Source: an uncultured beta proteobacterium
Lineage (GTDB): Bacteria; Pseudomonadota; Gammaproteobacteria; Burkholderiales; Rhodocyclaceae
Length of the DNA stretch: 64,000 nt
Reading direction: 5' to 3'
NCBI GenBank assembly: GCA_903908065.1
Contig: CAIVQO010000060.1
Location: forward strand, 62,001-126,000
The position numbers and the translations under genes were made by a program. Shown piece after piece: positions 1 through 64,000 of this stretch. Each line of letters opens with the position of its first letter. Position 1 is the stretch's first letter. Below the pieces are notes generated by a model that saw nothing but the letters and a program-made list of their open reading frames with translations, was not told where the DNA came from and did no database searches.

Positions 1-562
1 GATCCTTGGGTTTCTCGACGAAATTCACGATGCGCTTTTGCGCGTCGGTGTGCATTACGCCGAATCCGCTGGCTTCCGCCAGGGGCACGTCGATGCAGGC
101 CACACTCAGGTCGGCGGAATTCCGCACGTGCTGCTCCAGCATGCGACCGTAATCCATCTTGTACACATGGTCGCCGGACAGCACCAGCACGTGCTTGGGG
201 CGCGAGCGACGGATCAGGTCGAGGTTCTGGAACACGGCGTCGGCCGTGCCTTGGTACCAGTCCTCGCTGACCTGCTGCTGCGCCGGCAGGATGTCGATGA
301 ATTCGTGGAAGCGCCCGTCGAGGAAGCTCCAGCCGCGCTGCAGGTGCTGGATCAGGCTCTGCGCCTTGTACTGGGTGGCGACGCCGATGCGGCGGATGCC
401 GGAGTTCACGCAGTTGGAAAGCGTGAAGTCGATGATGCGGAATTTGCCGCCGAAGGGGACGGCCGGCTTGGAGCGCCAGTCGGTGAGCTGCATCAGGCGG
501 CTGCCACGGCCCCCGGCGAGGATGATGGCGAAAGCCTGGTGGGTCAGCATGGCGTTGCTCAT
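1..562 (-). CDS. glgC: Glucose-1-phosphate adenylyltransferase (ADP-glucose pyrophosphorylase), N-terminal part
   Basis: Makes ADP-glucose from glucose-1-phosphate and ATP, the committed step of bacterial glycogen synthesis. The reverse strand from the ATG at 562 reads the nucleotidyltransferase signature [12 protein letters not shown] at about residues 10-21, then [16 protein letters not shown] and a downstream [12 protein letters not shown]. All three are highly characteristic of GlgC. About 187 of roughly 420 residues are present; the rest lies beyond base 1. A purine-rich run (GAGGGGGG) sits just upstream of the ATG. It is divergent from glgB, and the 131-base gap must hold both promoters. 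The identification is firm; regulation cannot be judged from this fragment. Confidence 0.95.
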
Positions 563-693
563 CGCGATGCCCCCCCTCGCTTGATGCGGGACGCATCCGC
601 CGTGACGCGGTTCATTATTTTCGTCTGCATGGTCTTATCTCCCTTGCGGCTACAATCCGCACGATAGCAAAAAATTCCTCGGCCCAAGCCCTT

Positions 694-2844
694 ATGAAAG
701 ACAACAGTTGCGCTGCATTGCTTGCGGCGCGCGAGCACGATCCCTTCGCGGTGCTCGGCCTGCATGCCCTCGGCGCCGGGTGGCGCCTGCGTGTCCTGCG
801 GCCCGGGGTGCGCACCGTGGCGCTGGTGATGGCCGACGATCGCCGCGCGATGCTGGAACGACTGCCGGGCACCGATGTCTTCGAATGGCATGGCACCACG
901 CCGCCGCCGTGCCCCTGGCGCCTCGAGGTCGATGGCAAGGAAGTCCGCGATGCATATGCCTTTCCGCCGCAGCCGCCGGCCGACGACCTATATCTCTTCA
1001 ATGCCGGACGCCTGCGCCAGGCCTGGCGCCGTCTTGGTGCCGTGACCGAGACTCGCGACGGCGTTGATGGCGTTTGCTTCCGTGTCTGGGCGCCGAACGC
1101 AGAACGCGCTTCGGTGGTCGGCGATTTCAATGCCTGGGACGGTCGGGTGCACCAGATGGCAACGCTGGGTGCCTCGGGTGTTTGGGAGCTGTTCGTTCCC
1201 GACCTGCGGCCCGGTGCGTTGTATCGCTTCGAACTGCGCCTGCGCGGAGGTGCGATCAAGCTCAAGAGCGACCCCTACGCCCGCGCCTTCGAGCGCCGGC
1301 CGGCCACCGCCTGCCGGGTAACGGCGCCGGCGGCCCATGCCTGGGGTGACGCGGCCTGGATGCAGAAGCGGGCCACGGCCGACTGGCTTGCCGCGCCGAT
1401 GAGCGTGTATGAAATGCACCCTGGCAGCTGGATGCGCCATCCCGACCGCAGTTTCTACAGTTACCGGGAACTTGCCGCGCGCCTGGTGCCCTACCTGCGT
1501 GAGATGGGCTACACCCATGTCGAATTCCTGCCGCTGATGGAGCATCCGCTCGACGAGTCCTGGGGTTATCAATGCACGGGTTTCTTCGCCCCCAGCTCGC
1601 GCTTCGGCGCCGACGACGACCTGCGTTTCCTGATCGACAGCCTGCACGAGGCGAATATCGGCGTGATCCTGGACTGGGTGCCCGGCCACTTTCCGGCTGA
1701 CGACTGGGCGCTGGCCCACTTCGACGGCTCGGCCTTGTATGAGCATGAGGACCCGAAGCAGAAGATGCACCCCGACTGGGGCACCCATGTCTTCAACTAC
1801 GGCCGCAATGAAGTGCGCAGCTTCCTGCTTTCTTCGGCAGCCTACTGGCTTGCCGAGTTCCACGTCGATGCGCTGCGCGTCGATGCGGTGGCCTCGATGC
1901 TTTACCTCGACTATTCGCGCAAGCCCGGCGAGTGGACGCCGAACGTGCATGGAGGGCGCGAGAACCTCGAAGCCATCGCCTTCCTGCGCGAACTGAACGA
2001 AATGGTGCACGCCGATTTCCCCGGCGCACTGACCATCGCCGAGGAATCCACCGCCTGGCCGATGGTGTCGCGCCCGACCTGGCTCGGCGGCCTCGGTTTC
2101 TCGATGAAGTGGAACATGGGCTGGATGAACGACAGCCTGGAGTACATGGCGCAGGATCCGGTCTACCGCCGCTACCACCATGAGCGGCTGACCTTCGGCC
2201 AGCTTTACGCCTACAGCGAGAATTTCGTCCTTCCCCTCTCGCACGACGAAGTGGTGCACGGCAAGCGTTCGCTGCTGGGCAAGATGCCGGGCGACGAATG
2301 GCAGCGCTTTGCCAACCTGCGCCTGCTGTTGGCTTACCAGATGACGGCGCCGGGCAAGAAGCTGCAGTTCATGGGCGGCGAACTGGGGCAGCCCTGGGAG
2401 TGGCGGCCGGCCGAAGAGCTGCCCTGGCATCTGCTGCAATATCCCTTGCACGCCGGTGTGCAACACCTGGTGCGCGAGCTGAACCGCCTGTATGTCGCCG
2501 AACCCGCCCTGCATCAACTCGACTTCTCTCCCGAAGGTTTCCAGTGGATCGACTGCCATGACGCCGACCAGTCGGTGGTCAGCTGGCTGCGCCGCGGGCG
2601 CGACGGCAGCCATGCCGTGGTGGTGCTCAACTTCACGCCGGTGCCACGCCACGGCTATCGCCTTGGCGTGCCGCAGGCTGGCGACTACATCGAACGGGTC
2701 AATACCGATTCAACGCACTACGGCGGCAGCGACCTTGGCAATGGCGGCCGCGTCACGGCCCAAGCGCAAGCCTGGATGGGTTTCCCAGCTTCGCTGGTCC
2801 TGAGCTTGCCGCCGCTCGCTGCGCTGGTCCTGCTGCCGGCCTGA
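694..2844 (+). CDS. glgB: 1,4-alpha-glucan branching enzyme
   Basis: Introduces alpha-1,6 branches into glycogen in the cytoplasm. The 716-residue product matches the usual GlgB length. Two N-terminal CBM48-like modules (about 1-110 and 115-200; the second has [19 protein letters not shown]) precede a GH13 barrel. Visible catalytic motifs are LRVDAV near residue 396 (nucleophile Asp), TIAEEST near 449 (acid/base Glu) and [12 protein letters not shown] near 515-525. It is divergent from glgC, with a glucokinase gene nearby, giving a small glycogen locus. Its stop codon abuts the stop of the convergent DUF2934 gene with no spacer. Confidence 0.97.
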
Positions 2845-3168
2845 TCAACCGCCCAAGCGGCCTTCGGCGAGCAGGCGATCAATCTCGGCCTCGGCCTCGA
2901 CCCAGTCCTGAAATGGGTCACCCGGGGCGAAGTTGCGCCGTGCGGCGATGTAATAGGCGGCCACCTCGATGTAGTTGCGACGCTGATCCTGAGCTATTGC
3001 GGGCTTCTTCGCGCGACTGCGCGGTGGCTTGGCGGGTGCTTCGGCCTTCGGCTTGACGGCCTTTGCCGCCGGCTTTTTTGCTGTCGCCACAGCCTTGCCG
3101 CCGCTTTTCGCAGGCGTCGTCGGTCGTTTGCTGGCGGGGGTCTTTGCGGTTTTTTTGCTGTCTGTCAT
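2845..3168 (-). CDS. DUF2934 protein with a basic, histone-like N-terminal tail
   Basis: A 107-residue protein. Residues 1-60 are almost entirely Lys, Ala and Pro with some Thr, in the style of histone H1-like tails. The C-terminal half (from about QRRNYIEVAAYYIAARR) matches the short DUF2934 module, which is usually found at protein ends and is of unknown function. GGAGGAG lies just before the ATG. The tail suggests nucleic-acid binding, but this is inferred from composition only. It sits tail-to-tail with glgB and looks monocistronic. Confidence 0.8.
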   Translation of the reverse strand: MTDSKKTAKTPASKRPTTPAKSGGKAVATAKKPAAKAVKPKAEAPAKPPRSRAKKPAIAQDQRRNYIEVAAYYIAARRNFAPGDPFQDWVEAEAEIDRLLAEGRLGG

Positions 3169-3244
3169 GGGCTCCTCCGTTTTTCATGCCCTCCATCGCC
3201 ATGGTGCGCTCCCGCCATGACAATTTATTGACAAACGTCAAGCT

Positions 3245-4288
3245 TCATTCGAGCGCGAGGATCACGGCACCAAGAAGTCCCAGGCGTGGGTCGGTCGCGA
3301 CATGCACCGGCATGCGTGCTGCAATGTCCGCATGCTCTGCCTTGGCGTTGAAGGCGGGCAGGAAGCCGCTGCCGGGCAGCAGGTCGAGCAGCCGGCCGGC
3401 AATGCCGCCGGACAGATAAACACCGCCGCGCGGGAGGCAGGCCAGCGCCATGTCGCCAGCATAGGCACCATAGGCGGCAAGGAAGATTTCCAGGGCGCGA
3501 CGCGCCTTGCTGGCCCTATCGGCAAGCGCCATCGAGGCTACCTGTTCCGGCGTCAGCTCAGGCCCGCCGAGGAAGACATGGATCGCCGCCAGTCCCGGCC
3601 CCGAGACGACGCGTTCCCAGGTCACGCGACCGTGGCGCTGTTGAAGGTGGCGCCACAGCGCGGCTTGCTGCTCGTCGGCAGGGGCGAACGCGACATGGCC
3701 GCCTTCGCCGGGGATGCAGCTCCAGCGCTTGCCCTCCGGCACCACGATGGCCATGCCGAGGCCGGTCCCGGCGCCGACCACCAGGCGGGGCGATCCGGCC
3801 AGAGGTTCGCCAGCCTGCAGGCAGACCAGGGTGTCGCTCGCTGCCGTTACCGCGCCGATTGCGGCGGCGGCAAAATCATTCACCAGGCGTGGCGTAGGCA
3901 GGCGGAAATCGCGCGCTAGATCTGCGGCTACCAGACTCCAGGGCAGGTTGGTCAGGCGCGCGGAGGCGCCATCATCGGCGATTGGCCCGGCAACCGCGAA
4001 ACAGGCTCGGGCCAGCTTTGTAGGATCGGTCTGCGTGTCGGCCAGGAAACGCGCCAGAACGCCGGAAAAATCCTGAAAGTCGGCGTTGGCGTAACGGCGA
4101 TCCGCAATCAGGCGACCATCCCGCGCCAGCCCGAGCAGCGTCTTGGTGCCGCCGACGTCACCGCAAAGTATGTACTGCTTACCCCCCGCCCCCCTTTCCA
4201 GGAAAGGGGGTGACGAAAGTTCATCGGCTTCGCCGTTTCCGGGTATGGATGGTCCCGCCTTGGGGCTGCCCGGCGGCGGGACGTTCAC
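3245..4288 (-). CDS. glk: Glucokinase with an odd N-terminal extension
   Basis: Phosphorylates glucose with ATP (ROK/glucokinase fold). The family P-loop-like [11 protein letters not shown] begins near residue 43 rather than near residue 5. Later signatures are [47 protein letters not shown] and [10 protein letters not shown]. The only canonical start codon in frame is the GTG at 4288, which overlaps the thyA stop (GTGA). That leaves about 38 extra residues, translated through a palindromic intergenic repeat (4190-4210 and flank), which resemble no glucokinase. Translation could be coupled to thyA or could use a non-standard start. The enzyme call is firm; the start is not. Confidence 0.9.
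4076..4101 (+). repeat. 26-base dispersed repeat, copy inside glk
   Basis: Matches 23 of 26 positions of the window-wide consensus AAAGTCGGCGCTGGCGATAC followed by GGCGAT. It lies inside glk, antisense to the gene, over the codons for the segment around [13 protein letters not shown]. Confidence 0.6.
4188..4280. repeat. Palindromic GC-rich repeat, copy 1 (thyA-glk junction)
   Basis: A 21-base palindrome at 4190-4210 has perfect 10-base arms (CCCCCTTTCC and GGAAAGGGGG) around one centre base. It is followed by TGA and a flank that includes CGCCTTGGGGCTGCCC. The same architecture recurs at 31196-31280, with CCCCCTTCCC/GGGAAGGGGG, GTGA and CGCCCTTGGGGCGGCCC. Both copies lie at junctions between minus-strand genes. 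Here the repeat is inside the open frame of glucokinase. Confidence 0.7.
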
Positions 4289-5106
4289 ACCGCCACCGGC
4301 GCCGCGATGTGGGGATGCGGATCGTAGGCTTCGAGGGTGAAATCTTCGTAGCGGAAGCCAAAGATGTCCTTCACGGCGGGATTCAGCCGCATGGCGGGGA
4401 GCGGACGGGGCTCACGCGACAATTGCAGCCGCGCCTGGGCGAGGTGATTCGAATAGAGGTGGCAATCACCGCCGGTCCATACGAATTCGCCCGGTTCGAA
4501 ATCGCACACCTGCGCCACCATCAGCGTGAACAAGGCGTAGGAGGCGATGTTGAAGGGGACGCCAAGAAAAATGTCGGCGCTGCGCTGGTAGAGCTGACAG
4601 GACAGCCGCCCGCGGGACCCGGTCGCGTCAGCCGGCGGCGGGGCGACGTAGAACTGGAACAGGGCGTGGCAGGGCGGCAGCTTCATCTGCGGGATGTCGG
4701 CCGGGTTCCAGGCGCTGACGATGTGGCGGCGCGAATCCGGATTGCGCTTCAGGCCGTTGATCAGGTCGCGGATCTGGTCGATTTCGGCGCCCCCAGGCGC
4801 GGGCCAATGCCGCCACTGGTGCCCATAGACCGGCCCCAGGTCGCCATTGGCGTCCGCCCAGTCGTCCCAGATCGAGACACCGTTTTCCTTGAGGTAGCGG
4901 ATGTTGGTATCGCCCTGCAAAAACCAGAGCAATTCGTGGATGATCGAGCGCAGGTGCAACTTCTTGGTCGTCAGCAGTGGGAAGCCCCTGGCCAGGTCGA
5001 AACGCATTTGCCAGCCGAACACCGAGCGCGTCCCGGTACCGGTGCGGTCAGATTTGACGTGGCCGTGTTCGAGCACGTGTTGCATCAGGTCGAGGTAGGG
5101 GCGCAT
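4285..5106 (-). CDS. thyA: Thymidylate synthase
   Basis: Methylates dUMP to dTMP using methylene-tetrahydrofolate. The 273-residue length is close to the E. coli enzyme (264). The catalytic cysteine is in [12 protein letters not shown] at about residue 146. The phosphate- and nucleotide-binding segment [19 protein letters not shown] is present, as is GDCHLYSNH. An N-terminal [18 protein letters not shown] motif confirms the start at the ATG at 5106. The stop overlaps the GTG of the downstream glk frame, suggesting co-transcription. Confidence 0.97.
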
Positions 5107-5246
5107 CGCTTTTGGCTGCCGGGCATGGAGAACAGTTGCGACATTTTACTGAAACGCTTCCGGGGGGCTGGTGGGCAAGGAATGACAAGCCCGCCGTGAG
5201 CCGTTATCCTATTAACGCAAACTCTTGACACCCAAAGCGTATCGAC

Positions 5247-6734
5247 ATGCTCGGACTCTTCTCCAAATCGCCGGAACACCCTCTCGCCGACCCGAAGGAG
5301 GCGAAACGCGTACTGACGGAAATCGCCGCGCGGGAAGCTTCCGGTGCCATCGAGGAGGCCAGTGGCTGGCTGGAATCGATACCCGCCGAGCAGGGTTTCA
5401 AGCCGGTGCAGCGCCTTGAGTTGATCCTGCGCCTGGACGAGGCGACCATCGCGCATTCGCGGCGCCTGGCGCGCGATTACCAGCCGCTGGTGAATGGCTC
5501 GCGCGCCCAGGAAAGCCGTCATTGGGAACTCAGTCACGGGCACTGGGTCCTGTTGGTGAAGGCCTATCAGGACTGTTTCAATCGCCTGCGCTCCGGCGAA
5601 AAGGATGGCGAGGCCCTGCGCCCGCAGCAGCACCTGCTCTATGGCCGGCTGGTCAGTGCCCTCGCCGCCGAACTGAAATGGCGGCAGTTTCATTACGGGC
5701 CGGTGGATGGCGCGATCTGGTCAGCGCTGGGCAGTGTGTACCTGGCTGCGGCCGACGCCAGGCTGGACCAGAAGCCACTGACGCTCTATCCGGGCAGCGA
5801 GACCACCGTCGAAGCCGAATACCTCAAGGCGCTGATTTTCCACGCCAGTGCCATGGATAACCTGAAGCCCCTGCAAATCGAGATTGCCGAGCGTTTCGTC
5901 GCCTACTTCCTGCCCTTCTTCGGGCTTGCCCGGGAGCTCCGCCCGGATAGCGTTTACTGGGTCGATGCCGCGAAACCCCTGCCACCGACGCGCCTTGCGA
6001 AAAAGCCCGACGTCACGCTCACGCTGCGCTTCTTCAGCGGCACGCGCGCGCTGGACGCCGTGCGCAAGACGATCGATCAGATCCAGAGCGAGGGCCGCGT
6101 GCCTCCTGGAATCAACCTGGGTACGCAATACGAACCGGACGTCGCACTGCCGGCGCTGGAGCACCTGGCGCTGAACTGGGCGCCCAAGCCGCCCCTGCGC
6201 AATACCGCGCGCCGGCGCATCAACTCGCCGCTCAAGCTGGTCAGCGGCCTCGGTGCCGTGCATCAGCGCCTGTCCGGCCGCATCCTCAATGGCGAAGGCC
6301 TGGAATCCTGGATTGTCGATGACGTCAGCCTGGGAGGCATGGGCGCGCATGCGGTGCAGGCGCGGCGCGACTGGATACGCATCGGTGCCATGGTGGCGGT
6401 TCAGCCGGACGGCGGCGACAACTGGCTGCTGGGCGTGGTGCGACGCTACGTGCGTACCGGGCCCAACGAGGACTCGATAGGCATCGAGACGATCTCCCGG
6501 GTGCCCAAGGCAGTACTTGCCGACGCCGGCGGGATTTACACCGAAGCGCTGCTGCTTGACCAGCCCGAGGTGGGCGAGTACGCGCGCATGGCCTTGGCGC
6601 CCAATGCGCTCGAAGAAAACGTGGCCTTGTTGTTCAAGGTCGACGACAAGAATGCCCGCATGCATCCGCGCGAAATACTTTCGCGGGGACCGGACTTCAT
6701 CGTCGCCAACTTCTTCGTCCAGTCGTATTCCTGA
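5247..6734 (+). CDS. Conserved hypothetical protein with a PilZ-like C-terminal region
   Basis: A soluble 495-residue protein with no signal peptide. The N-terminal two-thirds is helical and not recognised. Near residues 325-380 an RRRIN motif is followed about 40 residues later by WIVDDVSLGGMGA, resembling the RxxxR and (D/N)xSxxG signatures of c-di-GMP-binding PilZ domains. The spacing is wider than usual, so c-di-GMP binding is only a suggestion. It is divergent from thyA and convergent with mog. Confidence 0.7.
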   Translation: MLGLFSKSPEHPLADPKEAKRVLTEIAAREASGAIEEASGWLESIPAEQGFKPVQRLELILRLDEATIAHSRRLARDYQPLVNGSRAQESRHWELSHGHWVLLVKAYQDCFNRLRSGEKDGEALRPQQHLLYGRLVSALAAELKWRQFHYGPVDGAIWSALGSVYLAAADARLDQKPLTLYPGSETTVEAEYLKALIFHASAMDNLKPLQIEIAERFVAYFLPFFGLARELRPDSVYWVDAAKPLPPTRLAKKPDVTLTLRFFSGTRALDAVRKTIDQIQSEGRVPPGINLGTQYEPDVALPALEHLALNWAPKPPLRNTARRRINSPLKLVSGLGAVHQRLSGRILNGEGLESWIVDDVSLGGMGAHAVQARRDWIRIGAMVAVQPDGGDNWLLGVVRRYVRTGPNEDSIGIETISRVPKAVLADAGGIYTEALLLDQPEVGEYARMALAPNALEENVALLFKVDDKNARMHPREILSRGPDFIVANFFVQSYS

Positions 6735-7325
6735 TCAGCCGGGCTTGGGCCGGATCGCCGACTTGGGGCGGAAGGCCTTGATCACCTCGTCGCGGGTCTC
6801 GATGTAGGGCCCGCCAATCAGGTCGATGCAGTAGGGTACTGCGGCAAAGATCCCCGGCACCAGCGAATTTCCCTCCGCATCCTTCGCCCCTTCCAGGGTC
6901 TCCTTGATCGCCTTGGGTTGCCCCGGCAGGTTGAGGATCAGCGACTTGCCCCGGATCACGGCCACCTGACGCGAAAGGATGGCGGTCGGCACGAAGGCCA
7001 GCGAGATCTGCCGCATCTGTTCGCCGAAGCCCGGCATCACCTTGTGCGCCACCGCCAGGGTCGCCTCGGGCGTCACGTCGCGCGGTGCCGGGCCGGTGCC
7101 GCCGGTGGTCAGCACCAGGTGGCAGCCGACCGTGTCGCAGAGTTCGATCAGGGTCTGTTCGATCACCGGCTGCTCGTCGGGAATCAGGCGGGTTTCCATG
7201 CGCCAGGGCGAGGCCATTGCGGCGCCAAACCATTCCTGCAGCGCAGGAATGCCCTTGTCCTCATACACGCCGGAAGACGCCCGGTCGGAAATGGAAACGA
7301 GGCCGATCAGCAGTTCATCGTTCAT
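6735..7325 (-). CDS. mog: Molybdopterin adenylyltransferase
   Basis: Adenylylates molybdopterin before molybdenum insertion during cofactor synthesis. The 196-residue product has the MoaB/Mog fold signatures: IGLVSISDRASSGVYEDKGI at the N-terminus, LVLTTGGTGPAPRDVTPEAT near residues 70-90 and LNLPGQPKAIKETL near 133-146. The ATG overlaps the stop of the upstream YdcF-like gene (ATGA). A molybdenum cofactor step is relevant here because the window also encodes IorB and a DMSO-reductase-family enzyme. Confidence 0.93.
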   Translation of the reverse strand: MNDELLIGLVSISDRASSGVYEDKGIPALQEWFGAAMASPWRMETRLIPDEQPVIEQTLIELCDTVGCHLVLTTGGTGPAPRDVTPEATLAVAHKVMPGFGEQMRQISLAFVPTAILSRQVAVIRGKSLILNLPGQPKAIKETLEGAKDAEGNSLVPGIFAAVPYCIDLIGGPYIETRDEVIKAFRPKSAIRPKPG

Positions 7326-8080
7326 GGCAAGGAGTCCTTGATGCGGTTGAAGAGTTGGCCGAGGTGCTCGTGGAGGGCTTCCTGAGCGGGACGCGGGTTG
7401 CGCGGCAGGTAGTCCTCGATCGCCGAGGGTGAGGCAGTGCGAAAGCCGGTGGGCGCCGGCAGGACCTCGATGCCCTCACGCCGAAAAAGCTCGGCAGAGC
7501 GCGGCATGTGCGAGGCGTGGGTGACCAGGGCGATGCGGCTGACGCCGTTGGCCTTGAGCAGGGGGGCCGACAGCGCGGCATTCTCCGCCGTGTCGCGCGA
7601 GGCCGTTTCGGTCCAGCGGACCTTGACGCCGAATTCCTTTTCCAGCACTTCGCGCATCGCATCCGCCTCGGCGCGCCCGCCGTGTGGCGAGCCGCTGGTA
7701 ACGAGCACGGGTAGGCCGGTTTCACGCGCCAGCCTGGCGCCGTAACGCACGCGCACCAGCGAGGCGCTGCCGACCGTGTCGCCGCCGTATTCGGGCGCGG
7801 CGTAATAGTTTCCGCCGCTGAGGATGACGATGGCCTGGGCGCGGCGCAGTGCCTCGGCGCTGATCGGCGCCTGCGGTGCGGCTGCCGGCATCAGGGCGCG
7901 GCCGACCGCCGGCATCGCCAGCGCGACCAGGGCGAGGAGGGAAGTCGTCGCCAGCATCAGGCCGGCGTACTGCCAGCGCCGACTTTTGCGCCGCGACAGC
8001 CAGAGGCCGAACAGCGCCAGCAGCACCGGGCCGGTGGGCGGCAGGATCAGGGCGGCGAGGATCTTCTTGAGCAGGAACAT
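7322..8080 (-). CDS. YdcF/SanA-like DUF218 membrane-anchored protein
   Basis: A 252-residue protein from the ATG at 8080 (MFLLKKILAALIL). Two N-terminal hydrophobic segments (about 1-25 and 38-58) precede a DUF218 domain with AIVILSGGNYYAAPEYGGDT, VLVTSGSPHGG, DTAENA and LVTHASHMPRSAELF. Relatives (ElyC, SanA, YdcF) act at the envelope, and ElyC affects lipid-carrier use in peptidoglycan assembly. The specific role here is unknown. The stop overlaps the mog start. It is divergent from metY. Confidence 0.85.
   Translation of the reverse strand: MFLLKKILAALILPPTGPVLLALFGLWLSRRKSRRWQYAGLMLATTSLLALVALAMPAVGRALMPAAAPQAPISAEALRRAQAIVILSGGNYYAAPEYGGDTVGSASLVRVRYGARLARETGLPVLVTSGSPHGGRAEADAMREVLEKEFGVKVRWTETASRDTAENAALSAPLLKANGVSRIALVTHASHMPRSAELFRREGIEVLPAPTGFRTASPSAIEDYLPRNPRPAQEALHEHLGQLFNRIKDSLP
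7961..7986 (-). repeat. 26-base dispersed repeat, copy inside the YdcF-like gene
   Basis: The minus strand reads AAAGTCGGCGCTGGCAGTAC and then CGCCGGC, matching the consensus at about 21 of 26 positions. It lies in frame in the loop between the two predicted membrane segments (RRKSRRWQYAG). Confidence 0.5.
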
Positions 8081-8167
8081 GGGCCGGGGAACAGTCCGAT
8101 CGCGTATCATCGAGCGACGGCGGGCCGCCATTATCGGCGCAATTGCCCCGCCCGGGACACGCCTGAC

Positions 8168-9466
8168 ATGAGCGATCGCCAATTCGGAATCGAGACCCTG
8201 TGCCTGCACGCCGGCGCCCAGCCGGATGCGGCCACCGGCGCGCGCGCGCTGCCGATCCACCAGACCAGCTCCTTCGTCTTCGATTCGGCCGACCACGCTG
8301 CCAGCCTGTTCAACCTGCAAACCTTCGGCAACGTCTATTCGCGCATCGGCAATCCGACCGTCGCGGCCTTCGAGGAGCGCGTTGCAGCGCTGGAGGGCGG
8401 GCGTGCCGCGGTGGCGGCGGCCACCGGGCTGGCGGCGCAGACCCTGGCGCTGCTGACCCTGTGCCAGGCCGGCGACCGTATCGTTGCGGCGCGTTCTCTT
8501 TATGGGGGCACCTTTTCGCAGCTCGACGTCAGCCTGCGCAAGCTCGGCATCGAGACCGTCTTCGTCGATTCCGACGACCCGCAGAATTTCCGCGCCGCGC
8601 TATCCGACAACACGCGTTGCCTGTTCGCCGAGACGGTGGCCAACCCGCGCCTCAACGTGCTCGACATCGCCGCCGTGGCCGACATCGCCCATGCCCACCG
8701 CGTGCCGCTGATCATCGACAACACCGTGCCCTCGCCCTACCTGTGCCGGCCTTTCGAGCACGGCGCCGACATCGTGGTGCATTCGGCGACCAAGTTCCTC
8801 GGCGGGCACGGCACCACGCTGGGCGGCGTGGTCGTCGAGTCCGGCAAGTTCGACTGGGGCAACGGCAAGTTTCCCGGCATGACCGAACCTTCGGCCGGCT
8901 ACCACGGCGTCAAGTTCTACGAAACCTTCGGCGACTTCGGCTTCACCATGAAGGCGCGCATGGAGACGCTGCGCACTTTCGGTCCTGCCTTGTCGCCATT
9001 TTCCGCCTGGCAGCTGATGCAAGGCATCGAGACCCTGCACCTGCGCATGCAGCGCCATTGCGAAAACGCGCTGGCGGTGGCGCAGCACCTGGAATGCCAT
9101 CCGCGCGTGGCCTGGGTGAACTACCCCGGTCTGCCCTCAAGCCCGGCGTATCCCCTGGCGCAGCGCTACCTCGGTTCGCCCCGCCACCCTGGCGCAGGCG
9201 CGTTGCTGGCGTTCGGCGTGACGGGGGGGCAGCCAGCCGGCGAGCGCTTCATCGACGCCCTGCAGTTCTGTTCCCACCTGGCCAACATCGGCGACGCCAA
9301 GACCCTGGTGATCCATCCCGCATCGACTACCCATCGCCAGATGAACGAGGCCGATCAACGCGCTTCAGGCGTCACGCCGGACATGGTGCGCCTGTCGATC
9401 GGCATCGAGACCCTGGATGACATCCTGTGGGACATCGACCAGGCCCTGGAGCGCAGCATATCGTGA
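8168..9466 (+). CDS. metY: O-acetylhomoserine sulfhydrylase (PLP-dependent)
   Basis: Makes homocysteine directly from O-acetylhomoserine and sulfide. At 432 residues it has the MetY length rather than the roughly 390 of MetB/MetZ. The opening is family-typical (IETLCLHAG). Other signatures are the PLP-site lysine in SATKFLGGHGTTLGG near residue 208, NVYSRIGNPT, and the C-terminal LVIHPASTTHRQ and RLSIGIET. The stop overlaps the GTG of the next gene. Confidence 0.92.
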   Translation: MSDRQFGIETLCLHAGAQPDAATGARALPIHQTSSFVFDSADHAASLFNLQTFGNVYSRIGNPTVAAFEERVAALEGGRAAVAAATGLAAQTLALLTLCQAGDRIVAARSLYGGTFSQLDVSLRKLGIETVFVDSDDPQNFRAALSDNTRCLFAETVANPRLNVLDIAAVADIAHAHRVPLIIDNTVPSPYLCRPFEHGADIVVHSATKFLGGHGTTLGGVVVESGKFDWGNGKFPGMTEPSAGYHGVKFYETFGDFGFTMKARMETLRTFGPALSPFSAWQLMQGIETLHLRMQRHCENALAVAQHLECHPRVAWVNYPGLPSSPAYPLAQRYLGSPRHPGAGALLAFGVTGGQPAGERFIDALQFCSHLANIGDAKTLVIHPASTTHRQMNEADQRASGVTPDMVRLSIGIETLDDILWDIDQALERSIS

Positions 9467-9897
9467 GCGACCCGCTGCCCCCCGACGGCAAACCTGGCAA
9501 CCGCGCCAACGGACTGGTGGTGGCCTTGCTGATCCTGGTCGGCGCGATGGGCGCCTGGATCATGTATTCCTCGCTTTTCCCGGCGGCCGCGCCAGCAAAA
9601 AAGCCGGCGCCCGACAACGCCCCGCCGCCGGGAACGCCGGCGCAAACCGTGGTCGATTCGATGACGGCACGCTCCGGAGCAACGCGCCATGTCGTGCAGC
9701 TGCCGCCGTTCAGCGAAATCGCGACCGCCGAGGACCTACGCGGCAAGCTAGATAAACTTGGCATCGCTTCCAGCCTGCGCGTCGAGGCCCACGTCCAGGT
9801 CGGCCCCTTCCGCAACGCAGAGGAAGCCGAGGCCGCAAGGACCAAACTCAAGGAACTGGGCGTCTATGGCGGCCAGCTCACCACCCTCAAACCCTGA
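9463..9897 (+). CDS. SPOR-domain membrane protein
   Basis: A 144-residue protein from the GTG at 9463, which overlaps the metY stop (GTGA). A single transmembrane segment (about 17-37, GLVVALLILVGAMGAWIMY) is followed by a Pro/Ala linker. The C-terminal domain (about 75-143) carries the SPOR repeat pattern, including VQVGPFRNAEEAEAARTKL. SPOR domains bind denuded septal peptidoglycan. It is probably inner-membrane anchored with its C-terminus in the periplasm. Confidence 0.8.
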   Translation: MSDPLPPDGKPGNRANGLVVALLILVGAMGAWIMYSSLFPAAAPAKKPAPDNAPPPGTPAQTVVDSMTARSGATRHVVQLPPFSEIATAEDLRGKLDKLGIASSLRVEAHVQVGPFRNAEEAEAARTKLKELGVYGGQLTTLKP

Positions 9898-9906
9898 AAG
9901 GCCACC

Positions 9907-10287
9907 ATGAGCCGCAAGATCATTTCCACCGCCGCCGCGCCCGCCGCGATCGGCACCTATTCGCAAGCCGTGCAGGTCGGCGATACCGTCTATATGTCAG
10001 GGCAGATCGGCCTCGATCCGGCGACCATGACCATGGTCGAGGGCATCGATGCCCAGATCGTCCGCGTGTTCGAGAACCTCAAGGCCGTGGCCGAGGCGGC
10101 CGGTGCCAGCTTGAACGACGCGGTGAAGCTCAACATTTACCTCACCGACCTGGCGAATTTCGCCAAGGTCAACGAGACCATGGCGAAGTACTTCAGCCAG
10201 CCCTTCCCGGCGCGCGCCGCGGTGGGCGTCAAGGAACTGCCGCGCGGCGCCCTGGTCGAGGCCGACGCCGTCCTGGTCCTTGGCTGA
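9907..10287 (+). CDS. ridA: RidA family enamine/imine deaminase
   Basis: Hydrolyses reactive enamines and imines such as 2-aminoacrylate. At 126 residues it is the usual length, with [20 protein letters not shown], the loop around [12 protein letters not shown] and the active-site [22 protein letters not shown], whose Arg binds substrate carboxylates. It starts 10 bases after the SPOR gene, so metY, the SPOR gene and ridA probably form one transcript. A strong hairpin follows the stop. Confidence 0.95.
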
Positions 10288-10289
10288 CT

Positions 10290-10323
10290 CTCATGATGCG
10301 GGAGGCATGTCCCGCATCATGAG
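10290..10323 (+). terminator. Strong hairpin after ridA
   Basis: A perfect 14-base-pair stem (CTCATGATGCGGGA with TCCCGCATCATGAG) closes a 6-base loop, starting 3 bases after the ridA stop. There is no T-run, so it may stabilise the 3' end rather than terminate. Its core is shared with the hairpin at 38945-38986. Confidence 0.65.
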
Positions 10324-10406
10324 AACCAGCCATCTTCAGTTGTTGCCCGCCCCCCTTCGCCCCTCTCGCGGGGGGTTCTTGATTTGCTCGCTGTGCTCGA
10401 CATCCG
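10290..10406 (+). repeat. Composite hairpin plus GC-rich repeat, copy A
   Basis: The hairpin at 10290-10323 is followed, after about 24 bases, by GCCCGCCCCCCTTCGCCCC, CTCGCGGGGGGTTCTTGATT and GCTCGCTGTGCTCGACATC. Read on the minus strand from 38986 to 38875, the same order appears: hairpin, GCCCGCCCCTTCGCCCC, CTCGCGGGGGTTCCTGATT, GCGCGCTGCGCTCGATATC. Both copies begin at the 3' end of a gene. Copy A ends just before the recG start. Confidence 0.65.
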
Positions 10407-10418
10407 ACATGATGCCCA

Positions 10419-12458
10419 ATGGGTGCTCCTCACGTTAAGCACGCTGCCGCCGGCAGCAACACGCTGGCGGCGCGGCTGGCCCGGCTGGGCCTCAAGACCG
10501 ACGCCGATTTCATCCTCCACCTGCCGCTGCGCTACGAGGATGAAACCCGCATCACCGCCCTGGCCGACGCCTGGCCCGGCGTCGCGGCGCAGTTCGAGGT
10601 CGAAGTCACCGACTGCGAGATCGCCTATCGTCCGCGCCGCCAGCTGATCGCGCGGGTGCGTGATGCCAGTGGTGCCATTGCGCTGCGCTTCCTCAACTTC
10701 TACCCCAACCAGCAAAAAGTCTTGCAGCCGGGTGCCCGCCTGCGCGTGTTCGGGGAAATCAACCACGGCTTTATTGGTCCCGAAATCATCCATCCGCGCT
10801 TTCATCCGGTGGCGGCCGGCGAGGGCTTGCCGGAGGGGCTGACGCCTGTTTATCCGGCCACCGCCGGCCTCGGCCAGGCGACGCTGCGGCGCCTGATCGA
10901 CAAGGCGCTGGCGCGTTTCGATTTCAGCGATACCCTGCCCGCCGATCTGCTGCAGCGCCTGGCCTTGCCCGAGTTCGGCGCGGCCGTTCGCTTCCTGCAC
11001 TCACCGCCGCCCGAGATTTCGCAGGCGGCGCTGGAGTCGCGCGACTTCCCGGCCTGGCGCCGCATGCAGTTCGACGAACTGCTGGCGCAGCAACTCTCGC
11101 TGCGGCGCGCCTACCTTGCCCGCCGCGCGCGCGGTGCGCCGGTTTTGCGGCCGACGGCCAGGCTGACCGATGCCTTGCTTAGATCATTGCCCTTCCGGCT
11201 GACCGGCGCACAGAACCGTGCCTGGCGCGAGATTGCGACGGACCTCGCGCAAGCACACCCGATGCAGCGCCTGTTGCAGGGCGATGTCGGCAGCGGCAAG
11301 ACCATCGTCGCGGCGCTGGCCATGCTGCACGCGGTCGAGGCCGGCCATCAGGCGGCGCTGATGGCGCCGACCGAAATCCTCGCCGAGCAGCACTACCGCA
11401 AGCTCGCCGCCTGGCTGGCGCCGCTGGGCATAGAGGTGGCATGGCTCACCGGCAGCCTGAAGAAGAAGGACAAGGACGCCGCGATCGCAAAAGTCGGCGC
11501 TGGCGAGACGCCGATTGCGATCGGCACCCATGCCCTGATCGAGGACAAGGTCGAGTTCGCACGGCTGGGCCTCGCCATCGTCGACGAGCAGCACCGCTTC
11601 GGCGTGCGCCAGCGCCTGGCGCTCAAGGACAAGGGGCAGTTCGCCCACCAGCTGGCGATGTCGGCTACGCCGATCCCGCGCACCCTGGCCATGAGTTACT
11701 ACGCCGACCTCGATGTCTCGGTGCTCGACGAACTGCCGCCCGGGCGCACGCCGGTGACCACCAAACTGGTCGCCGAAAGCCGCCGCGGCGAAGTGCTGAA
11801 GCGTGTGCACGACGCCTGCCGCGGCGGACGCCAGGCCTACTGGGTCTGCCCGCTGATCGAGGAGAGCGAAAGCCTGCAGCTCAAGACCGCCGAGGAAACC
11901 TACGCGCGGCTTGCCGCCGAGCTGTCCGATCTCAAAGTGGGCCTGGTACATGGCCGGCTCAAGGTGGCCGACAAGGCGGCGGTGATGGCCGCCTTCGTGC
12001 GCAACGAGGTCCAGGTGCTGGTGGCGACCACGGTGATCGAGGTCGGCGTCGATGTGCCGAATGCCAGCCTGATGGTGATCGAGCACGCCGAGCGTTTCGG
12101 CCTGGCACAGCTGCACCAGTTGCGCGGCCGGGTCGGCCGCGGCGCCGACGCTTCGGCCTGCATCCTGATCTACGACCAGCCTCTGGGCGAGACGGCGCGG
12201 GCGCGGCTCAAGGTGATCTACGAATCCACCGACGGCTTCGCCATTGCGCGCGAGGACCTGCGCCTGCGCGGCCCCGGCGAATTCATCGGCGCGCGCCAGA
12301 GCGGCATGCCGCTGCTGCGCTATGCCGACCTGGAGGATGCCGCGCTGGTGGAACAGGCGCGGACGATCGCCGAAGACATGCTGCGCAGCGATCCCGGTCG
12401 CGCAGACGCGCACCTGCAGCGCTGGCTGGGCGGGCGCGAGGAATTGCTCAAGGCGTAA
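10419..12458 (+). CDS. recG: ATP-dependent DNA helicase RecG
   Basis: Branch-migration helicase for stalled forks and Holliday junctions. At 679 residues it is close to the family norm of about 690. An N-terminal wedge/OB region contains [13 protein letters not shown]. It is followed by Walker [12 protein letters not shown] near residue 287, [11 protein letters not shown] near 388, [12 protein letters not shown] near 414, and helicase motifs V-VI ([28 protein letters not shown]). The ATG at 10419 lies immediately after a composite repeat. The protein also carries a copy of the 26-base repeat, encoding [13 protein letters not shown] just before GTHAL. Confidence 0.95.
11490..11515 (+). repeat. 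26-base dispersed repeat, copy inside recG
   Basis: Matches 24 of 26 consensus positions and is read in frame as KVGAGETPI. It lies in the helicase domain ahead of the conserved GTHAL segment. Confidence 0.55.
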
Positions 12459-12468
12459 AATCGCCGCA

Positions 12469-13356
12469 ATGGATTTCGCGGAACTCAAGCAGCGCCTGAC
12501 CCTCTACGAAAAGCTGATGCGGCTGGACAAGCCGATCGGCACGTTGCTGCTGCTGTGGCCCACCTTCTGGGCGCTTTGGCTGGCTACCGAAGGACAGCCG
12601 CACATCCTGCTGGTGTGGATCTTCGCGCTTGGCACGCTGCTGATGCGCTCAGCCGGTTGCGTGATCAACGATTACGCCGACCGCGACTTTGATCCCCACG
12701 TCAAGCGCACCCGCGAGCGGCCGCTGGCGGCAGGCGCGGTGAGCACGCGGGAAGCCCTGGCCCTGTTCGCGGTGCTCTGCGTTTGCGCCTTCCTGGTCGC
12801 CTTGCCGATCATGCGCGACGTGTGGCACCTGACCCTGGTGGCGCTGTTCCTCGCTGCCAGCTATCCGTTTACCAAACGCTTTTTCGCCCTGCCGCAGGCC
12901 TACCTCGGCATCGCCTTCGGTTTTGGCATCCCGATGGCTTTCGCCGCCGCGACCGGCGAGGTCGGCCTGCTGGGCTGGACCCTGCTGGCGACCAACATTT
13001 TCTGGGCCCTGGCCTACGACACCGAGTACGCCATGGTGGATCGCGATGACGACCTCAAGATTGGCATACGCACAGCGGCGATTACCTTCGGCCGCTTCGA
13101 TGTGGTGGCGGTCATGAGCTGCTACACCATCACCCTGGGCATGCTCGGCGTGATTGGCTGGGACCGGCAGTTCGGCGCCGGCTACTTTGGCGGCTTGCTG
13201 CTGGCCGCCGCGATCGCCGGCTACCACTACACGCTGATTCGCGATCGCAGCCGCGAGGGCTGCTTCAAGGCCTTCCGCCACAACAACTGGTTCGGCGCGG
13301 CGATCTTCGCCGGCATCGTCGCCGAATTCAACCTGCGGCCCTGGCTCGGCCTGTGA
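12469..13356 (+). CDS. ubiA: 4-hydroxybenzoate polyprenyltransferase
   Basis: Attaches the polyprenyl tail to 4-hydroxybenzoate in ubiquinone synthesis; an inner-membrane enzyme of 295 residues with about eight hydrophobic segments. Both Asp-rich prenyl diphosphate/Mg motifs are clear: [12 protein letters not shown] near residues 64-75 and [14 protein letters not shown] near 182-195. It starts 10 bases after recG and its stop overlaps the GTG of the next gene. With ubiD two genes downstream, this is a ubiquinone biosynthesis transcript. Confidence 0.95.
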
Positions 13357-14450
13357 GGCTGCTGGCACTTCTGGCCTTGCTGGCGGGCCTGGCCGCCTGC
13401 ACGCCGGTGAATCTGAACTACAACTCGGCCAAGGCCCACCACCGGCCGCAGGGCTTCGTCAATACCGATCCGACGGCCAAGGTCGGCGGCATTCCCTGGT
13501 ACGAAATCCTGTACCGCAATCTGCGCGGCGATTTCCGTCCGACGGCGCCGCCTGCGGGTGGCTACGCGGCCTTCGCCGCGCAATGGACGATGCCGGTCGA
13601 TCACGCCCTGCTGGCGCGGCGCAGTGAAACGCCGCGCATCACCTGGCTGGGCCACGCCTCGCTGCTGTTGCAGGTGGCCGGCAAGAACATCCTGATCGAT
13701 CCGCAGTTTTCAGACACTGCCGGCCCCATGCTGTTCGGCGTGTTCGACCTCGGCGCGCCGCGCCTGGTGCCGGCGCCGATCAGGGAACGCGAGTTGCCGC
13801 CCATCGACCTGGTGCTGATCTCGCACAACCACTACGACCACCTCGACGAGCCGACGCTGCATAGGCTCGCCGCGGCCGGGCACAAGCCGGCCTATGTGGT
13901 GCCGCTGGGGCTCAAGACCTGGTTCGACGAGCGTGGCATCGGTCCGGTGCTGGCCGAGTTCGACTGGTGGGACAGCCAGGAACTCGGTCCGCTGCGCCTG
14001 GGCTTCACGCCGGCGCAGCACTGGAGCCGGCGCACCGCCTTCGACACCAACGCCACCCTGTGGGGCGGCTTCCTCGTCGAATGGCGGCGTGCGGATGCGG
14101 CGCCCTGGCGTTTCCTGTACACCGGCGATACCGGCTACTCGGCCGACTTCAAGGAAATCCGTCGCCGTTTGGGCGCGGTGGATTTCCTTGCCGTGCCGGT
14201 GGGCGCCTACCTGCCGCGCGACTTCATGGGCCCGCAACACGTGAATCCCGACGACGCGCTGCAGATCCTTCTAGACCTCGAGGCGAAGCAGGGCGTCGGC
14301 GTGCATTGGGGCACCTTCGCCCTGACCCAGGAGCCCTTCGACCAGCCGCCGCGCGACCTGGATTCGGCGTCCCGCCAGCGCCGACTTTCGTCCGAGCGGA
14401 TCTGGCTGCTGAAACATGGCGAGACACGCACGGTTAGAATCGAAAAATGA
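13353..14450 (+). CDS. Metallo-beta-lactamase-fold lipoprotein (NAPE-PLD/UlaG-like)
   Basis: A 365-residue protein from a GTG that overlaps the ubiA stop. An N-terminal lipobox-like segment ([10 protein letters not shown], Cys near residue 16) predicts a lipoprotein. The hydrolase domain has [21 protein letters not shown], the metal site [12 protein letters not shown] near residues 152-163, [10 protein letters not shown] and VHWGTF, as in NAPE-type phospholipase D and UlaG families. The substrate is unknown. Its stop overlaps the ubiD start (ATGA), so it is embedded in the ubiquinone operon. A 26-base repeat copy lies in its last 30 codons. Confidence 0.85.
14363..14388 (-). repeat. 26-base dispersed repeat, copy near the end of the metallo-beta-lactamase gene
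   Basis: The minus strand matches 22 of 26 consensus positions (AAAGTCGGCGCTGGCGGGAC then GCCGAA). It is antisense to the gene and is translated there as part of the [12 protein letters not shown] region. Confidence 0.6.
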
Positions 14451-15937
14451 AATACGCCGACCTGCGCGACTTCGTTCGCCAGCTTGAAGCCATCGGCCAG
14501 CTCAAGCGCATCGCCGTCGAGGTCGATCCGAAGCTGGAAATGACCGAGATCGCCGACCGCGTGCTGCGTGCCGGCGGCCCGGCCCTGCTGTTCGAGAAGC
14601 CCAAGGGCCATTCCATGCCGGTGCTGGCCAACCTGTTCGGCACGCCCGAGCGCGTGGCCATGGGCATCGCCATGGGCGCCGGTGCCGATGACCGGGGCAC
14701 GGACTGGAAAGCTCGCCTGCGCGGGGTCGGCCAACTGCTGGCCACCCTCAAGGAACCCGAACCGCCCAAAGGTCTGCGCGACGCCTGGGAGAAGTTGCCG
14801 GTCTTCAAGCAGGTGCTCAACATGGCGCCAAAGCTCCTTGGTTCTGCGCCTTGCCAGGACGTCGTCAGCGAAGCTGCCGCGGTCGATCTCTCCCGCCTGC
14901 CGATACAGACCTGCTGGCCGGGCGACGCCGCGCCGCTGCTCACCTGGGGCCTGGTCGTCACCCGCGGGCCGGAGAAACCAAGACAGAACCTGGGAATCTA
15001 TCGCCAGCAACTGATCGGACCGAACAAGCTGATCATGCGCTGGCTGGCCCACCGCGGCGGTGCGCTGGATTTCCGCGAGCACTGTGCCGCCCGCCCCGGC
15101 CAGCCCTTTCCGGTCGCGGTGGTGATCGGCGCCGATCCGGCGACCATCCTCGGCGCGGTGACGCCGGTGCCCGACACGCTCTCCGAATACCAGTTCGCCG
15201 GCCTCCTGCGCGGGGCCAAGACCGAAGTGGTGAAATGCCTCGGCTCCGATCTGCAGGTGCCGGCGTCGAGCGAGATCGTGCTCGAAGGCGTGATACATCC
15301 TGGCGAGACGGCCGCCGAAGGGCCGTTTGGCGACCACACCGGCTACTACAACGAAGTCTCCGAATTCCCGGTGTTCACCGTCCAGCGCATCACGCAGCGG
15401 CGCGATGCGATCTATCACAGCACGTATACCGGCAAGCCGCCCGACGAGCCGGCGATGCTTGGCCTTGCATTGAACGAGGTCTTTGTGCCCTTGTTGCGCA
15501 AGACCTTTCCCGAGATCGTCGATTTCTACCTGCCGCCCGAGGGCTGCTCCTATCGCATGGCCGTGGTCAGCATCAGGAAGGCCTACCCGGGCCACGCCAA
15601 GCGCATCATGTTCGGCATTTGGAGCTTCCTGCGCCAGTTCATGTACACCAAGTTCATCATCGTTACCGACGACGATGTCGATGTGCGCTCCTGGCAGGAG
15701 GTGATCTGGGCCCTGACCACCCGCGTGGACGCCGCGCGCGATACCCTGATCGCCGAGAATACACCCATCGATTACCTCGATTTCGCTTCACCGCAGGCTG
15801 GTCTTGGGAGCAAAATGGGTATCGATGCGACGAACAAATGGCCCGGGGAGACCGGTCGCGAATGGGGGCGACCGATCTCCATGGACAACGCGGTCAAGGC
15901 CCGCATCGATGCGCTTTGGGAGACATTGGGACTGTAG
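14447..15937 (+). CDS. ubiD: 3-polyprenyl-4-hydroxybenzoate decarboxylase (prenylated-FMN dependent)
   Basis: Decarboxylates 3-polyprenyl-4-hydroxybenzoate in ubiquinone synthesis. The 496-residue product is full length. It has [20 protein letters not shown] at the start, [20 protein letters not shown], the ExxP-type active-site region ([20 protein letters not shown], near residues 277-296) and a C-terminal [20 protein letters not shown]. UbiD needs prenylated FMN from UbiX, which is not in this window. Confidence 0.96.
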
Positions 15938-16008
15938 CTCCGCGACGATGGGGCGCATTTCGTACGGGGTAGCCGAGCCCCGGCTGTACCTGCAATGGAG
16001 GAGGGACG

Positions 16009-16428
16009 ATGACCGAGGTTGAGGTAATGCCCGCCGGAGGTGACGAGAGCCTGGATGGCCCGCGCGCCTGGTGCCACGTCATGTATGGCCTGCACGCCCT
16101 GTCTGCGCTGTCGGGGATACTGAGTTCGGCCACCATAGTCGGTGCTTTCGTTTTTGGCTGGCCATCGATCATTGCGGTAATCATCAATTACCTGACCCGT
16201 GACCGCGTGCGCGGCACCTGGCTGGCGACGCACTGGCGCTGGCAGATGCGCACCTTCTGGTTCGCCCTCCTCTGGCTGCTTCTGGCCGGCCTGCTGGTGA
16301 TCACCCTGATCGGCATCCCGCTGGCCTGGGTGGTTATCGTCAGTACCGGCCTCTGGGTCCTCTACCGAGTGATTCGCGGCTGGCTTGCCTTGGTCGACCG
16401 GCGCGCCATGCCGGTACCGGCGGCCTGA
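16009..16428 (+). CDS. Small integral membrane protein (DUF4870-like)
   Basis: A 139-residue protein with three or four hydrophobic segments (about 25-60, 80-110 and 115-125) and a middle RDRVRGTWLATHWRWQMRTFW motif typical of a small membrane family widespread in betaproteobacteria. GGAGGAGGG precedes the ATG. Function unknown. It sits 30 bases upstream of the YqgE-like gene and is probably co-transcribed with it. Confidence 0.75.
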   Translation: MTEVEVMPAGGDESLDGPRAWCHVMYGLHALSALSGILSSATIVGAFVFGWPSIIAVIINYLTRDRVRGTWLATHWRWQMRTFWFALLWLLLAGLLVITLIGIPLAWVVIVSTGLWVLYRVIRGWLALVDRRAMPVPAA

Positions 16429-16458
16429 TCCGCAGGCGCGCGCGCCGGCAGGCCGTCG

Positions 16459-17082
16459 ATGCGCCGCCTGGTCCGCTTGCTTGCCCTGGCCTGCCTGGCC
16501 ATGCTCGCTTCGATCGGGCAGGCCGAGGACGAAAAGCCCGCCCCGCGCTCGGTATTCCTGATCGCCAACGAAGACATGGCCGATCCGCGCTTCCGCGAAA
16601 CCGTGGTGCTGGTCACTCGCCACGGACGCAGCCGTTCCACCATCGGCGTAATCCTCAACCGTCCCTTTGCCGTGACGCTGGACCAGGTGTTCCCGGAGTT
16701 TTCGCGGCCCACCGAACACCGCCTGCATTACGGCGGACCGGTTGCGCAGGGCCAGGTCGTCTTTCTGGTCCGAGGCGACACGCCGCCCAAGGCCGCCATT
16801 GCCTTGACCGAGCGCCTGTTCATCAGCAGCGACGGCGGCAGCCTGCGCCGGCTGTTGCAGGGAGCCACGCCGGTCGATCGACTGCGCGTGTTTGACGGTT
16901 TTGCCAGCTGGGCACCGGGTCAATTGGAAAGCGAGATCGATCGTGGCGACTGGTATCTGCATCCGGTCGATGCGGACATCATTTTTCGCGAGCCTGCCGG
17001 CGAACTGTGGGAAAAGCTCCTGCGCCGGGCAACCCAGCGCATGGTGAAGCGATCGCCCTTGCCGCTGCTGGCCGGCCGATAG
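16459..17082 (+). CDS. YqgE/AlgH family protein with an N-terminal signal peptide
   Basis: At 207 residues it contains the YqgE/AlgH domain: FLIANEDMADPRFRETVVLV, GVILNRPFAVTLDQVFPE, LHYGGPV and a C-terminal GDWYLHPVD. Typical members are about 185-190 residues, cytosolic, and start almost directly at the domain. Here about 22 residues (MRRLVRLLALACLAMLASIG then QA) look like a cleavable Sec signal. Export is inferred from that segment alone. Confidence 0.8.
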   Translation: MRRLVRLLALACLAMLASIGQAEDEKPAPRSVFLIANEDMADPRFRETVVLVTRHGRSRSTIGVILNRPFAVTLDQVFPEFSRPTEHRLHYGGPVAQGQVVFLVRGDTPPKAAIALTERLFISSDGGSLRRLLQGATPVDRLRVFDGFASWAPGQLESEIDRGDWYLHPVDADIIFREPAGELWEKLLRRATQRMVKRSPLPLLAGR

Positions 17083-17169
17083 GCGCGCGCCGGTTTTAGG
17101 TGCTGGCGACTACACGGGCCGAGGGCGCCTGCGCATACTGCACGCCCCTCCATCATTCGAGCAAGCGCC

Positions 17170-17331
17170 ATGACCGTCTGCCCCATAGCCGTCGTCGCCG
17201 GCTGCGCCAAATGTCCGGCGTTCCGCATCTGCCCCCTGAAGGGCGTCCTGGGCGATACGCCGCCGAAACAGGATAAGGCCGCCGAGCCTGCGCCAAAGCC
17301 GCGCAAGTCGGCTTCGCGCAAGCGCAAGTAA
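17170..17331 (+). CDS. Tiny Cys-rich protein
   Basis: A 53-codon frame from the ATG at 17170 to TAA. The first 30 residues carry four cysteines in a tight pattern (VCPIAVVAGCAKCP, then FRICPLKG), and the C-terminus is Lys/Pro-rich and basic. The cysteine spacing suggests a zinc or iron-sulfur knuckle. No function can be assigned. The regular Cys pattern and basic tail make a chance frame less likely. Confidence 0.6.
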   Translation: MTVCPIAVVAGCAKCPAFRICPLKGVLGDTPPKQDKAAEPAPKPRKSASRKRK

Positions 17332-17397
17332 GCCTCCCAGCGCACCAAAGCGGGGCGTCCCTTTTTTCGGGGCACGCCACGGTGACGCCGGCGAGTG

Positions 17398-17664
17398 TTA
17401 ATGACGATCGTGGGTGCGGCCCGTGAGTTGCCGCAGGTAGGCGGCGCGCATTTCCTCTTCGTGGCGCCGGACTTCTTCCCGCGCATGCAGCCAGGGAAAC
17501 GTCATCAGGGCGGGCACCAGGCATAGCAGCATGACCATGACCGCCTCGCCGATGCCGCAGGCGAAGAAGGCCACGATGGGCAGGATGGCAACGCCGGTCA
17601 TCATGAAATCCGACAGCTCGTCGGGTTTGCGGTAGCCGCAGGCGGCAAGTATGCGGGCAAGCAT
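17398..17664 (-). CDS. Small membrane protein of unknown function
   Basis: 88 residues from the ATG at 17664, chosen because AGGGAGA lies at the right distance upstream. Starting further upstream would run into the ior-sox promoter region. The sequence is MLARILAACGYRKPDELSDF followed by two hydrophobic stretches (about 21-38 and 42-58) and a charged C-terminal tail. It resembles no named family that can be recognised here. Confidence 0.6.
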   Translation of the reverse strand: MLARILAACGYRKPDELSDFMMTGVAILPIVAFFACGIGEAVMVMLLCLVPALMTFPWLHAREEVRRHEEEMRAAYLRQLTGRTHDRH

Positions 17665-17748
17665 GATGGTCTCCCTGGTTCCTTTGCCTGTATCAACGGC
17701 AGGATGGACGTGGTCTTTACCCCAAAGGACTGGCGCGGGGAGCCCCGC

Positions 17749-17777
17749 TTGACGAAGTACTTCAAACCCGAAATACT
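17749..17777 (+). promoter_or_regulatory. Candidate sigma-70 promoter of the ior-sox operon
   Basis: TTGACG at 17749-17754 and AATACT at 17772-17777 are separated by 17 bases, about 65 bases before the iorA start. The -35 is strong and the -10 matches 4 of 6 positions. Confidence 0.4.
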
Positions 17778-17842
17778 TGTCTGACAACTCGCTGTCGCGG
17801 ACACGCGGCGGCATCCCCCAGGTTTCGTCCCCAGGAGGCCCC

Positions 17843-18310
17843 ATGATCAAGCTCAATGTGAATGGCAAGCCGCGCAGTGTCGATGTGGAGGGGGAAATGC
17901 CCCTGCTCTTCGTCCTGCGCGACCATCTCGGTTTGCTCGGCGCCAAGTACGGTTGCGGCATCGGCGCCTGCGGCGCCTGCACCGTGCATCTCGACGGCAT
18001 GCCGGTGCGCTCCTGCAGCTTGCCGGTGGCGCAGGCGGTAGGCAAGAAGGTGGTGACCATCGAAGGGCTCTCGGCCAAGGGCATGCACAAGTTGCAACAG
18101 GCCTGGATCGACCACGAGGTGCCGCAGTGCGGCTACTGCCAGACCGGCATGCTGATGTCGGCCGCCGCCTTGCTGGCCGCCAAGCCGGTGCCCACCGATG
18201 CCGACATCGACCAGGCGATGACCAACCTCTGCCGCTGCGGCACCTACACCCGGGTACGCGAGGCGATCCATGCCGCCGCCAAGCCGACGGCGAAGAAAGT
18301 GGGGGCCTGA
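17843..18310 (+). CDS. iorA: Isoquinoline 1-oxidoreductase-type small subunit, two [2Fe-2S] clusters
   Basis: Electron-transfer subunit of a xanthine-oxidase-family molybdo-hydroxylase. The 155-residue product starts at the ATG at 17843, placed by AGGAGG six bases upstream. The plant-type cluster uses [15 protein letters not shown] near residues 36-50. The helical-domain cluster uses QCGYCQTGM near 94-102 and [14 protein letters not shown] near 130-143. It is followed after 2 bases by iorB. No FAD subunit is encoded nearby, as in the IorAB type, which is thought to pass electrons to cytochromes or other periplasmic acceptors. Confidence 0.9.
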
Positions 18311-18312
18311 CC

Positions 18313-20457
18313 ATGGAAACCACCCGCCGCGATTTCCTCAAGGTCTCCGCCGCGCTCGGCGGCGGCCTCGCCCTCGAATTTTCCTTCCCGCTGACGGCCA
18401 TGGCGGCCAGGGGCCAGACGCCCGCCGAGGTCAATGCCTGGGTGGTGATCCATCCCGACGACCGCGTGGTGGTGCGCATCGCCCGCTCCGAGATGGGGCA
18501 GGGGACGCAGACTGCGCTGGCACAGCTGGTGGCCGAGGAACTCGATGCCGACTGGAGCAAGGTCAGCACCGAGTTCGCCTCGCCCAACGAGCATATCCGC
18601 AGGAAGCGCATCTGGGGCTCGATGTCCACCGGCGGCAGCCAGGGCGTGCGCAGTTCGCAGGATTACGTGCGCAAGGCCGGGGCCGCCGCCCGCCTGATGC
18701 TGGTGGAGGCCGCTGCCGCGCGCTGGAAGGTTCCGGCCGCGGAATGCATCGGCGCCAACAGCGTGGTTACCCACGCTGCCACCGGGCGCCGCCTGCGCTA
18801 TGGCGAGCTCGCGGCCGACGCGGCAAAGCTGACGCCGCCCAGCAACCCGCCCCTGCGCGACCCCAAGGACTGGAAGATTGCCGGCAAGCCGCTGCGCCGC
18901 CTCGACATTCCCGACAAGGTGCTGGGCAAGCCGGTGTTCGGCGTCGACGTGGTGTTGCCCGGCATGCTGCACGCCTCGATCGCGCAATGCCCGCTGTTCG
19001 GCGGCAAGCTCAAGGGCGTCGATGCCGCGGTGGCGGAAAAAATGCGCGGCGTGAAGAAGGTGGTGCGCGAGGCGGACTTCGTTGCCGTCATTGCCGACAG
19101 CTGGTGGCGCGCCGACCAGGCACTGAAGAAGCTGGCCATCGAATGGGATGAAGGCGCCGACGCGCAGGCCAGCAGCGAGAGCATCATGAAGCTGTTGCGC
19201 GACGGCCTCGCCGATCCCAAGCTGGCCTCGGCGCGAAAAGTCGGCGATGCGGACACGGCGCTGGCAGCCGCGGCGAAGGTGATCGAAGCCGAGTACCACT
19301 CGCCCTACGTCAATCACGCCACCATGGAGCCGCAGACCTGCACCGCCTGGTTCAAGGCCGACGGCACGCTGGAGGTATGGACCTCGACCCAGAACGCCGA
19401 GGCCTCGATGGCCATGGCCGCCGAAACCGCCGGCCTGCCGCTGGAAAAGGTCGAGGTGCACAAGCCCATGTTGGGCGGCGGCTTCGGCCGCCGCGGGGCG
19501 CCGCAGGATTTCGTCAAGCAGGGCGTGCTGATCGCCAAGGCGATGCCCGGCACGCCGGTGAAGATGATGTGGTCGCGCGCCGAGGACATGCAGCACGGCT
19601 ATTACCGGCCGGCCAGCCTGGTGCGCATGAAGGCCGGCCTCGACGCCCAGGGCAATGTCAGCGCCATGCAGGTGGGCATTGCCTGCCCCTCCATCCTCGC
19701 CTTGCTGCGGCCGGAGGCGATCAAGGATGGCGTCGATTTCACCGCGGTGCGCACGCTCAGCGACATGCCCTACGGCATTCCCCACCAGAAGATCGACTAT
19801 GCCATGCGCAACCCGCGCGTGCCGGTCGGCTTCTGGCGCGCACCGGGCTTGCAGAACGCCTATTACCGCGAATGCTTCATCGACGAGCTGGCGGTGGCGG
19901 CCGGGCGCGATCCGCTCGAATACCGCCTCGCCATGCTCAAGCCCGGCGACAAGAACCGCCTGGTGCTCGAAGCCGTGGCCAAGGCGGCCAACTGGGGCGG
20001 CCCGCTGCCCGCCGGCGTGCATCGCGGCATCGCGGTGTCCGACGGCTTCGGCAGCTACACGGCGATGGTGGCCGAGGTTTCGGTGTCGAACAAGGGCGAA
20101 CTCAAGGTGCATCGCGTCGTGTCGGCGATCGATTCGGGCTACGTGGTCAATCCCGACACCTGCCGCGCCCAGTCCGAGGGCAACATCGCCTTCATGCTCG
20201 GCGCCACCCAGTACCAGGAAAACACCGTCGCCAAAGGGCGCATGGTCGAGGCCAATTTCGACCAGTTTCGCCTGCTGGGGCTAGCCGAGATGCCCAAGGT
20301 GGAAACCGTGCTGGTGCCCACCGGCGGCTTCTGGGGCGGGCATGGCGAACCCGGCGCGCTGTGCGTGGCGCCGGCCCTGTGCAATGCAATCTACGCCGCC
20401 ACCGGCAAGCGCATCCGCTCCCTGCCGCTGAAGCATCACGATTTAAGGAAAGCGTGA
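18313..20457 (+). CDS. iorB: Isoquinoline 1-oxidoreductase-type molybdopterin subunit, Tat-exported
   Basis: Catalytic subunit of a xanthine-oxidase-family enzyme with the cytosine-dinucleotide molybdenum cofactor. At 714 residues it has the IorB length. The start METTRRDFLKVSAALGGG is a twin-arginine signal, so the enzyme is periplasmic. Motifs include MGQGTQTALAQLVAEELDAD, GGGFGRRGAPQDF near residues 392-404 (cofactor binding), GFWRAPG and a C-terminal GHGEPGALCVAPALCNAI with the active-site Glu region. The substrate is unknown; 'isoquinoline' is only the family name. The stop overlaps the soxX start (GTGA), so it is translationally linked to the Sox genes. Confidence 0.88.
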   Translation: METTRRDFLKVSAALGGGLALEFSFPLTAMAARGQTPAEVNAWVVIHPDDRVVVRIARSEMGQGTQTALAQLVAEELDADWSKVSTEFASPNEHIRRKRIWGSMSTGGSQGVRSSQDYVRKAGAAARLMLVEAAAARWKVPAAECIGANSVVTHAATGRRLRYGELAADAAKLTPPSNPPLRDPKDWKIAGKPLRRLDIPDKVLGKPVFGVDVVLPGMLHASIAQCPLFGGKLKGVDAAVAEKMRGVKKVVREADFVAVIADSWWRADQALKKLAIEWDEGADAQASSESIMKLLRDGLADPKLASARKVGDADTALAAAAKVIEAEYHSPYVNHATMEPQTCTAWFKADGTLEVWTSTQNAEASMAMAAETAGLPLEKVEVHKPMLGGGFGRRGAPQDFVKQGVLIAKAMPGTPVKMMWSRAEDMQHGYYRPASLVRMKAGLDAQGNVSAMQVGIACPSILALLRPEAIKDGVDFTAVRTLSDMPYGIPHQKIDYAMRNPRVPVGFWRAPGLQNAYYRECFIDELAVAAGRDPLEYRLAMLKPGDKNRLVLEAVAKAANWGGPLPAGVHRGIAVSDGFGSYTAMVAEVSVSNKGELKVHRVVSAIDSGYVVNPDTCRAQSEGNIAFMLGATQYQENTVAKGRMVEANFDQFRLLGLAEMPKVETVLVPTGGFWGGHGEPGALCVAPALCNAIYAATGKRIRSLPLKHHDLRKA
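19237..19262 (+). repeat. 26-base dispersed repeat, weak copy inside iorB
   Basis: Matches about 21 of 26 consensus positions and is read in frame as KVGDADTAL. This weaker copy could be ordinary coding sequence. Confidence 0.3.
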
Positions 20458-20852
20458 AACGGGGAGTGGCGGTGCTGCTCACCGCGCTGTCCGGGTTGGC
20501 GCTTGCGAACGATGCGCTTGAGCAGCCGCTGGCAGCCGGTGGCGATGCCCAGCGCGGACGGGCGGTGTTCGTCGACCGTGAGCAGGGCCACTGCGTGATC
20601 TGCCATGCCCTCGGCAGCGTGGCGCCGGCGGGCAACGTCGGCCCGGCGCTGGACCAGGTCGGCGCCCGGCTCACGGCGGCCCAGCTGCGCCAGCGCATTG
20701 TCGACATCACCCAGGTCAAGCCCGACGCGGCGATGCCGGCCTTCTACCGGCGCGAGGGACTCAACCGGGTGGCCGCCACCCATGCCGGCAAGACCCTGCT
20801 CGACGCCCGGCAGGTCGAGGACCTGGTGGCCTTTCTCGCGGCGCAACGATGA
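20454..20852 (+). CDS. soxX: SoxX, monohaem c-type cytochrome of the Sox system
   Basis: 132 residues from the GTG overlapping the iorB stop. A Sec signal (MKRGVAVLLTALSGLALA) precedes a haem c site, CVICH, near residue 48. A distal methionine ligand is likely in DAAMPAFYR near residue 94. The small size and the soxXYZA order identify SoxX, which pairs with SoxA to couple reduced sulfur to the SoxYZ carrier. Its stop overlaps the soxY ATG. Confidence 0.88.
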   Translation: MKRGVAVLLTALSGLALANDALEQPLAAGGDAQRGRAVFVDREQGHCVICHALGSVAPAGNVGPALDQVGARLTAAQLRQRIVDITQVKPDAAMPAFYRREGLNRVAATHAGKTLLDARQVEDLVAFLAAQR

Positions 20853-21307
20853 GGCGGCGCCATTTCCTGAAAGTCGGCGCTGGCGGCACGGCGATTTTGG
20901 CGGTGCCGGCCGCCGCGCAACAGCTGCTGCCGGCCCATGACCTCGCGCCCTTGATCATGCAGATCGCCGGCACCAGTCCGCCCCGGCCGGGACGGGTGCG
21001 CATCGGCCTGCCCTCGCTGGCCGAGAACGGCAATTCGGTGCCGCTCGATCTGGCGGTCGACAGCCCGATGAGCGAGGCCGACCACGTGCGCAGCATCCAT
21101 GTCCTTGCCGAACGCAATCCACGGCCGCTGGTGGCCTCCTTCCAGCTTGGCCCGTTGGCCGGGCGCGCACAGTTGTCGCTGCGTATTCGCCTCGCCGGCA
21201 GCCAGCGCGTGGTGGCGCTGGCGGTGATGTCGGACGGTGCCTGCTGGTCGGCCGAAACCGAGGTGGTGGTGACCTCTGCCGCCTGCCTCGACGAGCTGAG
21301 CCTGTGA
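20849..21307 (+). CDS. soxY: SoxY-like sulfur carrier with an atypical C-terminus
   Basis: 152 residues with a Tat signal (MRRRHFLKVGAGGTAILAV then PAAA). The SoxY domain reads VRIGLPSLAENGNSVPL and ADHVRSIHVLAERNPRPLVA. Canonical SoxY ends in a flexible GGCGG whose Cys carries the substrate. Here the end is VVVTSAACLDELSL, so the cysteine is kept but the flanking glycines are replaced and six residues follow. The h-region of its Tat signal is encoded by a copy of the 26-base dispersed repeat (20870-20895). Overlaps both soxX and soxZ. Confidence 0.85.
   Translation: MRRRHFLKVGAGGTAILAVPAAAQQLLPAHDLAPLIMQIAGTSPPRPGRVRIGLPSLAENGNSVPLDLAVDSPMSEADHVRSIHVLAERNPRPLVASFQLGPLAGRAQLSLRIRLAGSQRVVALAVMSDGACWSAETEVVVTSAACLDELSL
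20870..20895 (+). repeat. 26-base dispersed repeat, copy inside the soxY signal peptide
   Basis: Matches 24 of 26 consensus positions and is read in frame as KVGAGGTAI within the Tat signal of SoxY. The match continues into ATTTTGGCGG, which also occurs at 52745-52754. Confidence 0.6.
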
Positions 21308-21636
21308 GCGAGGCGCCGGGCATCGGCCGCATCCGCGTGCCGCCCAGGGCCCGCCGCGGCGAAGTGGTCGAGATCCGCCTGCTGATCCAGCACCCGATGG
21401 AAAACGGATTCCGCCGCGATACGCTGGGGCGCGCCGTGGCCAAGAACATCATCCATCGCCTGGTCGCGCGCTACGACGGCCGCGAGATCCTGCGCGCCGA
21501 ACTCGGCAGCGGCATAGCGGCCAATCCCTACTTTGCCTTCTTCACCCGCGCCACGGCCTCGGGCCGGATCGAAATCGATTGGGAAGATGACGCCGGCGTA
21601 CGCGGCAGTGTCGGTGCGGCGATCGAGGTGACATGA
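21304..21636 (+). CDS. soxZ: SoxZ, partner of SoxY
   Basis: 110 residues from a GTG overlapping the soxY stop. The immunoglobulin-like SoxZ domain is evident from VVEIRLLIQHPMENGFRRD, NIIHRLVARYDG, ILRAELGSGIAANPYFAF and IEIDWEDDAG. It has no signal peptide, as is usual for SoxZ, which is exported with SoxY through the Tat system. Its stop overlaps the soxA start. Confidence 0.92.
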   Translation: MSEAPGIGRIRVPPRARRGEVVEIRLLIQHPMENGFRRDTLGRAVAKNIIHRLVARYDGREILRAELGSGIAANPYFAFFTRATASGRIEIDWEDDAGVRGSVGAAIEVT

Positions 21637-22377
21637 AACGGGCGGTGGCGCTCGCCCTGGCGTTGCTGGCAGCGACGGCGCTTGCCGAGGCCCCGCGCTC
21701 GGGGCTGGCCTATCAGGGCGAGGACATTCGCCGCCTGCAAGCCGACGATTTCGCCAACCCGGCCATGCTCTGGGCCGAACGCGGCGCGGCGGCCTGGCAG
21801 CAGCGCCGCGGTACCGCCAACAAGTCCTGTGCCGATTGCCACGGCGCGGCCGAGCAGTCGATGCGCGGCGTGGCGGCGCGCCTGCCGGCCTGGGACGCCC
21901 GGCTGCAGCGCGTCAGTACGCTCGACCAGCGCATCAACGCCTGCACCGTGCGCGAACAAGGCGCCGCCGAATTGCCGCCCGAGTCCGAGCCGGCGCTGGC
22001 CTTGCAAACATATCTCGCCCTGCAGTCACGCGGCATGCCCCTGCGCGTGGCGGTCGACGGGCCGGCAGGCCCCGTGTTCTATATCGGGCGCGAACTCTAT
22101 CGCACGCGCATCGGCCAGATGAACCTGGCCTGCACGCATTGCCACGAGCAGAAGGCCGGCAAGACCCTGCTGGCTGAGCAGATCAGCCAGGGCCAGCCCA
22201 CGGCCTGGCCGGCCTATCGCATGGACTGGCAGGCGCCGGGCAGCATCGAGCGACGCCTGCGCGCCTGCTTCCTCGGCGTGCGCGCCGAGATGCCGGCCTA
22301 CCGTTCCGAGGACCTGGTGGCGCTGCAACTCTACCTGGTCTGGCGCGCCCAGGGCCTGGCGCTGGAGGCGCCCGGGG

Positions 22378-22388
<11 letters not shown>
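21633..22388 (+). CDS. soxA: SoxA, dihaem c-type cytochrome
   Basis: 251 residues with a Sec signal ([18 protein letters not shown]). Two haem sites are visible: CADCHG near residue 67 and CTHCHE near 168. The active-site haem's Cys ligand is likely in [17 protein letters not shown] near residue 212. This is the dihaem rather than the monohaem SoxA type. It is the last gene of the six-gene ior-sox transcript. No soxB or soxCD lies in the window, so any complete Sox pathway would need genes elsewhere. Confidence 0.9.
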
Positions 22389-24912
<2,524 letters not shown>

Positions 24913-25012
24913 GGGGCGCTTGCATTTCCTGGCTACGGCCAGAAGCGGCGCGCAGCTGAATTAAACGAAAAAAGCGAAAAAGACGAAATAATGATATGCT
25001 TTTTCCGGAAAA

Positions 25013-25042
25013 TTGCAAGCGCGTTAGCGCTTTCGTTATATA
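25013..25042 (+). promoter_or_regulatory. Candidate promoter with a dyad in the spacer
   Basis: TTGCAA (25013-25018) and TATATA (25037-25042) are 18 bases apart in an unusually AT-rich stretch, about 30 bases before the HTH-receiver gene. Between them lies a perfect dyad, AAGCGC-GTTA-GCGCTT (25017-25032), a good place for an autoregulatory operator. Confidence 0.45.
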
Positions 25043-25070
25043 GTCAAGACTCTGCCCCGGCTCGCGCCCC

Positions 25071-25679
25071 ATGACCGAAAAGTCCTTTTGCACCACCCAC
25101 GAAGCTGCCGAATTGCTCGGCGTGACGCCGCGCACCGTGCAACTCTGGTGCGAAAGCGGGGTGCTCGACAGCCGCCGCACCAGCGGCGGGCATCGACGCA
25201 TTCCGCGTGACGCGCTGGACCGCCTGCGTACCGAGCAACAGGGGCAGCCGGCGCCCGTCGCCCAGCCGCCCAGCCTTCCGCGCCGGCTGCGCATCCTGGT
25301 GGTGGAGGACGAGCCGGCCTTGCTCAGGCTGTATCGCCTGCGCCTGTCGGCCTGGGCCATCGCCCCCGAGGTGACCACGCTCAACGATGGCTTCGAGGCC
25401 CTGGTCTGGATCGGCTCGCACAAACCCGACTTGCTGATCGCCGACCTGCACATGCCGGAATGGGATGGATTCGGCATGCTGCGCACGGTGCGCCGCATCG
25501 CCTCGCTGGACCGGATGGAAATCGTGGTCGTCACCGGGCTCGACGCCGAGACCGTTGCCGAGCGCGGCGGGCTGCCCGAAGACGTGCGCATCCTGCCCAA
25601 GCCGATCCCCTTCGGCGAGCTGGAGCAGATCGCCACCGAACTGGCGCGATCGCTGGAAGGCGTGGCGCCGCCGGTTTGA
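25071..25679 (+). CDS. Response regulator with an N-terminal MerR/excisionase-type HTH and a C-terminal receiver
   Basis: 202 residues. Residues 5-55 form a winged HTH of the MerR/excisionase class (TTHEAAELLGVTPRTVQLWC and TSGGHRRIPRDAL). A Pro-rich linker leads to a receiver domain (about 75-195) with LVVEDEPALLRLY, the phospho-acceptor Asp in LLIADLHMPEWDGFGM near 127, a Thr in VVVTGLD and the Lys in ILPKPIPFGE. This order is the reverse of most response regulators. It is divergent from the hybrid kinase, its likely partner. Confidence 0.88.
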   Translation: MTEKSFCTTHEAAELLGVTPRTVQLWCESGVLDSRRTSGGHRRIPRDALDRLRTEQQGQPAPVAQPPSLPRRLRILVVEDEPALLRLYRLRLSAWAIAPEVTTLNDGFEALVWIGSHKPDLLIADLHMPEWDGFGMLRTVRRIASLDRMEIVVVTGLDAETVAERGGLPEDVRILPKPIPFGELEQIATELARSLEGVAPPV

Positions 25680-25730
25680 CGACCGTCCGGCCGCGCCGGA
25701 TACTGCCATTTTCTGGCAAAGGAGGCGGCG

Positions 25731-26732
25731 ATGCGCACATCGATTTCCCTTGCAGGCGGGGCGGGGTTGTGGCTTCTGTTCGCGGGCGGGCCTGCCCTGG
25801 CCGGCGGCTCCAACTACGGGGTGGCGCCCGGGGCGTTGAAGGCGATTGCCGGCAGCGTGCGCGAATGGCCGGTGCCGACGCCGAATTTCGCCCGCGACCC
25901 GGCGCCCGCGCCCGACGGCAATATCTACATCGCGGTAATGCACGGCAACCGCATCGCGCGCTTCGATACCGCGACCGAGAAATTCAACGAATGGGAACTG
26001 CCTTCGGGCGCCAGGCCCCATGGGCTGGTGGTCGATGAGGCCGGCATCGTCTGGTACACCGGCAACGGCAACGGCACCATAGGGCGGCTCGACCCGAAGA
26101 CGGGCAAGGTCACCGCCTTCAAGGTGCCGGGCGGCGGCGATCCGCATACCATCGTCATTGATGGCAAGGGCATGCTGTGGTTCACCATCCAGAACGGCCA
26201 GCGCGTGGGGCGGCTCGATCGCGCCAGCGGCAAGGTCGACGAGTTCCCGATGGCGGGCAATCCCTACGGCCTGGCGGTTGACAGCGATGGCCTGGTCTGG
26301 GTCTGCCGCCTGGCCGGCGACGCGCTGTGCTGGATCGATCCGGCCAGCGGCAAGATCGGCGAGGTGCCGACCGGCGAGGGTTCGCTGCCGCGCCGCATCG
26401 CCACCGCGCCGGACGGCAGCCTGTGGGTCGCCTACTACGGCAACGGCAAACTGGCGCGCCTGGACCCGAAGGCCAAGCGCATCGTCAAGACCTGGTCGCT
26501 GCCGGACCCGGGCGGTGCGCGGGCCTACGCGGTCACCGCCGACGCCGCCGGGCGCATCTGGGTCAATGGCATCGATACCGATACCGTTTCCGTTTTCGAT
26601 CCGGCGAAGGAGGAATTTCGCGTCATCGCGCTGCCGTCGAGGAACATCGGCATCCGCAAGGCCATCATCGATGCCCAGGGCGCCTACTGGTACATGGGCA
26701 GCCACAACGGTCGGCTGGGAGTGGTGCGCTGA
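25731..26732 (+). CDS. Exported Vgb/SMP-30-like beta-propeller protein
   Basis: 333 residues with a Sec signal (MRTSISLAGGAGLWLLFAGG, cleavage near ALAGG). The mature part is a run of repeats of about 42 residues built on the pattern 'DxxGxxWxTxxxxxxIGRLDPxTGKVxxF', as in virginiamycin B lyase and related propellers. The true reaction, if any, is unknown; a periplasmic lactonase or a binding role are both possible. GGAGGCG precedes the ATG. Confidence 0.8.
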   Translation: MRTSISLAGGAGLWLLFAGGPALAGGSNYGVAPGALKAIAGSVREWPVPTPNFARDPAPAPDGNIYIAVMHGNRIARFDTATEKFNEWELPSGARPHGLVVDEAGIVWYTGNGNGTIGRLDPKTGKVTAFKVPGGGDPHTIVIDGKGMLWFTIQNGQRVGRLDRASGKVDEFPMAGNPYGLAVDSDGLVWVCRLAGDALCWIDPASGKIGEVPTGEGSLPRRIATAPDGSLWVAYYGNGKLARLDPKAKRIVKTWSLPDPGGARAYAVTADAAGRIWVNGIDTDTVSVFDPAKEEFRVIALPSRNIGIRKAIIDAQGAYWYMGSHNGRLGVVR

Positions 26733-26774
26733 GAAGGCCGCTGAGCAGGCTTGTGCGAGGGCTTGCCCGAGCCT

Positions 26775-26800
26775 GCCGCCGTATCGCCATCGCCGACTTC
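26775..26800 (-). repeat. 26-base dispersed repeat, intergenic copy
   Basis: The minus strand matches 22 of 26 consensus positions (GAAGTCGGCGATGGCGATAC then GGCGGC). It lies in the 119-base gap between the propeller gene and the TrmO-like gene. Confidence 0.6.
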
Positions 26801-26851
26801 TCGCGCTTGCCGCAGAATGCGGGGATCTCCGCTCCGCGTCGAAAGCCCGCC

Positions 26852-27334
26852 ATGTCGTCTGCCAACTGGTCATCGTTGCGCCCGGTCGTCCTGTCACTGG
26901 CCGTTTGCATCCTTGCGGCGGCGTGGAGCGGCAGCCCGCGGGCGGATGCAGCGAGCGCTGCCGGGCCCGACACGGTGCCGACCTATGCCGTCAGTCCGAT
27001 CGGCTGGGTGCGCAAGGAAGCGGGCAGGACCTTCATCGAAATCGCCCCCCGCTACCAGGCCGCGCTGCTGGGCATCGACGAGCTGAGTTCGCTCTGGGTA
27101 CTCTACTGGTTCGACCGCAACGACACGCCGGAAAAGCGCGCCGTGCTCCAGGTCCATCCGCGGGGCAACCCGGAGAATCCGCTGCGCGGCGTGTTCGCCA
27201 CGCGTTCGCCGTTGCGCCCGAATCTGATTGCGCTGTCGCAGGTGAAGTTGCTTGCGGTGCGCGGCAACCGCATCGAAATCGACGGCATCGACGCCTACGC
27301 CGATACGCCGGTGCTCGACCTCAAGCCGTATTGA
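26852..27334 (+). CDS. Exported TrmO/TsaA-like domain protein
   Basis: 160 residues from the ATG at 26852. Residues 1-38 look like a Sec signal (hydrophobic [19 protein letters not shown], then ADAAS). The rest matches the TrmO/TsaA (UPF0066) barrel: [47 protein letters not shown] and [12 protein letters not shown]. Cytosolic TrmO methylates t6A37 of tRNA with S-adenosylmethionine. A signal peptide would rule that out, so this is probably a repurposed periplasmic form. The canonical RPNPIGLS is RPNLIALS here. Confidence 0.75.
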
Positions 27335-27346
27335 ATCGGCCGTGCT

Positions 27347-29212
27347 TCAGGCGCGCTCCAGGCGCACGGTAAACCAGAAATGGCTGCCGGTGCCGGGCTG
27401 GCTTTCGACGCCCATGTCGCCGCCCATCATCTGCGTCAGGCGCTTGCAGATGGCGAGGCCGAGGCCGGTGCCGCCGTATTTGCGGCGGTGGGACATGTCC
27501 ACCTGCTCGAAGGGGGCGAACAGGCGGGATTGATCCGCGACGTCGACGCCGATCCCGGTGTCGATGACATCGAAGCGCAGCAGCAGCGAGGTGGCATCCT
27601 CGGCGCGGATGCCCACCTTCACAGTGACCTTGCCCTGTTCGGTGAACTTCACCGCATTGCCGACCAGGCCGTTGAGTATCTGTCCGAGACGAAGCGCATC
27701 GCCGCGCAGTGTCAGCGTTGCCAGTTCGACGGAAATGTCGACGTCGAAGGCCAGGCCCTTGCCCGCGACCTCGGTCGCCACCAGGCGTTCGGCTTTTTCC
27801 AGCACCTCGGGCAGGCAAAACTCCACCGGCACCAATGCCAGGCGGTCGGATTCGATCTGGGCGATGTCGAGCACGTTGTTGATGATGTGCAGGAGGCCAT
27901 TCGCGGCAAGGTCGACTTCGTCAAGGTAGCCGTGAATCTCGCGGTTGTCGGTGTGGTGCCGAACCAGGAAGCTCATGCCCATGATGGCGTTCATCGGCGT
28001 GCGCAGTTCGTGGCTCATGGTCGCGAGGAAGGCGCTCTTGGCGCGGCTGGCGGACTCGGCGGCCTCCTTGGCGGTGATCAGGTCGGCTTCCGCCGCCTTG
28101 CGCGCCGTGATGTCGTTATGGAAGGAAATGAACCACTCGCGGCCGTCCGCACGGTGCAGGTAGGCGGTGATTTCCACCGGGTAGGTCGAACCGTCCTTGC
28201 GCCGGTGCACCGTTTCCAGCCGCAGGTGGCCTTCGCCGGAGCGCAACGATGCGGTGAGCTTGGCCAGCAAGGCCGGGGTCACCTCTGGATTGATGTCGGC
28301 AACGCGGAGCGTCAGCAGTTCGTCGTGCGAGTAGCCAAGCTGGCGACAGGCCTCATTATTGACGTAGAGGAACTGTCCGCTGTCGAGTTCGTTCCAGGCT
28401 ACGCCGATGCCGACCCGATCCATCGCGAACTGCGTCTGATCGAGCTGGGCGTTGCGTTCCTCCAGTTCCGCGGTGCGCCTGCGCACCAGGATTTCGAGGT
28501 TTTCCTTGTGGCGCTTGAGTTCGGCTTCCGCCGCCCGGCGTACGGCGAGTTCGCTGTCCAACGCTTCCTGGAGCCGTTGTGCGGCCAGCAGGATGAAGAT
28601 GGCGGTGGAGGCGATGAAATACATCATCGAAACCACCAGGAACTGGATCAGCGGCGGACTCGGCTGGAACACCGAGGTGGATTGCAGCGTCGCCGCGCCG
28701 ACCATTTTCCAGGCGTTGGAGGCGACCATCAGGATCAGCGCCGCTGCCAGGATGCGCATCGTGGTCACACTGCGGCCGCTGCGCATGCCAAGGCAGGCGA
28801 ACATCGCATACAGGTCGGCCGCAATTACCGGGAGCGAAGTCACCACGGTGCGTGCCACGTAGTCCGGCGAGCCATAGGTGTACCAGACCAGGGCTGGGGG
28901 GAATGCCAGCAGCAGCGCCACCGCCGGACGCCAGGGCAGGGTGCGCCGCGCAGCGACGATGATGCCGGCATCGATCAGCAACCAGCCGGAGATGATGCAG
29001 GTTTGCGCCAGGACGATGGATATGCCGTCCGGCGCGATCTCGCGCAAGCCGACCAGCAGCGAGCCCGTTGCCACCAGGATCGAGCCGGCGGTCCAGTAGC
29101 CGGTCGGCGCGTAATCGCCCACCACGCGCCAGACATACGCCAGCACCGCGGCTCGTGCCACCAGCAGCACGGTGATCGCCAGCAGCAGGGTACGGGTGTC
29201 GAGGAGGTCCAC
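27347..29212 (-). CDS. Membrane sensor histidine kinase with PAS domain
   Basis: 621 residues. Seven or so hydrophobic segments within residues 5-215 form an integral membrane sensor. A coiled-coil (about 215-255) leads to a PAS domain with PAC tail (about 258-370: [37 protein letters not shown]). HisKA has [14 protein letters not shown] near 400. ATPase motifs are [22 protein letters not shown] and [13 protein letters not shown]. It has no receiver domain, and no response regulator gene is adjacent. Confidence 0.92.
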
Positions 29213-29364
29213 GATTCGGCGGAAGACTGGCGAGGTATGTAAATCTGTATCTGTCCAGGCCGCTCACCTTGCCGAAACGGGAAATCGGCAAGTCCGGCGC
29301 GCACAGGATCTTGATGCCTCAACCATACCCGACCGAATCGGGTAAGGACATACGTATTTCTACG

Positions 29365-29727
29365 CTACTCGGCGATGATCTTGTCTGCCCACTCGATGCC
29401 GGACACCAAGGTAGCGGGGCTGCCGACAGTAGCCCTGAAGTCGACAAGGTCTTGATCGCTGATGCCGCGTGCGATGCGGCAGGCATCGCAGACTTCGATG
29501 GCCACGCCAAGCTCGACGCAGGCTTGCCATTGCTCGGCCAGCGCCGGCCAGCCGACCGGGAAAAGCTGGTCGCGGATCGCTTTGCGCGCCAGCACCGAGG
29601 CCTCGCCGAGGAGGAACATGCGCACCTGGTGCCCGGCCTTGGCCAGGGCCGCGCTGTGGCCGAAGACCATTGCCGCGCGCGTGGGGTCGTCGCTGCCCCA
29701 CGAAGATTTCATGAATATTTTTGCCAT
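29365..29727 (-). CDS. DsrE-family protein
   Basis: 120 residues in the DsrE/TusD-like small-protein fold: MAKIFMKSSWGSDDPTRAAM at the start and GHQVRMFLLGEASVLARK. Two cysteines sit in VCDACRIARG near residues 79-82, close to the position of the sulfur-relay Cys in DsrE. A sulfur-transfer role is possible but unproven. AGGGAGA precedes the ATG. It lies directly downstream of cynS, separated by a hairpin, and may be read through from the cyanate operon. Confidence 0.8.
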   Translation of the reverse strand: MAKIFMKSSWGSDDPTRAAMVFGHSAALAKAGHQVRMFLLGEASVLARKAIRDQLFPVGWPALAEQWQACVELGVAIEVCDACRIARGISDQDLVDFRATVGSPATLVSGIEWADKIIAE

Positions 29728-29749
29728 TTTGTTTTCTCCCTGTCTGCTT

Positions 29750-29779
29750 GCCGTGCCGCACGCCGGGCGGCGGCACGGC
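29750..29779 (-). terminator. Hairpin between cynS and the DsrE gene
   Basis: A perfect 10-base-pair stem (GCCGTGCCGC with GCGGCACGGC) with a 10-base loop lies 8 bases beyond the cynS stop on the minus strand. There is no U-run, so it may be an attenuating or RNA-stabilising structure. Confidence 0.5.
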
Positions 29780-29786
29780 CGCAGCG

Positions 29787-30230
29787 TCAGTAAGTCTTGT
29801 AAGGCAGGAACTTGCCCGACATGACGATGTTCACGCGGTCGCCGTTGGGGTTGGGCTCGCGCTTCATGTCCATCTTGAAATCGATCGCCGACATGATGCC
29901 GTCGCCGAATTCCTCGTGGATCAGTTCCTTGAAGGTCGTGCCATACACGCTGATCAGCTCGTAGAAGCGGTAGATCAGCGGGTCGGTCGGCACGGAGGTC
30001 GGCAGTGAGCCCTTGTAGGGTGTCACCTGCAGCAGGGCCACGGCATCCGGCGGCAGGCCGAAGACCTTGCCGAGGATGGTCGCCTGCTTTTTATCGAAGG
30101 TCATCTGGCCGAGGCAGCCGGCGGTGACCCACTCCTTGGACAGGCCGATCTTCTTCGCCACGTCTTCCCACTTCAGGCCCTTCTTGATCTTGGCGGCGAT
30201 GATCATTTCGGTGACGTCGTTGCGGTTCAT
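29787..30230 (-). CDS. cynS: Cyanate hydratase (cyanase)
   Basis: Converts cyanate and bicarbonate to ammonia and CO2, in the cytoplasm. The 147-residue product matches the family length. The N-terminal HTH-like dimer domain is followed by the catalytic region YRFYELISVYGTTFKELIHE, with the expected Arg and Glu, and GIMSAIDF with the catalytic Ser. A strong AAAGGAGAT precedes the ATG at 30230. It lies 17 bases after the ABC ATPase gene in a transporter-cyanase operon. Confidence 0.96.
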   Translation of the reverse strand: MNRNDVTEMIIAAKIKKGLKWEDVAKKIGLSKEWVTAGCLGQMTFDKKQATILGKVFGLPPDAVALLQVTPYKGSLPTSVPTDPLIYRFYELISVYGTTFKELIHEEFGDGIMSAIDFKMDMKREPNPNGDRVNIVMSGKFLPYKTY

Positions 30231-30246
30231 GCATATCTCCTTTGGA

Positions 30247-31176
30247 CTATTGATTGACGACTTGTTTAAGCTGCGGTGCCGGCTTTCCCGCGGGCAGAGC
30301 GACCACCTGTGCCGGCTCACTGTCGAGGCCCGGGCGCACCAGCGGCGGATTTTTCGGGTCATGGAACATCTCGGCGTCGGCCCCGGCATAGGTCTTCGAA
30401 CGATTGACGAGGAAGTCCACCAGGTGGTTGCGGATCTTGTAGTACTGCGGATCGTGGTGGATGCCGGCGCGGGTGCGGTCGCGCGGCATGGTGACCTCGA
30501 CGATCTCGGCGATCTTGGCGTGCGGGCCGTTGCTCATCAGCATGATCTTGTCGGCGAGCAGGATCGCCTCGTCGACATCGTGCGTGATCATGAACACGGT
30601 CTGGTGCGTGGCCTGCACGATCTTCAGCAACTCGTCCTGGATGGTGCCGCGCGTCAGCGCGTCGAGCGCGCCGAAGGGTTCGTCGAGCAGCAGCATCTTG
30701 GGCTGGATGGCGAAGGCGCGCGCAATGCCGACGCGCTGCTTCATGCCGCCCGAGAGTTCCGCCGGCTTCTTGTGGATGGCGTGGCCGAGGCCCACCATCT
30801 CCAGATACTTGCTGGCGTGCGCGTTGATCTTGTCCTTGGGCCAGTCCGGCCATTTCGATTTCACGGCGAAGGCGACGTTGCCCAGCACGCTCATCCAGGG
30901 CATCAGGGCGTGGCTCTGGAACACCACGCCGCGGTCGAGGCTGGGTCCGCTGACCTCGCGGCTGTCCATGAAGGCGTTGCCGGCGCTGGCTTCCTCGAGG
31001 CCGGCCAGCACGTTGAGGATGGTGGTCTTGCCGCAGCCGGAGTGGCCGATGATGCAGACGAACTCGCCCTTGTCGATGTGGAAGTTGATGTCTTCGAATA
31101 CCGGCGCGTTGGCCTTGCCGTTGGCCGACGGATAGACCTTCTTCAGGTTTTCGACACTGAGGAAATGTGTGCTCAT
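30247..31176 (-). CDS. ABC transporter ATPase, nitrate/cyanate type
   Basis: 309 residues of the NrtD/CynD/TauB family. Walker A is GHSGCGKTT near residues 44-52, the signature is LSGGMKQR near 140 and Walker B is MLLLDEPFGALDALT. The last 60 residues are a Pro-rich extension. Pairing with a permease, a CmpA/NrtA-type binding protein and cynS points to cyanate as the substrate (CynABD type). Nitrate or bicarbonate cannot be excluded from sequence. Confidence 0.88.
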   Translation of the reverse strand: MSTHFLSVENLKKVYPSANGKANAPVFEDINFHIDKGEFVCIIGHSGCGKTTILNVLAGLEEASAGNAFMDSREVSGPSLDRGVVFQSHALMPWMSVLGNVAFAVKSKWPDWPKDKINAHASKYLEMVGLGHAIHKKPAELSGGMKQRVGIARAFAIQPKMLLLDEPFGALDALTRGTIQDELLKIVQATHQTVFMITHDVDEAILLADKIMLMSNGPHAKIAEIVEVTMPRDRTRAGIHHDPQYYKIRNHLVDFLVNRSKTYAGADAEMFHDPKNPPLVRPGLDSEPAQVVALPAGKPAPQLKQVVNQ

Positions 31177-31188
31177 TTTTGGACCTTT

Positions 31189-31281
31189 CTCCCAGCCCCC
31201 TTCCCGGGGAAGGGGGTGATTTTGGTTCGCCGCGTTGCGGCTCCGTGTTTTGGCTGCGCCGCCCTTGGGGCGGCCCTGCAG
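31189..31281. repeat. Palindromic GC-rich repeat, copy 2 (permease-ATPase gap)
   Basis: A 21-base palindrome at 31196-31216 (CCCCCTTCCC, one base, GGGAAGGGGG) is followed by TGA and a flank with CGCCCTTGGGGCGGCCC. It corresponds to the copy at 4188-4280. It fills most of the 112-base gap inside the cyanate operon and may form a stable intercistronic RNA stem. Confidence 0.7.
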
Positions 31282-31288
31282 GCGGCGC

Positions 31289-32125
31289 TCATTCCCGATA
31301 GGTGACCAGCTTCTGCAGCCAGCCGAAGAGGAGGTCGAGGAACATGCCGACGATGCCGATCATCGCCACGGCAAAGATCACGTTGGGCAGGGCCAGGTTG
31401 TTCCACTCGTTCCAGACGAAGTAGCCGATGCCGGTGCCGCCGACCAGCATCTCGGCGGCGACGATCACCAGCCAGGCGATGCCCATCGAGATGCGCATGC
31501 CGGTCAGGATGGTCGGCGCCGCCGCGGGAAGGATCACCAACATCGCCTTCCTCAGCGGATTCACTTCCAGGGTGCGGGCGACGTTGATCCAGTCGCGGCG
31601 CACCGAGGCGACGCCGAAGGCGGTGTTGATCAGCATCGGCCAGATCGAGCAGATGAAGATGACGAAGATGCCCGAGATGTCCGAGTCCTTCAGGCTGTAG
31701 AGCGCCAGCGGCATCCAGGCCAGCGGCGAGATCGGCTTCAGCACCTGGATGAAAGGATCGAAGGCGCGGTACAGCAGTGGCGACATGCCGATCATGAAGC
31801 CGACCGGCAATGCGATCAGGGTTGCCAGCAGGAAGCCGAGGGCCACCCGTCCCAGCGAGTAGGCAATCTGGATGCCGATGCCCTTGTCGTTGGGGCCCTT
31901 GTCGTAGAACGGGTCCGACAGGTACTCGACAAAGGACTTGCCGACCATGCCGGGCGTGGGGAAGCCGGTCTTCTGCTGCCCCGTGCCCATCAGCTGCGCG
32001 TACTCGCTGTCGGCCCCGGCCTGTACCGCGGACTCCTTCGGCTGCGTGGCGAGCTGCCAGGCGCCGAGGAAGATGGCCAGCATCATCAGCGAGATGAAGG
32101 CCGCCTTGAGGGTGAACTTGCTCAT
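31289..32125 (-). CDS. ABC transporter permease, nitrate/cyanate type
   Basis: 278 residues with about six membrane segments. The cytoplasmic loop that contacts the ATPase contains the BPD-type motif, with ARTLEVNPLRKAMLVILPAA followed by APTILTGMRISMGIAW. The family is NrtB/CmpB/CynB/SsuC. The first 25 residues (MSKFTLKAAFISLMMLAIFL) form the first membrane segment. It lies 10 bases after the binding-protein gene. Confidence 0.88.
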   Translation of the reverse strand: MSKFTLKAAFISLMMLAIFLGAWQLATQPKESAVQAGADSEYAQLMGTGQQKTGFPTPGMVGKSFVEYLSDPFYDKGPNDKGIGIQIAYSLGRVALGFLLATLIALPVGFMIGMSPLLYRAFDPFIQVLKPISPLAWMPLALYSLKDSDISGIFVIFICSIWPMLINTAFGVASVRRDWINVARTLEVNPLRKAMLVILPAAAPTILTGMRISMGIAWLVIVAAEMLVGGTGIGYFVWNEWNNLALPNVIFAVAMIGIVGMFLDLLFGWLQKLVTYRE

Positions 32126-32135
32126 GGCTGTCTCC

Positions 32136-33491
32136 TCATGCCTTTCTGATGGCGAAGCTGTCGACGTAGGCGTCGGCCTTGGCGGGGTCGAACTCCTTGC
32201 CCATGACCTTGAACTTCTTCATGGTCTCCTTGGGCGGCGTCATGCCGACTTCGGTCATGTACTTCTTGGCGTCGGTCAGCAGGTACACCTTCTCGGCGAT
32301 GTCCTTGTACTTGACGTCGCCCTTGACGTAGCCCCAGCGCTTCATCTGCGTCAGGATCCAGTAGGCCATCGAGTACCAGGGGAAGGGGTCGTAATCGACG
32401 CGTTCCGGCACGTTCTTGACACCGCCCAGGCCGTCGGCGAACTTGCCCGTCAGCACCTGTTCCAGCACCGCCTTGGGCTGGTTGAGGTAGTTGGCGGGCG
32501 CGAGCACCTCGGCCATCACCGGGCGGTTCTTCGGGTCGCGCGCCATGGCGGCAGCCTTGAGGATGGCGCGGTAGAGCGCGGCGAAGCTGTTCGGGTTCTG
32601 CTTGATGAAGTCTGCCGGCGCGGCAAACGAGCAGCAGGGGTGGCCGTCCCAGATCTCGCGCGAGAGGATGTGGATGAAGCCCAGTTCGTCATACACCGCG
32701 CGCTGGTTCACCGGGTCGGGGCCGAGGAAGCCGTCGATGTTGCCGGCGCGCAGGTTGGCCACCATCTCGGGGGGCGGCACCACGCGCAGCTGCACGTCGG
32801 TGTCGGGGTTGATGCCGTGCTCGGCCAGGTAGTAGCGCAGCAGCAGGTTGTGGATCGAGAACTCGAAGGGGATGGCGAACTTGAAGCCCTTCCAGTTCTT
32901 CGGATCGCGGTTGGTCTTGTGCTTGTTGGCGAGGATGATGGCCTGGCCGTTGATGTTCTGGATGGTCATCACATTGGTCGGCGACGGGTTCGAACCGATG
33001 CCCATGGAGATGGCGATCGGCATCGGCGCCAACATGTGGCTGGCGTCGTATTCCTTGTTCAGCACCTTGTCGCGGATCAGTGCCCAGCCAGCGGTCTTGA
33101 CCATGCTGACGTTGAGCCCCTCCTTCTTGTAGAAGCCCAGCGGGTCGGCCATGATCAGCGGGCTGGCGCAGGTGATCGGGATGAAGCCGACCTTGAGGTC
33201 CTTCTTTTCCAGCGCGCCCTTTTCCTGGGCCATGGCTTCCAGCGCGCCGAAGGGCACCAGCGAGGAGATCGCCGCCCAGGCGGTCGAGGCACCGACCGCG
33301 GAGAGGAACTTGCGCCGCTCGCCGTCATGCGGGAACAGCGCCTTCATGACGGCGGTCTGGACCACGCGGCTGTTCAGTGCGTCGACATCGCCGGCAGCGG
33401 TGGCGATGTCGTGCTGGGTCTGCGAAGCGTGCTTGCCGCAGGTGCAGGAATCCAGCGTGGTGTGGGCGTCGAAAGGATCGTGCAGTGCCAT
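32136..33491 (-). CDS. ABC transporter substrate-binding protein, CmpA/NrtA family (probably cyanate)
   Basis: 451 residues from the ATG at 33491 (MALHDPFDAHTTLDSC), chosen because GGGAGA lies just upstream and the sigma-54 promoter just beyond it. The N-terminal CTCGKH motif and a displaced twin-arginine-like segment (ERRKFLSAVGAS, near residue 57) are typical of the CmpA/NrtA family. The binding domain has LKVGFIPITCASPLIMADPL and VPPPEMVANLRAGNIDGFLG. Substrate assignment rests on linkage to cynS. Confidence 0.88.
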   Translation of the reverse strand: MALHDPFDAHTTLDSCTCGKHASQTQHDIATAAGDVDALNSRVVQTAVMKALFPHDGERRKFLSAVGASTAWAAISSLVPFGALEAMAQEKGALEKKDLKVGFIPITCASPLIMADPLGFYKKEGLNVSMVKTAGWALIRDKVLNKEYDASHMLAPMPIAISMGIGSNPSPTNVMTIQNINGQAIILANKHKTNRDPKNWKGFKFAIPFEFSIHNLLLRYYLAEHGINPDTDVQLRVVPPPEMVANLRAGNIDGFLGPDPVNQRAVYDELGFIHILSREIWDGHPCCSFAAPADFIKQNPNSFAALYRAILKAAAMARDPKNRPVMAEVLAPANYLNQPKAVLEQVLTGKFADGLGGVKNVPERVDYDPFPWYSMAYWILTQMKRWGYVKGDVKYKDIAEKVYLLTDAKKYMTEVGMTPPKETMKKFKVMGKEFDPAKADAYVDSFAIRKA

Positions 33492-33525
33492 GGTGCTCTC
33501 CCGGTGATTGGTCTGAGCAGGCAAT

Positions 33526-33541
33526 CGCAGGCTCCGTGCCA
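33526..33541 (-). promoter_or_regulatory. Sigma-54 promoter of the cyanate operon
   Basis: The minus strand reads TGGCACGGAGCCTGCG, with the invariant GG and GC exactly 10 bases apart, a near-consensus -24/-12 element. It predicts a transcript start near 33515, 24 bases before the ATG at 33491 and just upstream of the ribosome site. This fits nitrogen-limitation (NtrC) control. Confidence 0.7.
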
Positions 33542-33628
33542 CAGTACGCAAGCCAATGATTCATTGTGACTATCGTTGAATTCGGCAGTTTGTGCCGGCG
33601 CAATATGCGCGGCTGCTTATGCGCGCCC

Positions 33629-33674
33629 GCACCATGCCGGGGCGTGGGCCGGCCCGGCGTCTCCGTTTTGGTGC
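33629..33674 (-). promoter_or_regulatory. Possible NtrC enhancer sites
   Basis: Two partial matches to the NtrC operator GCACC-N5-GGTGC lie about 115-160 bases upstream of the predicted sigma-54 start: GCACCATGCCGGGGC (33629-33643) and GTCTCCGTTTTGGTGC (33659-33674). Each has one good half-site. Position and orientation are right; the match is weak. Confidence 0.3.
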
Positions 33675-33681
33675 GTGGGCG

Positions 33682-34284
33682 TCAGTGCGTCGCCAGCAGG
33701 CGCCGCAAATCGGCAGCGATCTCTGCCGCCGGGAGCGAATCCGACAGGCGCAGGCGCAGGCGTCCGGCCGGGTCGTAGGCATAGCTGAAGACGGCGTGGT
33801 CGATGTGGTAGGCATCCGGCGAACTGCCCGGCACCTTGCGGTAATACACGCGGAAGTCGAGCGCCAGCTGCGGCGTGGCCTGGGGCGTGGTGTACAGGCC
33901 GAGGAAGGAGGGATGGAAATTGGTGACGTATTCCTTGAGCGCGGTCGGCGTGTCGCGCAGGGGGTCGACGCTGACGAACAGCACCTGCACGCGCTGCGCG
34001 TCCGGCCCCAGCAAGGCCATCACCTCGGCCAGGCGTGCCAGGGTCAGCGGGCAATAGTTCGGGCATTGCAGGTAGCCGAAGAACAGCAGCACGGCCTTGC
34101 CCCGAAAATCGGCCAGGCGGCGGTGGCGACCGTCGTGGTCGGTGAGGGCGAAGTCGCGGGCGTAACTGCCGTTGCGCGCCAGCGGCGTGCCGTGGAATTC
34201 GGCCGCCGCCGCCGGCGTGGCGACCAGCAGCGCGGCAAACAGTGCGGGCAGGAGCGCAGGCTGGAGGGCGGGGCGGCGCGGCAT
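33682..34284 (-). CDS. SCO1/SenC family copper chaperone or thiol oxidoreductase
   Basis: 200 residues with a Sec signal (LQPALLPALFAALLVATPAA). The thioredoxin-like domain has the copper-binding CPNYC near residue 76 and a distal His in DAYHIDHAVFSYAYD. Known relatives deliver copper to cytochrome oxidase CuA. No oxidase genes are adjacent, but a multicopper oxidase lies 2 kb away. Divergent from the helical periplasmic protein at 34399. Confidence 0.88.
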   Translation of the reverse strand: MPRRPALQPALLPALFAALLVATPAAAAEFHGTPLARNGSYARDFALTDHDGRHRRLADFRGKAVLLFFGYLQCPNYCPLTLARLAEVMALLGPDAQRVQVLFVSVDPLRDTPTALKEYVTNFHPSFLGLYTTPQATPQLALDFRVYYRKVPGSSPDAYHIDHAVFSYAYDPAGRLRLRLSDSLPAAEIAADLRRLLATH

Positions 34285-34300
34285 GGCGCGAGCTTAGCGC

Positions 34301-34326
34301 ATCGCCGTGTCTCCAGCGCCGACTCC
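34301..34326 (-). repeat. 26-base dispersed repeat, intergenic copy
   Basis: The minus strand matches 22 of 26 consensus positions (GGAGTCGGCGCTGGAGACAC then GGCGAT). It lies between the divergent SenC and 34399 genes, 22 bases upstream of a candidate sigma-54 promoter. Confidence 0.6.
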
Positions 34327-34347
34327 TATAGAATGGAATGCAAATGC

Positions 34348-34363
34348 TGGCACAATGAATGCC
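34348..34363 (+). promoter_or_regulatory. Candidate sigma-54 promoter
   Basis: TGGCACAATGAATGCC has a perfect -24 TGGCAC and the GG/GC pair 10 bases apart; the -12 is ATGC rather than TTGC. The predicted start is near 34374, 25 bases before the ATG at 34399, with AAGGAGGAG in between. Confidence 0.5.
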
Positions 34364-34398
34364 GCCATGATTTGCATCAAGAAGGAGGAGACATTTCG

Positions 34399-35259
34399 AT
34401 GCGACGTCTGAGCGTGGGCCTGCTTTGCCTCGCACTGACACTGCCGGTCTTGGCGCAAACCGCGCCCGACCCCGAACAGCAGCGCCGTCTGGCCGAGCAG
34501 AAGCTCAAGCTGGTCGAGATGCTGGTCAATGCGCCGGCCGCCAAGGCCGCCGCGGCGAGCAAGGATGGCGAAAGCGCGGCGCTCATCGAACGCGGCCGCA
34601 GCCTGCTCGCCACGGCGCGCGATGCGCTCGCTGCGCAGCGCTACCCGGAAGCCGCCAGCGCCCTCGACGAAGCCCTGCGCAGCGTCTCCAAGGCCAACAG
34701 CCGCAATGCCGGCGGCCTTTCCGACAGCGTGCAGAAGCAGCGCCTGCAGGACATGGGCGAACAGGTGGCGACCTATCGCAGTTCCCTGGTCGACCTCGGC
34801 AAGCATCCGCAGAAGGGCGCCGAAGCCCAGGCTTCGCTGGCTCGGGTCGATGCCTTGGCCGAGGAGGCGAAGCGCCTCGCCGCCGCCGGTCGCCTGGGCG
34901 ACGCCAACAAGAAGATGGCCGAGTCCTACAAGCTGGCGGTCGAGGAAATCTCGCGCCTGCGCGCCGGCGAGGTGGTGACCCTGGCGCTCAAGTTCAATTC
35001 GCCGGCCGAGGAATTCGCCTATGAGCAGAAGCGTGTCCAGTCCAACGAGATCCTGGTGAACATGATGATTGCCGACGGGCGTGCCGACGGCGACAAACGG
35101 CGCATGGTCGATGGTTTTGTGAACGAGGCCGCACGCCTCAAGTCGGAAGCGGCCGGCCATGCCATGAACAGCAAGCACAAGGAGGCCGTGGAAGCCATGG
35201 AAAAGGCCTTCGTCCAACTCAACCGCGCCCTGCAGAGCATGGGCGTGCCGGCCTTCTAG
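34399..35259 (+). CDS. Exported alpha-helical protein of unknown function
   Basis: 286 residues with a Sec signal (MRRLSVGLLCLALTLPVLAQ). The mature part is almost entirely amphipathic helix rich in Ala, Leu, Glu and Lys, with repeated motifs of the type 'ALDEALRSVSKAN' and 'AMEKAFVQLNRAL' suggesting helical hairpins. No family is recognised. AAGGAGGAG sets the start. It is 5 bases upstream of the PilJ-domain gene and probably shares its role. Confidence 0.8.
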   Translation: MRRLSVGLLCLALTLPVLAQTAPDPEQQRRLAEQKLKLVEMLVNAPAAKAAAASKDGESAALIERGRSLLATARDALAAQRYPEAASALDEALRSVSKANSRNAGGLSDSVQKQRLQDMGEQVATYRSSLVDLGKHPQKGAEAQASLARVDALAEEAKRLAAAGRLGDANKKMAESYKLAVEEISRLRAGEVVTLALKFNSPAEEFAYEQKRVQSNEILVNMMIADGRADGDKRRMVDGFVNEAARLKSEAAGHAMNSKHKEAVEAMEKAFVQLNRALQSMGVPAF

Positions 35260-35264
35260 GAGCG

Positions 35265-36029
35265 ATGATGCGGCGATTCCTGATCGGCTTCTTCAGCCTG
35301 CTGCTGCTGGGCCCCGCTACCCTGCTGGCGCAGGGCAGCGATCCCCAGGCGATCAACCTTGCCGGCCAGCAGCGCATGCTTTCGCAGCGCATCGTCAAGT
35401 CCTGGGCGCAGATCGGGCTGAATGTCCAGCCGGCGATCTCCAAGCGCCAGCTCGACGAATCGATACGCGGCTTCGAACAGAACCTGCGCGTGCTGGAGCC
35501 GATGGTGAATAGCGCCGACGGGCGCAATGCCCTGGCCGGGCTGCACCTGGCCTGGGCGCCGTTGCGCACGGCGGTGACGGGCGTGATCCGCCAGGCCGAC
35601 GCGGCGCTGGTCGATGCCCGCGCCGAGGATGTGCTGAATGCCGCCGAGCGCCTGACCCGGGTGCTGCAGGATCAGGCCACCGCCCCGGCCAGCCGCTGGG
35701 TCAATCTTTCCGGCCGCCAGCGCATGCTGTCGCAGCGCCTGGTCAAGATCTACATGCTGCGCCAATGGGGCGTGGACAACGCCCGCCTGCGCGACGAACT
35801 CGAATCGGTGCAGAACGAGTTCTCGGGGGCGCTTGCCAACATGCAGCAGCGCGCCGGCAATTCCGAGGCCGTGACCGAAGAACTCGACAAGCTGGCCCTG
35901 CAATGGGAATGGCTGCGCACCGCGCTGGCCACCGAAGGCGCCGAATCCTTTCGCCTGATCCTTGCCGAAGGCGGCGACGCCGTGCTGGAACTGGCGCACG
36001 AGGTCACCCGCCTCTACCAGCAGCCCTGA
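35265..36029 (+). CDS. Exported protein with two PilJ/NarX-type sensor modules
   Basis: 254 residues with a Sec signal. Two copies of the type IV pili chemotaxis-transducer N-terminal domain are seen: INLAGQQRMLSQRIVKSW near residue 28 and VNLSGRQRMLSQRLVKIYM near 145. The same motif forms the ligand-binding P-box helix in the nitrate sensors NarX and NarQ. There is no transmembrane output domain, so it may be a soluble binding protein. Lies 12 bases upstream of the multicopper oxidase gene. Confidence 0.85.
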   Translation: MMRRFLIGFFSLLLLGPATLLAQGSDPQAINLAGQQRMLSQRIVKSWAQIGLNVQPAISKRQLDESIRGFEQNLRVLEPMVNSADGRNALAGLHLAWAPLRTAVTGVIRQADAALVDARAEDVLNAAERLTRVLQDQATAPASRWVNLSGRQRMLSQRLVKIYMLRQWGVDNARLRDELESVQNEFSGALANMQQRAGNSEAVTEELDKLALQWEWLRTALATEGAESFRLILAEGGDAVLELAHEVTRLYQQP

Positions 36030-36041
36030 CCGGAGACCACG

Positions 36042-37478
36042 ATGCCCATCCATCGCCGCGAATTCCTCCAGTCCGCCGCCGCGCTCGGCGCTGCGCTGGC
36101 CCTGCCCGCAGGTGCCGCGCCGGCGCGCAAGGAAACCCGACTTGAACTGATCCCGGCCGAATTCAAGGTCCAGCTCGACCCGGCCAGACCGCAGCGCAGC
36201 ACGGTGTGGAGCTACAACGAGCAGTTCCCCGGTCCCCTGCTGCGCTTCAAGCGCGGCGACCGTGCCCACATCGCTGTGCGCAACCAGCTGGCGCAGGACA
36301 CCACGGTGCACTGGCACGGCCTGCGCGTGCCCAACGGCATGGACGGCGTCCCCGGCGTGACCCAGCTGCCCATCCCCACCGGCGGGCGCTTCGACTACCG
36401 CTTCGAACTCAAGGATTCCGGCACCTACTGGTACCACCCGCACCAGGCCAGCTTCGAACAGGTGCCGCGCGGGCTGTATGGCGCGCTGATCGTCGAGGAG
36501 GACAAGCCGCCCAAGGTCGACCGCGACGAGGTTTGGCTGCTGTCCGACATCAAGCTCGACGAGCAGCGCCAGCAGGTCGAAGACTTCGGCCGCATCCTCG
36601 ACGTGGCCAACGATGGCCGGCGCGGCAACCAGCTGCTGGTGAATGGCCTCGCCGCCGGGCCGGACCGCCGCATCGACGTGCGTTCCGGCGAGCGCCTGCG
36701 CCTGCGCCTGATCAACGCCGCCTCGGCGCGTTTCTTCCGCGTGGTGCTCGACGGCCATGCGGCCAGCATCGTGGCCTGGGACGGCCAGGGCGTGACGCCG
36801 CATGCGGCGCCCGCCGACGGCCTCGTGCTCGGCCCCGGCATGCGCGTGGACCTGATCATCGACTGCATGCAGAAGCCCGGCACGCGCTTCGAGATCCGCG
36901 AGGCCGGGCGGCCCAAGCTGGCGACCATGGTGCTCGGCGTCATCGCCTATTCGGCGCAGGCGCCGCTGCGTTCGGCGCCGCTGGCGAGCTCGATTGCGGT
37001 GCCGCCCAATGCGCTGCCCGAACCCAACCTGGACAAGGCCAGCGACCACTACATCATGTTCCAGGGCGGCATGCGCGGTGCGCCGACGATCGGCCTGATC
37101 GACGGCAAGCCCTCGCGCATCCAGGACATCATGGCCAAGCAGGGCCTGGCCTGGACCATGAACTACAACGCCCAGCACGAACACGCGCTGATGCACGAGC
37201 CCTTGCTGAACCTTTCCCGTGGCGAACACGTGATTCTGCACATGGTGAATGAAACCGATTTCGTGCACCCGATGCACCTGCACGGGCATTTCTTCCGCGT
37301 GCTGGCGGTCAACGGGACGGCCAACGCCTTGCGCGAGTGGCGCGACACCATGATCATGGCCCCGCGCTCGAGCATCGACGTCGCCTTCGTCGCCGAAAAT
37401 CCCGGCGAGTGGATGTACCACTGCCACATCCTCGACCACGCCGCCGGCGGCATGATGGGGACCATCGTCGTCGAATAG
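36042..37478 (+). CDS. Tat-exported multicopper oxidase
   Basis: 478 residues; the start MPIHRREFLQSAAALGAALA is a twin-arginine signal. All copper motifs are present: HWHG near 89, YWYHPHQ near 130, HPMHLHGHFF near 408 and HCHILDHAAGGMM near 459, giving type 1, 2 and 3 sites. The family (CueO, CopA, laccases) oxidises Cu(I), metals or organics. There is no Met-rich insert like that of CueO, so cuprous oxidase activity is uncertain. Confidence 0.93.
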   Translation: MPIHRREFLQSAAALGAALALPAGAAPARKETRLELIPAEFKVQLDPARPQRSTVWSYNEQFPGPLLRFKRGDRAHIAVRNQLAQDTTVHWHGLRVPNGMDGVPGVTQLPIPTGGRFDYRFELKDSGTYWYHPHQASFEQVPRGLYGALIVEEDKPPKVDRDEVWLLSDIKLDEQRQQVEDFGRILDVANDGRRGNQLLVNGLAAGPDRRIDVRSGERLRLRLINAASARFFRVVLDGHAASIVAWDGQGVTPHAAPADGLVLGPGMRVDLIIDCMQKPGTRFEIREAGRPKLATMVLGVIAYSAQAPLRSAPLASSIAVPPNALPEPNLDKASDHYIMFQGGMRGAPTIGLIDGKPSRIQDIMAKQGLAWTMNYNAQHEHALMHEPLLNLSRGEHVILHMVNETDFVHPMHLHGHFFRVLAVNGTANALREWRDTMIMAPRSSIDVAFVAENPGEWMYHCHILDHAAGGMMGTIVVE

Positions 37479-37542
37479 GCGCCGGCCTGTAGAATTCGCA
37501 CGCCGATTGCCTGCCGCATCGGTCACGAGGAGTCCACCGTAA

Positions 37543-38826
37543 ATGGAGCAAGCTGCAGAAGGCGGTATCGAAAAGTACCAGATCACCCGCGAGCTGGGCC
37601 GTGGGGCGACGAGCATCGTTTACCTCGCCCACGACACCTTCAACGACCGCGAAGTCGCGATCAAGGTTTTCAAGCCCGAAATCCTGTCCGACACCGAGCA
37701 CGGCAATACCTACCGCAAGCTGATCGCCAACGAGGCCGCACTCGCCGGCCGCCTCAACCACCCGCACATCGTCGGCATCTACGATGCGCTGCTGGGCCGC
37801 GACGACGGCTATATCGTCATGGAATACGTGCAGGGCGAGACCCTCGAAAAGTACGGCCACGTCGAAAACCTGCTGCCGGTGGACAAGGTGATCGAGATCG
37901 CCTTCAAATGCGCCCTGGCGCTGGATTTCGCCAGCCGCAACGGCATCATCCACCGCGACATCAAGCCGGCGAACATCATGCTGTGCCAGGACGGTTCGGT
38001 AAAGATCGCCGACTTCGGCGCCGCGATCCTGGCCAAGAACGACGAAACCCAGCTCACCGGGGTCGGCTCGCCGGCCTACATGTCGCCGGAACAGGTGCGC
38101 AACGATACGCTGAGCTACCAGACCGACATCTATTCGCTGGGCGTGGTGATGTACAAGCTGCTCACCGGCCGCCTGCCCTTCGAGGCCGACACCAATTACG
38201 GGCTGACGCACAAGATCCTCAACGAGGACCCGCCCAGCGTCCGTACGCATCGCCCGGCGCTCTCGGCGCGCCTGGCCGACATCGTGACCAAGGCCTTGCG
38301 CCGCAACACCCCGGAACGGCATGCCAACTGGCGCGAATTCACCGAGGACCTGTCGACCATCGCCGAACTGGACATGCCGCAGCAGGCCGATTCGGAAACC
38401 CAGCGCTTCAACATGCTGAAGGCCCTGCCCTTCTTCCAGGACTTCAGCGAAATCGAACTCTGGGAGGTGCTGCGCATCAGCATCTGGGGGCGCGTGCCTG
38501 CCGGCACCTTCCTGGTGGACGAGGGCACCAAGGGCAACTTCTTCTTCGTCATTGCCGACGGCAGCGTGGGCGTGGTCAAGGGCAACAAGAAGCTGGCCAC
38601 CCTGGGCAAGGGGGCCTGTTTCGGCGAGATGTGCTACATCCGCCAGGGCGCGCTGACGCGCACCGCCACCATCGTCGCCGATACGCCGGTCACCCTGTTC
38701 AAGATCAAGGCCGACTCCCTGCACAAGGCGTCGGAGAACTGCCAGCTGCGCTTCAACCGCTCCTTCATGGGCATCCTGGTCGACCGCCTGGCGCAAGTCA
38801 CCAACGAACTTGCGACGGCATACTGA
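37543..38826 (+). CDS. Ser/Thr protein kinase with a C-terminal cyclic-nucleotide-binding domain
   Basis: 427 residues. The kinase domain (about 8-265) has GRGATSIVYLA, VAIKVFK (catalytic Lys near 41), HRDIKPANIML (catalytic Asp near 137) and DFGAAI. Residues about 290-420 form a cNMP-binding fold: LPFFQDFSEIELWEVLRI, FFFVIADGSVGVV and GKGACFGEMCYIRQG. There is no transmembrane anchor. The fused sensor suggests allosteric control by a cyclic nucleotide. It is convergent with an FHA protein that could read the phosphorylation. Confidence 0.92.
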   Translation: MEQAAEGGIEKYQITRELGRGATSIVYLAHDTFNDREVAIKVFKPEILSDTEHGNTYRKLIANEAALAGRLNHPHIVGIYDALLGRDDGYIVMEYVQGETLEKYGHVENLLPVDKVIEIAFKCALALDFASRNGIIHRDIKPANIMLCQDGSVKIADFGAAILAKNDETQLTGVGSPAYMSPEQVRNDTLSYQTDIYSLGVVMYKLLTGRLPFEADTNYGLTHKILNEDPPSVRTHRPALSARLADIVTKALRRNTPERHANWREFTEDLSTIAELDMPQQADSETQRFNMLKALPFFQDFSEIELWEVLRISIWGRVPAGTFLVDEGTKGNFFFVIADGSVGVVKGNKKLATLGKGACFGEMCYIRQGALTRTATIVADTPVTLFKIKADSLHKASENCQLRFNRSFMGILVDRLAQVTNELATAY

Positions 38827-38874
38827 GGTCGCGCCCGGACTGCGTTCAACCTGAAACAACAGGAGGCGCCGCTG

Positions 38875-38986
38875 CCGATATCGAGCGCAGCGCGCCAATC
38901 AGGAACCCCCGCGAGGGGGCGAAGGGGCGGGCGTCTGACAAGGGCTAAATCACCATGCGGGTGATGCCTCCCGCACGGCGATTTAG
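38875..38986 (-). repeat. Composite hairpin plus GC-rich repeat, copy B
   Basis: On the minus strand this repeats the order seen at 10290-10406: hairpin, a spacer, then GCCCGCCCCTTCGCCCC, CTCGCGGGGGTTCCTGATT and GCTGCGCTCGATATC. It lies between the convergent kinase and FHA genes. Confidence 0.65.
38945..38986 (-). terminator. Terminator hairpin overlapping the FHA gene stop codon
   Basis: In the minus-strand RNA a 17-base-pair stem (two G-U pairs) with an 8-base loop starts at the stop codon itself. Its core TGCGGGAGGCAT...CCCGCA is shared with the ridA hairpin at 10290. A T-run is lacking. Confidence 0.6.
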
Positions 38987-39870
38987 CGGCCGATGCGGGC
39001 GTCGAGGAAAGCCTTGACCTCGACGAACTTCTCTTCCTCGCGCTTGACGAACTCGACGGTGCAATCGTCCAGCCCGGCGAGCAGGAAGCCCTCCTTCGAT
39101 TCCGGCAGGACGATGGTGATATGCCCGGCCAGCAGGGTACTGGCCGGCTTCAGCTGGACGGAGGCCACCTGGTCGATGGGGATGTACTTGTCGCCCTTGA
39201 TGCCTTCCAGCAGGTCGCCCTTGAGGCTTTGCAGCAGCACCTTCATGCCCATCTTGCGCTTGATCACCACTTCCTTGTCATATACCTCGAGGCGGTCGCC
39301 GGTTTTCGACTCGGCGCTGATCAGGGCTCCCGGCGTGGTGGCATAGCCCATCTTGCAGGAGGGGCAGCGGTCTTCCGCCACCTTGCCGTCCTTGGCCTGC
39401 CGCTTGTAACCGCAGTGCGGGCATTCGCCCGCCGCCACGGGGGCCTTGGCGGCCGCCGGTGCCGGCTTGGCTTGGGCGGCCGGCGCCGCCTTGCCGCCGT
39501 TCGCCGCCGGCGCAGGGGCCGCCGCCTTTGCCGCCGCCGGCGCCTTGGCCTGGCTTTGCCCTGCGCTGCCGCCGCGTCCGGCATCGTCCTCGACGAAGCG
39601 CAGCTGGCAGTTGCCCACCGAAATCACGTCCTCGTCGCTCAGCAGCAGCTTGGTGATCTTTCGTTCATGGACGAAGGTGCCGTTTGCGCTGCCGAGGTCC
39701 TCGATCACGTAGAGATCGCCGCAGCGTGTGATCACGGCGTGTTCGTTGTCGGCATTGGCGTTTTCGAGCGGGATCTCGTTGGAGGCCTTGCTGCCGATGA
39801 CCATCCGGTCCTTATTGACCGGAAACTCCCCGAGCGTTCGCCCACTCGTGCTGACTACCAGATTCGGCAT
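38983..39870 (-). CDS. FHA-domain protein with a zinc ribbon and a C-terminal PH-like domain
   Basis: 295 residues from the ATG at 39870 (GGGGAAAG upstream). The FHA domain (about 1-95) has MVIGSKASNEIPLE and IEDLGSANGTFVHERKI, which would bind phosphothreonine. A long Ala/Pro/Lys linker follows, then a zinc ribbon with CPHCG and CPSC near residues 148-171. The last 120 residues are an all-beta segment (DRLEVYDKEVVIKRKMGMKV). Likely a reader for the neighbouring Ser/Thr kinase; the final effect is unknown. Confidence 0.85.
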   Translation of the reverse strand: MPNLVVSTSGRTLGEFPVNKDRMVIGSKASNEIPLENANADNEHAVITRCGDLYVIEDLGSANGTFVHERKITKLLLSDEDVISVGNCQLRFVEDDAGRGGSAGQSQAKAPAAAKAAAPAPAANGGKAAPAAQAKPAPAAAKAPVAAGECPHCGYKRQAKDGKVAEDRCPSCKMGYATTPGALISAESKTGDRLEVYDKEVVIKRKMGMKVLLQSLKGDLLEGIKGDKYIPIDQVASVQLKPASTLLAGHITIVLPESKEGFLLAGLDDCTVEFVKREEEKFVEVKAFLDARIGR

Positions 39871-39992
39871 GCTGCTTTCCCCGCGATGAATGATTTCCGA
39901 TGGGGGGCAAGCATAGCGCAATGACGGGCCACGCGGCGATGCGCCGGGAGTGGTAGGCTTGCGGGCACCCAAGTTCCCAGGAGGAGACAAGA

Positions 39993-40997
39993 ATGAAACT
40001 GCGTACCCTGTTCGTCGGCCTGGCCGCCGCCACGTTTTCCGCCATCGCCCTGGCCCAGGCTCCGATCGTCATCAAGTTCAGCCACGTCGTTGCCGCCGAC
40101 ACCCCCAAGGGCAAGGCCTCCGAATTCTTCGCCAAGAAGGCCGCCGAGCTGACCAAGGGCAAGGCCAAGGTCGAGGTGTATGCCAACAGCGCGCTGTACA
40201 AGGACAAGGAGGAACTAGAAGCCCTGCAGCTCGGCGCCGTGCATATGCTGGCGCCCTCGCTGTCCAAGTTCGGCCCGCTCGGCGTCAAGGAATTCGAGGT
40301 CTTCGACTTCCCCTACATCTTCGACGACTACACCGAACTGCACAAGGTCACCCAGGGCCCGATCGGCCAGTCGCTGCTTGCCAAGCTGGAGCCCAAGGGC
40401 ATCAAGGGCCTGGCCTTCTGGGACAACGGCTTCAAGTCTTTCTCGGCCAACACGCCGATCAAGGCCCCGGCCGACCTCAAGGGCAAGAAGATGCGCATCC
40501 AGTCGTCCAAGGTGCTGGAAGAGCAGTTCCGCACCCTCGGCGCGTTGCCGCAGGTGATGGCCTTCTCCGAGGTGTACCAGGCGCTGCAGACCGGCGTGGT
40601 CGATGGCACCGACAACCCGCACTCCAACCTGTACACGCAGAAGATGCATGAAGTGCAGAAGCACATGATCATCACCGACCACAACTACCTCGGTTATGCG
40701 GTGATCGTGAACAAGAAGTTCTGGGACGGCCTGCCGCCCGACGTGCGCGGCCAGCTCGAACAGGCCATGAAGGAAGCCACGGTGTACGCCAACAAGATCG
40801 CCAAGGAGGAAAACGACGCGGCACTCGAAGGTGTGCGCAAGAGCGGCAAGACGGCGATCTACGTTCCGACCAAGGAAGAAAAGTTGGCCTTCAAGAAGGC
40901 CATGGCGCCGGTGCATGTGAAGATGGCCGACCGCGTCGGCAAGGACCTGCTGCAGCAGATCTACAAGGAAACCGGCTTCGACCCGACCAAGCTGTAA
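39993..40997 (+). CDS. TRAP transporter periplasmic binding protein, DctP family
   Basis: 334 residues with a Sec signal (TLFVGLAAATFSAIALAQ). DctP signatures include VIKFSHVVAADTPKGKASE, EVYANSALYKDKEELEALQL and the conserved Arg segment GKKMRIQSSKVLEEQFRTLG with PQVMAFSEVYQALQTGVVDG. The expected DctQ and DctM permease genes do not follow; the next 200 bases hold a dispersed repeat and a receiver remnant. It is an orphan or relies on a permease elsewhere. Confidence 0.92.
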   Translation: MKLRTLFVGLAAATFSAIALAQAPIVIKFSHVVAADTPKGKASEFFAKKAAELTKGKAKVEVYANSALYKDKEELEALQLGAVHMLAPSLSKFGPLGVKEFEVFDFPYIFDDYTELHKVTQGPIGQSLLAKLEPKGIKGLAFWDNGFKSFSANTPIKAPADLKGKKMRIQSSKVLEEQFRTLGALPQVMAFSEVYQALQTGVVDGTDNPHSNLYTQKMHEVQKHMIITDHNYLGYAVIVNKKFWDGLPPDVRGQLEQAMKEATVYANKIAKEENDAALEGVRKSGKTAIYVPTKEEKLAFKKAMAPVHVKMADRVGKDLLQQIYKETGFDPTKL

Positions 40998-41020
40998 GTC
41001 GCACTGCGCCGGCGATGCGG

Positions 41021-41046
41021 CTCGCCGTGTCGCCGGCGCCGACTTT
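41021..41046 (-). repeat. 26-base dispersed repeat, intergenic copy
   Basis: The minus strand matches 23 of 26 consensus positions (AAAGTCGGCGCCGGCGACAC then GGCGAG). It lies between the TRAP binding-protein gene and the receiver remnant. Confidence 0.65.
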
Positions 41047-41060
41047 CGGCGCCCGCCGGA

Positions 41061-41211
41061 TCAGCTTGGCGCCGGCCTGTCCGCCAGCCACCGCAGCAGG
41101 ATCGCATACAGATCGGGCGGCATCACCGGCTTGGCGATGAAGTCGTCCATGCCGGCCTCCAGGCAACGGTTCTTGTCTTCGCCCAGCGCGGTGCCGCACG
41201 TCTGAGCCGGC
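41061..41211 (-). pseudogene. Remnant of a receiver domain from the adjacent hybrid kinase
   Basis: Immediately after the kinase stop codon, another minus-strand frame encodes TALGEDKNRCLEAGMDDFIA followed by KPVMPPDLYAILLRWL. This is the alpha4-beta5-alpha5 end of a receiver domain as found at the C-terminus of hybrid kinases. The first two-thirds, including the phospho-acceptor Asp, are gone. This implies an internal deletion with a frame change that ended the kinase early. Confidence 0.75.
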
Positions 41212-43329
41212 CTATACGGAGCTGATTGTGCTCGGTGCGGCTCGCCCGAAGCGCGCCGTAAAGCGAAAGGTGCTGCCCTGGCCAAGGTGACTGTCGACAC
41301 TGATCTCGCCCCCCATCATGGTCACCAGGCGTTTGCAGATCGCCAGGCCGAGGCCGGCGCCACCGTATTTCCTGGTCATCGAGCCGTCAGCCTGTTCGAA
41401 GGCAGTGAACAGCCGGGCCTGGTCATGGCTGTCGATGCCGATGCCGTGGTCGCTGATCTCGAAGCGCAGCAGGCAGTCCTTGGCCGACTGCTCGACGATG
41501 CATACCGAGAGCGCGACTTCGCCCCCTTCGCTGAACTTGATGGCATTACCGACCAAATTGGCGATGATGCGGCGCAATCGCAGCGGGTCGCCAACCAGGG
41601 CGTTCAGGGCCGGCTCGGAGGGTAGCGTCACGCTGAGTGCCAGGCCCTTTTCGGCGGCGATGCCTTCCTGCTGGAACTGCATATCCCCGATCAATGCCGG
41701 CAGGTCGAAGGTCTCCTGGGCAAGGGTCAGCTGGTCGGCTTCCAGTTTGGCGAATTCGAGTATGTCGTTCAGTACCGCGAGCAACTGCTCCGCCGACGTC
41801 TTCGCCACGTCGAGTTGATGCCGGGTCCTGGCATCGGTTTCCCGCCGCAGCACCATGCCGACCATGCCCAGGACGCCATTGAGCGGCGTGCGCAGTTCGT
41901 GGCCGACATTGGCCAGGAAGGTGGTTTTGGCGCGGTTCGCGGCCTCGGCCTGGTTCTTCGCCTCGTGCAGGTCGCGGGTGCGTTCCGCTACCGTAGCCTC
42001 GAGCTTGGTCTGGAGGTCCTTGAGGTTGGTGATCTCGGTAGAAATGCCGCAGATGCCCACGATGCGCGCCGGATTTTCGAGGTCGCGCAGGGGCGTCTTC
42101 ACTTCCAGGTAGGTGACGTGTCCGCCCGTGCCGTCCGGTACGTCGATTTCCTCGGTCGTGTTGCGTCCGGCCAAAACCTTCTGGTCGATCTGGCGGATGC
42201 GCTCGGCGGCCTCGGCGGGGAAGAAGCGGCTGTCGTCGGCCCCGACCAGGGATTCGCTGTCGCAGCCGAAGAATTCCAGCGTCCGCTGGTTGGCATAGAC
42301 ATAGCGCGAGTCGGCGTCCTTCATGTACACGTAGGCCGGCACCTGGTCGAGCGCCTTGCGGAAACGCGCGGCCTCGTTCAGGGCCAGGCTCGTGCGCCGG
42401 TCGCGGCGAATGATCGCCGAATACATCCAGACGATGCCGGCAACCAGCACCACCCAAAGCGCCAGGAGCGCGCGCATCCGCTCGCGCCAGGGCGCGAGCA
42501 GCTGGTGCATGTCGATCGAACCGGCGGCGACCATCGGGTAACCCGCCAGACGTCGGAAACTGACGATGCGTTCGCGCTGGTCCAGTTGCGAGACCAGGCG
42601 GGTGGTGATCACCGGCTTCGCCGGGCTCAGTGCGCCGAGTATGGCCGGCTGGTTCACCTGGCGGCCGACATGAATCGGGTGGTCCGGCAGGCGCGCATAA
42701 ATCTTGCCGTCCGTGGTCATCAGCACCTGCGAACTGTCCGCAACCGCCATTTCAACGGCCAGCACGTTGCGCAGGCCTTCGGCCTCGATGATCACGGCAA
42801 GAACGAACTCCACGTCGCCACGCGCATCGCGCAGGGCCTCGCTCATCGCAAGGAACCAGTGGCCCGGCCGCGCGCGCGATTCGAGCGGGCCGCTGACATA
42901 GAGCCGACCGGCGCCGCTGCGCGCATGGTAGGTAACGTAGTCGCGGTCGCTGACCTTCGGCGGGTCGGAATCCCGCGTCCAGTAGGCGATGCGCCCCTTC
43001 CTGTCGATGATCAGCAGGTCGTCGACCTGCGGGTTGAGCGCCCGCAGCTCGATCAGGCGGCGCGTTATCTCGCGATCGCCACGCGTCGCGGGCTGCCGGG
43101 CCAGCAGCTCCAGCGCGTGTATCAGCTGGTGGCTGGCCTGGAGCGTGCCGTTGGCGATCAGCGCAGTCTGCTCCGAAATCTGGCGCGCCTGGCTTTCGCC
43201 CGTGCTTATCGCGGCCTGCCGGTCGACCCAGCCATAGCCGGCGAATAACAGCGTGAGGGCGGCCACGACCAGCGCGGCGAATCCCCAATAGCGGTGCCAG
43301 AAAGCGAAAGGAAGGCGCATACGCGCCAT
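41212..43329 (-). CDS. Sensor histidine kinase with periplasmic Cache domain, PAS and lost receiver
   Basis: 705 residues. A membrane segment near 12-33 and another near 288-308 flank a periplasmic double-Cache sensor (DDLLIIDRKGRIAYWTRDSD, SDRDYVTYHA). A PAS domain (about 325-445), a coiled-coil and HisKA with GHELRTPLNGVLGM near 476 follow. ATPase motifs are NLVGNAIKFS, DHGIGIDS and [13 protein letters not shown]. Translation stops right after the ATPase domain (RFGRAAPSTISSV), just where a receiver would begin. It may still signal to a separate regulator. Confidence 0.9.
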   Translation of the reverse strand: MARMRLPFAFWHRYWGFAALVVAALTLLFAGYGWVDRQAAISTGESQARQISEQTALIANGTLQASHQLIHALELLARQPATRGDREITRRLIELRALNPQVDDLLIIDRKGRIAYWTRDSDPPKVSDRDYVTYHARSGAGRLYVSGPLESRARPGHWFLAMSEALRDARGDVEFVLAVIIEAEGLRNVLAVEMAVADSSQVLMTTDGKIYARLPDHPIHVGRQVNQPAILGALSPAKPVITTRLVSQLDQRERIVSFRRLAGYPMVAAGSIDMHQLLAPWRERMRALLALWVVLVAGIVWMYSAIIRRDRRTSLALNEAARFRKALDQVPAYVYMKDADSRYVYANQRTLEFFGCDSESLVGADDSRFFPAEAAERIRQIDQKVLAGRNTTEEIDVPDGTGGHVTYLEVKTPLRDLENPARIVGICGISTEITNLKDLQTKLEATVAERTRDLHEAKNQAEAANRAKTTFLANVGHELRTPLNGVLGMVGMVLRRETDARTRHQLDVAKTSAEQLLAVLNDILEFAKLEADQLTLAQETFDLPALIGDMQFQQEGIAAEKGLALSVTLPSEPALNALVGDPLRLRRIIANLVGNAIKFSEGGEVALSVCIVEQSAKDCLLRFEISDHGIGIDSHDQARLFTAFEQADGSMTRKYGGAGLGLAICKRLVTMMGGEISVDSHLGQGSTFRFTARFGRAAPSTISSV

Positions 43330-43445
43330 TCTCGGTCGCGATGGTCTGGCTTGGGTATCCGTATTTGCCGCTGCGCTGCGCCCTTGCAGGTGCGGCCGGC
43401 GCCGTCACGCCCGGCATCGCGACACGAGGGGGATGCCGCTGTGGC

Positions 43446-45152
<1,707 letters not shown>

Positions 45153-46850
45153 CTAGGGTAGGGAGGCCAACGGCAGGCGCAGGCCCAGTGGCGAATCGCC
45201 GGGAATCAGGTACAGGTGTTCGCGGCGCAGCGGCCAGGGGCTGCTGCGAAATTCGGCGCCGGCGCCGGGCGTCTTGGCTTGCGTCCGGCGCTTCGCCTTC
45301 GGCTCGGGTCGCGCCAGTGCCTTGATCGGCAGCACGTAGCCGGCCGGCTCGCCGAGGCCGCGGGCCATCAGGCTGGCGAGGCGCTTGCGTTCGTCGGCGT
45401 CCTTGAGGTTGGCGGCGAGCGGGTCGAAATTCTCCGGCCAGGTCTGTTCCTGGGCCAGGCCGTGGGCGACGTCCTCGAAGGCCGGAATGACGAAGCGCGC
45501 ATCGAGGCCCAGTTCGCGCGCCAGGGCACAGGCGAAGCGCAGCGCATCCTCGCGCCGGGCGGGCGACTTTGCCGCCGTGGCGGTGTCGGTCACCAGCCGC
45601 GCCGGATCGCGCCACAGCGGCTGCCCGTCGGTGCGCCACCAACAGCCCAGTGCCCAGCGCGGCAGCGGTTCGCCGGGGTACCACTTGCCCTGGCCGTAGT
45701 GCAGCAGCGCGCCGGGCGCAAAGCGGCCCGCCAGGCGCAGGAACAGGGCTTCGGCCAGCTCGCGCTTTTTCGGCGAGAGCGCGGTGAAGTTCCATTCGGC
45801 GCCGTCCATGTCGTCGATGGAGACGAAGGTCGGCTCGCCGCCCATGGTCAGGCGCACGTCGCCCGCCGCCAGCTCGGCGTCGACCTGGTGGCCGAGGTCG
45901 AGCATCGCCTGCCATTGCGCCTCGGTATAGGGCTGGGTGACGCGCGGGTCTTCGTGGATGCGCGTCACCTGCATGGCGAAGTCGAAATGGGTTTCGCAGA
46001 TGCCGGTGGCGCCGATCACCGGCGCCGCCGAGGCCGGCAGCGCGGTGCAGGCCAGCGGGATGTGGCCTTCGCTGGCGAGCAGGCCTGAAGTCGGATCGAG
46101 GCCGATCCAGCCCGCGCCCGGGATGTAGGCCTCGGTCCAGGCATGCAGGTCGGTGAAGTCCTGCTCGGTGCCGGAGGGGCCGTCGAGCGCCTTCTGGTCG
46201 GCCTTGAGCTGGATCAGGTAGCCCGAGGCGAAACGTGCCGCCAGACCCATCTGGCGCAGCACCTGCACCAGCAGCCAGGCCGAGTCGCGGCAGGAGCCGC
46301 GACGCAGGTCGAGGGTTTCCTCGGGCGTCTGCACGCCCGGCTCCATGCGCACGATGTAGCCGATGTCGGCTTGCAGGCGCTGGTTTACCGCCACCAGCAG
46401 GTCGATGATGCGCAGCTCCGGGTGCAGGATGGTGCCACGAGCCTCGGCCAGCCACTGCGTCAGCAGCGGGCCGGCCGGGTCGAGTTCGAGATAAGGCGCC
46501 AGCTCGCGGCGCAGGGCCTCGGGGTAGGCGAAGGGATAGTGCTCGGCGTAGTCCTCGATGAAGAAATCGAAGGGGTTGATCACCGTCATGTCGGCGACCA
46601 GGTCCACCTCGATGGTGAGCTCGCTCGCCGGCTCGGGAAACACCAGGCGCGCAATCCAGTTGCCGAAGGGGTCCTGCTGCCAGTTGATGAAGTGCGGCGC
46701 ATTGCCGCCGGTGGCGATGTTGAGTGAATAGCTGTGGATCGGCGTGCGTGCATGCGCCGCCGGGCGCAGCCGGATCTCGTGCGGCCACAGCTCGACCGGA
46801 CGGTCGAAGCGGTAGGCAGTGCGGTGGTTGAGGGCGACGCGGATGCTCAT
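45153..46850 (-). pseudogene. Transglutaminase-like half of the interrupted transglutaminase/DUF2126 gene
   Basis: 565 codons from the ATG at 46850 (MSIRVALNHRTAYRFDRPVE). The transglutaminase-like core has a catalytic Cys in RRGSCRDSAWLLVQVLRQMG near 184, His in DLHAWTEAYIPGAGWIGLDP near 224 and its Asp. The frame ends ...LPLASLP then TAG, followed directly by GTG GCG CCC GAG GAT in the same frame. TGG (Trp) to TAG is one transition. Last member of the Anbu operon, 31 bases after the Anbu gene. Confidence 0.8.
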
Positions 46851-46881
46851 GGTATGGATTGCGGGGCGTCGCCCGCGCGGG

Positions 46882-47610
46882 TCAGCTCCAGTCGGGATTC
46901 GGCAATTGCGCGAAAGCATTGCGCACGCCTTCGCCCCAGCTCTTGCGCAAGGAGGTCATGTAGGGGTCCTTCTCGTCGAAGCGGCGTCGATGGTCGACGG
47001 TCAGCCGGTCGCGCTGGATGGTGACGAGGTCGATCGGCATGCCCACCGAGAGGTTGGAGCGCATGGTCGAATCGAAGGAGACCAGCACGCACTTCACGGC
47101 GTCGTCCATGCTGGTGTCGGCCACCACCACGCGGTCGATGATGGGTTTGCCGTACTTGGTTTCGCCGATCTGGAAATAGGGCGTCTCTTCCGTGGCCTCG
47201 ATGAAGTTGCCCTCGGAATAAACCAGGAACAGGCGCATCGGCTCGCCGGCGATCTGGCCGCCGATGATGAAATTGGCGCTGGCGTCGACGTTGTTCTGCA
47301 TCAGGTAGGGGCCGTCGCGCTGGCGCACTTCGCGCAGCGCGGCACCCATCAGCTCGGCCACGTCGTACATAGATGTCACGCTCATGATGTTCGGCATCGC
47401 GCTGCGGCGCATGGCCTGGTCGAGGTTGTTGAGGGTGGCCTGGGTCACGGCCAGGTTGCCGGAATTGACGATCACGATCACCCGCTCGCCGGGGTGTTCG
47501 AAGATCTTCATCTTGCGGAAGCTGGAGACGTTGTCCACGCCCGCGTTGGTGCGCGAGTCGGAGGCGAAGACCAGCCCGGCATCGATCATGGCGCCGACGC
47601 AGTAAGTCAT
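46882..47610 (-). CDS. Anbu, proteasome-like peptidase
   Basis: 242 residues, an ancestral-type beta-subunit of the proteasome/HslV family. It starts MTYCVGAMIDAGLVFASDSR, placing the nucleophile Thr at position 2 after Met removal; DNVSSFRKMKIF carries the conserved Lys. The segment FIIGGQIAGEPMRLFLVYSE is family-typical. Anbu is known to occur with alpha-E, circularly permuted ATP-grasp and transglutaminase genes exactly as here, and a peptide-tagging or amide-forming role has been proposed. Its substrates are unknown. Confidence 0.93.
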   Translation of the reverse strand: MTYCVGAMIDAGLVFASDSRTNAGVDNVSSFRKMKIFEHPGERVIVIVNSGNLAVTQATLNNLDQAMRRSAMPNIMSVTSMYDVAELMGAALREVRQRDGPYLMQNNVDASANFIIGGQIAGEPMRLFLVYSEGNFIEATEETPYFQIGETKYGKPIIDRVVVADTSMDDAVKCVLVSFDSTMRSNLSVGMPIDLVTIQRDRLTVDHRRRFDEKDPYMTSLRKSWGEGVRNAFAQLPNPDWS

Positions 47611-47643
47611 GGTGCGATTCCTGTCATGGTGGGAGACAGGACC

Positions 47644-48618
47644 TTAAGCCAAGGCCGCATCGGCGGCAAGCGGCTCGTCCACCGCCCAGAAGTAGGTGCG
47701 GTTGATTTCCTCGGCGACGCCGTAGATGCGGTCGAGGTAGGCCGTCAGATACTCGTGCAGGCCGGTGGCCATGACATCCTCGATCACCCCATAGCGCAGC
47801 TCGGCGTCGAGCCGGCCGGTGCGGCGGAGCAGCTCCTTCGAGCGCGGCCCGTTGAGTTCCTGGGCCAGGCGATTGACTTCGCTGGCGCAGGCCGCCAGCG
47901 AACGCGGTACGTCGCGGCGCAGGATCAGCAGTTCGGCGACGCGCCGCGGCGTGATCAAGTCGCGATACACCTTGCGATAGGAACTCAACGCCGAGAGCGA
48001 GCGCAGCACCGCGCTCCACTGGTAGTAGTCGGCAGCGCCGCCGACCTCCGCCAGGCTGGGCAGCAGGATGTGGTACTTGACGTCGAGCAGGCGCGCCGTG
48101 TTGTCGCCGCGTTCGAGGAAGGTGCCCAGGCGCAGGAAGCGGAAGCCGTCGTCGCGCAGCATGGTGCCGTGGGTGACGCCGCGCGACATGTGCGAGCGGT
48201 CCTTGACCCATTCGAAGAATTCCGACACCCGGTCGGCGGCAAGCGTCGCCGGCGTGGTCTCGCGAATTTCCAGCCAGGTGTGGTTGATCGCTTCCCACAT
48301 TTCTTGCGTCACCGTGCCGCGCACGGCACGGGCGTTCTCGCGGGCGTTGTAGAGGCTGGAATAGATGCTCGACGGATTGCTCTCGTCGAGGCTCATGAAA
48401 TGCAGCACGTTTTCGGCGGTGACCAGGCCGTGGCGCTCGACGTACTTTTCGTACAGGCCGCTGATGGTCAGCATCGCCGTCCATTCCTGGAAGGGCTTGC
48501 CCTCGTCGTGCTTGAGCAGCGCCATGCGCCAGGTGACGTCGAGCATGCGCGCGGTGTTTTCGGCGCGCTCCATGCTGCGCGCCATCCAGAACAGGTGGTC
48601 GGCGGTGGAAGAGAGCAT
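47644..48618 (-). CDS. Alpha-E domain protein
   Basis: 324 residues, all-helical. It begins MLSSTADHLFWMARSMERAE followed by NTARMLDVTWRMALL, the hallmark opening of the alpha-E (DUF403) family. Repeated ERxxNTARxLD-type motifs occur near residues 17 and 165. The family travels with circularly permuted ATP-grasp enzymes and Anbu. No catalytic residues are known. It lies 5 bases after the ATP-grasp gene. Confidence 0.92.
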   Translation of the reverse strand: MLSSTADHLFWMARSMERAENTARMLDVTWRMALLKHDEGKPFQEWTAMLTISGLYEKYVERHGLVTAENVLHFMSLDESNPSSIYSSLYNARENARAVRGTVTQEMWEAINHTWLEIRETTPATLAADRVSEFFEWVKDRSHMSRGVTHGTMLRDDGFRFLRLGTFLERGDNTARLLDVKYHILLPSLAEVGGAADYYQWSAVLRSLSALSSYRKVYRDLITPRRVAELLILRRDVPRSLAACASEVNRLAQELNGPRSKELLRRTGRLDAELRYGVIEDVMATGLHEYLTAYLDRIYGVAEEINRTYFWAVDEPLAADAALA

Positions 48619-48623
48619 GGCGG

Positions 48624-50036
48624 TCAGTCCTGCAGCACCCAGGTGTCCTTGGTACCGCCGCCCTGCGAGGAGTTGACGACCAGCGAGCCCTCCTTGAGCG
48701 CGACGCGGGTCAGGCCGCCGGGCACCATGCTGACCTCGGTGCCGGACAGCACGAAGGGCCGCAGGTCAATATGGCGCGGCGCGATGCCTTGCTCGACGAA
48801 GATTGGGCAGGTGGACAGCGACAGCGTCGGCTGGGCGATGTACTTTTCGGGGCCGGCGACGATCTTCTCTCGGAAAAGGCGGATCTCGTCCTTGCTCGCG
48901 GTCGGCCCCACCAGCATGCCGTAGCCGCCGGAGCCATGGACTTCCTTGACCACCAGTTCCGGCAGGTGGTCGAGCACGTAGCGCATGTCCTCGCTCTTGC
49001 GCAGCTCCCAGGTCGGCACGTTGGAGAGTATCGGCTCCTCGCCGCAATAGAAGCGGATCATTTCCGGCACGTGGATGTACATCGCCTTGTCGTCGGCGAT
49101 GCCGGTGCCGACCGCATTGGCCAGCGTGACCCGGCCGGCGCGATAGGCATTGAACAGGCCCGGCACGCCGAGCATGGAATCCTTGCGGAAGGCCAGCGGG
49201 TCGAGGAAGTCGTCGTCGAGCCGGCGGTAGATCACGTCCACCTTGCGCGGGCCGTGGGTGGTGCGCATGAACACGGTATCGTCGCGCACGAAGAGGTCGT
49301 TGCCCTCGACCAGCTCGATGCCCATCTGCTGGGCGAGGAAGGCATGCTCGAAATAGGCGCTGTTGTACTGGCCGGGGGTGAGCAGCACCACGTTGGGGTC
49401 GCCCTCGGCGGGCGGCGACAGGGTGCGCAGCGTGGACAGCAGCAGGTCCGGATAGTGCTCGACCGGCGCCACCGCCTGGCGCGCGAACAGCTCGGGAAAC
49501 AGGCGCATCATCATGCGCCGGTCTTCCAGCATGTAGCTGACGCCGGAGGGCGTGCGCAGGTTGTCCTCCAGCACGTAGTACTCACCTTTGCCGGCGCGCA
49601 CCAGGTCGATGCCGGCGACATGGGCGTAGATCTGCCCGGCGACATCGACGCCCATCATCTCCTTGCGGAACTGGCTGTTGCCTAGCACCTGCTCGGCCGG
49701 AATGCGGCCGGCCCTGAGGATCTCCTGCCCGTGGTAGATGTCGTGGAGGAAGGCATTGAGTGCCTGCACGCGCTGCTTGAGGCCGGCCTCGATGCGTCGC
49801 CATTCCTGCGCGGCGATGATGCGCGGCACGATGTCGAAGGGGATCAGTCGCTCGGTGCCGGCGTCCTCGCCATACACGGCGAAGGTGATGCCGATGCGGT
49901 GGAACAGCAGGTCGGCTTCCTCGCGCTTGCGCGCGGTGACGTCGCCGGGCATGGACTGCAACCACTCGGCGTAGCTGCGGTAGTTGTCGCGCACCGCGCC
50001 GTCGGCGGCGTGCATTTCATCGAAGGCGGTGATCAT
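48624..50036 (-). CDS. Circularly permuted ATP-grasp protein
   Basis: About 470 residues from the ATG at 50036 (MITAFDEMHAADG); a TTG ten codons upstream is a weaker alternative. Signatures include RIIAAQEWRRIEAGLKQRVQ, AGIDLVRAGKGEYYVLEDN, LRTPSGVSYMLEDRRMMMR and VVKEVHGSGGYGMLVGP, the nucleotide-binding part. This family is predicted to form amide bonds with ATP, probably tagging proteins or making peptides with the alpha-E and transglutaminase partners. First gene of the Anbu operon. The ribosome site is poor. Confidence 0.9.
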   Translation of the reverse strand: MITAFDEMHAADGAVRDNYRSYAEWLQSMPGDVTARKREEADLLFHRIGITFAVYGEDAGTERLIPFDIVPRIIAAQEWRRIEAGLKQRVQALNAFLHDIYHGQEILRAGRIPAEQVLGNSQFRKEMMGVDVAGQIYAHVAGIDLVRAGKGEYYVLEDNLRTPSGVSYMLEDRRMMMRLFPELFARQAVAPVEHYPDLLLSTLRTLSPPAEGDPNVVLLTPGQYNSAYFEHAFLAQQMGIELVEGNDLFVRDDTVFMRTTHGPRKVDVIYRRLDDDFLDPLAFRKDSMLGVPGLFNAYRAGRVTLANAVGTGIADDKAMYIHVPEMIRFYCGEEPILSNVPTWELRKSEDMRYVLDHLPELVVKEVHGSGGYGMLVGPTASKDEIRLFREKIVAGPEKYIAQPTLSLSTCPIFVEQGIAPRHIDLRPFVLSGTEVSMVPGGLTRVALKEGSLVVNSSQGGGTKDTWVLQD

Positions 50037-50198
50037 GGCATTACGGTTTCGAAGCGAACTGTTCAAGCTTCAGCAGAAACCGTGCCCGTATAAAACCCGC
50101 GTCGAATCAGGGCAATGCGCAGGCCGCCTGCCTACCGATGCACCAGATGGGGGCGCAATGCCGCGCACTGGTGCATGCGCGGCGGATGGTTCGCGCCA

Positions 50199-50224
50199 AA
50201 AGTCGGCGCCGGCGATACGGCGAT
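50199..50224 (+). repeat. 26-base dispersed repeat, best-matching intergenic copy
   Basis: Matches 25 of 26 consensus positions (AAAGTCGGCGCCGGCGATAC then GGCGAT). It lies between the dioxygenase stop and the ATP-grasp gene, and its last bases touch the dioxygenase stop codon. Confidence 0.7.
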
Positions 50225-51003
50225 TACGCTGCCGGATCGAAGCGATACGCATCCATCGCCAGCGCGCCGAGCTGGTAGCCGCGATGCACGGCGCTGGCGC
50301 GGGCGCCGTCGCCGGCGGCGCCCAGTGCGACGAACAGCGGCAACAGGTGTTCCGGCGTCGGATGCGCGCGCCGGCCGTACGGCGCGCTGGCCTCCCAGTC
50401 GAGCAGCGCAGCAGCGTCGCCCTTGCCCAGCATGTCGGCGAACCAGTCGCTGAACGCGGCGACATGGGGCAGGGCCCGGTCATCCGGCGCATCCGGGATC
50501 ATTTCGTAAAGGTTGTGCGTCAGGCTGCCCGAGGCCAGCAGCAGCACGCCCTCGCGTGCCAGCGGCGCGAGGCGGCGGCCCAGTTCATGGTGCGCGGCGG
50601 CGTCGGCTTCCGGCATCACGGCAAGCTGGATCACCGGTATGTCGGCGGCCGGATACATCAGCGAGAGCGGCGCCCAGGCGCCGTGGTCGAGGCCGCGCAG
50701 GGCGTCGACCTTGATCCCCGGCACCAGCCCGGCAACTTGGGCGGCCAGCTCGGTGCTGCCGGGCGCGGCGTAGTCGAGATCGTAGAGCGAGTCGGGGAAG
50801 CCGTAGAAATCGTGGATGGTGGCCGGCCGCGGCGCAGCGCTGACCGCCGCCACGCGCGTGGTCCAGTGCGCCGAGACGGCGAGGATGGCGCGCGGACGTG
50901 GCAGGTCGGCGGCCAGGCGCCGCCAGGCGGCGCCCGTGGCGCCCGGCTCCAGCAGCAACATCGGCGAACCGTGGGAGAGGAAGACGGGTGGGATGGTGTT
51001 CAT
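50224..51003 (-). CDS. LigB-type extradiol dioxygenase (DODA/YgiD family)
   Basis: 259 residues. Class III extradiol dioxygenase fold with metal-site histidines in VFLSHGSPMLLLEPG (near 11), LAVSAHWTT (near 46) and ASGSLTHNLYEM (near 165), plus TIHDFYGFPDSLYDLDYAAP. YgiD and plant DODA open 4,5-DOPA; the natural bacterial substrate is often unknown. It is upstream of the Anbu operon but separated by 187 bases with a dispersed repeat, so likely a separate transcript. Confidence 0.9.
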   Translation of the reverse strand: MNTIPPVFLSHGSPMLLLEPGATGAAWRRLAADLPRPRAILAVSAHWTTRVAAVSAAPRPATIHDFYGFPDSLYDLDYAAPGSTELAAQVAGLVPGIKVDALRGLDHGAWAPLSLMYPAADIPVIQLAVMPEADAAAHHELGRRLAPLAREGVLLLASGSLTHNLYEMIPDAPDDRALPHVAAFSDWFADMLGKGDAAALLDWEASAPYGRRAHPTPEHLLPLFVALGAAGDGARASAVHRGYQLGALAMDAYRFDPAA

Positions 51004-51351
51004 GCCGGCAGTCTAGCGGGCCCTCCCGGCGCTTCCCAGCCCGCCGCCCGGAAATGACTGTTACGCGCTCGGCAACAAGCGAAGCGCCCTCGCTTAGTGG
51101 CTGGAGCTGCGCAACTGCGACGTATGCGCGAATTTGAAATGGGAGTTTCAGATATCCACGAAGGTTTGCGGTTCGCCTCTGCCGGTGAATAATTCGCGAT
51201 GGAAGCATTGCGTGTCGCAGTTTCGAAATACCGGCGGGTTCCCCAGAGCACGGGAAGCTGATTGGCGGCGAAATAAGCTGACGGTAAGACTCGGCAGGCG
51301 GCGGTGCGCAGTCCTTGGAAGCCTGTCCTCGCCGGATGCGGAAGAATGCAG
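51004..51351. other. 348-base gap without a convincing gene
   Basis: Between the dioxygenase start and the orphan gene at 51352. Both strands have open frames here, but none has family resemblance or a good start. The lower GC content around 51120-51260 may hold promoters for one or both neighbours. No repeat was seen. Confidence 0.5.
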
Positions 51352-51762
51352 ATGCCTGCTGATTACCAGATCCACCTCCTGAACAAGGCGAGCCTTGCAG
51401 CCTTCGGTGAGCATGTGTATCTGCAGCATGTTCTCAGGCTGGGCTACCCGATACAGCGGGCTGCCGCTGCGGACCACGATTTTTGCCTGACCATTCTGAA
51501 TGGCGAGCTCTTGAAGATCGACGTCAAGACTACTTGCCTCGGCAAAAGGAAGTACTACGGATATCGCATCGCCGATGACATCGTGTATGACCTGATCGTG
51601 GTCAAGCGCGATAGCGTTTTCCTCCATCCGGATGACCTCTCGCCTCTGGCAGGATTTGGGCGGATCTGCATAGGCAATACTGATCGGCTGGCCAGCCAAT
51701 GGGCTGCGTTGCGGCACGCGGGAAGGAAATTGAATAGCCGTCGTGTGCTAACCGCAAATTGA
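51352..51762 (+). CDS. Orphan hypothetical protein, possible PD-(D/E)XK nuclease fold
   Basis: 136 residues from the ATG at 51352, the second of two close Met codons. It reads LNKASLAAFGEHVYLQHVLR, then DHDFCLTILNGELLKIDVKT and YYGYRIADDIVYDLIVVKRD. The order of a helix, an Asp, and an I-D-V-K strand followed by YDLIVV resembles the PD-(D/E)XK nuclease core. This is a pattern-level suggestion only. GC content is lower than in its neighbours, hinting at transfer. A reverse-strand frame over 51148-51717 is the alternative but has no recognisable features. Confidence 0.5.
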   Translation: MPADYQIHLLNKASLAAFGEHVYLQHVLRLGYPIQRAAAADHDFCLTILNGELLKIDVKTTCLGKRKYYGYRIADDIVYDLIVVKRDSVFLHPDDLSPLAGFGRICIGNTDRLASQWAALRHAGRKLNSRRVLTAN

Positions 51763-51843
51763 GGTCCTGTAGGACAGCACTTGCCGGGCGAGCATGAGGC
51801 TTTGCGCCGAGGCCGGTCGCCCTGGCGGGGCGCCGGCGTTCGA

Positions 51844-52587
51844 TCACGCCCCGAGCCACTCCTGCAGGGGTTGCGGTTTACTGAATAGGTAGCCCTGGGC
51901 GTAGTCGCAGCCCATCGAGGACAGCGCTTCGGCGATGTCGGCGGTCTCGATGCCCTCGGCAACGATTTCGAGCTGGAGCGATTTTGCCATTTCGATCGAG
52001 TTCATCACCAGCTGGAAGCTCAGGCTCGAGTTCATGATTTCACGGACGAAGGTCTGGTCCAGCTTGAGCACCTTGAACGGATAGTTCTGCAGGTGCCCCA
52101 GGCCCGAGTAGCCGGTACCGTAATCGTCGAGCGCAATCGAATTCCCGCAGCGGCTGAGTTCGTTCAGGTGCCGCGTCGCCAGGGCGGTGTTGGTGATCAG
52201 CGAGGTTTCGGTCAGTTCGAGCTTGATCTCGCCCGGATTGACGCCGAACGCCCGCTGGATGGCCAATGCCTCGTCGGCGAAACCTTCTTCCGTCAGTTGC
52301 TTGCCCGAGAGGTTGATGCTGATGAAGCGCCTGGCGGTGGTCGCCACGGCGCGCAAACCCGGCCAGTCGCGGCAGGCCTGCTCGATGGTCCAGCGTCCGA
52401 TGAGGCGGATCAGTCCGGATTCCTCGGCGATGCCGAGGAACCTGTTGGGCGGGATCAGACCACGTTCCGGATGGCGCCAGCGGATCAGGGCTTTGAAGCC
52501 GGCGATCTCGGCCTTGGGCAGGGTCACGATGGGCTGGTAGAACAGCTCGAATTCGCCGCGGCCGATGGCGTCCCGCTCCGCGGCGTG
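51844..52587 (-). pseudogene. Truncated EAL-domain fragment with altered catalytic motif
   Basis: Encodes a near-complete EAL domain: GEFELFYQPIV, FISINLSGKQL, ELTETSLI, DDYGTGYSGLGHLQNYPFK, LQLEIVAEGIET and YAQGYLFSKPQPL. The defining E-A-L is changed to K-A-L (GFKALIRWRHPE), removing a metal-binding Glu, so c-di-GMP hydrolysis is unlikely. The frame has no acceptable start where the domain begins. Upstream, where a linker and GGDEF would be expected, the DNA instead encodes a membrane protein end on the other strand. Confidence 0.75.
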
Positions 52588-52686
52588 ATGTACTTCATGT
52601 TCTCCTATGCCTTGTGCATCCTGCTGATGTGGGTCTTCCCGGTTACCGTGACCGGGCTGCCGAATTGGATGCTGGGGGCGGGATGA
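52585..52686 (+). pseudogene. C-terminal remnant of an integral membrane protein
   Basis: Plus-strand codons give VMYFMFSYALCILLMWVFPV followed by TVTGLPNWMLGAG and a stop, a typical last transmembrane helix. Upstream the frame dissolves into the antisense of the EAL fragment, marking a recombination joint near 52575-52590. It resembles the ends of TRAP DctM permeases, but this is a weak guess. Confidence 0.4.
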
Positions 52687-52762
52687 GAGTCGGCACTCAC
52701 GTGCGTTGCATGCCTGGCTTTCCGCTTCGCGGGACGGCAACGGCGATTTTGGCGGCTACGCC

Positions 52763-53839
52763 ATGCGGATAGCCGTGCTGGGCGGCGGCAACGGCTCGCA
52801 TGCCGCCGCCGCCGACCTTTCCGACCAGGGCCACGAAGTCCGCTTCTGGCGCCGTGATGCCGCCAGGCTGGCGCCGTTGCTGGCTGCGCCGCGCCTGGCT
52901 ATGAAAGACATCGCCGGACGGCGCGAGGTTGGCATCGCCCTGGTCACCACCGACCTCGGCGCGGCCCTGAACGGCGCCGAACTGATCCTGATTCCGACGC
53001 CGGCCTTCGCCCAGGACGACATCGCGTGCGCCATGGCGCCGCACCTCGCCGACGGGCAGGTAATTTTCCTGCCGCCGGGAACCTTCGGCAGCGTGGCGAT
53101 GATGCAGACCCTTCGCCGCGCCGGCTGTAAAGCCGATGTCGCCTTCGCCGAGACCGGCACCCTGCCGTGGCTCACGCGCATGCACGGCCCGGCCGAGGTC
53201 GCCATCACCATGCGCGCGGTGCGACTGCCGACCGGCGTCTTCCCGGCGCAGAAGTCCGCCGCCGCCTTCGCCGTGTTGCGTGCCGCCTTTCCCTCGGTGG
53301 AACCGATCGAGGATGCGCTGGCCGGCGCGCTGATGAATGCCGGGCCCATCATCCATCCGCCGCTGATCCTGATGAACGCCGGACCGCTGGAGCACTTCGA
53401 GCGCTGGGACATCCACAACGAAGGCACCCAGCCCTCGATCCGCCGCGTCACCAATGCACTGGACGAAGAGCGCGTCGCCATCCGCAAGGCGCTGGGGTAC
53501 ACGGGCGAGCACTTCCCGCTGCGCGACCATTACGAGAGCGACCGCTGGATGTACGGCGACGCGCACAAGCGCCTGACCGACAGCGGCGACTGGCGCGAGC
53601 ATATCGTGCTCACCGAACACCGCTACATGACCGAGGACATCCACTACGGCCTCGCCTTCCTGGTTTCGGTGGCCGACTGGGCGGGGGTCAAGGCGCCGCT
53701 GGCCAGCGGCCTGCTGGCCATGGCTGCTGCCATCAGCGGCAAGGACCTGCGCGGCGGGCCGCGCACGCTGGAGTCCCTCGGGCTCGCCCGCCTCGATCGC
53801 GCCGGCATGCAGCGCCTGCTCGCCACGGGCCAGCCTTGA
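52763..53839 (+). CDS. NAD(P)-dependent opine/octopine dehydrogenase family protein
   Basis: 358 residues from the ATG at 52763 (MRIAVLGGGNGSHAAAADLS), a Rossmann nucleotide site. The C-terminal domain is of the octopine-dehydrogenase type, with DALAGALMNAGPIIHPPLIL and a His in EHFERWDIHNEGTQPSI. Such enzymes reductively condense an amino acid with a keto acid, or oxidise 2-hydroxy acids. The substrate is not predictable. Its stop overlaps the next start (TGATG), so the two dehydrogenases form a pair. Confidence 0.85.
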   Translation: MRIAVLGGGNGSHAAAADLSDQGHEVRFWRRDAARLAPLLAAPRLAMKDIAGRREVGIALVTTDLGAALNGAELILIPTPAFAQDDIACAMAPHLADGQVIFLPPGTFGSVAMMQTLRRAGCKADVAFAETGTLPWLTRMHGPAEVAITMRAVRLPTGVFPAQKSAAAFAVLRAAFPSVEPIEDALAGALMNAGPIIHPPLILMNAGPLEHFERWDIHNEGTQPSIRRVTNALDEERVAIRKALGYTGEHFPLRDHYESDRWMYGDAHKRLTDSGDWREHIVLTEHRYMTEDIHYGLAFLVSVADWAGVKAPLASGLLAMAAAISGKDLRGGPRTLESLGLARLDRAGMQRLLATGQP

Positions 53840-54825
53840 TGACCACGATTGCAGCACTCGGCGCCGGACGCATGGGGCGCGGCATCGCCCATGCCTTCGC
53901 CTATGCCGGACACGAAGTCTGGCTGATCGACGCCAAGCCGCGCAGCAGCGAGGCCGCGCAGGCGCTGGAGGCCGAAGCGCGGCGCGAGATCGCGGCCAGC
54001 CTGGCCACGCTCGCCGAGCTCGGCGTCTTCGACGCAGCCCTGATTCCTGCAATGCTGTCGCGAGTCCGTTTTGCTGCCCGCGAGGCAGCGCCGGAGGTGC
54101 TGGCCAAGGTCGACGTGCTGTTCGAAGGCGTACCGGAAAAGCTCGACGCCAAGCGCGAGGCCTTCGAATTTGCCTGCGCCTACCTGCGCCCCGAGGCGCT
54201 GCTGGCCTCCACCACCTCGACCATGCTGTCCACCGAGCTGGCCGGCTTCGTCAGTTGTCCTGAGCGCTTTCTCAACGCGCACTGGCTCAATCCGGCTTAC
54301 CTGATTCCGCTGGTCGAAGTGTCGCCGCATCCGGGCACCGATCCGGCCGCGACGCAACGCCTGAATGACCTGCTGTCCGCAATCGGCAAGCAGCCGGTGC
54401 TGTGCCAGGCGGCGCCCGGCTACATCGTGCCGCGATTGCAGGCGCTGTTGATGAACGAGGCGGCACGCATGGTGGAGCAGGGCGTCGCCACGCCGGAGGA
54501 CATCGACCGCGCCGTGCGCTACGGATTCGGCCCGCGCTTCGCCAGCATGGGTGTGGTCGAGTTCATCGACTTCGGCGGCCTGGACATCCTCTACTACGCC
54601 AGCCACTACCTGGCGAAGGCGCTCGACGATCCTTGCCGCGCACCGCCGGCCATCGTCGACCGCTACATGGCCGAAGGCCGCGCCGGCCTGCGCGAAGGCA
54701 AGGGCTTCTTCGACTGGTCGCAGGTCGATGCGGCCGCCTATCGCCGCGAGGTGATGCAGCGCCAGCTGGCGCTGCTGAAACAACTGGGCATGGTGCCGGC
54801 GCCCGGCGGGGCGAAATCGCCGTAG
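53839..54825 (+). CDS. 3-hydroxyacyl-CoA dehydrogenase family protein
   Basis: 328 residues. The Rossmann motif is ALGAGRMGRGIAHAFAYAGH at residues 6-25. Catalytic Ser and His lie in STTSTMLS and FLNAHWLNPAYLIPLVEV (His near 143). The C-terminal dimerisation domain has MVEQGVATPEDIDRAVRYGF. This is the short HbdA/L-gulonate-dehydrogenase-like form without a hydratase domain. Co-transcribed with the opine-dehydrogenase-like gene, perhaps acting on successive hydroxy or oxo acids. Confidence 0.88.
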   Translation: MTTIAALGAGRMGRGIAHAFAYAGHEVWLIDAKPRSSEAAQALEAEARREIAASLATLAELGVFDAALIPAMLSRVRFAAREAAPEVLAKVDVLFEGVPEKLDAKREAFEFACAYLRPEALLASTTSTMLSTELAGFVSCPERFLNAHWLNPAYLIPLVEVSPHPGTDPAATQRLNDLLSAIGKQPVLCQAAPGYIVPRLQALLMNEAARMVEQGVATPEDIDRAVRYGFGPRFASMGVVEFIDFGGLDILYYASHYLAKALDDPCRAPPAIVDRYMAEGRAGLREGKGFFDWSQVDAAAYRREVMQRQLALLKQLGMVPAPGGAKSP

Positions 54826-54841
54826 TACCGGCGCCGACTTT
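54816..54841 (-). repeat. 26-base dispersed repeat, copy at a convergent gene junction
   Basis: The minus strand matches 22 of 26 consensus positions (AAAGTCGGCGCCGGTACTAC then GGCGAT). It spans the end of the 3-hydroxyacyl-CoA dehydrogenase gene and the 16-base gap to the convergent DUF4395 gene. Confidence 0.6.
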
Positions 54842-55588
54842 CTATTTGCAGTTGTTGTGCAGCTTCCACTTTTCCTCGTGGCCGATGGCCACGGCGAAGG
54901 CGGGCGGCTTGCAGCGCTCGGCTTCGGTGGCCGCTGCCGCGGTGGGAGGCGCCATCGCCGGCTGCGTTGCCAGCGACTCGGCGGCGGGAAAGGCGCGCGA
55001 ACCGACCAGTGCCATCAGCGCGAGATAGGCCGCCAGGATCGCCGTGCCGCCGGCGCCGACTTTCTGGCTCGGGTGCGGCACGAAGACTTCGCAGCTGCCG
55101 CCGGCGCAGTACTGGGCCGAGCGGCCGGGCAGCGCGTTGTAGATCTTGCAGCCGATGCAGATGCCGAAGGCGCTCTCGAAGAACATCAGCGTCAGGCAGG
55201 TGGCGCAGACGATCATGTTGATCGGCCCGATCACGTTGTTGATCACGATCAGCCACAGCATGACAATCGCCAGCAGCCAGCCGATGGCCCAGGCAAAGCG
55301 CTTCTGCGGCGCGCCGACCCACTCCGCCGCCTGGCCGCGCACGGCAAAGCGCGCCGCGATCATGCTTGGTGCGTAGCGTGGATTGACGAACAGGCGGATC
55401 GTGAAGTCGATCAGGAAGGCGATGACGAAGATCTTGGTCGGGCGGAAGTTGCCCTGGAACCAGGCGCTGGAGAAGGTCATGAAGGCGAACAGGAACATGA
55501 TGCCGGCCGCAGCGCGCACTTCGCGTTCGTTGAGTACCGGCACGTCGTAGCCGCTGACCTGCTCCCCAAATCCGATGCTGCCGACCAT
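54842..55588 (-). CDS. DUF4395 membrane protein
   Basis: 248 residues with four membrane segments in the first 150 residues. DUF4395 features are present: an NEREVRAAAGIMFLFAFMTF opening, FVNPRYAPSM, and the Cys pairs CATCLTLMFFESAFGICIGC. In frame with the protein, the segment QKVGAGGTAILAAY (near 177-190) is encoded by a copy of the 26-base repeat and precedes a poorly conserved, Ala/Pro-rich C-terminal tail. The repeat may have extended or altered the end of this protein. Function unknown; often linked with sulfur or thiosulfate genes. Confidence 0.85.
   Translation of the reverse strand: MVGSIGFGEQVSGYDVPVLNEREVRAAAGIMFLFAFMTFSSAWFQGNFRPTKIFVIAFLIDFTIRLFVNPRYAPSMIAARFAVRGQAAEWVGAPQKRFAWAIGWLLAIVMLWLIVINNVIGPINMIVCATCLTLMFFESAFGICIGCKIYNALPGRSAQYCAGGSCEVFVPHPSQKVGAGGTAILAAYLALMALVGSRAFPAAESLATQPAMAPPTAAAATEAERCKPPAFAVAIGHEEKWKLHNNCK
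55038..55063 (-). repeat. 26-base dispersed repeat, copy inside the DUF4395 gene
   Basis: The minus strand matches 23 of 26 consensus positions (AAAGTCGGCGCCGGCGGCAC then GGCGAT), read in frame as KVGAGGTAI. Confidence 0.65.
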
Positions 55589-55694
55589 CTCGTTCTCCTT
55601 TCGTCGATGCGGGGGGCGGGTTTCGCAGAATTCAGACCCTGGTCTTGCGGCCTCGTCCCCGGGAATGTCCTTCGAGTCCTAGCGCGGGCGCGAC

Positions 55695-56825
55695 TCAGCG
55701 GTAGCGCTTCAGGTACAGCGACTCGAAGGCATCCTTGGCCGTGTGCATCAGCTTCATGCGCGGCAGCGCCCAGGCGGAGCTTTCCGTGCGCCGCACCAGC
55801 ATCCCGGCATCGAGGCTGTCCACGATGCACATCAGCTCGACCTTGAATTTCTTGTCGGCGGGGCGGCCGGCCAGTTCTGCGGCCAGGTTCTCGGCGGCGG
55901 TGGCGGCCTGCAGGTCGGCCATGTGCGCCTGCTTCGGCATCCAGTCCGGGCCGGGGAAGCTGCCTGCGTCACCGGCCACATAGACGCGCTCCAGGCCGGC
56001 GACGCGGCAATGCGCGTCGGCGGCGATCAGTCCGCCGGGCGAGCGCGGGAGGGTTGTGTTGTCGAACCAGGCGTTGCCGGTCAGGCCGGGCATGAAGACG
56101 ATGATGTCGGCGGGAATCTCGCCGCCCTCGGTCTTCACCTTGTCGGCTTCGAAGCCGGCGATCTTGTGGCCCAGGTGGGTCTCGATGCCGCGCCGTTTCA
56201 TCTCCGCCATCAGGCGCTGCACGGCCTTTTCGCCGAGGCGGTTGCCGGGCTTGGGCATCGGGTTGAAGAACACCAGGCGGATTTTTTCGCGGCGGCCCTC
56301 GCGCCGCAACTGCGTGTCGAGGCCGAAGGCGAACTCGAACACCGGCCCGCCGCGCATCGCCACCGGTTCATTGGGGTTGCCGGCGAAGCCGAGCGCGATG
56401 GTGCCGGACTGCAGGGCGGCGACTTTTTCGCGCAGGCGTTCCACCGGGGCGATGCCTTCGCAGGGCAGGATGGCGTGTTCGATGCCGGGCAGCTTCTTGA
56501 TGAAGCGCCCACCGCAGGCGATCACCAGGCCGTCGTTGGCGATGGCACCGGCGCTGGTTTCCACCTGTCGTGCGTCCGTGCTGAGTCCGGTGGCTTCGCC
56601 GGCGACGAAATCGATGCGATTCTCGCGGAAGAACTTGTCCAGCGGCACCACCAGGTCATCGGGTTTGCGTTTGCCGGAAGGCAGCCAGATCAGGCTGGGC
56701 AGGTAGGTGAGCGCGGGTTGCGGCGCAAGCAGGGTGATCTTCGCCGCGCTGTCGTGTTGGCGCAGGCAGCGTGCGGCGGTCAGGGCGGCAAAGCCGCCGC
56801 CGATGACGGTGATGTTCTTGGACAT
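55695..56825 (-). CDS. Sulfide:quinone oxidoreductase-like flavoprotein
   Basis: 376 residues from the ATG at 56825, with CGGAGAA upstream. FAD binding is by ITVIGGGFAALTAARCLR at the N-terminus. Other motifs are the mid domain VIACGGRFIKKLPGIEHAIL with two Cys nearby (ACGG, LPCEG), VFMPGLTGNAWFDN, and YVAGDAGSFPGPDWMPKQAH near the C-terminus. The Cys pattern resembles the SQR/flavocytochrome c family, but a third conserved Cys could not be placed with certainty, so another NDH-2-type activity is possible. It shares a direction with the DUF4395 gene 106 bases downstream. Confidence 0.8.
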   Translation of the reverse strand: MSKNITVIGGGFAALTAARCLRQHDSAAKITLLAPQPALTYLPSLIWLPSGKRKPDDLVVPLDKFFRENRIDFVAGEATGLSTDARQVETSAGAIANDGLVIACGGRFIKKLPGIEHAILPCEGIAPVERLREKVAALQSGTIALGFAGNPNEPVAMRGGPVFEFAFGLDTQLRREGRREKIRLVFFNPMPKPGNRLGEKAVQRLMAEMKRRGIETHLGHKIAGFEADKVKTEGGEIPADIIVFMPGLTGNAWFDNTTLPRSPGGLIAADAHCRVAGLERVYVAGDAGSFPGPDWMPKQAHMADLQAATAAENLAAELAGRPADKKFKVELMCIVDSLDAGMLVRRTESSAWALPRMKLMHTAKDAFESLYLKRYR

Positions 56826-56990
56826 GGATTCTCCGGAACTTGGCGTTGCGAATTCGGGGTGATACCTGCCAGCGGGATTTCCGGGCTCCGCAAACGCGAT
56901 GACGCGGGCCCCTTGCCGGACGGCAGGCATTGTCGCCCATCGTGCTGCCGAGGGCCAGCACCGGGCATGAATATCTCGCCGCGGCCGCGC

Positions 56991-57446
56991 TCAGCCGCCC
57001 TTCAGCACCTTGCCTGCGCCGTCGCGCACCGTGACATTCACCGCGAAGCCGCTGCGTACGCTCTGGGTCACCACGCAGAAATCCTCGAATTGGTCGAGCA
57101 CTCGGTCCAGGTGTTCGAGGCTCTCTGCTGCTGCTTCGAACTGGATCACCACATCGACGCTACCCACGCGCAGGCGCTTGTCTTCGTTGCGCTCCAGGTG
57201 TGCGGTGACTGTGCTGACGATCTGGCCCGGATTGTTCTTGAACTTGCGCAGCGCAAACAGCAGGCTGGCGGAAAGGCAATTGGCCACGCTGGCCGCCAGC
57301 AGGCGCGAGGGATTGGGGCCGGCATCCTTGCCCAGTGGCGGCGGCTCATCGGCTAGCAGCGGCGGCAGGTCCTTGTCGAAGCGGATCAGGAAGGCGAAGC
57401 CGTCCTGCTGTTCCAGGGTAAAGCTGAACTGTTGGGTGTCACTCAT
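56991..57446 (-). CDS. OsmC/Ohr family peroxiredoxin-like protein
   Basis: 151 residues from the ATG at 57446 (GGAG upstream). OsmC fold with two reactive cysteines: AASVANCLSASLLFALRKFK near residue 56, and FEDFCVVTQSVRSGF near 122. Family members reduce organic hydroperoxides with lipoyl or thiol donors. Lies 165 bases upstream of the SQR-like gene on the same strand. Confidence 0.9.
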   Translation of the reverse strand: MSDTQQFSFTLEQQDGFAFLIRFDKDLPPLLADEPPPLGKDAGPNPSRLLAASVANCLSASLLFALRKFKNNPGQIVSTVTAHLERNEDKRLRVGSVDVVIQFEAAAESLEHLDRVLDQFEDFCVVTQSVRSGFAVNVTVRDGAGKVLKGG

Positions 57447-57461
57447 GAATTGCTCCAGATG

Positions 57462-57487
57462 AAAGTCGGTGCTGGCGATATGGTTCG
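57462..57487 (+). repeat. 26-base dispersed repeat, degenerate intergenic copy
   Basis: Matches about 20 of 26 consensus positions. The left part (AAAGTCGGTGCTGGCGATA) is well kept and the right end has decayed. It lies 16 bases upstream of osmC. Confidence 0.4.
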
Positions 57488-57605
57488 GCTGGATTGGATC
57501 GCGCGGCTGCTCCGCCAGAGGGTGAATCTCTGGCGTGTCATGCCTCGATTGTGCCGCAAAAGCCGGTGGCGAACCCGGCATGGGCATGGCCTCGCGAGGC
57601 GAGAC

Positions 57606-58935
<1,330 letters not shown>

Positions 58936-58949
<14 letters not shown>

Positions 58950-60378
58950 AGGGAATCTCGATGCGGAAGGTGGTGTTGCCCGGTTCGCTGTCGACCGTCA
59001 GGCCGCCATTGAGCTGTTTGACGATCTGGTACACCACCCAGAGACCCAGGCCGTGGCCTTTCTCGCGGCCACTGGCGAAGGGTTCGAAGAGGTGCGCCAT
59101 TTGCTCGTCGGGAATGTGGGCGCCGTCGTTGCAGACCGACAGGCGCAGCATGTCGTCCTTCGCTTCCATGCCGATGCGCACCTTGCCGCCATGGTCGGCG
59201 GCCGCCACGGCGTTGAGCAGCAAGTTGAGCACGATCTGGCGCAGCAGCGTGGCGGGCAGCGGTAGCGGGCTTTCCAGCCGGCCGCCGACGCTCAGCGTCA
59301 CGGCGCGCGCGCTGGCCTCGGCGTCGACCAGGATCAGCAGGTCGTCGATGTCGGTCGGGGCGAAGGCGCGGTCCTTGGCCTTGGTCTCGACCAGCAGTGC
59401 GGCGACGGTATTGCGGATCTGGTCGAGGCCGCGTTCCAGCAGCGAAAAGGTTTCCAGCGCCAGCGGGTCGCCGTTGCCGTGGCGGCGGTAGGTGGTGATC
59501 GCGGTCAGCATGCCGCCCAGCGGGTTGTTGATCTCGTGCGCAATGCCGGCCGAGAGGCGGCCGACGGCGGCCAGGCGCTGCGAGGCGATCATCTGTTCTT
59601 CCAGTTCCTGCTTTTCGCGCAGTTCGCCCACCATGCGGCGGAAGGCATCGCCGAGCTGGCCGATCTCGTCGCGGCTCGATGGCAGTTCGGGCAGGCGCGC
59701 CGTGCCGAGTTCGCCCGGCACCTGGCGCATGGCCTCGGAGAGCGCGAGCAGCGGCTCGCCGGTCTTGCGCGCGAAGTACCAGGAGATGGGCAGGATCACC
59801 AGCAGCACCAGCAGCGTGACCACCGCCGAGTTCATCACCAGGTTGACGAAACGCGGGCCGAAGGCTGCCTTCGAGTAACCGAGGACCACGTAGCCCAACG
59901 GCACGGCATCGGCCACCAGCGGCGAAATGACGAAGAACAGCGGCGAATGCTCGGGTTCGAAGACGCGTTGTTCGCGCGCCTCGATGCCTTTCATCTGTTC
60001 GGGAAGCAGCCCGTAGGCATCCTTGCGCCGCGCCAGGTCGAGCCCGACGGGGAAGTCACGCGGGCGGCTGGCGGCGAACACCCGCGCCTGGCGATCGACC
60101 ACCAGCATGACTTCGGCCTGAAGTTCGGGCGCGGCGGGGCTGGTCTCGCGCCCCGATTGCAGGATCTCGAAGGCGCGCCAGAGGTCGTCGTGCAGTACCG
60201 GCGCCACCAGCGTGTTGGCCATCACGCGGCCCAGGCTCATGGCATGGCTGGTGAGGCTTTGGCGCAACTCGTTGCGTTCGCGCGCGATCATCGCCACGGT
60301 GACCGCCAGCGCCGTGCCGAGCACCGCGGCCATCACACGCAGCGGGATCTTCCAGCGCAGCGAAAGGTCGTCGATCAT
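58936..60378 (-). CDS. Sensor histidine kinase of a three-component system
   Basis: 480 residues. Two membrane segments (about 12-32 and 180-202) flank a periplasmic domain of about 145 residues containing VLHDDLWRAFEILQ and VMLVVDRQARVFAASRPRDF. A HAMP-like linker leads to HisKA with GIAHEINNPLGGML near 279 and an ATPase with LNLLLNAVAAADHGGKV and GHGLGLWVVYQIVKQ. It lies between its regulator and a periplasmic binding protein 7 bases upstream, which probably presents the signal. Confidence 0.93.
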
Positions 60379-60385
60379 TCGTCGC

Positions 60386-61276
60386 TCAAGCCCGGCTGAC
60401 CCGGCTCACCATGCGCGCGATGCCGTCATACAGGCCGGGCGAGGCATCAGTGAAGCCCTCGAGGCGCAGGCTGCCGAGCAGGCTGGCGCCCTCCGCATCG
60501 CTCGCCATGCCCATCAGGGCGCGGCGAAAGTGTTCGTACCCGGCTTGCGGCATATCCTGGCGGGCGACGAAGGGCGGATGGCCGAGCAGCGGCGAACGCG
60601 CCATGACGCGGGTGCCGCGCGTCAATTCGGGTGCCGTTTCGTTGAGCACCTCCCAGACATAGCCATCCACCGCGCCGCCCGCGGCGAGGCCGACGCTGAC
60701 TGCCTCGACCACCTTGCGATGGCCCCAGGTGTAGAAGCTGCGGGAAAAGAAACTGGCCGCATTTTCCCCGGCCTGGGCCAATACGTATTGCGGATACAGG
60801 TAGCCCGAATTCGAATCCGGGTCGGAGTAGGCGAAGACCTCGCCGCGCAGGTCGAGCAGGCTCTTGCTGCGCCGGTCATCGGCCGGCACGATCAGGTAGG
60901 ACTGGTAGAGCGGCTTGCCGCGCCACAGCGGCACGGCCACCAGCCGCATCTCCCGCCGGTAGCGCACATACGGGTAGCCACAGACCCAGGCGAAGTCGAT
61001 CTTGCCCTGGCGCACCAGGTCAACCACCTCGCGGTAATTGCCGCGCTGGACGAAACTCACCGGCTGCCCGAGGCGGCGTTCGAACCACAGCCGCCAGCGT
61101 TCGAGGAAACTCACCTGGTCGTCGAGGAACACAGGTGTCAGGCCGATGCGCAGGCGTTCCGGTGCTGCCCGTGCGAGGCGGCTTCCGCCAGTCAGCGCGC
61201 ATAGGCCGACCATGCCAGCGGCCTTGATCCAGCGTCGCCGCGACAGCTTCTCCAGTGGCTCGTCGGTCCCCTTCAT
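60386..61276 (-). CDS. Tat-exported PhnD-type periplasmic binding protein, sensor component
   Basis: 296 residues from the ATG at 61276. A twin-arginine signal (LSRRRWIKAAGMVGLCAL) precedes a phosphate/phosphonate-binding-protein-like domain with LRIGLTPVFLDDQVSFLERW, IDFAWVCGYPYVRYRREM, VFAYSDPDSNSGYLYPQYVL and GAVDGYVWEVLNE. No ABC permease is present. Encoded just before a kinase and a regulator, it fits a TorT/TtrS-style three-component sensor for an electron acceptor or oxyanion. Confidence 0.88.
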   Translation of the reverse strand: MKGTDEPLEKLSRRRWIKAAGMVGLCALTGGSRLARAAPERLRIGLTPVFLDDQVSFLERWRLWFERRLGQPVSFVQRGNYREVVDLVRQGKIDFAWVCGYPYVRYRREMRLVAVPLWRGKPLYQSYLIVPADDRRSKSLLDLRGEVFAYSDPDSNSGYLYPQYVLAQAGENAASFFSRSFYTWGHRKVVEAVSVGLAAGGAVDGYVWEVLNETAPELTRGTRVMARSPLLGHPPFVARQDMPQAGYEHFRRALMGMASDAEGASLLGSLRLEGFTDASPGLYDGIARMVSRVSRA

Positions 61277-61356
61277 GAGCCCATGATAGCCAGTCGCTTG
61301 GCGGCGCGCAGCCTCGATTTGAGGATGGTTACGACAGCGGAACATGTTGCGCCGCA

Positions 61357-61382
61357 AAAGTCGGCGCTGGTGTTACGGCAAT
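61357..61382 (+). repeat. 26-base dispersed repeat, intergenic copy
   Basis: Matches 23 of 26 consensus positions (AAAGTCGGCGCTGGTGTTAC then GGCAAT). It lies in the divergent control region between the three-component system and the polyferredoxin gene. Confidence 0.6.
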
Positions 61383-61405
61383 GTAACGCTCGAAAAGCGT
61401 GCAGT

Positions 61406-61440
61406 TTGAAGCATCTAGCCTTCAAGCCAATGATTGCTTG
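61406..61440 (+). promoter_or_regulatory. Paired dyads, candidate activator sites
   Basis: Two overlapping inverted repeats with identical 8-base spacers: TTGAAG-N8-CTTCAA (61406-61425) and CAAGC-N8-GCTTG (61423-61440), centres 16 bases apart. They lie 55-90 bases upstream of the ferredoxin ATG, in the gap next to an NtrC-type regulator system. Confidence 0.5.
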
Positions 61441-61494
61441 GAAAAACCATTTTTAAGTCAGGGTCTGGCCCGGATGTTGCGAACAGGAGACGCC

Positions 61495-62712
61495 ATGAAC
61501 GCGTCCATCGCACCCAACGAAACTGCCGACGGCCACCGCCCCTTGCTACCCGGTGTGCGTGTCCGTCTGGATGCGGCGAGCTGTCTGCCTGAGCGCTTTC
61601 CCGCCAACACCTGCGAGCTTTGTGTGGAGGCCTGCCCCCTGGCGCTGCTGGAAAGCCGGGGTGGCGCTCCGCGCCTGATCGAAGCGGCGACGATGCAGGC
61701 CGACTCGTGTATCGGTTGCGGCCAGTGTGCGGCGGTTTGTCCGAGCGGCGCACTGCATGTCGATGGCTTCGCCCTGCCGGCAGAACTGCCCGACGAAGCT
61801 GAACTGTTGGTCGACTGCTGGCGCGTGCCGGCCGCCGAATCGCCGGCTGGAACCCTGCGCGTGCCGTGTCTCGGGGGCTTGAGCGCGGGTTGGTTGCTGT
61901 CGCTGTTCGACCAGTCCGGTGAGCGACCGATCCGCCTGCTGGAACGCGGTCAGTGCGCCGAGTGTCCTGCCGGCGCCGGCATCAAGTCCCTGCTGGCCGC
62001 GATTACCGAAACCCGCATGCTGCTGTTCGAATGCGGCGTCGATATGTCGCAGATGCCGATGTTGGCCTGGCGGCCCTGCCACACGCCGCTGTTGCCTGCG
62101 ATCCCCGCGTCGATGGCGGAGGTGCCGCTGCCGCGTCGCGGGTTCTTCCGTTCGCTGCTGGGCGAGAGCCTGAAGGCCGTCGAGGCGACCCGCCCGGCTG
62201 CCGATTCCGGCCCGATCACGCTGCGCTCACCGATGCAACCCTTGCAACGCCTGCGTCTGGCGACCGCATTGACCGGCATCGCACGTCGCCACGACAGGCC
62301 GCTGCCGACGCGGATCCTGCCGCATCTGAGCCTCGGCGCATGCGATGCCAATGGCGTCTGTGCCGCCGTCTGCCCGACTGGTGCGCTGCAAAAAGCCACG
62401 CCCGCCGCAGGCCAGGCCGAACTGCGCTTCGAATCCCTGCGCTGCATTGCCTGCAACCAGTGCGCGCGCGTCTGTCCTGAACGCTCCCTGCGCCTCGACG
62501 TGCAGGGCGGCGAGGCCAAGCCGGTGGTCCTCGCCAGCTGGCGGCAACGCGAATGCATACGTTGCGGCAGCGACTTTTCCGATCCTGCCGCGAGCGCCGA
62601 ACCGGCGAGCGCGGCGGGTCTGTGTTCCACCTGTCGCAAGACAGAAGCTTTATCCCGAGGCGTCGCGGCCTTCCTGCGTCCGACCCTTGGTTCCGATGTG
62701 TCACAACCCTAG
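61495..62712 (+). CDS. Polyferredoxin with several [4Fe-4S] motifs
   Basis: 405 residues from the ATG at 61495, with ACAGGAGACGCC directly upstream. Cys-rich motifs are CELCVEACP near 42, CIGCGQCAAVCP near 71, CDANGVCAAVCP near 284, CIACNQCARVCPE near 318 and a CIRCG...CSTC pair near 353-380. The middle third has no clusters (LVDCWRV, GERPIRLLERGQCAECPAG). No signal peptide, so cytosolic or membrane-peripheral. It is 12 bases upstream of the molybdoenzyme gene and may act as its electron partner or in cluster or cofactor maturation. Confidence 0.88.
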   Translation: MNASIAPNETADGHRPLLPGVRVRLDAASCLPERFPANTCELCVEACPLALLESRGGAPRLIEAATMQADSCIGCGQCAAVCPSGALHVDGFALPAELPDEAELLVDCWRVPAAESPAGTLRVPCLGGLSAGWLLSLFDQSGERPIRLLERGQCAECPAGAGIKSLLAAITETRMLLFECGVDMSQMPMLAWRPCHTPLLPAIPASMAEVPLPRRGFFRSLLGESLKAVEATRPAADSGPITLRSPMQPLQRLRLATALTGIARRHDRPLPTRILPHLSLGACDANGVCAAVCPTGALQKATPAAGQAELRFESLRCIACNQCARVCPERSLRLDVQGGEAKPVVLASWRQRECIRCGSDFSDPAASAEPASAAGLCSTCRKTEALSRGVAAFLRPTLGSDVSQP

Positions 62713-62724
62713 GAGGAGTAGAGG

Positions 62725-64000
62725 ATGGAAATCCTGAAAACCAAGGTAACGCGCCGGCGCTTTTTGCAGGCGTCGGGTGTGGCCGGCGCAGCCGGCGCCG
62801 GCTACAGCGCCTTGAGCGTGGTTCCGGCGGCCAGCAAGGAGGCGCATGCCCAAGCCGCGGCCGGCAACACCGTGGTCAACAAGAGCATCTGCGGCCAGTG
62901 CCCGGCGCGTTGCGGCATCGATGTGTACACCACCAACGGCAAGGTGCATGCCATTTACGGCAACAACGGTCACCCGATCGCCAACGGCAAGGGTTGCCCG
63001 AAGATGCATCTAGGCACCTACATCCTTTACGACCCCGACCGCTTCAAGGGGCCGATGAAGCGCACCAACCCGAAGAAGGGGCGTGACGAGGATCCCAAGT
63101 TCGTGCCGATCAGCTGGGACGAGGCTTTCAAGACCGTCGGCGACCGCCTGAACGCCCTGCGCGACAAGGGCGAATCGCACCGCTTCGGCCTCTTCTTCGG
63201 CCGTGGCTGGGGCGCCTCCGATGTCGGCGTGAACATCGTGCCCTTCGGCAAGCTCTACGGCTCGCCCAACGTGCCGATCGGCCACTCGTCGATCTGTTCC
63301 GACGGTTCGGTGCTGGCCAAGCAATGCACTGACGGCAATGCCTCCTACAGTTCCTACGACTACCGGAACGCCAACTACCTGTTGATGTTCGGCGCGAACT
63401 TCCTCGAAGCCTACCGCCCCTACAACAACAACCTGCAGGTCTGGGGCTACATCCGCGGCGAGAAGACGCCGAAGACGCGCGTCACCTACGTTGATGTGCA
63501 CATGAACCAGACCGGTGCCGCCGCCGACCGCGCCCTGCTGCTCAAGCCGGGTACCGACGGTGCGCTGGCCCTGGCGATCGCCCACGTGATCCTCACCGAA
63601 GGGCTCTGGGATCGCCCCTTCGTCGGCAACTTCAAGGATGGCGAAAACAAGTTCAAGACCGGCGAAAAGCTCGATCCGTCCAGCTTCAATGAGAAGTGGG
63701 TGAGCGGGCTGATCGAGTGGTGGAACGTAGAACTCAAGGATCGCACGCCGAAGTGGGCGGAAGGCGTGACGACCATCCCTGCCGACCTGATCATCAAGAC
63801 GGCACGCGAATTCGGCAGCACGCGCCCGGCCATCGCGCTGTTCGAACGCGGCGCCCACACCCACAGCAACGGCGTGCTCAACGGCATGGCGATCCATTCG
63901 CTCAACGCCCTGGTCGGCTCGCTGTTCGCCGAGGGTGGCCTGGGCTACCAGATGGGCCCGGCCTATGGCGACGCACCTGCCAACCCCGACGATTTCATGG
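62725..64000 (+). CDS. Tat-exported molybdopterin oxidoreductase (DMSO reductase family), N-terminal part
   Basis: 425 residues are visible; the gene runs past the window. The start MEILKTKVTRRRFLQASGVA is a twin-arginine signal, so the enzyme is periplasmic. A [4Fe-4S] motif reads CGQCPARC near residues 56-63 with the fourth Cys in GKGCPKMHLG about 27 residues on. The probable molybdenum ligand region is IGHSSICSDG near 187-196, with Cys as candidate ligand as in the PsrA/PhsA/TtrA/ArrA groups. Substrate class (sulfur, selenium or arsenic oxyanion, tetrathionate, polysulfide) cannot be set from this part. GGAGGAGTAGAGG sets the start. Confidence 0.9.
   Translation, partial: MEILKTKVTRRRFLQASGVAGAAGAGYSALSVVPAASKEAHAQAAAGNTVVNKSICGQCPARCGIDVYTTNGKVHAIYGNNGHPIANGKGCPKMHLGTYILYDPDRFKGPMKRTNPKKGRDEDPKFVPISWDEAFKTVGDRLNALRDKGESHRFGLFFGRGWGASDVGVNIVPFGKLYGSPNVPIGHSSICSDGSVLAKQCTDGNASYSSYDYRNANYLLMFGANFLEAYRPYNNNLQVWGYIRGEKTPKTRVTYVDVHMNQTGAAADRALLLKPGTDGALALAIAHVILTEGLWDRPFVGNFKDGENKFKTGEKLDPSSFNEKWVSGLIEWWNVELKDRTPKWAEGVTTIPADLIIKTAREFGSTRPAIALFERGAHTHSNGVLNGMAIHSLNALVGSLFAEGGLGYQMGPAYGDAPANPDDFM

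What the first reader, a model, noticed from the sequence alone, without database searches (positions are those of the whole stretch)
4076..61382. A 26-base dispersed repeat occurs about 16 times in both orientations, between genes and inside reading frames
Consensus AAAGTCGGCGCYGGCGRYAC followed by GGCGAT. Copies: + at 4076, 11490, 19237 (weak), 20870, 50199, 57462 (degenerate), 61357; - at 7961, 14363, 26775, 34301, 41021, 43939, 54816, 55038. A split or partial copy is at 52686-52754. Matches are 20-25 of 26, far beyond chance for this length. About half sit at gene boundaries; the others are in coding sequence, often read as K-V-G-A-G-(D/G/E)-T-A-I. It is too short for a mobile element and has no ORF. 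It could be an uptake-signal-like sequence, a REP-like element spread by a transposase elsewhere, or a chromosome-organisation site.
Basis: partly seen in the sequence, partly recalled or inferred. Interest (0 to 1): 0.8.

Follow-up and report, generated by a model that had tools for sequence, protein, structure and literature searches.

The report
Possible DNA-uptake tag in Sulfuritalea relatives
A fixed 24-base DNA word is scattered hundreds of times through the genomes of one group of environmental bacteria, comes in lineage-specific spellings, and behaves like the self-recognition tags that some bacteria use when taking up DNA, so far reported from only two other bacterial families.

Summary
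The repeat is real: 11 copies within 3 mismatches in the window (chance 0), 387 in its genome (reversed control 0). Core: AAAGTCGGCGCYGGCGNNACGGCG; the two N vary freely. Among 395 genomes of the family, 55 (six genera) hold 163-709 copies; most others hold 0-5. Of 386 genomes from other families of the order, none exceeds 5 copies of this spelling. Copies lie on both strands without replication bias, in excess between genes. Orthologues (mainly recG and a DUF4395 gene) show gain and loss by in-place substitution, not by 26-base insertion. Several genera use other spellings (dialects), and within the window's genus one group has switched position 6 from C to T in nearly all sampled copies. RAYT-type transposase genes are missing from 9 of 23 motif-bearing genomes, including the window's. 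This matches DNA uptake sequences (DUS/USS), which a 2025 paper assigns to Neisseriaceae and Pasteurellaceae only. I propose an independent, longer uptake-sequence system in Rhodocyclaceae. Uptake itself, a receptor, and depletion in foreign DNA are not shown; competence genes do not separate motif-rich from motif-free genomes. A palindromic element that interrupts the motif near its N positions was also found.

The parts
4076..4101 (+). copy, inside glucokinase-family gene 3245-4288(-), opposite strand
7961..7986 (-). degenerate copy (4 mismatches) in DUF218 gene 7322-8080(-)
11490..11515 (+). copy in recG (10419-12458), read K-V-G-A-G-E-T-P-I; present in 26 of 29 same-genus genomes where the site was covered (own genome included)
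14363..14388 (-). copy in metallo-beta-lactamase-fold gene 13353-14450(+), opposite strand
19237..19262 (+). weak copy (4 mismatches) in molybdopterin-cofactor-binding gene 18313-20457(+)
20870..20895 (+). exact copy; part of the Tat-like signal (MRRRHFLKVGAGGTAILA) of the SoxY-family gene 20849-21307
26775..26800 (-). copy (4 mismatches), intergenic
34301..34326 (-). copy, intergenic (divergent genes)
41021..41046 (-). copy, intergenic (convergent genes)
43939..43964 (-). copy in DUF2126 gene 43446-45152(-)
50199..50224 (+). exact copy at the 3' end of a LigB-family gene 50224-51003(-)
52686..52754 (+). split copy: left and right part of the motif around a palindromic insert
54816..54841 (-). 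copy at the 3' end of 3HCDH gene 53872-54825(+)
55038..55063 (-). exact copy in DUF4395 gene 54842-55588(-); kept in 19 of 22 same-genus orthologues compared
57462..57487 (+). degenerate copy (6 mismatches), intergenic
61357..61382 (+). copy, intergenic

Best explanation
The repeat is a DNA uptake sequence-like self-recognition tag of Rhodocyclaceae (the window's genus is Sulfuritalea-like). Inferred mechanism: a surface DNA receptor, most likely a type IV minor pilin, prefers DNA carrying AAAGTC......GGCGNNACGGCG. Preferred uptake followed by homologous recombination replaces near-matching chromosomal sequence, so the tag builds up by point substitution wherever the sequence can tolerate it. 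It drifts in spelling when the receptor changes (dialects) and erodes when the preference is lost. Shown here: the distribution, in-place origin at the genes tested, DNA-level constraint in recG, dialects, and partly decayed copies in one lineage. Inferred: the receptor, the uptake bias and the recombination drive.
For: Hundreds of copies with almost no background. No strand or leading/lagging bias and random density in 20 sampled stretches of G002. Excess outside genes: 26 of 73 in that sample, 12.7% expected, p 5e-7, favouring convergent gaps; copies inside genes keep to certain frames (the larger set is partly chosen by the motif). recG copy: kept in 26 of 29 same-genus genomes; family outgroups align over it with other letters, two without any gap; gapless against a solved RecG chain. 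Five four-fold codons inside the copy are more conserved than the rest of recG, 0.936 against 0.789, P 0.011. DUF4395 copy kept in 19 of 22. Dialects between genera. Position 6 is T in G027 25/27, G001 11/12 and G016 4/5 sampled copies, against 1/73 in G002. G017 holds mostly part-decayed copies at the few orthologous places found. ComEC in 36 of 37 genomes. The same pattern is described for known uptake sequences: point-mutation origin, non-coding excess, no orientation bias (passages of PMC1939737), dialects following phylogeny (passages of PMC3630211).
Against: No uptake or transformation data. No receptor identified: the ComP_DUS pilin family is in 55 of 61 genomes with or without the motif. 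ComEC is equally present in motif-free relatives and in the eroding G017, and rings in 10 of 14 control genomes. G017 still keeps the DUF4395 copy at 1 mismatch. The recG constraint is modest: windows elsewhere in the gene are as conserved, and over all coding pairs the motif core is only slightly more alike than its flanks (0.840 against 0.792; intergenic 0.883 against 0.862 in 7 pairs). The motif has about 22 specified positions, against about 9-12 nt for known tags, and its density at 3 mismatches or fewer (G002 492, G000 387 copies) is well below the thousands reported for Neisseriaceae, so drive by uptake bias would have to be strong. The sampled low-GC stretch without copies (L166) holds metabolic genes, not a prophage, so depletion in foreign DNA was not shown.
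Confidence: 0.68

Rival explanations
1. A genome-wide binding site of an intracellular DNA-binding protein (nucleoid organisation, marking or repair), unrelated to DNA uptake, maintained site by site by selection.
For: Constraint and dialect changes would also fit co-evolution with any sequence-reading protein; random spacing.
Against: No polarity or regional pattern in the sampled stretches. Copies sit inside unrelated genes such as recG and differ in presence between species. Selection on hundreds of single dispersed sites is harder to explain than uptake drive; a non-coding excess is reported for uptake sequences.
Confidence: 0.2
2. A short mobile or REP-like element copied into new places by a transposase (RAYT or similar).
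For: High similarity between copies; non-coding excess; Y1_Tnp genes in 14 of the 23 motif-bearing genomes given; one spelling folds somewhat better than its shuffles; one absent site with a net gap of 21 in a poorly aligned stretch (L178 against L080).
Against: No orthologue shows a net 26 or 27-base gap among 1,133 pairs, though these are dominated by recG. Outgroups align across the recG site with different letters, two of them gapless. Y1_Tnp absent in 9 of 23. NN positions vary freely and a whole group shares one changed letter at unlinked copies.
Confidence: 0.05
3. The motif is the preferred target of a palindromic element (the insert of the split copies), and its spread reflects that element's biology rather than uptake.
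For: In several loci a palindrome sits between the GGCG and ACGGCG parts of the motif, and one orthologous pair shows intact against split (L115:62 and L168).
Against: Split copies are a minority (5 against 73 intact in the 400 kb sample of G002), and an insert's target does not need to multiply or be conserved.
Confidence: 0.05
4. Ordinary conserved coding sequence or composition artefact (K-V-G-A-G-x-T-A-I peptide).
For: Frame 0 dominates among coding copies on the gene's own strand.
Against: Both orientations, intergenic copies, near-zero reversed controls, unrelated proteins, third-position constraint.
Confidence: 0.01

Closest known systems
DNA uptake sequence (DUS) of Neisseriaceae
   Same: Large numbers of copies; lineage dialects that share an inner core (passages of PMC3630211). 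Also in Betaproteobacteria.
   Different: Sequence unrelated to the 10-12 base DUS; about 22 specified positions over 24 bases; fewer copies per genome; receptor unknown; uptake untested.
Uptake signal sequence (USS) of Pasteurellaceae
   Same: A long, partly degenerate consensus (29 bp in H. influenzae), origin by point mutation, excess outside genes, no orientation bias (passages of PMC1939737). Both begin AAAGT with CGG close by (H. influenzae aAAGTGCGGT), which may be chance.
   Different: USS has a 9-base core plus loose AT-rich flanks; here a GC-rich 24-base word is conserved over most of its length except NN. Different family.
REP elements with RAYT transposases
   Same: Short, dispersed, many copies, often between genes.
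   Different: At most a weak hairpin; RAYT-type gene not required; change by substitution rather than insertion. The insert of the split copies is closer to a REP. (Properties of REP elements are recalled.)
KOPS, Chi and matS sites
   Same: Short genome-wide sites read by a protein.
   Different: No replication polarity or regional restriction seen; much longer; dialects in relatives. (Properties of KOPS, Chi and matS are recalled.)

Membership tests
DNA uptake sequence (DUS/USS) | Large genome-wide excess over chance | tested here: met
   387 copies in G000, up to 709 (core, 2 mismatches) in G061, reversed controls 0-3 over 395 genomes
DNA uptake sequence (DUS/USS) | Both strands, no replication polarity | tested here: met
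   41+/32- in 20 stretches of G002, 38 of 73 leading by GC-skew sign, assigned by hand (test); 198/190 whole G002
DNA uptake sequence (DUS/USS) | Built by point substitution in place, not by insertion | tested here: met
   recG and DUF4395 orthologues, no 26/27 net gap in 1,133 pairs; data dominated by recG, intergenic copies hardly tested
DNA uptake sequence (DUS/USS) | Over-represented outside coding sequence | tested here: met
   26 of 73, 12.7% expected; gene calls by my own script
DNA uptake sequence (DUS/USS) | Lineage-specific dialects | tested here: met
   g34, g69, some g43 genomes, g32; position-6 change inside g1; spellings read from capped listings and sampled stretches
DNA uptake sequence (DUS/USS) | Natural transformation machinery present | tested here: inconclusive
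   ComEC in 36 of 37, ComP-family pilins in 55 of 61; neither separates motif-rich from motif-free; ComEA, DprA and PilQ not searched
DNA uptake sequence (DUS/USS) | A cognate surface receptor (ComP-type pilin) | tested here: inconclusive
   PF16732 proteins of 30 genomes form a mixed set
DNA uptake sequence (DUS/USS) | Motif raises DNA uptake or transformation | not testable with these tools
   needs a bench assay
REP element (RAYT-mobilised) | Imperfect palindrome | tested here: inconclusive
   one spelling z -1.74 (11 of 200 shuffles as good), the other two sequences z -0.57 and +0.60; several dialect letters would break its pairs
REP element (RAYT-mobilised) | RAYT transposase in the genome | tested here: not met
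   Y1_Tnp absent in 9 of 23 motif-bearing genomes
KOPS/Chi-type polar site | Orientation bias along the replichores | tested here: not met

The most novel reading that the evidence does not exclude
A third, independently evolved self-DNA recognition system: a 24-base uptake tag in Rhodocyclaceae with more tightly conserved positions than DUS or the USS core, at least five dialects, a dialect switch visible inside one genus, and a palindromic element that inserts into the tag.
Probability: 0.6. Interest if true: 0.92.

Novelty: new variant of a known kind. Interest (0 to 1): 0.85.

Why it matters
[quoted passage not shown] A third family with its own long tag, several dialects, one dialect switch inside a genus (C to T at position 6) and one apparently eroding lineage (G017) would make an old question directly testable by comparative genomics and in environmental isolates: whether such tags arise by selection for self-recognition or by biased uptake and recombination.

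Tried and rejected
Strand polarity: the first listing for G002 looked polar; and 20 sampled stretches showed that this came from the order of a capped listing. Fixed-distance or inverted pairs of copies: no common spacing among 20 listed pairs closer than 600 bases. Secondary structure: weak and not shared by the spellings. Literature search by sequence letters: 6 papers, none relevant by title; Sulfuritalea with 'repeat': 46 papers, 10 listed, none on a genomic repeat by title. RAYT link: not supported. ComP_DUS or ComEC as separators of motif-rich and motif-free genomes: did not separate. Depletion in foreign DNA: not shown; the zero-copy stretch L166 holds metabolic genes. Intergenic orthologue test: only 4 intergenic source copies and 7 pairs. 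The orthologue pairs were chosen because they hold the motif and are not used as evidence of conservation.
Full report
OBSERVATION. The 26-mer is in the window as described: 11 matches at 3 mismatches or fewer, none in 100 shuffles, and 15 copies down to 6 mismatches when the RY pair is read as NN. In the window's own assembly (G000, 3,840,682 bases, 103 contigs) there are 174 + and 213 - copies at 3 mismatches or fewer, 0 for the reversed pattern. All 30 other same-genus genomes examined hold it, from 23 (G017) to 505 (G018), reversed controls 0. Aligned copies give R-AAAGTCGGCGCYGGCGNNACGGCG-(AT). Positions 17-18 are nearly free, the first two bases and the final AT are loose, and in 42 copies the only clear signal outside was a purine just before.

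WHOSE GENOME. Most are titled Sulfuritalea, Rhodocyclaceae, Rhodocyclales or uncultured beta proteobacterium; a few are titled Sulfurisoma, Rugosibacter, Burkholderiaceae, Gammaproteobacteria, Rubrivivax, Sulfurimicrobium, Propionivibrio or Thermoflexus. I therefore treat the window as Sulfuritalea-like. The name Sulfuritalea hydrogenivorans for the single-contig genome G002 (3,802,648 bases) is recalled from its size and comes from no call.

DISTRIBUTION OVER LINEAGES. In 395 genomes of the family, with up to 2 mismatches to the 24-base core, 55 genomes of six genera are rich: g1 (22 of 23 genomes 265-650; G017 34), g32 (one genome, 709), g43 (18 of 19 genomes 163-624; G293 0), g62 (one, 703), g70 (4 of 4, 260-521) and g88 (9 of 9, 232-401). 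Most of the rest hold 0-5; some hold more, up to 48 in G076, 27 in G098 and 17 in genus g34. 168 of 395 have any match, and reversed controls are 0-3. In 399 genomes of the order, with up to 1 mismatch and this spelling only, 386 are from other families; 19 of those hold any and the most is 5 (G483). Other dialects would have been missed there.

DIALECTS. Loosening the core to AAAGTC-N6-GGCGNNACGGCG showed other spellings. Genus g34 uses AAAGTCAGTCCCGGCGNNACGGCG (G063: 446 at 2 mismatches or fewer, control 11; 16 genomes seen, 1-51 exact skeletons each). G098 of g69 uses AAAGTCGACGCTGG(G/C)GNNACGG(T/C)(G/A) (139, control 7). G061 of g32 mixes C and T at position 9 (831, control 14). The g43 genomes G072, G132 and G209 have 163-413 copies at 2 mismatches but only 1-4 exact ones; 9 of 10 and 8 of 10 rows listed for G072 and G132 end in ACGGCA, while other g43 genomes have many exact copies of the G form. 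Inside the window's genus, G027, G001 and G016 carry T instead of C at position 6 in 25/27, 11/12 and 4/5 sampled copies, against 1/73 in G002. One shared change at many unlinked places is expected if a reader of the sequence changed.

PLACE IN THE CHROMOSOME. In 20 stretches of 20 kb from G002, chosen by position and not by motif, there are 73 copies at 4 mismatches or fewer: 41 + and 32 -. With the sign of GC skew as a guide (assigned by hand to the two halves), 38 of 73 are on the leading strand. Counts per stretch have mean 3.65 and variance 3.61, that is random. 26 of 73 lie outside or at the edge of genes against 12.7% expected (p 5e-7); of these 10 are between convergent and 3 between divergent genes, against 11% and 19% expected. 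In a larger set, partly chosen because it contains the motif, 139 of 270 copies are inside genes against 84% expected. Gene calls come from my own script, which missed the true start of the SoxY-family gene at 20849, so the non-coding excess is somewhat overestimated.

ORIGIN BY SUBSTITUTION AND DNA-LEVEL MAINTENANCE. The copy in recG (11490) is present in the same register in 26 of 29 same-genus genomes in which the site was covered (own genome included). The three without it, G017, G025 and G021, are also the three with the fewest copies genome-wide (23, 112 and 87). Outgroups align over the site with different letters: G036 and G033 without a gap, six others with small gaps. Against a solved RecG chain (9wm0) the stretch aligns with no insertion. 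The third positions of the five usable four-fold codons inside the copy are more conserved than in the rest of recG (0.936 against 0.789; P 0.011 by random sets), but windows near codons 284 and 574 are as conserved. The copy in the DUF4395 gene (55038) is kept in 19 of 22 same-genus orthologues, among them G017 at 1 mismatch; the other three (G011, G024, G023) show other letters with no net change in length. Over 1,133 aligned pairs from 98 source copies no absent site showed a net gap of 26 or 27; the nearest was 21 in a poorly aligned stretch; the pairs are dominated by recG. Over pairs of loci not chosen by the motif, the core is slightly more alike than its flanks in genes (0.840 against 0.792, NN 0.715) and hardly so between genes (0.883 against 0.862, 7 pairs). 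The exact copy at 20870 is part of the Tat-like signal of a SoxY-family protein. In G017 (about 0.3 Mb sampled, 3 copies at 3 mismatches or fewer), of eight orthologous rows (recG twice) one copy is kept, five rows have 4-7 mismatches and two have 11-12; in the G002 control six of ten are kept. These numbers are small.

WHAT IT MOST LIKELY IS. Passages of PMC1939737 describe known uptake sequences as non-palindromic, many inside reading frames yet in excess outside them, without orientation bias, and built by point mutation rather than insertion. Passages of PMC3630211 describe eight dialects in Neisseriaceae that follow phylogeny; the abstract of PMC2346458 reports that one orientation is commoner in reading frames. 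The Rhodocyclaceae word agrees with these points, except that a weak hairpin is possible in one spelling. [quoted passage not shown] Searches for 'dna uptake sequence' with Rhodocyclales and 'uptake sequence' with Rhodocyclaceae found 0 papers; two wider searches showed 12 of 39 and 8 of 2,020 papers, none on this by title. The library lacks most subscription journals and preprints. I therefore propose an uptake-sequence-like tag. Not shown: that cells take up DNA, that the tag matters for it, and which protein reads it. ComEC is in 36 of 37 genomes and ComP-family pilins in 55 of 61, with no difference between motif-rich and motif-free genomes.

AGAINST A MOBILE ELEMENT. Y1_Tnp (RAYT-type) genes are missing in 9 of 23 motif-bearing genomes given (four of the 23, G063, G125, G098 and G076, hold other dialects or middling numbers), among them G000 and the single-contig genomes G132 and G125, and present in 7 of 11 motif-poor ones.

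A SECOND ELEMENT. The 'split copy' at 52686-52754 is the motif interrupted by a palindrome around TTCCGCTTCGCGG. Similar arrangements occur in L104, L165, L168, L173, L176, L180 and L037: the distance to the right part is the same in all, to the left part in all but L104 (2 bases off); L037 and the window match the left part less well (3 mismatches). Half-motifs in the opposite sense beside the palindrome occur in L072, L085 and L324. In L168 (G002) such an insert sits where the orthologous place in L115 has an intact copy. The palindrome also occurs without the motif (for example L129, L152). It looks like a small REP-like element that often lands near the tag's N positions; this was followed only partly.

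Noticed in passing
window 52686-52754; L168:7560-7620, L165, L173, L176, L180, L104, L037: A palindromic insert around TTCCGCTTCGCGG interrupts the motif between its GGCG and ACGGCG parts at near-constant distances; one orthologous pair shows intact against interrupted.
   Followed up: partly
G017 (L202, L312, L321-L340): A same-genus genome (99% complete) with only 23 copies whose few comparable orthologous sites mostly hold part-decayed versions; ComEC is still present.
   Followed up: partly
G293 (genus g43): A genome of a motif-rich genus with no clear excess over control (0 at 2 mismatches; 9 against 5 with the loose skeleton).
   Followed up: no
L341-L343 (G135), L344 (G108), L345 (G109), L346 (G436): Motif-poor genomes with several copies packed in one short stretch, suggesting DNA acquired from motif-rich relatives or binning contamination; L344 matches Sulfuritalea-titled locus L057 at 88% over 1,671 bases.
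   Followed up: partly
L158-L163 (IMG/VR contigs): Six contigs of the viral collection hold exact copies; L160 and L162 share the same spacing of two copies.
   Followed up: no
window 20849-21307: The motif supplies part of a Tat-like signal peptide of a SoxY-family protein.
   Followed up: no
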